Source: Acidobacteriota bacterium (GTDB lineage: Bacteria; Acidobacteriota; UBA6911; RPQK01; JAPXNP01). Taken from it: a DNA stretch of 34,464 nucleotides. This document shows positions 1 to 34,464 of this stretch, piece by piece. The notes under the pieces were generated by a model. The model did not search any database, was not told the DNA's origin, and saw nothing but the letters and a program-made list of their open reading frames with translations. The position numbers and the translations under genes are program-made. The DNA lies in assembly GCA_020350445.1 (NCBI GenBank), contig CP070717.1:4931281-4965744 (forward strand), written 5' to 3'. Positions within the stretch are counted from its first letter, which is position 1. Every line of letters begins with the position of its first letter.

Positions 1-8
1 ATCGTCGG

Positions 9-210
9 CCGGAACGTAACCGGCCTCCGGAACGTAACCGTCCCGGTTGCGAAGTGGGTTTGGCAAGCGAGACGCTTACCTTCCGGAACGTAACCGTCTC
101 GGTTGCGATGGGGGTTTGGCAAGCGAGACGCTTACCTTCCGGAATGTAACCGTCCCGGTTGCGATGGGGGTTTGGCAAGCGAGACGCTTACCTTCCGGAA
201 TGTAACCGTT
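9..210. repeat. 56-bp tandem repeat array, three full units plus partial copies
   Basis: Units begin with CCGGAACGTAACCG (or AATG) at 27, 83, 139 and 195, an exact 56-bp period. A partial copy starts at about 9. Each unit holds the short inverted repeat AACCG-TCC-CGGTT (one copy has loop TCT), then a G-rich stretch, GGCAAGCGAGACGCTTACCTT, and the next unit. Units differ by only a few substitutions. The array continues beyond the left edge. Related units occur at 8575-8790 and 17496-17730. There are no unique spacers, so it is not a CRISPR. It lies just past the stop of the minus-strand gene at 230-916. Confidence 0.9.
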
Positions 211-229
211 CCTTACGGCGAAGGCCGAC

Positions 230-916
230 TCAGCGGCCCGGACCGCCACGGAGCTCAAACGGTGAAGTGATTCCGTGCTTGTTTTGGTTGTTGTAGAGTA
301 CGGTTTTTCCGTTCAACTCGGGCCACCAACCGCCGTCAATGACGGTAATCGATTTGTCTGCGCCGATGAGCAGGTAGGCCGTCTGATGGGTGAAAAAGAG
401 TCCGGGATGGAGATCGACCCAGGCCAGAAATGTCCTCGACTCCAGAGGAATGGGGTCATCGGTGCCGTCAGAGAGATTGTTACTCGGGTCCAGGACCTCA
501 GAGTAGAAGTGGACATTGACCGGTTCCGCCTCAGACCAGATCGAGAAGGGGGAAATGACCGGCGTGCGGTTTTGCTGACCGTAGAGAATCCTGTGACCAT
601 TCAACACAGGCCACCAGTTGCCTCTTTCCACTCTGACCCCCTCGGAGGAGATCAGCACGTAGGCAGTCGAGTGACTAAAGAAAAGCCCAGGTTCCAGATC
701 CACCCAGATTAAAAGGGTGTTGTCGTCGAGTCGAAAAAGCCGCTCCGTATCACCGTCTGTCAGCTGGTCCCGACTGTTCAGCTCTTCGGGGTAGATATGA
801 ATCGAAACTCGGTGTTCGGTTACGCGCCGGGTCGATTCAAGGCGGTTTCGCTGCTGTGCGAACAGCCCGAGCGAGACGATTGTGGCGGCAATAGCGATGA
901 TGAAAAGTCTTCTCAT
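230..916 (-). CDS. Secreted protein with two tandem ~90-residue homologous domains, function unknown
   Basis: A 228-residue protein starting with a clear signal peptide (basic MRR, hydrophobic residues 4-19, likely cleavage near the Ala-Gln at 20-21). The start is supported by GGAGG about 8 bases upstream. The mature part is an internal duplication: residues about 36-127 and 132-222 align with each other. Both share WVDL-PGLFF, H-TAY-LI, a WWP-LNG motif, LY-QN and an SPF end. I do not recognise the family. The conserved Trp/Tyr/Phe pattern suggests a small beta-rich fold, perhaps ligand binding or cell-surface, but that is inference. It stands alone, flanked by repeats on both sides (9-210 and 965-1327), and shares no operon with a neighbour. 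Confidence 0.75.
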   Translation of the reverse strand: MRRLFIIAIAATIVSLGLFAQQRNRLESTRRVTEHRVSIHIYPEELNSRDQLTDGDTERLFRLDDNTLLIWVDLEPGLFFSHSTAYVLISSEGVRVERGNWWPVLNGHRILYGQQNRTPVISPFSIWSEAEPVNVHFYSEVLDPSNNLSDGTDDPIPLESRTFLAWVDLHPGLFFTHQTAYLLIGADKSITVIDGGWWPELNGKTVLYNNQNKHGITSPFELRGGPGR

Positions 917-987
917 CTCACTATCCTCCGTTTCTTGGATTTACCTCTAGTTAGACGTAAAACCGTGAATCTGGTTCATTAATGTAC

Positions 988-1327
988 GACAAGCTTCCAG
1001 CTTGTCTCTTGGGGCGTGAGGGCTCGCGTTGCTCGCCTGGTGAGGCTCGTGCTTCGCACTTTGCAGGTGAGGCGCCTGACGGCGCTGGTGAGGCTTGTGC
1101 TCCGCACCTTGCTGGTGAAGTGGAGGACTGGAACACACCCGCCTCGGTTGCGAAGGGAACCAGAGAATTGCTGAGTTGGGCTCGATGTCGATTGAGGCGG
1201 GAGACCGGTTTCCGAGAGACAACCCGGAGGGTTGTCGTACGACAAGCTTCCAGCTTGTCTCCGGCAAGGTACCGGGTACTCGGGTGAACGGGAGCCTGGA
1301 TTCCGAGGGACAAGCTGGAAGCTTGTC
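988..1327. repeat. Cluster of REP/BIME-like hairpins filling the intergenic region
   Basis: The gap from 917 to 1327 holds no convincing gene. It contains GACAAGCTTCCAGCTTGTC at 988-1006 and 1241-1259, and the opposite orientation GACAAGCTGGAAGCTTGTC at 1309-1327. Each is an 8-bp perfect stem with a 3-base loop (TCC or GGA). A sister hairpin, GACAACCCGGAGGGTTGTC, sits at 1218-1236 directly before the second copy, separated by GTAC. The last hairpin abuts the stop codon of the esterase gene at 1328. The arrangement resembles REP/BIME clusters mobilised by RAYT transposases in other bacteria. No transposase is in this window. Confidence 0.8.
1039..1120. repeat. GGTGAGGC tandem units with variable hairpin stems
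   Basis: GGTGAGGC recurs at 1039, 1066 and 1087, with a degenerate GGTGAAG at 1114 (spacing 27, 21, 27). Between the copies lie short hairpins of different sequence: GTGC-TTC-GCAC (1049-1059), GCGCC-TGAC-GGCGC (1072-1085) and GTGC-TCC-GCAC (1097-1107). The flank is conserved while stems change with pairing kept. It lies inside the hairpin cluster at 988-1327. Confidence 0.7.
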
Positions 1328-2236
1328 TTACTTTAGCATTCCCAGATCCTTCAGCCAGGCGGCGCAGTGGTCGGGCCAGTTGCTGACGGGAAGGTCGGTT
1401 TTCCGGACGCCGTAGCCGTGACCGCCCTTTGGGTAGATGTGGAGTTCGGAGGGTACGTTGGCCTTCTTCAACGCCAGGTACATCGCCAGACTGTGCTGTG
1501 GTCCCGATTCGGGATCATCGAAGGTGTGAACCAGGAAGATCGGTGGAGTGCCTTCGGGAGTTCGAATGTAGGGAGCCAGGACATCGGTGTCGACATCCTC
1601 GGGAAGCAGGTAGCCGGGATAGATGGCCGCGGCAAAGTTGGGCCGGCAGCTCGTCTCGTCGATGGCATCCTGCGGTTCATAGGAGCGCCGATCGAAATAG
1701 GTCGCCGTCATTACTGCCAGGTGGCCACCGGCGGAGAACCCCATGATCCCGATCCGCTCGGAGTTGATCCCCCACTCCGAAGCCCGGCTGCGGACCAGGC
1801 TGACCGCTCGCTGGGCATCCAGCAGGGGACCGGGTGCCGGTTCCGGTTCGGGCTGTCCCGGACGCCGCGGGACCCGGTACTTCAGGACGATTCCCGCCAC
1901 ACCGATCGAGTTGAGCCAGCCGGCGACCTCTTCACCCTCGAGATCCCAGGCCAGGTTCCAGTAGCCTCCGCCTGGACAGATGATGACAGCAGCTCCGGTA
2001 TTTTTCGATTCTTCCGGAAGAAAGACCGAGATCGTCGGACGCGTAACGTTGGTGATCCAAATCGCGGTCTGAGTGGGGTTTTCCTCCGCGCTGCGAATCC
2101 GTTCTGGACCGGTTTCCCCATAATCTCCTGGGACAGCTCCCGGCCAGACCGGCAGAATCAATGGAGAGTCCCCAGCCAGGGGGCTGGCAATCAGGAAAAG
2201 AAAGCTGACCGTCAGGAATCGAGCTGAAATACACAT
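1328..2236 (-). CDS. Secreted alpha/beta-hydrolase (acetyl esterase / xylan-esterase-like)
   Basis: A 302-residue exported serine hydrolase of the BD-FAE/acetyl-esterase type that would remove acyl groups from polysaccharides or small esters. I chose the start at 2236 because it opens with a signal peptide (hydrophobic to about residue 20, ending near Leu-Ala-Gly). AAGGGG lies upstream. The same frame stays open to 2488, but that extension would place the signal peptide internally. Visible are the oxyanion-type CPGGGY (residues 87-92), the nucleophile elbow GFSAGG with Ser168, a candidate acid at Asp240/Asp241 and His273 in GGHGYG. The C-terminal WPDHCAAWLK pattern is common in planctomycete/acidobacterial esterases. 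It is divergent from the DUF1697 gene. Exact substrate is unknown. Confidence 0.85.
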   Translation of the reverse strand: MCISARFLTVSFLFLIASPLAGDSPLILPVWPGAVPGDYGETGPERIRSAEENPTQTAIWITNVTRPTISVFLPEESKNTGAAVIICPGGGYWNLAWDLEGEEVAGWLNSIGVAGIVLKYRVPRRPGQPEPEPAPGPLLDAQRAVSLVRSRASEWGINSERIGIMGFSAGGHLAVMTATYFDRRSYEPQDAIDETSCRPNFAAAIYPGYLLPEDVDTDVLAPYIRTPEGTPPIFLVHTFDDPESGPQHSLAMYLALKKANVPSELHIYPKGGHGYGVRKTDLPVSNWPDHCAAWLKDLGMLK

Positions 2237-2490
2237 GTCCGCAAATCCCCTTCCGCAAAGACTTTCTGAATAATGGCGCGCAGGCAGGGTCTTGTCTAGA
2301 GGTGAAAACCCTGGACCGATGCGGTGAGGAGGTCTCGACTGGACGAACTCGGCCGCGTCTTCGAGCGCCTTTAACCACTGCTGTTTCAGTTCGGGTAGTT
2401 CGACAGGTTGGGTGAGGTGAAGCCGAGAGAAGTCCTCCGGGCGGTTTTCGGGCTCCCGAAGGAATCCGCTATACTGCCCGAAGAACAAGA
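2237..2490. other. Divergent intergenic region with an open frame upstream of the esterase
   Basis: This 254-bp region separates the divergent esterase and DUF1697 genes and should carry both promoters. I see no convincing -35/-10 pair. On the minus strand the esterase frame stays open for 84 codons. The stretch around residues 24-58 of that extension (LHLTQPVELPELKQQWLKAL and following) reads like real protein, so it may be a remnant of another gene rather than random sequence. Confidence 0.4.
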
Positions 2491-3021
2491 ATGCGCCGCT
2501 ATATCGCCTTGCTGAGAGGAATCAATATCGGAGGAAGGCATCTGTTGCCGATGCGGGAGCTTGTCGAGATCTTCGAAAAGCTCGGTTGCCGGGAGGTGAA
2601 GACCTATATCCAGAGTGGCAATGTCGTCTTTGTCGATTCGGGAAGAGAGAAAACCAGCATTGGAGGAATCCTGGCTGCGGAAATCCTCGAGCGATACGGC
2701 TTCGAACCGGCGGTGATGGTACTGGATGAGGCTCAGCTTCAGCAGGCGATTGACGGCAATCCGTTTCCAACGGAAACCGGGAAATTCCTTCACTTCTTCT
2801 TCCTCGATTCCGAACCGGCTGAACCCGACCTGACAGCGCTGGCGACCGTGAAGACCGAAACCGAAGAGTACAGGCTGGATGGAACGGTCTTCTATCTTTA
2901 CGCTCCCGATGGAGTCGCCCGCTCAAAGCTGTTCAAGAGGATCGAACCCTGCCTGGGTGTACCCGTTACTGCCCGAAACTGGAACACGGTCAGTAAGCTC
3001 GCCGAGCTGGTTAGAGAATAG
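2491..3021 (+). CDS. DUF1697 family protein
   Basis: A 176-residue protein with the hallmark N-terminus of DUF1697 (PF08002): YIALLRGINIGG (residues 4-15), then RELVEIFEKLG and a TYIQSGNVVF segment (38-47). Full length matches the usual ~175-180 residues and ends with the typical ARNWNTVSKLAEL segment. No signal peptide or membrane segment is present, so it should be cytosolic. The family has no established biochemical function. It is a single-gene unit; the gap to the next plus-strand gene is about 100 bp with no clear terminator. The initiating ATG is preceded only by A/G-rich AAGAACAAGA, a weak Shine-Dalgarno. Confidence 0.9.
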   Translation: MRRYIALLRGINIGGRHLLPMRELVEIFEKLGCREVKTYIQSGNVVFVDSGREKTSIGGILAAEILERYGFEPAVMVLDEAQLQQAIDGNPFPTETGKFLHFFFLDSEPAEPDLTALATVKTETEEYRLDGTVFYLYAPDGVARSKLFKRIEPCLGVPVTARNWNTVSKLAELVRE

Positions 3022-3123
3022 TCCGGGCTCAGAGCGTCCTTTCGGACAAAAGCACAGGGAAGTTGCCCCCTATCTTTCTGGGCGCCGGCATGTCACGCTG
3101 GGTCGCTGAAGAGGAGTCTACAG

Positions 3124-4101
3124 ATGCGAGATAGATCGATTCCCTTGATTCTGTTCACCCTGGTTCTAACGTTCACATTCCCGCTTTTCGCCGGTGATCG
3201 CTCACCGCATACCGACTGGTTTCAGAAGGCGGGATACGGTGTCTTCATCCATTTCCTACCCGATGATGAGGCCAGTTTCGCCAAGGTGAAGGATTTCGAT
3301 GTGGGCTACCTGGCGGATCAACTGGAATCGGTGGGGGCCGGATATCTTATCCTGACGCTGGGGCAGAACTCGGGTTATTTCAATCCCCCGAATTCGTCCT
3401 ATGATGCTGCAACCGGCTACCGGCCGGGTGAGCGTTGTTCGACTCGAGACCTGCCGATGGAACTTTTTGAGGCTTTGCGATCGAAGGGAATACGGTTGAT
3501 GCTCTATCTTCCTTCTCAGACCCCGAACGAAGACGGTCGTGCGCAAGCTGCGTTCGGCTTTCCGGTCGGCAAGAAGGACCAGCCCATCGCTATTGAATCT
3601 GCCCGAAAGTGGGCAAGAGTGATTCGCGAATGGTCCGTACGTTACGGCGACAAACTCTCTGGCTGGTGGTTCGATGGAGGCTACGATCATGTCGGGTTCA
3701 ACGAGGAGATTGCGGGGATCTACGCCGAAGCCGCCCGTGCGGGGAATCCATCGTCGATCATCACCTTCAATCCCGGGATCAAACTCGTGCGTCATACCCA
3801 GGCGGAGGACTACACAGCGGGAGAACTGCAGGAGCCATTCGACTTCATACCGACCTCACGCTGGTTGGACGGTTCACAGTGGCAGGCGCTCACCTACCTC
3901 GGTTCTCACTGGTCGGCGCGGGATGTCCGGTACCCGGCGGAACGATGGGCCGAGTGGGCCAAAAAGGTCGTTTCGGGTGGAGGGGTCATCAGCTTCGATT
4001 CCGGACCCAGTTGGGATTCCAGTCAGGGTCCGATCGGCAGCCTTGCAGAGCCGCAGATGGAGATCCTGGGTGAAATCTCGACCGCACTCAAGAATCGCTA
4101 G
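3124..4101 (+). CDS. Secreted short GH29-like alpha-L-fucosidase
   Basis: A 325-residue protein with a signal peptide (residues 1-23, ending FAG) and GAGGAG upstream of the ATG. The fold signature is GH29: DWFQKAGYGVFIHF near the start (31-44), a GQNSGYF segment (80-86) and WWFDGGYD (181-188), where Asp184 matches the catalytic nucleophile position of GH29 enzymes. It would hydrolyse terminal fucose or a similar sugar outside the cytoplasm. It is shorter than typical bacterial GH29 enzymes (often 430 or more) and appears to lack the C-terminal beta-sandwich, ending soon after the barrel. The acid/base residue cannot be assigned by eye. Substrate may differ from fucose. The flanking genes are not obviously co-transcribed. 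Confidence 0.8.
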   Translation: MRDRSIPLILFTLVLTFTFPLFAGDRSPHTDWFQKAGYGVFIHFLPDDEASFAKVKDFDVGYLADQLESVGAGYLILTLGQNSGYFNPPNSSYDAATGYRPGERCSTRDLPMELFEALRSKGIRLMLYLPSQTPNEDGRAQAAFGFPVGKKDQPIAIESARKWARVIREWSVRYGDKLSGWWFDGGYDHVGFNEEIAGIYAEAARAGNPSSIITFNPGIKLVRHTQAEDYTAGELQEPFDFIPTSRWLDGSQWQALTYLGSHWSARDVRYPAERWAEWAKKVVSGGGVISFDSGPSWDSSQGPIGSLAEPQMEILGEISTALKNR

Positions 4102-4239
4102 CTGGATCTCTCCAGTCGTTGAACTCGTCTGGATGCAGCCAGGCGGCATCCTCACCTGCCTGTTGGGAGTTTCTGACAGCCGAGGTCGGGATGAAGAGCG
4201 TTCAGGATTCTCCTTGAACTATCAGCCGGGTGGAGCTAT

Positions 4240-5178
4240 ATGACAGGGATGGGTAGGGTTTTGCTGAAGAGCCTTGCGATCCTTTCCGTCCTGGGTGGAT
4301 GCCTGAGTGCCGTTTTTCATTCCGATCTCCTGCATTGGGCCCTTGAATTGGGTAGACCGTGGTTCTCTTTAGATGGAGAAGTCTCAGAAGCTGGGATTCA
4401 CAATCTGAGCGGCAGCCTTTATTCGGCTTCGCTAGTCGCGATCGCTTTGGTTGTTTCACTTTACAGGATCGCGTTACTCCGATGTTCCCCTGCCGAGTGG
4501 TTTGTAACAGTCTTCTCAGATGATCCCGGCTCTTTGAAGGGGCTATCAGGTTTCCGAACGTTAATCCTGGTGATCGGTTCAGTTCTCCTGGGAGTTGGAG
4601 TCTGTTTCCTGTTAGGGAATCCCGACCAATCGAGGTTGGAGGATACCTGGGTCGAGAATCTGCAACTGGTTTTGCTGGGGATTTCGGCCCTGATCCTGGC
4701 GATGACGTCTTTTCGGGCGGTTTCTCTGAATCTACAATATTCCAGGTTGGCCGCGACCTTTTTGGGCTTGCTGGCCGCCGGAGCCCTCCTGGTCTTGATG
4801 GAGGAGATCAGTTGGGGACAGAGAATTCTTGGCTGGGAGACTCCCGATTCCTGGAGTAGAGTCAACGCTCAAAATGAGACCAATCTGCATAATCTGCTAA
4901 ACGATCTTTTCTCACCGTTGTACCTGATGTTCGGTTTGAGCTTTGTTTTAGTGACCGTCGCTTCGGTGATCCAGCGAACCCGTGATCTTCGAAATCCCTT
5001 GTGGCAGCTCCTTTTACCCCACCCCGCATTCTTCTTCGCCGCGGTTGTATTCACCTCGTTCAACAGCTTCCCGGTTCTCGGGGCGCTCCTCCCCTGGGGT
5101 GAGTTCCAAGAGTTCCTCCTCTACTTCTGCCTGCTGCTTTATGCCTGGGAGAAGCGTCAGTTGATCAAGGCCTGGTAG
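4240..5178 (+). CDS. Multi-pass membrane protein with EEISWGQ...NETNLHN motif
   Basis: A 312-residue integral membrane protein with about eight predicted hydrophobic segments (roughly residues 8-27, 61-80, 107-126, 141-158, 169-188, 222-243, 258-279, 288-305). Its landmark is EEISWGQRILGWETP (188-202) followed by NAQNETNLHN (209-218). This pairing recurs in an uncharacterised family of bacterial membrane proteins. The acidic and His residues at a membrane boundary suggest a conserved active or metal site, but no function is established. GGAG sits 4 bases before the ATG. The 3' end overlaps the convergent hydrolase gene by 22 bp. It stands alone. Confidence 0.8.
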   Translation: MTGMGRVLLKSLAILSVLGGCLSAVFHSDLLHWALELGRPWFSLDGEVSEAGIHNLSGSLYSASLVAIALVVSLYRIALLRCSPAEWFVTVFSDDPGSLKGLSGFRTLILVIGSVLLGVGVCFLLGNPDQSRLEDTWVENLQLVLLGISALILAMTSFRAVSLNLQYSRLAATFLGLLAAGALLVLMEEISWGQRILGWETPDSWSRVNAQNETNLHNLLNDLFSPLYLMFGLSFVLVTVASVIQRTRDLRNPLWQLLLPHPAFFFAAVVFTSFNSFPVLGALLPWGEFQEFLLYFCLLLYAWEKRQLIKAW

Positions 5179-6401
5179 ACCAGGGTCTTGAGCTTGACCT
5201 GAATCTCCGTATCGCAGGGCATCCGGTGGGTCATCAGGAGGATGACCAAATCCTCCTGGGGGTCGATCCGAAAGTAAGTTGAGGCTGCGCCATCCCAGCC
5301 GTAATCGCCAACGGAACCCATGCCGAGGCTTTCGGTAACATCGGTCAGGACGCTGACGGCAAGCCCGTAACCGTGACCGTAGAGCTTGTCCCAGGGGGCC
5401 GTGACTCCTTTCGGCAGATGATCCATGCTCATCAGTTCGACAGTTCGAGGCCCCAGGATCCGGACTCCATCCAGCTCGCCACCGTTAAGCAGCATCTGGG
5501 CAAATCGGAGATAGTCAGCAGTCGTCGAAACCAGGCCTCCCCCGCCGGAATAAAGGCGATTCTTGCCCGGAGAATAAGATGGGTAGCCCAAGGGAAGTGC
5601 AATCAGCTTCCCATCTTCATTGATTCTGTAGCAACTCGTGAACCGTCCGGCCTGATCGTCGGGAACAGAGAAGCCGGTGTCCTTCATTCCCAGCGGTTTG
5701 AAGAGTCGTTGCTCGAAAAACTCGGCCAGCGTCTGCCCCGAGATGACCTCGATGATGCGTCCCAGGACATCGATGCCGACACCATAGCGCCAATCGGTCC
5801 CCGGATCGAAGTAGAGAGGAAGGGTGGCGAGTTTGTTGACCATCTCTTCGAGGGTGAACTCCGGATTCAGAAGCCGGGCTACCTGGTACTTCTTACTTAC
5901 GGGATCATCCGACCAACCGTAGCCGAGCCCGGAAGTGTGTCTTGCCAGGTCGCGGATCGTCATTTCCCTGCTGGGTTTGGTGGATTCTTCAGATCCTTCA
6001 GGGCGGTAAATCTGGACATCCTTGAGGGCCGGAATGTACTTCGAAACCGGTTCGTCGAGGGTGAATTTTCCCTCCTCGTACAGGATCATCAGGGCAGCGG
6101 CAGTTACCGGTTTGCTCATCGAGAAGATCCGGAATATTGAATCCTCCTGAACGGGATTCCCTCTGTCGAGATCGGAGACGCCGAAAGACTCGGAGTAGAC
6201 CAGCCGGCCATATCGGGCGACAGCTACGGTCATGCCCGGAAAGACTCCTCGCTCGACGTAGTCAGCCATGACCGGCGCAATCCTTTCGAGACGTTCACCC
6301 GACATCCCCTGTTGTTCGGGTGTGGATCGGGGTAACCCCTGAGCCCACGGACTCGCGACTTGAAGAGCAAGAGAGATCAAAACCAGACCGAGAAACCGCA
6401 T
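5157..6401 (-). CDS. Serine beta-lactamase-like hydrolase (class C / esterase family, PF00144)
   Basis: A 414-residue exported protein. The start at 6401 is preferred over 6431 because GGAGGGG lies at proper spacing and the signal peptide (MRFLGLVLISLALQ, cut near Trp-Ala-Gln) starts there. The SxxK nucleophile motif is SMSK at residues 94-97. The second motif, normally YxN, reads YGV in WRYGVGIDVLG. The third, normally K/H-T-G, appears as GWDGAAST before FRIDP. This matches class C-like esterases and peptidases rather than a true beta-lactamase, so antibiotic hydrolysis should not be assumed. It would act in the periplasm or at the surface. Its 3' end overlaps the convergent membrane-protein gene. 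Confidence 0.88.
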   Translation of the reverse strand: MRFLGLVLISLALQVASPWAQGLPRSTPEQQGMSGERLERIAPVMADYVERGVFPGMTVAVARYGRLVYSESFGVSDLDRGNPVQEDSIFRIFSMSKPVTAAALMILYEEGKFTLDEPVSKYIPALKDVQIYRPEGSEESTKPSREMTIRDLARHTSGLGYGWSDDPVSKKYQVARLLNPEFTLEEMVNKLATLPLYFDPGTDWRYGVGIDVLGRIIEVISGQTLAEFFEQRLFKPLGMKDTGFSVPDDQAGRFTSCYRINEDGKLIALPLGYPSYSPGKNRLYSGGGGLVSTTADYLRFAQMLLNGGELDGVRILGPRTVELMSMDHLPKGVTAPWDKLYGHGYGLAVSVLTDVTESLGMGSVGDYGWDGAASTYFRIDPQEDLVILLMTHRMPCDTEIQVKLKTLVYQALIN

Positions 6402-6533
6402 ACTGACTCCCCTCCGATTGTCCGAAGACAAGAGAATGATGAACGAGTTGACTGTCGGAGGCGATTCTAGGTTGTCCCCCTACTCCTTGCAAGAAGGCAT
6501 GCTGTCACCTTCTCCAGTTCGATTCCTTATTCG

Positions 6534-7064
6534 CTAATGCTGCCAAACTGCGAAACCTGAAGATCGCAGATGCTGGGCATATTCGACTTCAATAACCTGA
6601 GCGACGCGATAGGGCAATGGGTTGAAGTTCTCGAAGAATTCGGGCATTAACCGCTTGCCATAGCGGCGAACGTACGAGTTGGATCGGTACCCTCTTTTGT
6701 GGTTCTGAAACCGATCCGCTGGATCGAGACCGGTCATCCCGACATAGACACAAGGTCTCGAGCCTCTGAATTCAGGGTTTGCTCGAAGGAATTTCCCATG
6801 GTTTAAGACCTCGGAGTCGAGAAGGACGACGTAGATGTTGTGCCGTGCTCTTCGCCCTCGCGATCGTGAGCTCAACAGGGCATCGAGGATGGGGTGGGAG
6901 GCTCCCGCTGTCTCAATGACCCGTAGGTCCGAAAGATCGACCTCGGCTCTGCCGAGATACTCGAAGAAGACTCGAGCCGATTCCTGGGAAGAATCCTCCA
7001 GTACTTCTCCTGTTCCCCAGGAAGGGTGTCTGAGATGAGTGACCCGTTCACCGTCAAGTAGCAT
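6534..7064 (-). CDS. DUF3553-type domain plus GIY-YIG-like nuclease domain
   Basis: A 176-residue cytosolic protein. The N-terminus has HPSWGTGEVLED, the DUF3553 signature (a small SH3-like barrel also found at helicase C-termini). The C-terminal half has a GIY-YIG-like pattern: NIYVVLL as the first strand, CVYVGMTG as the YIG strand, then DPADRFQNHKRG, SYVRRYG and a conserved Glu in AQVIEVEYAQHL, ending in VWQH. The spacing between the two strands is longer than in classic GIY-YIG nucleases. I chose 7064 because the upstream part of the open frame (to 7130) runs through repeat-derived hairpins, but no strong Shine-Dalgarno marks 7064. A DNA-binding or DNA-repair role is inferred from the two domains. 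Confidence 0.65.
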   Translation of the reverse strand: MLLDGERVTHLRHPSWGTGEVLEDSSQESARVFFEYLGRAEVDLSDLRVIETAGASHPILDALLSSRSRGRRARHNIYVVLLDSEVLNHGKFLRANPEFRGSRPCVYVGMTGLDPADRFQNHKRGYRSNSYVRRYGKRLMPEFFENFNPLPYRVAQVIEVEYAQHLRSSGFAVWQH

Positions 7065-7092
7065 GCTGCTGAAGAGCCATTCTAACGGGTGA

Positions 7093-7180
7093 CGGTGCCT
7101 TCCGGAACTTAGCCGGGACGGCTGCGGCACGACATACGCCCCGAGACTGTTTCGCAGCTGGGACGGCTGCGTCGCAAACC
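7093..7180. repeat. Degenerate hairpin repeats related to the CCGGAACGTAACCG family
   Basis: The stretch CCTTCCGGAACTTAGCCGGG at about 7099 resembles the start of the 56-bp units at the left edge. It contains AGCCG-GGA-CGGCT, the same stem-GGA-stem form with a different stem. A second near copy (GCTGGGACGGCTGCG) follows about 50 bp on. The gap 7065-7203 holds no other visible gene. Confidence 0.55.
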
Positions 7181-7203
7181 GAGATCCGAGGGTGTCTCAA
7201 GGC

Positions 7204-8121
7204 TTAAAAGAGGAGTCTGTCAATCCGCTTGCTAACGTCGGTCAGGTAATCCAGTCCGCCCTCGTCGAGTTCGGCGATCACCGTGCCTTCGTAGCCGATT
7301 TCATCCAGCGCCTTCTTAACTTCGGGCCAGTTGATGTCGCCGTCACCCAGGTTGACGAACTCGGCGTTGAAGGGGCTGAAGCCCTCGGAGGTCACCTTAA
7401 AATCTTTCAGGTGGACCTTCTTAATACGTTTTCCGAGTGTTCGAATCCAGTCCTGCGGATAGCCGAATATCACCACATTGCCGACGTCGAAGTAGGCCTG
7501 TACCCAGGGGCTGTTGAAGTCATCGACGTAACGGGCAAATTCCAGTGGACTCAGTAGGAACTTGTTCCAGACTTCTTCCACCGTGATCACCACTCCCAAC
7601 TCTTCCGCCAGGGGAATCAGTTCCCGAATCTGCTTCTGAGAGCGTTCGTAGGCAGCCCCGTAGGGTGTCTTTTCGTCGATGACCGCCGGAACGAGAAGGA
7701 CCGCGTCCGCTCCCCACAGTTTTGCGTTCCGCAGTGAGGTCCGCATTCCTTCCATGCTCTTCTCAACTACGGCGGGGTCATCGCTGGAAAGGGGATAGGG
7801 CCAGTGAGCCTGGTTCATCACCGAGGTGATGCGGATTCCGGCTTTGTCAGCCGCGGCCTTGAGTCGCTCGGCATCGGCCTGATCCTCATTCGTGTACCCT
7901 TCGACAACTTCAAAACCGGCATCGGCAGCCAGTTTGAAGCGATCCTCGTAGGAGAGCCTTTCCGGGAGCATCCCCCAGACAATGCCCTTTGTGAGCTTCG
8001 CTGTTGGGGCGGCCGAGGTGGACACAGTACCGGTCGATGAAGCGCAGCCCAGCGCAACAGCGACTCCGACGACCGTGGCGGACGATCTGAGAAACTCACG
8101 GCGCGACGATTTACTGCTCAT
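7204..8121 (-). CDS. Tat-exported sugar phosphate isomerase/epimerase-like TIM barrel protein
   Basis: A 305-residue protein with a Tat signal (SRREFLR at residues 5-11, then a hydrophobic stretch). ALGCASS is a possible lipobox, so it may be a Tat lipoprotein. The body is a xylose-isomerase-like TIM barrel (PF01261), with hydroxypyruvate-isomerase-like features: VVEGYTNE, a metal-ligand-type Glu in ITVEEVWN, YFDVGN, KVHLKDFK and IAELDEGG. Such proteins isomerise or epimerise small sugars; the reaction here is unknown. Its ATG overlaps the stop of the upstream Cys-rich gene by four bases (ATGA), indicating translational coupling. It is the second gene of a two-gene unit. Confidence 0.85.
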   Translation of the reverse strand: MSSKSSRREFLRSSATVVGVAVALGCASSTGTVSTSAAPTAKLTKGIVWGMLPERLSYEDRFKLAADAGFEVVEGYTNEDQADAERLKAAADKAGIRITSVMNQAHWPYPLSSDDPAVVEKSMEGMRTSLRNAKLWGADAVLLVPAVIDEKTPYGAAYERSQKQIRELIPLAEELGVVITVEEVWNKFLLSPLEFARYVDDFNSPWVQAYFDVGNVVIFGYPQDWIRTLGKRIKKVHLKDFKVTSEGFSPFNAEFVNLGDGDINWPEVKKALDEIGYEGTVIAELDEGGLDYLTDVSKRIDRLLF

Positions 8122-8507
8122 GATCTGGAATCCTTGAATATATCTTGAGCCTGCAACTTGTCCGGATCAGACAGGATGAAATCCATGAAACGTCGGAAAG
8201 GAGACCAGCGGCAACGCTGAGAGCAAGTACCATGGTCATTCAGGTCGAGGCAGTGCTTCTCACAGCTTTCGTTGCCAAAGTTAATCGCTGAGGGAACCGG
8301 TTCAGGGATCAGATCAACAAACTCCAGCACCGACATTCGAAAGACTGCGCCACAGCCGTCGACCTGGTGTTTGAAATGGTAGTGGTTGATCCGTCCATCG
8401 AAAGACTCGATGTTCATACCAACCAGCTCGACTTCAGGACTGTGGATCAGCTGGTTCCTGGCCAGACTCACACCGCATCCTGGGCATTCTTTGAATGTAA
8501 GAGTCAT
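8118..8507 (-). CDS. Small Cys-rich, probably zinc-binding protein of unknown function
   Basis: A 129-residue protein starting at 8507, preceded by AAGGGGG at good spacing. The longer open frame to 8579 lacks such a signal. It has CPGCG at residues 8-12, a GCG further on, and a C-terminal CEKHC...CSQRC cluster (two Cx3C pairs), with several His residues in HYHFKH. The pattern suggests one or two structural metal sites, zinc most likely. No signal peptide or membrane helix is seen. It overlaps the Tat-exported isomerase-like gene by ATGA, so the two are probably made together. I do not recognise the family. Confidence 0.65.
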   Translation of the reverse strand: MTLTFKECPGCGVSLARNQLIHSPEVELVGMNIESFDGRINHYHFKHQVDGCGAVFRMSVLEFVDLIPEPVPSAINFGNESCEKHCLDLNDHGTCSQRCRWSPFRRFMDFILSDPDKLQAQDIFKDSRS

Positions 8508-8574
8508 GATACCCCCTTGGTTCAAAATATAGGGCAGTTTGCCATCGTTGAAAAGACCCGAAGTCATTGAGAGA

Positions 8575-8790
8575 TGCACCGGAACGCAACCGGCCCGGTT
8601 GGGGATGGCTGTTGGCTACTGGTTGTTGGTCGTTGGCTGCAAGCGGTCGCCCGCGACCGTCTGCCGGAACGGGATCGTCGGCCGGAACGTAACCGGCCTC
8701 GGAACGCGACCGTCTAGGTTGCGAATGGCTGTTGGCTACTCGTTGTTGGCCGTTGGCTGCAAGCGGGGACGCTTACCTTCCGTGTTCGGG
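8575..8790. repeat. CCGGAACG repeat units with NTGGCTR heptamer tracts
   Basis: This gap between two minus-strand genes is almost wholly repeat. CCGGAACG-type starts occur at about 8578 and 8689. The 26 bases from about 8674 match the first 26 bases of the window. Two tracts of five 7-bp units each follow (8605-8639 and 8723-8757), with units such as ATGGCTG, TTGGCTA, CTGGTTG and TTGGCTG. Each ends in CAAGCGG. The second continues into GGGGACGCTTACCTTCCG, the same tail as in the other arrays. No gene is seen here. Confidence 0.8.
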
Positions 8791-8799
8791 CACCTGACT

Positions 8800-11700
8800 T
8801 CAGGGCGCAAGGGGGCGGAACAGCCCGGCTTCGAGCCAGAGTTGGGCGTGACGGACAAAGAGATCGGATTCGTCGGTCTCTCGGGCAGTCTGGAGGTCTT
8901 TACGTGCCTGCTGCTGATCGCCACGGAAGATCGAGTAGATCGCCGATAGATAGTAGGCGTGGACTTTGACATCGAGATCGTTATCCGCTTTGCGCAACCG
9001 GTGTACCGGTTCGAATTCAGCAAACCAGCGCTCGGCTTCCTCCTGGCGGCCAGTTCGATGGAGACCGATCGTGCGGAAGAGGCCTTCGCCATCGGTGTCC
9101 TGATCGGTTGTCATCGAAGCTTGAATCCAGGCTTCTTCGGCGGCGTCGGGGTTACCCGCCAATTCCTGGGTCAGGCCTTCAAAAAGGAGTAAGCGGCTGC
9201 TCTTCAGGGTCGCAAAATCGTCCGAACCGAGACTCTCTGGAGGCCTTCCGGCGCTTGCAATCTGTGCAAGCGCTTCAGAGTAGGAGGAACTCTCGACAAG
9301 TTCATACGCCTTCAGGAGATGCAGGGCCCGGAAGAGACGCAGCAGGGAGTAGGACTGGTGCCGGACTCCGAATCGGTGCCCCTGGATGATTTCCAGCGCT
9401 GAATCGTAGTCGCCGGCCAGCGCCATAAACTTGATCTGCAATTCGATGAGCTGATCGCTAGCCGGGTTGGCCTTCAGTGAACTCCTGACTGTGGTGAGGG
9501 CGTCTTCAGGTCGCCCGCTTCGGGCCAGCAGTCGGGAGACGCCGATCGCTGTCCCAAGGTCTTCGGGCCGGACCTCCGAGGCCTGTCGCAGCATGGTGAG
9601 AGCTTGCTCGGTCTTGCCTTCATCCACCAGAGCCCAGCCGAGGTGCTGCAGGGAGGTAAAGTGGGAAGGGTTCTCCTCCACTGCCTCGGTCCAGAGCTGT
9701 AGTGCCTCCTCACGATGTGTTCTGTTGTAGAGGAGCATAGCGAGAAGGGAAGCGGCATTTGGATCGTGAGGTTTCAGTCTGAGAGCATTCCGCAGCACGC
9801 TCACGGTCTCGTGGCGGAAGGGGAAGATAGCGGTTGGAATCTCTTCCTGAGCAACCTCGTCCAGCAAGGCTCTCCCCTCATCCTCTCTTCCGAGCTTACT
9901 CAACGCATAGATCTGGTAATAGGCCGGCAGAAGACCTGACCCCGACGGAGTTTCCAGCACTGCCGCGGCCAGGAGCTTTTCGGCCTCTTCCCATGCGCTC
10001 AGGGTCATGTACTCCGTGGCCAGTTCCAGAAAACCCTGTGGGTGGCGCGCCAGTGCCTTTTTCAGAGTTTCCACCTCCGATGCCTCCCAATTCGAAGCAA
10101 AAGCTTTCTCAGCGTGTGAGAAGGCGTTGGTAGGATCGATCGAGAGGAGCTCTGAACGGACCTGCGCCGCCACACTTTCCCGGTTCAGCCTCCTGAGTGC
10201 CAGAGCCTGGGCCTGTCTAATGGAAAGCTGTTGAGGTCGCTGGCCGGAAGCCGATTCCAACAATTGAAGGGCTCTTTGGAAATCGCCTCTCTCGAGTGCC
10301 AGCACGCCGAGGCCATAGTCGCGCTGAAGAAACTTGTCTGAAGAAGGGAGCAACTTGTAGTAGAGCTGCTCGGCCCGATTGTGGTTTCCCCGTTCAGATT
10401 CGATGACAGCCAGATAGAAGAGCGCATCACCGTTAAAAGGCTCCCGTTTCAGGGCCTGTTCAAGGTGGGTGACGGCCTTTTCCGGTTCCAGTCTTGTCCA
10501 GGCAAGAAGGCCGAGCTGGATATTGGGTCCAATCATCTGGGGATCGCGGTCGATAGCCTCGGCATAGGCCTGTTCCGCTTCGATCAGCCTTCCCAGTTTC
10601 TCGAGTGTGATTCCCTTTTGAAACAGCTCTTCGGTCGAGAGGCCATCAGACGGTCCGAACTCACGGGGGATGAACTCCGTCGCGACCTGGGCCTCGGGAG
10701 GCGTCCCATCCAGTCGCTGGGTGTGATCAAGCAGCACCGTCGTACTGGACGTGACGGAGATCCGAACCTCAGACGAAGGCTTGTGGTCGCCCAGGTCGAT
10801 CCTCTTCTCAAGAGCCTTTCCGACGGCCAGATCAAGTGTTTCCCGGCCTTTCTCAATACCGTCAATGGACCAGTTCAACAGAGCCTGCGGGAAATTGCCG
10901 GTTGGAGTCAGGTGCAGCGTCGCAGACGCAGGGTCGCCTTCGATCCTGTCGAGTGAGATTGCCAGGTCGCGAGTGGATGTCGTCAGGCCGCCGAGACCTC
11001 CGACCCCGAACCAATACTCCGTCCAGCCATCCGATTGGCCGGGGCCGATGAACTCGTAATTTCCATCCCAGACAAAACGTCCGCTCTGGACTTCGATGTA
11101 GGGGACTCCCGTGTCGGTGTACTGTTCGATGTGGCGCAGGCCGACCTGTCCAACTCCCCAGGTCCAGGTCTTGATTCCTTTGGCTATGTTGCGGTCAGTG
11201 AAGCAGAGTGTCCCTGAGTCGGCTTCGTAGTCGTAGGCCCCCATGAAGTTGTCGTAGATATCCAGGCCGAAGACCCCCAACATGACCTGGTTGTTGCGAT
11301 ACCAGCTCAAATCGACGTCGTTATAGGTGGGCCAGGTCCCGAATTCAGCGCTGTCATGACCGATGGTCTTCGTCATCGGATAGACGAAGCGGGTTCCCTC
11401 GGTTGCGGGCAGCCCCGCATTCGTCCAGAGCAAGTAGCGGTTGGGAAGGTGCGTTCGGTTGTGGAGGTGTACTGTCAATTCGATGAAGCTTCGTCCGGGG
11501 TGGAGTCGTATCCGTGCCGAGATCTTGTTGCGGAAGAAGTGTTCGATATGGGAGAGGATGATTTCGGCACTCCCATCCTCGTACGAGCGGGATGCCCAAT
11601 TCCAGGGCTCACCGGGCCAGGTCAGCATATGAGCGTCGTAGGGGCCGTAGACCTCGAGGTTGCCGGCGGGCCAGGCACCTCTCTGGTTGTAGGAACTCGG

Positions 11701-12102
11701 CTTGACGACACCGGGGTTGTAGAAGAGTTCCCGCTTAGCCGCCTTGTCCCACGCCGACCAGATTCTTCCTCCGAGCTCGGGAAGGAGGACCACTCTCAAG
11801 TAATCGTTCTCCAGGGTAATCGACTCGTATTCGATCGGTTCCGGGCTTGAGCTGAGAGACTCGCGGTCAAACGTGGAGTACGGGTAGAGCCCCGGACTGG
11901 TCTCTGATCGAAAGATCGGGGCAAGGGTGAGTGAGCGGGCGAAGGTGTAGGTTGGAAGGGTCAACTTCCCTTCGATGATCTGAACGGAACTGGAAGCCGG
12001 CGTTTCCTGTCCACCTAAAGCCAGCGTTGTAATGGCGAGTAGCAAAATTAGAGAAAGTGCCCCTGGAATACGTATGCCAACATCTCTCGCGTGTATTTTC
12101 AT
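8800..12102 (-). CDS. Exported DUF5107 domain protein with C-terminal TPR array
   Basis: An 1100-residue protein with an N-terminal signal segment (residues about 12-30, ending ALGGQ). GAGGGATCAAG directly precedes the ATG. Residues about 40-400 match DUF5107 (PF17128): LPELGGRIWSAWDK, NPGVVKPSSYNQRGAWPAGN, HMLTWPGEPWNW and a galactose-mutarotase-like, Trp-rich beta fold that suggests carbohydrate binding. Residues about 480-1090 are a long tetratricopeptide array (typical ALFYLAVIESERGNHNRAE and AEKLLAAA helices). It would act outside the cytoplasm, binding or processing sugars and scaffolding partners. It is transcribed divergently from the GH42-like gene across a short shared control region, which supports a joint role in glycan use. 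Reaction unknown. Confidence 0.85.
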   Translation of the reverse strand: MKIHARDVGIRIPGALSLILLLAITTLALGGQETPASSSVQIIEGKLTLPTYTFARSLTLAPIFRSETSPGLYPYSTFDRESLSSSPEPIEYESITLENDYLRVVLLPELGGRIWSAWDKAAKRELFYNPGVVKPSSYNQRGAWPAGNLEVYGPYDAHMLTWPGEPWNWASRSYEDGSAEIILSHIEHFFRNKISARIRLHPGRSFIELTVHLHNRTHLPNRYLLWTNAGLPATEGTRFVYPMTKTIGHDSAEFGTWPTYNDVDLSWYRNNQVMLGVFGLDIYDNFMGAYDYEADSGTLCFTDRNIAKGIKTWTWGVGQVGLRHIEQYTDTGVPYIEVQSGRFVWDGNYEFIGPGQSDGWTEYWFGVGGLGGLTTSTRDLAISLDRIEGDPASATLHLTPTGNFPQALLNWSIDGIEKGRETLDLAVGKALEKRIDLGDHKPSSEVRISVTSSTTVLLDHTQRLDGTPPEAQVATEFIPREFGPSDGLSTEELFQKGITLEKLGRLIEAEQAYAEAIDRDPQMIGPNIQLGLLAWTRLEPEKAVTHLEQALKREPFNGDALFYLAVIESERGNHNRAEQLYYKLLPSSDKFLQRDYGLGVLALERGDFQRALQLLESASGQRPQQLSIRQAQALALRRLNRESVAAQVRSELLSIDPTNAFSHAEKAFASNWEASEVETLKKALARHPQGFLELATEYMTLSAWEEAEKLLAAAVLETPSGSGLLPAYYQIYALSKLGREDEGRALLDEVAQEEIPTAIFPFRHETVSVLRNALRLKPHDPNAASLLAMLLYNRTHREEALQLWTEAVEENPSHFTSLQHLGWALVDEGKTEQALTMLRQASEVRPEDLGTAIGVSRLLARSGRPEDALTTVRSSLKANPASDQLIELQIKFMALAGDYDSALEIIQGHRFGVRHQSYSLLRLFRALHLLKAYELVESSSYSEALAQIASAGRPPESLGSDDFATLKSSRLLLFEGLTQELAGNPDAAEEAWIQASMTTDQDTDGEGLFRTIGLHRTGRQEEAERWFAEFEPVHRLRKADNDLDVKVHAYYLSAIYSIFRGDQQQARKDLQTARETDESDLFVRHAQLWLEAGLFRPLAP

Positions 12103-12114
12103 CTTGATCCCTCA

Positions 12115-12174
12115 TGACTCATCCCCATGCTCCAGCGCTGGGTGAGTCAGGTTGCAAGGTTAATGGCTGAGTCA
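12115..12174. promoter_or_regulatory. Three TGASTCA sites in the divergent DUF5107/GH42-like control region
   Basis: TGACTCA occurs at 12115-12121 and its complement TGAGTCA at 12143-12149 and 12168-12174. Start-to-start spacing is 28 and 25 bp. The 7-mer is itself a near-palindrome. The first two also form the arms of a larger imperfect inverted repeat (TGACTCAtCCC and GGGTGAGTCA). They occupy the only 126 bp between the two start codons (12102 minus and 12229 plus). This is where an operator for a regulator of both genes would be expected. The regulator is not in the window. Confidence 0.45.
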
Positions 12175-12228
12175 AATGAACTCAATGGGGTGACTTCCCA
12201 AACCAAGTCAACTATAAAAGGGGCCATA

Positions 12229-15200
12229 ATGAGTTTTCGACCGGTCGTTCTCTTTCGATCCGCAGCGTTCGCTTTCTTCCTGTTATTGAGCTGTCCGAGT
12301 ATCCTCGCATTCGCCGAACCGGATGTCTTTGCCACCTTTGAACTCGCTGAAGAGGTGAATCGCCTCGAGCACTCTGAGGGAGTGCAACTGAAGTCGTCGG
12401 AGCGATTTCCCGCATTTGGAAAGAACTCTCTCGAAGTCGTCTTTCCCGAAGCTGGGGGAAGGGTAAGGCTCGAGTCGGTTCCTGCTGACTGGCGGTGGCA
12501 GGGGTCGCTTCTCTTTTTCGTCTGGAGCGATGAGGAAAACGCGCTTCGGGTAATTCTCCAGGACCAGGAGAGTCATCAGTTCAGCCGGGATTTTGCCCTT
12601 CAGCGAGGTGCGAACCATGTTCAGTTGCCTCTTTCCGAAGTGAATGGACTGGAACTGGGGGCGATGGAGGCTGTCGTGTTGGAATCGTCTGCGGCGCAGA
12701 CCGTATTCCTCGACTATTTTGCCCTTGACCGGTTTCATCCAGTACTCGTGGAACGGGGGCGTTGGGATGTCAACTATTCAAATCAGGTAGTCACCGATCA
12801 TTTTCCCTGGGGCAGGGAACTGAAGACGGGGACGATTCGAGCGTTTGCGATTGCCGATGTGGCCAATGGCCGTGGTGTAATTGAACTGGCTCAGCGCTTG
12901 GAGTTGACACCGAAAGCTGTGACCCTCGGGCGCTCGCCGGGTATCAACAAGTGGGGCTTTGGTGATTTCTACGAACAGCGCAGCGGCGGTGGAGAGTTCT
13001 GGGCTGACCCCTATAGCTTGATTCATACCTATATCGCCAGTGACCTGTTATATGGTCCCGATTACGACGTGATCCTCTGGCCGGGGCTGCATCCCTGGGA
13101 AAGCTTTCCAGGAGAGATTCGCGATGAGATCCGGCGGCGTGTCGAGAACGGAGCCGGTCTCGTCTTTTTCTATCCCGTGACGCAGGACTCGGAAGCCGGA
13201 GGGCTCCGCGACCTCTCTCCGTTAGTGATCGAGAAGGCCCTTGGGGGAGAGTTTGGCATGACTACGCCGGTCCTGGATGAGAGCCGGTGGGCAGCCGGCA
13301 AGGATCACTACATCACCCGTGGGATTCCCTTCGAGGCCTTCCCGTGGGGCCAGATCGGGGTTGTCGAATCGGACGTCCAGGGTGAGATCCTGCTGAAGAC
13401 CGAGGAGGGGACTCCCGTATTGGCCACGCGACAGGTGGGAAAAGGCCGGGTCGTCGCCTTCGCGTATCCGGAGAAGGGGATGATCCCTCAGATCGATAAG
13501 GTTTTTGAAACCGGTCTGCACTACCCCTATCACGAGTACATGTGGTCGCTGGTGGCCCGGTCTGTGGTTTGGGCGGCCAGTCGAGAACCCGTGGAAGCGA
13601 TCGTTCAAGTCGAGCAGAACGGTGATGAGGTTGTGGTCGAATTTTCCGGGGTGACGGACGGGGCAACCGTGGAAGCAACTGTTGGAAGTGACTTTGGCGA
13701 GCGGGAGGCCCAGCTTTCGATTCAGGTTCCCGCAGGTGCTGAGAGAGTGAACCTGGCAGTCCCCAAGGATCTCGGGAAGGGGCGTCACTTTGTCAACCTC
13801 CGGCTTATCCGAGATGGTGCGACCCTCGACTGGGCCGGTGCCGAGGTGAACCTGGAGTCTGATGTCAGAATCGCCGGCATCGAGGAGATCCCTGAGCAGA
13901 TCCAGGTCGGAGAACGGGTCAGCGGGAAGCTGCGGCTGTCTGCGAGCCGGTCAACCGAAGCAGAGGTGACCGTTCGGTTGTATGACAACTACGACCGGCT
14001 GGTCGACCAGAATATCCAGGAGGTCCAGGTCGATGAGGAGACAGCACTTACCATCTCGCTGAATTCAACCGGTGCCCTGTCCCATATCGCTCGGATCGAC
14101 TGTGAGGTGAAGGTTGGGGGGCGCCGAAGTGATCGAAAGACTTCGGAAATTTTTGTCATCCAGCCGAGGAAGTGGGATGACTACGATATCGTCATGTACC
14201 GGTTCGGACCCGATCCGATTCCCGGGATCTGGCCTGCGATCGATCAGCAGATGCGGCGTCTGCACGTGACGACCCTGTCCTCTTATTCGCTGAGTCACAG
14301 CAAACATGCCAACTACAACATCCAGGCCCAGACACGGATCAGCGGCCAGGAATCGCCGGATGGGCCGGCACGTAACTACTACGTGGCGATGAAGAAGGAG
14401 TATGCGAACAGTCGGAACAAGCGGGGTTTGGTCCGAGAATTCTGTATGAACGATCCCGCCTACCATGAGTTGGTGAAGAAGGAAATCCGGGAGAAAGCAG
14501 GGGAATGGGCCCCGTTATCGCCGCTGTCTTACTACGTCTACGAGGAACCGTCCCTGACCTGTTATGCCGACGATCTCGACCTCTGTTTCTCGGATCACTG
14601 CATGACCAAGATGAGGGGGTGGCTGAAGGCTGAATACAACGGGCTCGATGAGTTGAATCGTCGTTGGGGGACAGACTTCGAACGGTGGGACGACGTCATG
14701 CCCGATGACACATACGAAGCTCAGGCCCGGGGGAATTATGCCTCCTGGACAGATCACCGCACCTTCATGGAAAAGACCTATGCGGGCTTCTTTGCCTTTG
14801 TCCTGGATGAACTGCGGAAGATTGACCCGGAGGGAATGCTCCTGAATTCGGGAACCCAGGTGTCAGGGGCCCACAACGGGTGTGACTACAGTCAGATCAA
14901 TAACTACACACGGCATTTGAATGCCTATGAGGGTGGAAACCAGCTCGACTTCCATCGCTCCTTCAATCCCGACATCAAAATGTCGAGTGGGGCTGGGTAT
15001 GGAGTGCTGGGGAAGAATGTCTTCTACGACTTCTACAGCAACCTGTTCAAGGGAAGCAACGGTGGGGCCTACATCTTCTGGCAATACTCAACGCTCGATC
15101 CCGATCTGTCAATGAGCCAGAGCGGACTGGACATGGAAGAAGGGTTTGGCGAGCTGCGAGGGCGAGGAATTGGGAAACTTGTCGGTCTTGCCCAACCTGA

Positions 15201-16389
15201 CAACCATGGGATTGCTGTCCACTATTCCTATCCCAGCATTCATGCGGCCTGGATCGTTGACGGTACGATCGAAGAGAGAGTCGTCTATCGAGCCAGTAGT
15301 AAAACCTTGCGGGCCTTCAATGACAACCGGGATGGATGGGTGAAGATTCTCAAGGATTCAGGACTGCAGTTCGATTTTATCTCCTATGGCGACGTCGAGC
15401 AGGGCAAGCTGATCTCCAAAGGCTACAACACTCTGGTTCTGCCGATGAGTCTCGCGTTGAGCGACGAAGAGATTGTGGCGATAAGAGAGTTCGTTTCGCA
15501 GGGTGGAACGGTCATCGCAGACGCTTTGCCCGGTGTGATGGATGAACACTCGGTGTTCCGGTCCGATCGGCAGATTAAACAGTTGCTGGGCATCGAAGCG
15601 AGACCGGTGTCAACCGAGACAGTCGTGGCGATGGAAGGAGAGCCTGCGGTGGAGCTCAGAGGCGCGGAGGCACTGGCTCAGGCTGGAAAGAAGCCCATTC
15701 TTCTCAGGCACCGGGTAGGAGAGGGGCAGGCCTTTCTTCTGAACTTCTTCCTGGACGGATATCCGGAGGACAAACTCGAAGGGCGGGAGCGGCCTGCCCT
15801 GGAACGGATGAAGATTGTCCTGGATGCAGCGGGGATTGGCCCGAAGGTCAACCTGAGGACCGTCGAGGATGAACCGGTAGCTGGCTGTGCCCGTTACCTG
15901 TTCGACCAGGGGACTACTCAACTTTACGGGCTGGTACCAGATAAAGAGCGCCAGGGATCCCCGCAAGTTCGGATCGGGTTGGAGACAGGCAAGACCATCT
16001 ACGATGTGCGCCGTAGTCGATACCTTACGACCGCTGACTCGTTCACAGTCGAGATTGAGCCGGCAGTACCGGAGCTCTTTGCCTTTGTTGACGGCAGGGT
16101 CGAGGAGATTCAGTTGGAATCGCCTGACGCTGCGCAGCTGGGAGAGGAAGTGACTGTGAGTCTTCGAGTCCTGGGTATTGACCAGTACCGTTCGGTTGGG
16201 ACGGCTGTAGTTGTCGACCCTCGAGGGAGGGAGATCCCGCTTTACGGCGGAAACCTGGACATCGTCGACGGGACAGGCCGGCTCTCGTTTCGGACCGCTC
16301 TGAACGATCCTGCCGGGTCCTGGACAATTCGAGTCAAGGATACGGTTTCAGGTGTCGAAGGCGTGACGAGCATCTCAGTCTCAAACTGA
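12229..16389 (+). CDS. Very large secreted GH42-like glycosidase with two Rossmann/amidotransferase-like domains
   Basis: A 1386-residue exported protein. The start at 12229 has AAAAGGGG upstream and opens a signal peptide (to about FAEP, residue 24); the frame is open from 12127 but without support. Order of parts: an N-terminal beta domain; a first amidotransferase-like Rossmann segment (from about residue 270, with VILWPGLHPWE); beta-sandwich regions at about 450-640; and a GH42-type TIM barrel. The barrel has YVYEEPSL at 768-777, where Glu772/773 sits at the family acid/base position, and the typical CFSDHCMTKMRGWL...LNRRWGTDF...WDDVMP. Next come a second Rossmann segment like the GH42 trimerisation domain (from 1065, LVLPMSLALSDEEI) and a C-terminal beta domain. 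Beta-galactosidase activity is not certain. It is divergent from DUF5107-TPR. Confidence 0.8.
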   Translation: MSFRPVVLFRSAAFAFFLLLSCPSILAFAEPDVFATFELAEEVNRLEHSEGVQLKSSERFPAFGKNSLEVVFPEAGGRVRLESVPADWRWQGSLLFFVWSDEENALRVILQDQESHQFSRDFALQRGANHVQLPLSEVNGLELGAMEAVVLESSAAQTVFLDYFALDRFHPVLVERGRWDVNYSNQVVTDHFPWGRELKTGTIRAFAIADVANGRGVIELAQRLELTPKAVTLGRSPGINKWGFGDFYEQRSGGGEFWADPYSLIHTYIASDLLYGPDYDVILWPGLHPWESFPGEIRDEIRRRVENGAGLVFFYPVTQDSEAGGLRDLSPLVIEKALGGEFGMTTPVLDESRWAAGKDHYITRGIPFEAFPWGQIGVVESDVQGEILLKTEEGTPVLATRQVGKGRVVAFAYPEKGMIPQIDKVFETGLHYPYHEYMWSLVARSVVWAASREPVEAIVQVEQNGDEVVVEFSGVTDGATVEATVGSDFGEREAQLSIQVPAGAERVNLAVPKDLGKGRHFVNLRLIRDGATLDWAGAEVNLESDVRIAGIEEIPEQIQVGERVSGKLRLSASRSTEAEVTVRLYDNYDRLVDQNIQEVQVDEETALTISLNSTGALSHIARIDCEVKVGGRRSDRKTSEIFVIQPRKWDDYDIVMYRFGPDPIPGIWPAIDQQMRRLHVTTLSSYSLSHSKHANYNIQAQTRISGQESPDGPARNYYVAMKKEYANSRNKRGLVREFCMNDPAYHELVKKEIREKAGEWAPLSPLSYYVYEEPSLTCYADDLDLCFSDHCMTKMRGWLKAEYNGLDELNRRWGTDFERWDDVMPDDTYEAQARGNYASWTDHRTFMEKTYAGFFAFVLDELRKIDPEGMLLNSGTQVSGAHNGCDYSQINNYTRHLNAYEGGNQLDFHRSFNPDIKMSSGAGYGVLGKNVFYDFYSNLFKGSNGGAYIFWQYSTLDPDLSMSQSGLDMEEGFGELRGRGIGKLVGLAQPDNHGIAVHYSYPSIHAAWIVDGTIEERVVYRASSKTLRAFNDNRDGWVKILKDSGLQFDFISYGDVEQGKLISKGYNTLVLPMSLALSDEEIVAIREFVSQGGTVIADALPGVMDEHSVFRSDRQIKQLLGIEARPVSTETVVAMEGEPAVELRGAEALAQAGKKPILLRHRVGEGQAFLLNFFLDGYPEDKLEGRERPALERMKIVLDAAGIGPKVNLRTVEDEPVAGCARYLFDQGTTQLYGLVPDKERQGSPQVRIGLETGKTIYDVRRSRYLTTADSFTVEIEPAVPELFAFVDGRVEEIQLESPDAAQLGEEVTVSLRVLGIDQYRSVGTAVVVDPRGREIPLYGGNLDIVDGTGRLSFRTALNDPAGSWTIRVKDTVSGVEGVTSISVSN

Positions 16390-16393
16390 CACC

Positions 16394-16563
16394 CCCTGGA
16401 GTGCGGTGGCCCCAGCCACCGCCCTTCTCACGGAAGCCCATCCCCTGGCAGGGAGTCAAGTTCCCTAACGAGCCAGTCTGGTGGTAGTGGAGGTCTTTTA
16501 GAAGCAACTTGACGGAACTGAAGTTCCTTAAGGAAGGCGGAACAGAAGTTTCGCACTCCAGGG
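16394..16563. repeat. 170-bp MITE/BIME-like element with 12-bp perfect terminal inverted repeats
   Basis: CCCTGGAGTGCG at 16394-16405 and its exact complement CGCACTCCAGGG at 16552-16563 bound the element. Inside are a perfect hairpin, GCGGTGGC-CCCA-GCCACCGC (16403-16422), and GGAACTGAAGTTCC (16514-16527). The right half, read on the minus strand, matches the element at 34373-34421 (CCTGGAGTGCG, a C-rich linker, then GGAACTTCAGTTCC). It starts five bases after the GH42-like stop, so the first hairpin could also end that mRNA, though no T-tract follows. No coding sequence is seen in 16390-16599. Confidence 0.7.
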
Positions 16564-16599
16564 AGCTTTCATTGTATTGGGCGAGTACAATGCTTCTTT

Positions 16600-17490
16600 A
16601 TGAGACTCTCGGGCCTTCATCTGCTGTTGACCTTACGCTGTATCTACGAGTGTGATCACTGCTTTGTCTGGGGAAGTCCCCAGAAGTCGGCAACAATGAC
16701 GCTGGAAATGATCCGCAAGATCATCCGGCAGGGAAAGGAACTCGACGGTTGCCGCTGGATCTACTTCGAAGGAGGGGAGCCCTTCCTCTACTATGCTGCT
16801 CTGGTCGAGGGTGTTCGAGAGGCCGCGGCAGCAGGATTCCAGGTGGGTGTCGTCTCGAACGGCTACTGGGCAACAAGTCTGGAAGATGCGAGGGAAAGCC
16901 TTCGGCCATTCGAGGGCCTTGTCGAGGATCTCACCGTATCGAGTGACCTGTTTCACGGCAGCCAGATGGTGAGCCCTCAGTCCCGGTTTGTCCGGCAGGC
17001 CTGTGAGGAGCTGAAAGTTCCGTTCAATATGATCTCCGTCTGTTCGCCGCTCGACCCTCAGGAGCCTGATACCTGTGGAGAAGGTATAGATCCTTCGACT
17101 GTGCGGTTTCGGGGAAGGGCCGCTGAGAAACTGGTTTCCATGGACAAGGGCGAGGAGTCCGAACAGTATCGGGAGTGCCCCTATGAAGAGTTGGGCCAGC
17201 CCGATCGTGTTCATATCGACCCGTATGGGAACCTCCATGTGTGCCAGGGGATCGTGATCGGCAATCTGCTCGAGAAGCCCCTGGCTGAAATCTCGGGGGA
17301 GTATGATCCGGCAAAGCACCCCATCGTTGGGCCCGTGCTTGAAGGTGGCCCCCATGAATTGGCCAGACGATCAGGTCTCACATCCGAAGGCAGATTCAAC
17401 GATGCCTGCCATCTCTGCTATCAGACCCGCAAACAGCTGCTGAGCCGTCATCCCAGAGAACTCGGTCCGTCGGAAATGTACGGACTCTGA
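16600..17490 (+). CDS. Radical SAM protein with SPASM-like C-terminus
   Basis: A 296-residue cytosolic iron-sulfur enzyme. Cys14, Cys18 and Cys21 form the radical SAM CX3CX2C motif, and GGEP follows at residues 58-61. The C-terminal third has several further Cys residues (ECPYEEL, LHVCQG after IDPYGN, and ACHLCY). The DPYGN-CQG-IGN pattern is typical of SPASM/Twitch auxiliary-cluster domains. These enzymes modify peptides or proteins, or serve as sulfatase-maturing enzymes. No sulfatase or precursor peptide is seen next to it. It follows the repeat element at 16394-16563 and precedes the repeat array at 17496. Substrate unknown. No strong Shine-Dalgarno precedes the ATG. Confidence 0.88.
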   Translation: MRLSGLHLLLTLRCIYECDHCFVWGSPQKSATMTLEMIRKIIRQGKELDGCRWIYFEGGEPFLYYAALVEGVREAAAAGFQVGVVSNGYWATSLEDARESLRPFEGLVEDLTVSSDLFHGSQMVSPQSRFVRQACEELKVPFNMISVCSPLDPQEPDTCGEGIDPSTVRFRGRAAEKLVSMDKGEESEQYRECPYEELGQPDRVHIDPYGNLHVCQGIVIGNLLEKPLAEISGEYDPAKHPIVGPVLEGGPHELARRSGLTSEGRFNDACHLCYQTRKQLLSRHPRELGPSEMYGL

Positions 17491-17495
17491 CCCCA

Positions 17496-17730
17496 CCGGA
17501 ACGTAACCGTCTCGGTTGTGGATGGTTGTTGGCTGATGGTTGTTGGCTGCTGGCGCCGGAACGTAACCGGCTCGGTGGTGGATGGTCGTTGGCTGCTGGT
17601 TGTTAGCTGTTGGCACCGGAACGTAACCGTCCCGGTCGTGGATGGTTGTTGGCTGCTGGCACCGGAACGTAACCGTCCCGGTTGCGATGGGGGGTTGGCA
17701 AGCGGGGACGCTTACCTTCCGGGCGGTGGG
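17496..17730. repeat. Four CCGGAACGTAACCG units with variable heptamer number
   Basis: Units start at 17496, 17556, 17616 and 17662, and the tail CTTACCTTCC ends at about 17720. Unit lengths are 60, 60, 46 and about 57 bp. The first two carry five 7-bp motifs of the NTGGYTG type (from 17522 and 17582). The third carries three (from 17642). The 14-bp length difference is exactly two heptamers. The fourth has the left-edge form (GCGATGGGGGGTTGGCAAGC). Hairpins AACCG-TCT-CGGTT and AACCG-TCC-CGGTT occur within. The tract is stop-free in the frame of the downstream gene. Confidence 0.85.
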
Positions 17731-17751
17731 ATGATGGGAGACAATGATTGG

Positions 17752-19827
17752 ATGCATCTGTGTATGAGGCGCCTGTTGCTCTGCTCTTTTCTGTTCATTC
17801 TTTGCTGCCTGCAGGCTTCAGCCGACGTGGTGCAGGTGCTGGATCTCAGCGAAATCGATTCAGAGCCGAAGGCGCTCGATCTCGAGGCGGACGGCTCGGG
17901 TGTCTACACCTGGCGGCTGCCCTCCGATCCTTCCAGGTTGATCCTTCCCATCGCGGCTGGAATCGTCGTCGAGACTTCCGATCGTTCGATGATGAGATGG
18001 CTCCGGGAACAGGGGCCCTGGACGCTGAGCCAACTGCCCGTTCTGGGGGCGGTCTACGGAAACCGAATGCTGACGGTGATCGTTCCCTGGCCGCATTATG
18101 CAGAGCTGTCAATCGCGGAGCCGATCGAAATCCGTTACCGTTTTCCGAAAGGTCGTGAGGGAGCAACGCCGTCGGGTATTGTGGCTCGAGTCGATGTTTC
18201 GGAAGACCCTCTAGAGGTCGCCCGTGTCTTCCGTCGCTGGCGCCGTTCAGCTGAGGACCTCGGAGCTATCCCCGCCGTCCGGAACCTTGAGAAGAAGAGG
18301 GAGGCGCTGCCGGAGGTCGCGCGGCTGTTTGGTGCCCCCCACTTCTATTTGTGGGGGCCTGCCCTGTTCAGTCGACATGATGTTCGAGAAGGGAAGTGGA
18401 CCGAGTTTGCCCGGCGCTTAAGGGACTCGGAACCGGAAAGCTTCGGAGGGGCAATCGTGTCCCGCTTTTCGAACACGCAGAGAGAAGCGTTGGATCAACT
18501 GGCGGAGTCGGAATGGCCTACCCGATACTTGACGGTCCTGGTCGCGGGCGCTATGGATACGGCGTTGGCTGAGAGCGTTCGCAAGCCCGAAATCCCGCGG
18601 GCATCGCGCGGGAGGGCAGTAGCTGAGAACTGTGAAGGGTTGGCATCGGAGTTTCCCGGGCTTTTGAATCCACCTCGAAGCTGGGGTGACGGGCTCTCGA
18701 TTCCCATGCTCGAAGCGCTGAAGGAAGGTGGAGTCGAGAGGGCTCTGCTCGTTCTGAGTGATCTGTATCAGGCATCGCCGCGGCCAGATGTTGCCGACCT
18801 GGCCGGCCAGATGGGCTTTCTCCTCGGTCCTTACGATTCATACCACTCGGTCCATTCCCCAGAAGCTGATCCCGATGCGACATGGGAAACGGCCCAGTTC
18901 GATCGTCAGGCCTATGTTGATGGAAGGGTGCTCAATCAGGATGGGACAGGACATTCAGGGTTCCGGGGAAGGGGGTACCACTTCTCGCCCCTTGCGGCCT
19001 GGCCCTACGTCAGGGAACGAGTCGACCGGATTGCGGATGCCGTGGGGTATTCAACCTGGTTCGTCGACTGTGATGCAACTGCTGAGTGTTTTGATGATTT
19101 CAGCCCCGGGCGTCAGGCGACACGGGTCGATGATATCAATGCCCGCCGGCAGCGCCTCGAGTGGCTCGAGACTACGAGGGGAATGGTTGTCGGCAGCGAA
19201 GAGGGGTCGGTGCTGTTCTCCGATTTAATCCACTACGGACATGGGGTTCAAACACCTTACCTGGGACATCTCGATCCCCAGTTTCGAGATCGGAAGAGCC
19301 CCTACTTTCTTGGTGGGTACTGGCCGCCGGACCAGCCTGCCCAATCGTTTCAACCGGTTCCCGTCGTTCCATCCCTACGTTCTCCCTTCTTCGATCCACG
19401 TGTTCGAATTCCGCTCTACCGAGCAGCGATCGGAGACGAGATAGTCGCGACCCATCACTGGAGTTTCGATTCGCTCAAGTTCAGTGATGTCGCCGTGATT
19501 CGAGAGTTGATGGAAATCCTCTACATGGTGCCTCCGATGTACCACCTGAATCGGGGAGTCTGGCCGGAAAGAAGGGGTAGTATCCGCAAGCATCTGGAAT
19601 TTTGGGGACCGCTTCATGAACGCCTGGCGACGGCAGTGCTCGAGCGGTTTGACTGGTTGACCGGGGACCGGCTGGTCCAGAGGGCGTCTTATCGTTCGGC
19701 CGAAGGGATGGTAACGTTTACGGCGAACTTCGATACCCGGGTCCGCGAAGGGTTTCCCCCACAATCCGTTTCAGTCTCTGGGGACATCCGCTTTCAGGAC
19801 GACATCTATCGGGCCGCGGGGCAGTGA
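17752..19827 (+). CDS. Secreted GH101-like glycoside hydrolase candidate
   Basis: About 691 residues. The open frame extends back to 17518 but that part is translated repeat. I place the start at 17752 (GGGAG 11 bases upstream) or 17764, just before the signal peptide MRRLLLCSFLFILCC...QASA. The body begins with beta strands, then a TIM-barrel-like region. There WFVDCDATAECFDDFSP (Asp441) and MVVGSEEGS (Glu483) resemble the nucleophile and acid/base segments of GH101/GH129-type enzymes. SYHSVHSP, FRGRGYHFSP and HYGHGVQTPYLGH support the same assignment. It would cleave O-linked or similar glycans outside the cytoplasm. The family call is by pattern memory and should be held loosely; it may be an unclassified GH-like family. 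Confidence 0.6.
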   Translation: MHLCMRRLLLCSFLFILCCLQASADVVQVLDLSEIDSEPKALDLEADGSGVYTWRLPSDPSRLILPIAAGIVVETSDRSMMRWLREQGPWTLSQLPVLGAVYGNRMLTVIVPWPHYAELSIAEPIEIRYRFPKGREGATPSGIVARVDVSEDPLEVARVFRRWRRSAEDLGAIPAVRNLEKKREALPEVARLFGAPHFYLWGPALFSRHDVREGKWTEFARRLRDSEPESFGGAIVSRFSNTQREALDQLAESEWPTRYLTVLVAGAMDTALAESVRKPEIPRASRGRAVAENCEGLASEFPGLLNPPRSWGDGLSIPMLEALKEGGVERALLVLSDLYQASPRPDVADLAGQMGFLLGPYDSYHSVHSPEADPDATWETAQFDRQAYVDGRVLNQDGTGHSGFRGRGYHFSPLAAWPYVRERVDRIADAVGYSTWFVDCDATAECFDDFSPGRQATRVDDINARRQRLEWLETTRGMVVGSEEGSVLFSDLIHYGHGVQTPYLGHLDPQFRDRKSPYFLGGYWPPDQPAQSFQPVPVVPSLRSPFFDPRVRIPLYRAAIGDEIVATHHWSFDSLKFSDVAVIRELMEILYMVPPMYHLNRGVWPERRGSIRKHLEFWGPLHERLATAVLERFDWLTGDRLVQRASYRSAEGMVTFTANFDTRVREGFPPQSVSVSGDIRFQDDIYRAAGQ

Positions 19828-19915
19828 GGGGCACCTTGGGTGCTCCTGTAGACTCGAGTCCTGGCGCGAGATACCATTCTTGCTACTTTGGGGTTCAAAA
19901 GAAGAGGAGTTCATC

Positions 19916-20245
19916 ATGACTTCAGATCTGACTCGAAAGAAATGTGTTCCCTGTGAAGGTGGCATCCCGGCGTTGAACGGGGAGGAAATCCGCACATACC
20001 AGGACCGGATTTCGTCGGTTTGGACTGTTGAGGAGGACCATCACCTCAGGGCCAGGTTCAGTTTCAGAGACTTCGCCCAGGCTCTCAGTTTCACGAATCA
20101 GGTGGGCGCGCTAGCAGAGGTGGAAGGACATCATCCCGACATCTACCTGTCCTGGGGGCTTGTCGAAATCAAGTTGTGGACCCACGCCGTCGATGGGTTG
20201 ACCGAGAATGACTTCATTCTCGCCGCTAAGATCGATCAGCTTTGA
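19916..20245 (+). CDS. phhB: Pterin-4a-carbinolamine dehydratase
   Basis: A 109-residue cytosolic enzyme that dehydrates 4a-hydroxytetrahydrobiopterin and so regenerates the pterin cofactor of aromatic amino acid hydroxylases. The start at 19916 has AGAGGAG upstream. The catalytic signature is complete: EGHHPDI (the His-His-Pro motif), then SWGLVEIKLWTHAVDGLTEN and ILAAKID at the end. Length is normal for the family. No phenylalanine hydroxylase gene is adjacent, so the partner must be elsewhere or the protein acts in another pterin role. It is followed 73 bp later by the carboxylesterase gene on the same strand. Confidence 0.95.
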   Translation: MTSDLTRKKCVPCEGGIPALNGEEIRTYQDRISSVWTVEEDHHLRARFSFRDFAQALSFTNQVGALAEVEGHHPDIYLSWGLVEIKLWTHAVDGLTENDFILAAKIDQL

Positions 20246-20318
20246 AGACTGTAGGACCGCACGGGAAAAAGGGTTCCCATATTGCCAGGTAGCGATCAAA
20301 GAAAGGGAGTTTGCTGAG

Positions 20319-21896
20319 ATGAAGCCGAAAATGGGATTCCTCCTGCTGGCGTTCATGTTGTCGTTTTCAGGGGGGCGTGCCTCGGGTGATGAAGTCGAGG
20401 TCGAAAGCGGACCACTCAAGGGAGTGGCCAGCGATGGTGTGATCGCATTCAAGGGGATTCCCTATGCTGCTCCACCCGTAGGGGAGTTGCGCTGGCGCCC
20501 GCCCCAGCCGGTGGAGGGATGGGAGAAGCTGCGTTCGGCTGCTGAGTTTGGACCGGACTGTATGCAGTTGCCCTTCCCGGGCGATGCGGCACCGCTCGGC
20601 ATTGAACCTGCCGAGGACTGCCTATACGCAAATGTCTGGATTCCCGAGGTGGAGAGTGCCGGGAAACGTCCCGTCATGGTCTGGATCTATGGCGGAGGCT
20701 TCGTGAATGGCGGCAGTTCGCCTGACGTCTATGATGGGTCTCAGTTTGCCAGGCGAGGCGTTGTCTTAGTGAGCTTCAACTACCGTTTGGGCCGGTTTGG
20801 ATTCTTTGCCCATCCGGCGCTGACTCATGAGGCCGGATCGGAACCCGTTGGCAACTATGCTTATCTCGACCAGGTTGCCGCCTTGAAATGGGTTCAGCGC
20901 AACATTTCCGCATTCGGTGGTGATCCTGACAATGTCACCCTCTTCGGTGAGTCGGCGGGCGGAGGCTCCGTCCTGGCAATGATGACTTCACCGATGGCCA
21001 AGGGGCTGTTCCACAAGGCGATCGTGCAGTCGGGCGGGGGCCGTGAGGGTGTTTTCCCACCGCGCTATGTCGATCGCGAAGGCCCTACGGGTAACGCTTC
21101 AGGGGAATCGGTCGGTGTAGCTTTTGCGGAAAAGGCGGGAGTCAGTGGAACTGGGCCCGAGGCGCTGAAGGAACTGCGGGCGCTTCCGGCTGAGCAGATT
21201 GTGGCGGGATTGAATATGGCGACCATGATGACGCCCACCTACGCCGGTCCGATGATTGACGGTCAGGTCGTGGTCGGAACTCCGATAGAGGTTCTTTCAA
21301 AAGATCCGAGTTTTGCGATGCCGTTGATCATTGGCGCTACGAATAACGACATCGGCTTTCCGCTGGGCCGGACGATGGAAGCGATCGTCGCCCCCTTCGG
21401 AGCGGATGCCGAGAAAGCCCGTGCGCTGTACGATCCTGAGAACACCGGCAACGTCTTCCTTGTGGGTTCCCGGATTACAGCCGATGCATGGATGGTCGAA
21501 CCTGCGCGGTTCTTTGCGCGTAGGATAGTTGAACTGGGGCAGCCGGCCTATGAGTTTCGGTTCTCATACGTCGCTGAATCGATGCGTGAGAAGTGGAAAG
21601 GGGCGCCTCATGCTACTGAAATCCCATTCGTCTTTGACACGGTTCGAGCCCGCTATGGTGATGACCTGAAACAGGCTGACAAGACGACTGCCGAAGCCGC
21701 GAATGCCTATTGGGTCAACTTCGCGAGAACAGGAAACCCCAACGGTGAAGGGCTGCCCGCATGGCCTCGCTACTCTCGAGCCGAGGATATCCTTCTCGAT
21801 TTCGCCGAGGCCGGTCCGGTTGCGATCAAAGACCCTTGGCGGGAGCGCCTTGATCTAACTGAAAGGCGGGCGGTGCCGCTGGGGCAGGCCGAGTGA
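20319..21896 (+). CDS. Secreted type B carboxylesterase
   Basis: A 525-residue alpha/beta-hydrolase (PF00135). The start at 20319 is supported by AAAGGGAG 9 bases upstream and by a signal peptide (MKPKMGFLLLAFMLSFSGG); the frame is open to 20208 without support. Visible are GIPYAAPPVGELRW, the type B signature EDCLYANVW, the oxyanion MVWIYGGGF, the nucleophile elbow GESAGGGS, and the catalytic His segment APHATEIPFVF. Length is normal. It would hydrolyse carboxylic esters in the periplasm. Substrate is not predictable by eye. It ends 13 bp from the convergent SDR gene with no obvious terminator hairpin. Confidence 0.93.
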   Translation: MKPKMGFLLLAFMLSFSGGRASGDEVEVESGPLKGVASDGVIAFKGIPYAAPPVGELRWRPPQPVEGWEKLRSAAEFGPDCMQLPFPGDAAPLGIEPAEDCLYANVWIPEVESAGKRPVMVWIYGGGFVNGGSSPDVYDGSQFARRGVVLVSFNYRLGRFGFFAHPALTHEAGSEPVGNYAYLDQVAALKWVQRNISAFGGDPDNVTLFGESAGGGSVLAMMTSPMAKGLFHKAIVQSGGGREGVFPPRYVDREGPTGNASGESVGVAFAEKAGVSGTGPEALKELRALPAEQIVAGLNMATMMTPTYAGPMIDGQVVVGTPIEVLSKDPSFAMPLIIGATNNDIGFPLGRTMEAIVAPFGADAEKARALYDPENTGNVFLVGSRITADAWMVEPARFFARRIVELGQPAYEFRFSYVAESMREKWKGAPHATEIPFVFDTVRARYGDDLKQADKTTAEAANAYWVNFARTGNPNGEGLPAWPRYSRAEDILLDFAEAGPVAIKDPWRERLDLTERRAVPLGQAE

Positions 21897-21909
21897 AGAA
21901 AGCCTGGCC

Positions 21910-22761
21910 TTAGTCCAGCTGGATATTCAGCCCGAAGGTCGCTTTCATTTCGCTGACCCAGGCTTTGTCGTCGAGGCCTCCACTGGCAATCCAGTCTTTA
22001 TCGGAAATCCCGTTTCGCCAGGCGATTAGAGGGGCCGCATCGGGGCCTGCCGGGTAGCGGAACTGGTCGGCGCCGTTCTGGAGGATTTCCTCGATCTTCT
22101 CCGCAACAACGAATGGGGAGACCGGGTTCTCGAGAGAAGCCTCGAACAGGGCCTTCATCCTCCTAGCGTGGGGGTAGTGGGTCGGGGTCTCTGGCTCCGC
22201 CGCCTTTCCGAAGATGGGCGTGGCGATCACTCCGGGTTCGACTACTGCGACACGAACCCCGAATTGAACCACTTCGGCGGCAAGCGCCTCACTGGCCGCT
22301 TCGAGAGCAAACTTGGATGCTGCATAGATCCCGTGAGCCGGACTGGCCAATCGCCCAGCTACCGAGGTGATATTGATGATTGTTCCTTCTCGGCGCTCCC
22401 TCATCGATGGAAGGGCCGCTTGAATGCAGCGGAGTGCTCCAAGATAGTTAGTCTCCATCACCGCCTGTACCTGATCGAGCGGCGCTTCCTCGATCGGCCC
22501 GACATGACCGATCCCCGCATTGTTGATCAGAACATCGACCGGTCCTGCCTTCAGAAATGCTTCCGAGACAGATTCAGCACTGTTGACGTCTAGCGGTAGA
22601 ATCCTGATGCCCAGATCCTCTTCTTTTGAGATCTGGGCGAGTTCCGGATACCCGTCCGGATTCCTCATCGTAGCGATGACGCTGTAGCCTTTTCTTGCCA
22701 GATGAATTGCTGTTGCCTGTCCGATACCAGTACTGGTTCCTGTGATTAAGACGGTTGCCAT
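21910..22761 (-). CDS. Short-chain dehydrogenase/reductase
   Basis: A 283-residue classical SDR, an NAD(P)-dependent oxidoreductase. The start at 22761 is fixed by an ideal AAGGAGGACCA before the ATG; the frame extends to 22866 without support. The cofactor motif TGTSTGIG is at residues 7-14, NNAGIG marks the central strand, and YAASK is the catalytic Tyr-Lys pair with a Ser upstream in INITSVAG. The VVEPGVIATPI segment follows. The C-terminus is longer than in minimal SDRs. Substrate is unknown. It is divergent from the CoA-transferase gene, which may hint at shared regulation. Confidence 0.93.
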   Translation of the reverse strand: MATVLITGTSTGIGQATAIHLARKGYSVIATMRNPDGYPELAQISKEEDLGIRILPLDVNSAESVSEAFLKAGPVDVLINNAGIGHVGPIEEAPLDQVQAVMETNYLGALRCIQAALPSMRERREGTIINITSVAGRLASPAHGIYAASKFALEAASEALAAEVVQFGVRVAVVEPGVIATPIFGKAAEPETPTHYPHARRMKALFEASLENPVSPFVVAEKIEEILQNGADQFRYPAGPDAAPLIAWRNGISDKDWIASGGLDDKAWVSEMKATFGLNIQLD

Positions 22762-22914
22762 TGGTCCTCCTTCGATTTGACTGTCCTGGAGAGATTCGGT
22801 CGGAATGTCAGCTTCAGGTTCGAAGCTGATCCAGGAATCCTGTTGGCGCCAGTTTAGCGAATCCAATCGGGACTATTCAAACGGGGGGCAAGCGAGCTGA
22901 GGAAACTCTGGCTA

Positions 22915-22943
22915 TTGAGGATGGTCCTTTTCCGCTCTAGACT
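22915..22943 (+). promoter_or_regulatory. Possible sigma70-type promoter for the CoA-transferase gene
   Basis: TTGAGG at 22915-22920 and TAGACT at 22938-22943 are separated by 17 bp and lie about 50 bp before the CoA-transferase start. The matches to consensus are partial, so this is only a candidate. The remaining 230-bp divergent region shows no gene. Confidence 0.35.
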
Positions 22944-22991
22944 GAAGGGGCGCTGGCCCAGCAATCGCGAGTCAGATGAGAGAGGAGGTCT

Positions 22992-24572
22992 ATGCAGGCG
23001 AAGATTCTTTCGGCCCAAGAGGCTGTCCGGTTGATCCCCAGTGGAGCAACGGTGTGTATTGGCGGAGGCGGAGCCGGTCATGCTGTTCCCGACCGAATCA
23101 TGCAGGCGTTAGGGGAGGTATTCGCAGAAGCGGGTTCCCCCGGAAACCTGACAGTCATTCATCCTTGTGGGATTGGTGATGCTGCCGATCGCGGATTGAG
23201 CCACCTGGCTCGGCCGGGATTGATCAAGCGGGCGGTCGGGGGATTCTGGGGGAATTCCCTGAAGATGGTTGAACTCGCCCGCACCGGCCAGATCGAAGCG
23301 TACAATTTTCCCCAGGGAGTCCTCAGCCACCTGACTCGCGCCGTAGCATCCGGGGCTCCCGGCGTGATCACTCGAACCGGACTCCATACGTTCGTGGATC
23401 CGCGAGTGGAGGGGGGAAAACTCAATCAGGAGGCGACGGAAGACCTTGTCAAGCTCATTGAGATCGAGGGAAATGAGTACCTGTTCTTCCCCTCGCCCCG
23501 GATCGATGTCGGGCTCATTCGCGGTTCTTCTATCGACTGCGAGGGCAATCTCTCCATGGAAGAGGAAGTGGGTAAGTTTGCCATGCTCTCTATCGCCCAG
23601 GCCGTCAAACGGAATCGGGGGTTGGTAATCGCCCAGGTGAAGCGAGTCCGGGAGCAGGAGCATACCCCGGCTTACCAGGTGCACGTCCCAGCGGTCTTTA
23701 TCGATGCTGTCATCGTTGAACCCGATCAGGGAATGACTTTTCTCAGTCCGTGGGAGCCGGCTTTGATCCGGCGCGATGCCGATTTCGAACCGGAGAGCCT
23801 GACCTTGACCGGGATTCCCCGAACGGTCGCGAAGCGGGCCGCCGAGGAACTGAGTCCCGGAGACTTTGTGAACGTGGGTTTCGGTATGGCCGACGGTGTG
23901 CCGATCGTTGCTCAGCAGGAAGGGGTCATCGATTCGCTTATCTTCATGATCGAGCAGGGAGCTGTCGGCGGAATCCCGACGACGGGACTGAACTTCGGCG
24001 CCATGTATCAACCCTTGGGGATCCTGGACGATGGTTACCAGTTTGACTACTTCCATGGCGGGGGACTCGATATCGCCTTCCTGGGTTTTGCCCAGATCGA
24101 TCGAGAGGGGAATGTCAACTCGAGCAAATTTGGATCCCACATCACCGGCTGCGGCGGGTTTATAGATATCTCCCAGAACGCCAGGAAGGTCGTCTTCTGT
24201 GGCTCATTTGCAGTGAAGGGAGAGGTGATCATGCATGGAGATCGCATCGAGGTCACTGACCCGGGGAAAAAGAGGAAGTTCATTCAGAACGTCGAGCAGA
24301 TCACTTTCAGTGGGAAGTACGCTCTCGAGCGGGGGCAGGAAGTCCTCTATGTCACAGAACGGGCTGTCTTCCGATTGATCCCGGGAGGCTTACGTCTGGA
24401 GGAGATCGCCCCGGGGGTTGACCTGGAGAGGGATATCCTGGCGATGATGGACTTTGTACCCGAGATTGCCGATGATCTGAAGCCGATGAGTCCGGGGTTC
24501 TTCTCCGATCAACCCCTGCAGTTACGGGACCGGTTCAAATCACGCGGGACTGAGAGGGGAGATCATGGCTGA
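22992..24572 (+). CDS. Propionate/acetate CoA-transferase (YdiF/Pct family)
   Basis: A 526-residue family I CoA-transferase with fused alpha and beta domains. It moves CoA between short-chain acids (for example acetyl- or propionyl-CoA to another acid) through a glutamyl-CoA thioester. The start is preceded by GAGAGGAGG. The N-terminal half has the GATVCIGGGGAGHAVP loop. The C-terminal half has IEQGAVGGIP, where Glu321 fits the catalytic residue, and GGGLDIAFLG and GSHITGCGGFIDISQNARKV match YdiF-type enzymes. The length is typical. Its end overlaps the enoyl-CoA hydratase start by 8 bp, so the two form an operon for acyl-CoA metabolism. Confidence 0.93.
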   Translation: MQAKILSAQEAVRLIPSGATVCIGGGGAGHAVPDRIMQALGEVFAEAGSPGNLTVIHPCGIGDAADRGLSHLARPGLIKRAVGGFWGNSLKMVELARTGQIEAYNFPQGVLSHLTRAVASGAPGVITRTGLHTFVDPRVEGGKLNQEATEDLVKLIEIEGNEYLFFPSPRIDVGLIRGSSIDCEGNLSMEEEVGKFAMLSIAQAVKRNRGLVIAQVKRVREQEHTPAYQVHVPAVFIDAVIVEPDQGMTFLSPWEPALIRRDADFEPESLTLTGIPRTVAKRAAEELSPGDFVNVGFGMADGVPIVAQQEGVIDSLIFMIEQGAVGGIPTTGLNFGAMYQPLGILDDGYQFDYFHGGGLDIAFLGFAQIDREGNVNSSKFGSHITGCGGFIDISQNARKVVFCGSFAVKGEVIMHGDRIEVTDPGKKRKFIQNVEQITFSGKYALERGQEVLYVTERAVFRLIPGGLRLEEIAPGVDLERDILAMMDFVPEIADDLKPMSPGFFSDQPLQLRDRFKSRGTERGDHG

Positions 24573-25293
24573 TACGGTTCTGATCGAAAGACGAGGCTCG
24601 ACCTGGACACTGACCCTGAATCGGCCTGAGAAGTTGAACTGTATCAACTGGGAGATGATGAAAGAACTTTCCCGAGCCGTCACGGAGGCAGAAGAAGATC
24701 CCGATCTCAGGCTGCTGGTTCTTCGCGGAGCCGGGGAGCGGTCGTTTTCAACCGGGGGAGACCTTAAAGAGTTTCGCAATCTGGATTCGCCTGGGGCTGT
24801 GCGATGGATTCGCCTTGGTCAGCAGCTCTTCGACGGTCTGGCCGCTCTTCCCGTGGTTACCCTTGCGGTGATCGATGGCTTTGCCTTCGGAGGCGGGCTC
24901 GAACTGGCCCTGGCCTGCGATTTTCGTCTGGCGACCCCGGCGGCCTCCTTTTCGGCTCCGGAACTTCAACTTGGCTGGCCTCCCGGATGGGGTGCGCTCA
25001 GCCGCCTGACCCGGGTTGTTGGGGAATCGAAGGCACGGGAGATGATCTTTCTCGGTGAACGTATCGACGGGCGATCGGCGCTGGAGTCCGGCCTGGTGAA
25101 CTGGCTTTGCGAAGAGAACGACGTCGAGGGGCTCTTGAAATCAGTCGAGGAGAAGGCAGCGAAGCTCGATCCTTCCCTGATTGCGTTCAGCCGATCCGCA
25201 TTGGCGAGCCGCTCCGATTCCTCCTCGGGGACACAGGTCGATTTCGATGTCATAGCGACCCTCTATTCCAAGTCGAAGTCTCAGTCTGATTGA
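24565..25293 (+). CDS. Enoyl-CoA hydratase/isomerase family protein
   Basis: A 242-residue crotonase-fold protein that would hydrate or isomerise an acyl-CoA. GAGGGGAGATC precedes the ATG, which lies inside the 3' end of the CoA-transferase gene. Both catalytic Glu positions of hydratases appear kept: the Glu in GGGLELALACD and the Glu in FSAPELQLGWPPGWG. The oxyanion hole strand is FSTGGDLKEF. It is slightly shorter than the common 255-260 residues, with a reduced C-terminal helix region. Coupling to the CoA-transferase suggests a two-step use of one acid: activation with CoA, then hydration. The acid is unknown. Confidence 0.92.
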   Translation: MADTVLIERRGSTWTLTLNRPEKLNCINWEMMKELSRAVTEAEEDPDLRLLVLRGAGERSFSTGGDLKEFRNLDSPGAVRWIRLGQQLFDGLAALPVVTLAVIDGFAFGGGLELALACDFRLATPAASFSAPELQLGWPPGWGALSRLTRVVGESKAREMIFLGERIDGRSALESGLVNWLCEENDVEGLLKSVEEKAAKLDPSLIAFSRSALASRSDSSSGTQVDFDVIATLYSKSKSQSD

Positions 25294-25427
25294 AGCTTCC
25301 TGCCGGTGAGAGTGGGCTGCTCTGCCGAGGTGTAGTGTGTTCTCCGGTTCCCCCTGTCGTATCAGCCGTCCCGATCGACTTGAACCCATTAGCAGGTGCC
25401 GTGGAGAGCCTGAAGAGGCCATTGTTC

Positions 25428-25465
25428 GTTGACAGAAGAGATAATATAAAGAGATACTTGTCAAC
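25428..25465 (+). promoter_or_regulatory. Candidate promoter and inverted-repeat operator upstream of the kinase
   Basis: GTTGACA (25428-25434) and TGTCAAC (25459-25465) are perfect 7-bp inverted arms around an A/T-rich centre. The left arm also supplies a perfect -35 TTGACA, with GATACT 18 bp later as a fair -10. It lies about 80-120 bp before the kinase start. The rest of 25294-25545 shows no gene. Confidence 0.4.
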
Positions 25466-25545
25466 AGCTATTCTGGTGGTCATCTGGGGCCTTTTTCATC
25501 CTGGATTTCTTCTGATCAACGGTATTTCGGTTAGGTAGGCAACAC

Positions 25546-28311
25546 ATGATTGGACAGACGATTTCACATTACCGGGTTACTGCCAAGATAGGTGAAGGCG
25601 GTATGGGCGAAGTTTATCGGGCGACTGATTCGAAACTGAATCGTGAGGTCGCTCTGAAGGTGTTGCCTCCCCAGTTTGCCCAGGATGGCCAGCGAATGGC
25701 CCGGTTTGCCCGCGAAGCCCAGGTGCTGGCTTCGCTTAATCACCCCAACATCGCTGCGATCTACGGTCTCGAGGAGATGACCGGCTCGGCCTCTTCAGGT
25801 TCCTCGAATTCAGACTCCGCTAGCGGTGCACAGCAGGGAATCCCCAGCACTCAGGATCCAACACCGAGCACCCACTCCAAATGTCTGGTCTTGGAACTCG
25901 TCGAGGGCCCTACTCTCGAGGAGCGAATCGCCTCCGGACCACTACCCCTGGAGCAGGCCCTGAGAATTGCGATTCAGATCATCGAAGCGCTGGAATGTGC
26001 TCACGAGAAGGGGATTATCCACCGCGATCTCAAGCCGGCAAACGTGAAGTTGACACCGGCCGGCACGGTCAAGGTCCTGGATTTCGGGTTGGCCAAGGCT
26101 TTGGAGGGAGACGTGGCGGAGAGTCCGGACGCCTCTAATTCGCCGACCTTGACGATGGCAGCGACCCAGGCGGGAATCATCATGGGTACGGCGGCGTACA
26201 TGTCGCCGGAACAGGCCAGTGCCGGAAGTGCGGACCGCCGCTCCGACATCTGGTCATTTGGTGTCATTCTCTTCGAGTTGCTTTCGGGAAAGCAGTTGTT
26301 TTCTGGCCAGACCGTTTCGCACACCTTGGCTGAGGTCCTCAAGACAGAGCCGAACTGGGGCGAATTGTCGGACGATGTCCCGAGTAAGATTCGACACTTG
26401 CTGGGGCGATGTCTGCGCAAAGATCCGAGAAAGCGGCTCCAGGCAATCGGTGATGCCCGAATCGAGATCGAAGAATTCCTTGAAAACCCTGTCGAGGATA
26501 TCCAGCCGCAAACCGAAGTGGCGAACCCCCGCGGCCGCTGGAAGTGGCTGCTTCCCATTGCAGCGATACTCGCTTTCGTTTCGTTTGGCCTTGGCTGGGT
26601 GCTCGACAGCCCCTGGGCAGCGTCGCCGGAGCCGATTCGATTGAGCGTCGAATTGACGGGAGGGGGTTTGATGACGGATTACGGAACTTCCTCAGTAATC
26701 TCCCCTGACGGAAACCGGATCGTTTACGTGGAAGGCGTTTGGCCGAACACCGAGCTCTATGTCCGGGAACTCGACCAGTTCGATCCAAAACCTCTCCCTG
26801 GGACGGAAGGAGGCTACCAGCCCTTCTTTTCTCCCGATGGGGAATGGATCGGATTCGTAACCCGTACGGCTCTGAAGAAGGTCCCGGTCATAGGCGGTGC
26901 TTCGATGACGCTCTGCGACCTGCTCCGGAGTCGGGGTGCGACCTGGAGCCGGGATGGCCGGATCATCTTTGCCGCAGGTCCCAACTCTGGTCTCTCCTGG
27001 ATTCCCGAGGCCGGAGGTGAACCCCAGCCTCTCACCGAACTCGACGAGGAGAAGGGCGAATACACTCACCGGTGGCCGCAAATACTGCCGGGAGAGCGGT
27101 TTGTCCTCTTCACTACCCATACCGGATCAAGCAACTTCGATGATGCTTCAATCGAGTTTATGGACCTGGAGAGCGGTGAACGAAAGGTGGTTCATCGCGG
27201 CGGCAGTCAAGGCCAATACCTGACGAGTGGGCATCTCGTCTATGTCAGGCAGGGGACACTTTTCGCTTCAGCCTTTGACTTGGACGCAATGACAGTCACG
27301 GGAATCCCGGCTCCCGTTCTCGAAGGTGTTTCTGCCAATCCTCAGCAACATGGCAGCGCCCAGTTCAGCGTCTCCGATGAAGGCGAGATCATCTACTTGA
27401 GCGGGCCGTCAGGGACAAGTCAGGTCGGTCTATTCTCCGCCGATCTCGCTGGTAATCAGACCGCACTTTCTAATCAGACAGGGATCTACTATGACCCCGC
27501 CTACTCCCCTGATGGCAAGAAGGTTGCTCTTGCCAGCGAGACACAGGGGAATGTTGATATCTGGGTTCTTGATGTTGAGCGAGACAGTTATACCCGGTTG
27601 ACATTTGACTCGCGAAGAGAAAGGTACCCCGTCTGGACACCTGACGGAAAGGAGATCATCTTTGCCCAGGACAATGGTCAGACCGATGCGCTGTTGATCC
27701 GTTCAGCCGACGGGTCGGGAGAGATCAGGAACTTGATAGACGAGGAGGCAGATCAATACCCAGGCGATATCTCCCCGGACGGTAAGTTCCTTCTGGTCGG
27801 TGTGATTCGGAACGGGGTTGAGGGCGATGACAATGCGGGGGACATCGTCGTGCTGAACATCGACTCGGGGGAGATGGTCGACCTTGTTGCCGGCCCCTTC
27901 GCAGAGTTTAGTCCCTCCTTCTCCCCGGATGGTCGCTGGGTGGCTTACTCTTCGATTGAATCGGGAAGACCTGAGGTCTACGTGCAGAGGTTTGAAGGGG
28001 CAGGACGGTGGCAGGTATCGACCTTGGGAGGCCTTTACCCCAAATGGTCACCTGATGGGAAGGCAATCTATTACGGCTTTCAAGGTTCTCTCTACAAGGC
28101 CGAGATCACTGCCCGAGAATCCTCACTGGAAATCGGGAATCCCACGATGGTTAACGACACCGGAGTCATTCTCGATTTTGACCCCCATCCTTCGGGAGAG
28201 ACAATTCTGTTCCGCCGCTACGGTGGGGTAGACGGTACCTCCGCACAGACCCATGGGCGGATGATCTTTAACTGGTTCAATGATCTGAAACGCATTGTTC
28301 CGACAGATTGA
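25546..28311 (+). CDS. Receptor-like Ser/Thr protein kinase with TolB/PD40 beta-propeller
   Basis: A 921-residue membrane kinase of the type abundant in Acidobacteriota. The kinase domain spans residues about 9-313: GEGGMG (16-21), the Lys in VALKVL (Lys38), HRDLKPAN (159-166, catalytic Asp161), DFG (179-181) and GTAAYMSPEQ. All key residues are present, so it should be active. A Ser/Gly-rich insert (about 80-112) interrupts the N-lobe. One transmembrane segment follows (about 333-352), then an extracytoplasmic propeller with repeated SPDG motifs (for example SPDGNR, SPDGEW, SPDGKK, SPDGRW) to the end. It would sense a ligand outside and phosphorylate cytoplasmic targets. The start has no strong Shine-Dalgarno. 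It precedes rapA, which appears to have its own promoter. Confidence 0.93.
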   Translation: MIGQTISHYRVTAKIGEGGMGEVYRATDSKLNREVALKVLPPQFAQDGQRMARFAREAQVLASLNHPNIAAIYGLEEMTGSASSGSSNSDSASGAQQGIPSTQDPTPSTHSKCLVLELVEGPTLEERIASGPLPLEQALRIAIQIIEALECAHEKGIIHRDLKPANVKLTPAGTVKVLDFGLAKALEGDVAESPDASNSPTLTMAATQAGIIMGTAAYMSPEQASAGSADRRSDIWSFGVILFELLSGKQLFSGQTVSHTLAEVLKTEPNWGELSDDVPSKIRHLLGRCLRKDPRKRLQAIGDARIEIEEFLENPVEDIQPQTEVANPRGRWKWLLPIAAILAFVSFGLGWVLDSPWAASPEPIRLSVELTGGGLMTDYGTSSVISPDGNRIVYVEGVWPNTELYVRELDQFDPKPLPGTEGGYQPFFSPDGEWIGFVTRTALKKVPVIGGASMTLCDLLRSRGATWSRDGRIIFAAGPNSGLSWIPEAGGEPQPLTELDEEKGEYTHRWPQILPGERFVLFTTHTGSSNFDDASIEFMDLESGERKVVHRGGSQGQYLTSGHLVYVRQGTLFASAFDLDAMTVTGIPAPVLEGVSANPQQHGSAQFSVSDEGEIIYLSGPSGTSQVGLFSADLAGNQTALSNQTGIYYDPAYSPDGKKVALASETQGNVDIWVLDVERDSYTRLTFDSRRERYPVWTPDGKEIIFAQDNGQTDALLIRSADGSGEIRNLIDEEADQYPGDISPDGKFLLVGVIRNGVEGDDNAGDIVVLNIDSGEMVDLVAGPFAEFSPSFSPDGRWVAYSSIESGRPEVYVQRFEGAGRWQVSTLGGLYPKWSPDGKAIYYGFQGSLYKAEITARESSLEIGNPTMVNDTGVILDFDPHPSGETILFRRYGGVDGTSAQTHGRMIFNWFNDLKRIVPTD

Positions 28312-28336
28312 ATCGTAAAGAGTTAACTCGTATACT
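28308..28336 (+). promoter_or_regulatory. Candidate sigma70-type promoter for rapA, overlapping the kinase stop
   Basis: TTGAAT (28308-28313) and TATACT (28331-28336) are separated by exactly 17 bp. The -35 overlaps the kinase TGA (28309-28311). The palindrome GAGTTAACTC lies in the spacer. The element is about 170 bp before the chosen rapA start, which leaves a longish 5' leader. Confidence 0.45.
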
Positions 28337-28505
28337 CGCTGTCTCCTAGCTGTTTCCTGTGCCGCTCAGACCAGACCAGCCAGAGGCGACTTGTGTTATG
28401 TTCAAAGCCGCATCATTCTCTGATGCGCTCTGGGTGACCCATTATTCCCACAGAAAAGCTAGTGTGAAGGATCGGGTTGAGCTTGATCTAATATGGACGG
28501 AAGTA

Positions 28506-31382
28506 ATGCAATCGGTTGAGTATCGTGAGGGACAACGTTGGATCAGCGAATCTGAGCCTGAACTCGGGTTGGGAACCCTGGTTCGAAGTAGCAGTGCCCG
28601 TGTGAGTATCCTGTTTACTGCTGTCGGTGAACTTCGCGAGTACTCATTGGCCCATGCTCCGATAAAGAGGGTCCGCTTCAGGGAAGGCGACACGGTTAAG
28701 GGCAAGGATGAGAAGGTCTTAACCGTTGAAAGCGTGCATGAAGTCGATGGCCTGATTACCTATCGTGGAAAGGATTGGGAGTTACCTGAAGCTCATCTCA
28801 GTGACAAGGCGAGTTTCGATCGTCCACAGGACCGGCTCTTCAGGGGCAAGGTCGATACCGAAGCCGATTATCGGTTGCGTCAGCAGACGCTGATTCACCG
28901 GCATGACAGGCGCAAGTCCCCAGTGAGAGGGTTCCTGGGCGGACGGATCGATCTGATCCCCCATCAGCTGTACATTGCCAGCGAAGTCAGTTCCCGGCAG
29001 GCTCCTCGGGTCCTTCTTTCAGACGAAGTCGGCTTGGGCAAGACGATCGAGGCTAGCTTAATCCTGCATCGCCTGCTGCTCAGTGAGCGGGTCAGACGTG
29101 TTCTCGTCCTCGTGCCGGAATCGCTGGTCCATCAGTGGTTTGTTGAAATGTTTCGCCGCTTCAACATCAAGATGAGCATCTTTGACGAGGAGCGGTGCGC
29201 GGCAATCGAGCAAGGGGATCCCGAGGCCAATCCATTCCTGGATGATCAGTTGATCCTGTGCAGTCTGGACTTTTTATCTTCATCGCCGGCGAGAAGCCAG
29301 CAGGCCGTTCAGGCGGGATGGGACTTGCTGATCGTCGACGAAGCGCACCACCTGGAATGGAGCCCTGAAATCAGCAGTCCCGAATACGAGCTGGTCGAGA
29401 CACTCAGCCGGAGAGCCGAAGGGTTGCTGCTTTTGACTGCGACGCCTGAGCAGTTGGGTGAAGAGAGTCATTTCGCCCGGCTTCGACTTCTGGACCCCGA
29501 ACGGTACTCCGATTTCGAGAAATTCATTGCCGAACCTGTTGATTTCCGCATGCTGGCGGAGATTGTCGACAGGATACGGGAAGGAAAGAAGATCCCCAAG
29601 AAGACACTGTCCCTTCTGCAAAGGAAACTGCCGAGAGTGGCGGAACGCTTGGAGTCGGTCTTGGGAACTCTCAGTGACCTGGATGAGGAAGCTCGCCTGG
29701 AACTGGTTGACGAACTGCTCGATCTGCACGGCCCCGGACGAGTGATATTCCGCAATACCAGGGCAGCTATGAGTGGTTTCCCTCCCAGGAAGCTCCACTC
29801 GGCTCCCTTGAAGGCGCCTTCGCCCCAGCCAGCCTGGATCGCGCGGATGGTCGAGGAGTTTGAGTCGGAATCGGGTCGTCCGGTATTCGGGGATCTGACT
29901 GAGTTTGGCGAGGACCCTCGTGTGGCCTGGTTGATGGCCCTGTTGAAGGAACTTGGGCAGGAAAAGGTGCTCTTGATCTGTCGTCATCGGGAGACGGTCG
30001 CAGCACTGGCAGAAGTATTGCGCCTGCAGGCAAATTTGAAGGCCGCCGTCTTTCATGAAGGGCTCACTCTTGTTCAACGGGATCGAAACGCTGCGTGGTT
30101 TGCCGAGCCCGATGGGGTTCAACTCCTGATCTGTTCCGAGATCGGGTCGGAAGGCCGCAACTTCCAGTTTGTACACCACCTGGTCTTGTTTGACCTGCCT
30201 CTGAATCCCGAATTGATGGAGCAGCGGATTGGCCGCCTCGATCGGATCGGTCAAAGAGAAGAGATAAAGATCCATGTCCCGTATCTCGAAGGTAGTCCGC
30301 AGGAGGTGATCGCACGCTGGTACCACGAAGGACTCGACCTGTTTGAGTCTAACCTGGTGGGCGGGAATGAATTACTGCGGGAATTTGCCAGTCAGGTCCG
30401 AACGATCGCTTTGGAGACTGATGGAAGTGATACCGCTGACGAGGTCCTTGAGAGTAGCCTGAAGGTACTGCTTGAAGAGACAGCGAAGGCTCGGGCCCGA
30501 ATCCGGAAGCAGATCGATGAGGGCCGCGATCGTCTGCTCGAGATGAACTCCTTTAGACCTGAGTCAGCTCGGTCTCTGGTTGCCGCAATCGAAGCCGAGG
30601 ACGAGGAGGGTACGCTCGAAGCCTACATGATCGAAGTGTTCGAACGATTTGGCGTGACCTATGACGGGATTGGTCCCTCGACTTACCGGTTAGCGCTCGA
30701 GGGGACAACGGTTGAGGCGTTCCCATCGCTCCGGGAAGATGGGATGGCGGTGACGTTCGACCGGGAGCGAGCCCTGGCCCGAGAGGACGTGACCTTTTTG
30801 AGTTGGGATCATCCGATGGTGACCGGAGCCATGGACCTGGTTCTGGGAGAGGAGCGGGGTAACAGTGGCTTCGGAATCTTGCCCGATCCCGATGAACAGA
30901 CGCTACTTCTGGAGGCGACGTTCGTTGTGGAAGCTGTCGCCGAAGGGTGTCTCCACGTGGATCGATTCCTCCCGGCGACACCGCTGCGGGTTGTAGTCAA
31001 CTTCAAACGGCGTGACGTTACCGATGATCATTCGGCTGAGTCCTTTGCTGAGAGGCTGGTGTCCGGATCTCCCAATAAATTGATCCAGAATTCCGTGATT
31101 GCTCAGCAGCTGCTCCCTTCGATGATTCGTTCAGCGGGCAAGATTGCCGGAAAGCGATCAAAAGGCCTGATTGCCGCGGCTCTCGAAGCAATGAACAGGG
31201 AACTTGGCTACGAGCAGGCTCGCTTGAAGAGCCTGATGGACGTCAACGACCATGTCCGACCCGATGAACTCGACCTGCTCGGCAGACAGCAGCTCGAGTT
31301 GAGTGGGGCGATCGAGGCGGCGCGCGTTCGCCTCGATTCAATACGCCTCATCTGGCACGGCCATCCCAAGGCAATGGAATAG
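28506..31382 (+). CDS. rapA: RNA polymerase-associated ATPase/helicase RapA
   Basis: A 958-residue SWI2/SNF2 ATPase that in E. coli binds RNA polymerase and helps recycle it after termination. The start at 28506 aligns with E. coli RapA (GQRWISE-E-ELGLGT right after it); the frame is open from 28359 without homology. The N-terminal Tudor-like region is present. Walker A is DEVGLGKT (173-180), followed by DEAHH (278-282) and LLLTATPEQLG. The C-terminal helicase lobe has LICSEIGSEGRNFQF and QRIGRLDRIGQ, then VPYLEGSPQEVIARWYHEGLD. The C-terminal domain also follows E. coli RapA (FDRE-ALAREDV, RLDSIRLI). Length is close to E. coli's 968. It lies downstream of the kinase on the same strand. Confidence 0.95.
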   Translation: MQSVEYREGQRWISESEPELGLGTLVRSSSARVSILFTAVGELREYSLAHAPIKRVRFREGDTVKGKDEKVLTVESVHEVDGLITYRGKDWELPEAHLSDKASFDRPQDRLFRGKVDTEADYRLRQQTLIHRHDRRKSPVRGFLGGRIDLIPHQLYIASEVSSRQAPRVLLSDEVGLGKTIEASLILHRLLLSERVRRVLVLVPESLVHQWFVEMFRRFNIKMSIFDEERCAAIEQGDPEANPFLDDQLILCSLDFLSSSPARSQQAVQAGWDLLIVDEAHHLEWSPEISSPEYELVETLSRRAEGLLLLTATPEQLGEESHFARLRLLDPERYSDFEKFIAEPVDFRMLAEIVDRIREGKKIPKKTLSLLQRKLPRVAERLESVLGTLSDLDEEARLELVDELLDLHGPGRVIFRNTRAAMSGFPPRKLHSAPLKAPSPQPAWIARMVEEFESESGRPVFGDLTEFGEDPRVAWLMALLKELGQEKVLLICRHRETVAALAEVLRLQANLKAAVFHEGLTLVQRDRNAAWFAEPDGVQLLICSEIGSEGRNFQFVHHLVLFDLPLNPELMEQRIGRLDRIGQREEIKIHVPYLEGSPQEVIARWYHEGLDLFESNLVGGNELLREFASQVRTIALETDGSDTADEVLESSLKVLLEETAKARARIRKQIDEGRDRLLEMNSFRPESARSLVAAIEAEDEEGTLEAYMIEVFERFGVTYDGIGPSTYRLALEGTTVEAFPSLREDGMAVTFDRERALAREDVTFLSWDHPMVTGAMDLVLGEERGNSGFGILPDPDEQTLLLEATFVVEAVAEGCLHVDRFLPATPLRVVVNFKRRDVTDDHSAESFAERLVSGSPNKLIQNSVIAQQLLPSMIRSAGKIAGKRSKGLIAAALEAMNRELGYEQARLKSLMDVNDHVRPDELDLLGRQQLELSGAIEAARVRLDSIRLIWHGHPKAME

Positions 31383-31414
31383 AGGGGATACAGCCCCGCT
31401 CACTATAGGCCCGG

Positions 31415-31630
31415 CTAGAGTTCTTTGACCCACCTGACCTTGTATCCGGCCTGTATCAGCACGCTTTCGACCTCGGCTTCATCCAGCGGTTGAGTCGATT
31501 CAACAATCGCCTGCTTCTGTTCGAGATTGACCGTTGAATTTGAGACTCCTGCCAGCTGGTTCAGCTTTTCGGTGACATTGCGGACACAGTGCTGGCAACT
31601 CATTCCTTCTATCGAGATTTCGGTCTTCAT
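31415..31630 (-). CDS. Possible internally initiated CopZ-like copper chaperone within copA
   Basis: Met774 of CopA is an ATG at 31630 preceded by AGGAAAGGA with 8 bases to the ATG, a usable Shine-Dalgarno. Translation from there gives 71 residues, [19 protein letters not shown] and onwards, the exact size and layout of a free CopZ chaperone: a single ferredoxin-like HMA domain with the copper-binding Cys pair at 12 and 15. It is in frame with CopA, so both a fused and a free form could be made. This is a prediction; the SD-like bases also encode the linker residues PQERKSS. Confidence 0.45.
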
Positions 31631-33949
31631 GCTGCTTTTCCTTTCCTGGGGTTCTGAACTGTATTCGACCGTTAGGTCGGTCTCTTTCGGTTTGAAACGT
31701 CTGAGCCGCAGGGCATTCGCGACCACCGAGACAGAACTCAGCGCCATTGCCGCTGCCGCAAACATCGGGTTCAGGGCGGGTCCTCCAAAAAGAGTGAGTA
31801 CTCCCGCCGCGATCGGGATCCCAGCTGTGTTATAGCCAAAAGCCCAGAACAGGTTCTGTTTGATATTGCTGAGGGTTGCCCGGCTGAGTTCGATCGCGGT
31901 TGCTACGCTACCCACGCTGGCGCTCATCAGGACGATTCCAGCCGATTCGATTGCCACGTCCGTACCCGAGCCGATAGCAATGCCGAGATCGGCCTGCGCG
32001 AGTGCCGGGGCATCGTTGATACCGTCGCCGACCATTGCAACACGCCGGCCCGAGGCTTGCAGCTTCTGAATCTCAATTGCTTTGTCTTCGGGCAAGACCT
32101 GGGAGATGACCAGGTCGATCCCAACCTGCCGGGCAATCGCCTGGGCTGTGCGAGCGTTGTCTCCGGTCAACATCGCCGTCCTCAGGCCGAGTCGATGGAG
32201 GTGAGCTACCGCTTCTCGACTGTCAGGCTTCAAGACGTCGGCTACCGCAATGATTCCCTCGAGCCTGCCGTCGATCGCCAGGTACACCGGGGTCTTTCCC
32301 TCCTCGGATAATCGGACCGATCGACTGTGTTCTTCGGAGAGGACACGTTGTTCGGTCATCAGCTTGATGTTGCCGAGAAGGATCCGCCGATCTTGAATTT
32401 CGATCCGGATGCCGCGTCCCGGAAGAGCCATGAAGTCCGAACCCTTAAGCTGTTCGAGACCTCTTTCGTCTGCGGCTGCGATGATAGCCGCGGCGAGGGA
32501 ATGCTCCGAATAGCGTTCTGCCGAGGCCGCGTATGTCAGCAGTTCATCCCGGCTCAGGGAGCCCAGGGATAGAACGTCAGTCACCACCGGTTTCCCCTGC
32601 GTCAAGGTCCCGGTCTTGTCAAATACGACCGTGTCGATTCGATTGGCAATTTCGAGTGGTTCGCCCCCTCGAATCAGGATTCCCAGGGAGGCTCCCCGCC
32701 CCGTTCCCACCATGATCGCTGTCGGAGTCGCCAGCCCCAGAGCACAGGGACAGGCAATGACGAGAACCGCGATGAAGGTCTTCAAGGAGAATTCGATTCC
32801 GGCTCCACTCATGAACCAGATGAGCCCTGCGATGAGCGCGATTGCGATGACAATCGGGACAAAGTAGCCGGCAATCACATCCGCGAGTCGAGCGATCGGA
32901 GCCTTGTTTCCCTGGGCTTCTTCCACAGCCTGAATGATCCGTGCCAGGGCGGTCTCATGACCGATCTTTTCGGCCCGATAATGCAGCGTTCCGTTCTGAT
33001 TGATGCTGCCCCCGACCACGAACGATCCTGCCGTCTTTTCGACGGGAATGCTTTCGCCTGTCAGCATCGACTCGTCGGCGGTGCTGAAACCTTCCAGTAC
33101 GACCCCATCCACGGCGAAACGCTCACCCGGCCGGACGATGAGTACATCTCCGACCTCGACTTCTTCAATGGGAACCCTGGACTCCTGACCGTCTCTGATG
33201 ATGGCCGCCTTTTTCGGCTGCAAACTCATCAGTTGCTGGATTGCCCCCGAGGTCCTCCCTTTGCTGACTCCCTCCATGTATTTACCGACCTTAACCAGGG
33301 CAATGATGACGCCGGCCGTCTCGAAGTAGAGGTGCAGGGCCAGTTCCGGCTGTCCGGAAAGAATGAGCCAGGTGTTCCAGACGCTGTAGCCAACCGCTGC
33401 GGCTGTCCCGACGGCAATCAGAGAATCCATGTTCGGCGCAAGCCGCCAGAGTGCGGGAAATCCATGGGTATAGAAATGGAATCCGGAAACCAGAATCGGA
33501 ATGACGAGCAGTAACTGAAGTAGTGCAAAGATTTCAGGATTGTGGTGAGGACTGATTAGCTCGGGAAGCCTGATCCCGAACATCTCAGCCATCGCCAGGA
33601 AGACAAGTGGAACAGCAAAGGACAGGGCTGTCACCAGACTGCGGAACTGTCTCTGGAGTTCCGCACTCTTTCGCTCTTGCTGTGTCGGCAGTCCTTCCTC
33701 TTCCACTGAGACGAGGCGGTATCCTGCATGGTGAACAGCTTCCCGGACCGCATCGGGTTGAAACGCCGGTCCTTCGTATTGAATGCTCACCTTCTCGGTC
33801 GCCAGGTTCACCACGGCCGATTGGACTCCCGCAACGGCCTTGATGCTGTCTTCGACACGTCGAACACAGGCGGCACAAGTCATCCCTTCGACATGAAAAC
33901 TGACCTCATTTTGATCTTGGGCTTGCATAATTGATCGTCTCTCTAGCAT
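31415..33949 (-). CDS. copA: Copper-exporting P1B-type ATPase with N- and C-terminal metal-binding domains
   Basis: An 844-residue Cu(I) pump in the inner membrane. The N-terminal HMA domain has GMTCAAC (Cys25, Cys28). Then come the actuator TGE (297-299), the transmembrane CPC (400-402), the phosphorylation DKTG (Asp444), GDGIND (641-646) and the P1B-1 copper signatures YN (706-707) and MALSS (735-739). The usual SEHP motif reads SEHS (481-484). After the normal CopA end ([10 protein letters not shown], to about 754) a 19-residue linker leads to a second HMA domain (GMSCQHC, Cys785, Cys788), an unusual C-terminal CopZ-like fusion. The start at 33949 directly abuts the csoR stop (TGAATG); 33928 is an alternative. 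It is co-transcribed with csoR and thus copper-inducible. Confidence 0.95.
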
Positions 33950-34219
33950 TCAGACGCGTTTACTCAGCAGTTCCATCACTTCGTCGATCTTCTGCTGGAT
34001 CTCCAATTCCTGCTGTGACTCCACCGCCGATCTCAGGCACCCCTGAATGTGCGACTTGAGAATCGACTGCTCGACCCGATGCAAGGCCGATTTGGCCGCC
34101 TTGATCTGAGTCAGGATATCGACGCAGTAGCGCCTATCCTCGATCATTCGTTTAATGCCTTTAACCTGTCCTTCAATCCGATTCAGACTGGCTAACTCTC
34201 CGCTATGATCCGGGTGCAT
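33950..34219 (-). CDS. csoR: CsoR family copper-sensing repressor
   Basis: An 89-residue DUF156/CsoR repressor that releases DNA when it binds Cu(I). The RIEGQVKGIKRMIE helix is typical. The copper ligands Cys32, His57 and Cys61 (SHIQGC) give the CsoR Cys-His-Cys fingerprint, separating it from nickel-type RcnR (Cys-His-His) and formaldehyde-type FrmR (Cys-His without the second Cys). GAGG with suitable spacing precedes the ATG. Its TGA is followed at once by the copA ATG, so the two are one operon. A matching operator lies in its own promoter (34252-34280), so it should be autoregulated. Confidence 0.93.
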   Translation of the reverse strand: MHPDHSGELASLNRIEGQVKGIKRMIEDRRYCVDILTQIKAAKSALHRVEQSILKSHIQGCLRSAVESQQELEIQQKIDEVMELLSKRV

Positions 34220-34251
34220 AGTATTCCTCTTCTGTTATTCAATCTCTCTAT

Positions 34252-34280
34252 ATACTATACCCGGGTAGGGTATATGTCAA
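34252..34280 (-). promoter_or_regulatory. csoR-copA promoter with CsoR-type operator in the spacer
   Basis: Read on the minus strand: TTGACA (plus-strand 34275-34280), a 17-bp spacer (34258-34274), then TAGTAT (34252-34257). The perfect inverted repeat TATACCC (34256-34262) / GGGTATA (34268-34274) with 5-bp centre fills the spacer and touches the -10. Its A/T flanks with a C/G centre resemble known CsoR operators. A bound repressor would block RNA polymerase directly. Confidence 0.8.
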
Positions 34281-34296
34281 CACCGACCCGCGTGGA

Positions 34297-34362
34297 ATGG
34301 CTGATGGCTGATCGCTAATGGCTGATGGCTAATGGCTGATGGCTAATCGCGAATCGCTGATC
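34297..34362. repeat. Heptanucleotide tandem repeat (nine ATSGCTR-type units)
   Basis: From 34297 the sequence is nine consecutive 7-mers: ATGGCTG twice, ATCGCTA, ATGGCTG, ATGGCTA, ATGGCTG, ATGGCTA, ATCGCGA, ATCGCTG, then ATCG. Only positions 3, 6 and 7 vary. It is the purest version of the heptamer tracts at 8605, 8723, 17522, 17582 and 17642. It lies just upstream of the csoR promoter. Confidence 0.9.
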
Positions 34363-34372
34363 GAGGAGACTT

Positions 34373-34421
34373 CCTGGAGTGCGGCACTTCGGTGCCGCCT
34401 TCCTTGAGGAACTTCAGTTCC
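34373..34421. repeat. Half-element related to the 170-bp repeat, two hairpins
   Basis: CCTGGAGTGCG (34373-34383) leads into the hairpin GCGGCAC-TTCG-GTGCCGC (34381-34398), a CTTCCTTGA linker and the palindrome GGAACTTCAGTTCC (34408-34421). The same order, read on the minus strand, makes up the right half of the 16394-16563 element. It continues toward the right edge, where no gene is seen. Confidence 0.75.
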
Positions 34422-34464
34422 GCCAAACCGCCCCCGCCTTCCCTCGTAAAGCAAGCCTCAAACC

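Follow-up and report, generated by a model that had tools for sequence, protein, structure and literature searches.

We show that a set of small hairpins in an Acidobacteriota genome, first noticed in a stretch of 34,464 nucleotides (the window), has the copy number, location and architecture of REP elements, and we conclude that they are very probably REPs of the RAYT (TnpA-REP) type, non-autonomous short palindromes that would be copied by a single-strand-specific HUH/Y1 transposase. The unit is 19 nt long and consists of an 8-bp stem and a TCC or TCT loop, with a tag on its 5′ side that would serve as guide. Family A carries the tag GTAC (or GTAG/GTAA), the stems GACAAGCT, GACAACCC and GACAACCA, and the 3′ flank consensus TCTTGG; family B carries the tag CGGAA, also given as GGAA, and the 3′ flank consensus AAAC; family C, with the tag GGAGT, is looser than either. 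The window contains the following features:

33..51, plus strand: family B hairpin CGTAACCG-TCC-CGGTTGCG, tag GGAA at 29-32
62..80, minus strand: family B partner GGTAAGCG-TCT-CGCTTGCC, tag TTCCGG on the right side
89..107, plus strand: family B hairpin CGTAACCG-TCT-CGGTTGCG
118..136, minus strand: family B partner GGTAAGCG-TCT-CGCTTGCC
145..163, plus strand: family B hairpin TGTAACCG-TCC-CGGTTGCG
174..192, minus strand: family B partner GGTAAGCG-TCT-CGCTTGCC
988..1006, plus strand: family A hairpin GACAAGCT-TCC-AGCTTGTC, tag GTAC at 984-987
1218..1236, minus strand: family A hairpin GACAACCC-TCC-GGGTTGTC, left half of a heterodimer
1237..1240, no strand: palindromic tag GTAC, common to both halves of the heterodimer 1218-1259
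1241..1259, plus strand: family A hairpin GACAAGCT-TCC-AGCTTGTC, right half of the heterodimer
1309..1327, minus strand: family A hairpin GACAAGCT-TCC-AGCTTGTC, tag GTAA
7111..7123, no strand: AGCCG-GGA-CGGCT, a possible degenerate relative of family B
8585..8603, plus strand: degenerate family B copy CGCAACCG-GCC-CGGTTGGG
16403..16422, plus strand: family C hairpin GCGGTGGC-CCCA-GCCACCGC, tag GGAGT
16537..16554, minus strand: degenerate family C hairpin GCGAAAC-TTCT-GTTCCGC, tag GGAGT, read straight from the sequence
17502..17520, plus strand: family B hairpin CGTAACCG-TCT-CGGTTGTG
17668..17686, plus strand: family B hairpin CGTAACCG-TCC-CGGTTGCG
17697..17716, minus strand: family B partner GGTAAGCG-TCCC-CGCTTGCC
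34381..34398, plus strand: family C hairpin GCGGCAC-TTCG-GTGCCGC, tag GGAGT

A preliminary description of this DNA, largely right in what it observed and partly supported in its interpretation, had grouped five strings with a TCC or GGA loop into one family. All five are present: GACAAGCT-TCC (988-1006 and 1241-1259), GACAACCC-GGA (1218-1236), AACCG-TCC-CGGTT (36-48, 148-160 and 17671-17683, the first two lying upstream of where that description began), AGCCG-GGA-CGGCT (7111-7123) and GTGC-TCC-GCAC (1097-1107). Three of them do belong to the hairpins described here, AACCG being the inner part of CGTAACCG/CGGTTGCG, but membership of the other two is not established. AGCCG-GGA-CGGCT is uncertain because it stands behind a CGGAA tag yet its loop reads GGA instead of TCC on the strand that bears the tag. 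GTGC-TCC-GCAC was rejected as a member, as it is part of a separate GGTGAGGC tandem repeat (1038-1120) in which the remaining copies carry other loops, among them TTC, TGC and CTGC. Overlooked in that description were a fourth family A hairpin, with a GGA loop, at 1309-1327, whose GTAA tag overlaps the stop codon of the ORF 1328-2488, and, at 62-80, 118-136 and 174-192, the AAGCG-AGA/TCT hairpins that accompany those with AACCG as partners.

The suspected intergenic excess of TCC/GGA hairpins is real. In a sample of 2.03 Mb, or 40% of the genome, of which 368 kb are intergenic by our own hexamer-based gene calls, we counted 101 perfect stems of at least 8 bp around a three-base loop in intergenic DNA (27.4 per 100 kb), compared with 2.2 per 100 kb in single Markov reshuffles and 1.3 in coding DNA. 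GGA/TCC accounts for 64 of the 101 loops and AGA/TCT for 17 more, and at this stem length neither loop occurs in the shuffles or in coding DNA; when the threshold was lowered to stems of at least 5 bp, GGA/TCC gave 131 intergenic hairpins versus 17 in shuffled sequence. Tagged hairpins number 116 (A), 99 (B) and 32 (C) in the intergenic part of the sample, and a single shuffled version of the entire sample yielded 66, 40 and 17, roughly 18% of which would be expected in intergenic DNA. The family A copies divide into 74 with GTAC, 18 with GTAG, 14 with GTAA and 10 with GTGG. Genome-wide, GACAAGCTTCCAGCTTGTC occurs in 97 exact copies and the family A pattern GACAASCNTCCNGSTTGTC in 150, with none of either in the reversed controls, and many copies form tandem arrays at a spacing of 36-68 bp. 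The hairpins are thus short, small-looped, intergenic palindromes in high copy number, as REPs are. A search of the window against Rfam and a search for the hairpin sequences as text in papers were both without a match. In the 16S gene of this genome, the general EUB338 site is present rather than its Planctomycete or Verrucomicrobial variant. Confinement to gene boundaries, as first proposed, is not confirmed outright, since the copy at 17671-17683 falls inside a naively called ORF (17518-19827); the repeat array probably precedes the true start of this ORF.

Loop and stem behave differently. The stems had been called unrelated in sequence, a view that does not survive once the full 8 bp are considered, as families A and B have the core NNYAASCN in common. 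Stem pairs 1, 2, 6 and 8 vary on both sides in these families with pairing maintained, and these compensatory changes, together with the constant loop around RAYT genes of relatives described below, support selection on structure and loop. The companion idea of a copying mechanism that remakes the stem finds no support, given that the stems of a family fall into a small number of distinct types, copied repeatedly, and form no continuum. Nor is it true that RAYT-mobilised REPs keep their stem sequence: in most GTAG families, Di Nocera 2013 reported sub-families that differ by alternative complementary residues in the stem (PMC3733652).

The hairpins also follow a pairing rule. Stems of the AAGC type and of the AACC type are paired as inverted heterodimers in the manner of BIMEs or REPINs, as is found for RAYT-associated REPs: 51 of 54 inverted pairs of same-family neighbours are heterotypic (p=3e-10 for A, p=4e-4 for B), the partners of the three homotypic pairs are at least 49 bp apart, and neighbours in the same orientation have the same stem type in 16 of 18 cases. 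A palindromic tag, GTAC in family A and TTCCGGAA in family B, is often common to both inverted halves. In folding calculations, the hairpin at 988..1006 forms as single-stranded DNA at -6.6 kcal/mol (z -5.4) and the heterodimer 42-mer (1218-1259) gives one hairpin per half (-15 kcal/mol, z -6.7), whereas a constructed homodimer folds into a single 19-bp stem. These results suggest that inverted partners must differ because each half then folds as its own hairpin rather than as part of one long cruciform.

The link to RAYTs comes from related genomes, where hairpins of the same architecture flank the transposase gene. A RAYT (L177) in a genome of the same family (G156) adjoins GACAACCA-TCCC-TGGTTGTC, a hairpin also present in our genome, and a Phycisphaerae RAYT (L162, from MAG24) has GTAG-GACAAGCA-TCT copies on both sides. 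Eight further RAYTs (L175, L176, L182-L186 and L189) are flanked by TCC/TCT loops on mostly unrelated stems. Around the RAYTs of relatives the loop is constant (TCC, TCT, TCCC or TCCT) and the stems are completely different; tags include GTAG, GTAC, GTGG, GGAG and GGAA and track RAYT clades. Of the 60 hairpins close to RAYTs of this type, 41 have TCY-type loops, compared with 1 of the 19 close to other Y1 genes (p=1e-6, or p=0.001 when counted per locus). The flanked proteins match the NCBIfam family REP_Tyr_transpos (NF047646) with E-values of 1e-18 and 2e-14, matches that fall short of its curated equivalog cut-off and to that extent weigh against our reading.

The RAYT that a search of the genome was meant to find was thus located beside such hairpins in relatives, but RAYT-profile and protein searches found none of the hairpin-linked type in this assembly. 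The PF01797 profile alone returned no Y1 gene from the genome, a sensitivity failure of that profile, and a query built from nine aligned sequences of other Y1 proteins reached only E 0.14. The RAYT profile followed by a protein search recovered three divergent Y1/RAYT-like genes of 300 aa, none of them beside A, B or C hairpins; the Y1 paralogs of this genome include one with an internal stop. IS110-type transposases are present (PF02371, 4 copies), with no link to the hairpins established. The missing RAYT counts against our reading, as do tags that are mostly GTAC instead of the canonical GTAG/GTGG, or GGAA and GGAGT in families B and C. It also bears on present activity: the RAYT may have been lost long ago, leaving orphan REPs that decay or amplify locally by tandem duplication, a possibility compatible with a RAYT origin that we take seriously but judge the weaker case. 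The tandem arrays and the interrupted Y1 paralog are in keeping with it; against it, the 97 identical copies are spread over many dispersed loci, which argues for fairly recent copying. Moreover, of the 240 assembly gaps in the sample, 26 lie within 150 bp of a REP, whereas 34 of 3809 random positions do, an enrichment of about 12-fold, so a REP-flanked RAYT could be hidden in a gap. The enzyme is now either lost or in an assembly gap. Joining the flanks of 94 clusters gave two spanning matches, neither of them a clean empty site, which also counts against our reading.

Two further explanations dispense with a transposase as the source of the pattern. Transcription terminators or mRNA-stability hairpins, selected as RNA structures and with a loop preference reflecting stable tri- or tetraloops, would account for the G-T pairs in the stems, for their slightly raised frequency between convergent genes (28 of 102 clusters, p=0.018) and for depletion between divergent genes (p=0.012). 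Yet no T-tract of an intrinsic terminator follows the stems, whose 3′ flank is TCTTGG (A) or AAAC (B), and conserved 5′ tags, strict inverted heterodimers, dispersed near-identical copies and RAYT linkage are not terminator features; we regard this explanation as improbable, although the hairpins may have a secondary role in RNA. Even harder to credit, and in our judgement very improbable, are self-correcting palindromes, in which template switching or arm-to-arm conversion would restore stems after mutation. The two-sided changes at pairs 1, 2, 6 and 8 and the scarcity of copies with one mispaired position fit such a process, but the small set of distinct stem types and their many identical copies, the conservation of tags and 3′ tails outside the stem, and the RAYT linkage in relatives do not.

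Returning to RAYT-type REPs, the evidence from relatives suggests that a RAYT mobilised the hairpins in this lineage too. Recognition by the enzyme likely depends on the tag in single-stranded form, on the loop bases and on the stem being perfect, but little on stem sequence, so that stems would drift by compensatory change and as new sub-types are founded, with the loop kept constant. It is tempting to extend this to a broader model, which we advance tentatively: one RAYT superfamily would read a conserved TCY loop, with tag (GTAG/GTAC, GGAG, GGAA) and stem replaced between lineages, such that the several REP families of one genome, and identical elements across phyla, would have a common loop code; inverted pairs would fuse via the palindromic tag, two stem types being required so that each half folds alone.

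These findings extend a class known by its GTAG and CGTC tags to GTAC-, GGAA- and GGAGT-tagged REP families, and likewise to RAYT-linked hairpins tagged GGAG or GGAA. The closest parallels are GTAG REPs and BIMEs (PMC3733652; Nunvar 2010, PMC2817692), which are short intergenic palindromes with 6-9-bp stems, loops of 2-3 bases that are often TY, a 5′ GTAG tag (18 GTAG and 10 GTGG here), alternative complementary stem residues, inverted dimers that are heterodimers by preference in many families, and RAYT-flanking copies, seen here in relatives. They differ in that GTAC is the commonest tag here, a palindrome common to inverted pairs, that families B and C have GGAA and GGAGT, and that the linked RAYT is absent from this assembly. 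In 2013 the preference of inverted REPs for heterodimers was described as lacking an obvious explanation; a concrete answer is offered by the prospect that two identical halves would fold together as a single long cruciform. Perfect short stems also characterize the group 3 TnpA-REP/REP systems of S. maltophilia and Marinomonas, in which specific loop bases and a perfect stem are needed in vitro, changes of stem sequence are tolerated and mutation of the guide to GTAC redirects cleavage predictably (PMC8266576); those enzymes and their loops differ from the ones found here. The natural series of RAYT-REP pairs, with constant loop and variable stem and tag, is suited to testing which REP features are recognised by the enzyme. 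As in E. coli BIMEs, where Y and Z REPs alternate, two REP types alternate in inverted orientation, although E. coli REPs are longer and have a bulge in place of the perfect 8-bp stems seen here. Finally, like CGTC REPs without a dedicated transposase (PMC3733652), these are high-copy palindromes with no adjoining RAYT in the same genome, but they lack the CGTC/TGTC/CCTC tag and the 4-5-base loops of that group and so fall outside it.

All five hairpin strings named in the preliminary description are present in the window. In a common orientation, the hairpins are tagged 19-mers in which two 8-bp stem arms enclose a 3-base loop, and the following families can be distinguished.

988-1006 and 1241-1259: family A, GTAC-GACAAGCT-TCC-AGCTTGTC
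1309-1327, minus strand: family A, GACAAGCT-TCC-AGCTTGTC, tag GTAA
1218-1236, minus strand: family A, GACAACCC-TCC-GGGTTGTC
33-192 (array) and again near 17502-17716: family B, CGGAA-CGTAACCG-TCC/TCT-CGGTTGCG, which alternates with GGTAAGCG-TCT-CGCTTGCC, its inverted partner
16403 and 34381, with further sites elsewhere in the genome: family C, tag GGAGT, stems such as GCGGAACT and GCGGCAGT

The facing family A copies at 1218-1236 and 1241-1259 have a single GTAC in common, and the inverted partners of family B overlap their two tags as TTCCGGAA. AACCG-TCC-CGGTT is the inner portion of the 8-bp family B stem, AGCCG-GGA-CGGCT (7111) can count as a degenerate relative at most, and GTGC-TCC-GCAC (1097) must be removed from the group, being part of a separate GGTGAGGC tandem repeat. 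Family C has more variable loops (TC, TCG, TCC, TTCT, TAC).

The window and the genome also contain other repeats. The GGTGAGGC-framed repeat (1021-1135) carries short variable hairpins (GTGC-TTC-GCAC, GCGCC-TGAC-GGCGC, GTGC-TCC-GCAC), and similar cassettes occupy many intergenic sites genome-wide. Short tandem runs of GGCTGATGGCTAATGGCTGAT lie at 34280-34360, and the related 14-mers ATTAGCAATTAGCA and TGGCTAATGGCTAA are among the commonest intergenic words. Close to family C arrays, CTGTATCTAGGAAG-TTGAAAG-GTA-CTTTCAA-GGA occurs in four copies (genome 77141, 561391, 591999 and 1056352) and seems to be a piece of a longer mosaic repeat.

In a 2.03-Mb sample (the window and twenty 100-kb blocks, genes called by hexamer scores), 101 intergenic hairpins had 3-base loops and stems of at least 8 bp, including 64 with GGA/TCC and 17 with AGA/TCT loops; since shuffled and coding DNA of this sample contained none of either loop class with such stems, the observation survives both objections foreseen for it, namely that an intergenic excess might be absent or other loops just as frequent. 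The excess was much weaker or absent for longer loops. Across the whole genome, 97 exact copies of a single family A hairpin were counted, and 150 copies of the family A pattern.

The stems had been described as changing freely, which holds between families and lineages. Within a family there are few discrete types: pairs 6 and 8 of family A vary on both sides (G-C/C-G; T-A, C-G, A-T, G-C) and pair 2 partly, family B shows both-sided variation at pairs 1 and 6, and pairs 5 and 7 are almost invariant; within-family stems are therefore not free.

The literature connects elements of this type with RAYTs, and Y1 genes are present in most relatives. A PF01797 search of this genome returned no Y1 gene. 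Three divergent Y1/RAYT-like proteins of ~300 aa were overlooked by that search:

1453211-1454116 (genome): L202, intact; NCBIfam REP_Tyr_transpos, E 2e-9
1666207 (genome): L203, internal stop
3037297 (genome): L204, cut by a gap

None of the three adjoins A, B or C hairpins, and no RAYT of the type found at L162 (a Phycisphaerae MAG) and L177 (a genome of the same family) was found in this assembly. The 2.03-Mb sample contains 240 gaps of 100 N. A REP is no more than 150 bp away in 26 of these, compared with 34 of 3809 randomly chosen positions (p=4e-17), and the assembly could therefore lack a REP-flanked RAYT on technical grounds. Scaffold breaks fall at repeats, and the 16S rRNA gene (genome ~738738) is also broken by a 100-N gap.

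In relatives, the constant loop with differing stems recurs around L162/L177-type RAYTs. The 205-aa Y1 protein of L162 lies between copies of GTAG-GACAAGCA-TCT-TGCTTGTC and an inverted partner, and the hairpin GACAACCA-TCCC-TGGTTGTC, which this genome contains as well, flanks the 210-aa RAYT of L177. With the L162 protein as query, full-length homologues, L177 among them, were recovered from relatives; the others are flanked by these hairpins:

GTA- tags: GTAG-AAGCGGCA-TCC; GTAG-ACGCGGCG-TCT; GTAC-GCCGGCT-TCC; GTAGT-TCAAGCT-TCC
GGAG tags: GGGAG(T/C)-GCAGGCG-TCT; GGAGC-GCCCGCA-TCT
GGAA tags: GGAA-GGGCGATT-TCCT; GGAAC-GCGGATGT-CC

TCY-type loops occur in 41 of 60 hairpins adjoining such RAYTs versus 1 of 19 adjoining other Y1 genes (p=1e-6, copies being non-independent), or, per locus, 12/16 versus 1/11 (p=0.001). 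GTAG/GTAC/GTGG versus GGAG/GGAA tags track RAYT clades in a tree with several weakly supported branches. Because TCY loops accompany this RAYT type across clades, the constant-loop, variable-stem pattern is a property of the RAYT superfamily. One pattern scan of named genomes with the 23-mer GTAGGACAAGCTTCCAGCTTGTC gave identical matches in MAGs of Phycisphaerae (the MAG that carries L162), Pedosphaera and Armatimonadota (G302-G305), where far under one match is expected by chance in 257 Gb; its presence in three phyla suggests either transfer of a RAYT-REP system or recurrent convergence.

Among 54 inverted same-family pairs within 70 bp, 51 are heterotypic (one AAGC and one AACC stem), the three homotypic pairs being spaced 49-60 bp apart; same-orientation neighbours at that distance are homotypic in 16 of 18 cases. 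As single-stranded DNA, each half of the 42-mer A heterodimer folds into a hairpin of its own (-15 kcal/mol, z -6.7 for the whole), whereas a constructed A homodimer, folded with RNA parameters, gives one 19-bp stem. A heterodimer preference has been recorded with no obvious explanation given (Di Nocera 2013, PMC3733652); we would tentatively look for its reason in this folding.

The best supported reading is that the enzyme would recognize tag, loop and pairing, which would account for loops that stay the same while stems change, with no need of a special stem-remaking process. In group 3 TnpA-REPs, single loop bases are essential, stem mismatches impair or abolish cleavage, stem swaps are of less consequence, and GTAC guides redirect cleavage (PMC8266576). 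L162/L177-type RAYTs may likewise read the loop. The hairpins may still be mobile. These hairpins are real, abundant and a known kind of element, with the same inverted arrangement as BIMEs; what is new is in the detail, namely the GTAC, GGAA and GGAGT tags, the sharing of palindromic tags, and a series over RAYT clades in which the loop is constant and the stem varies.
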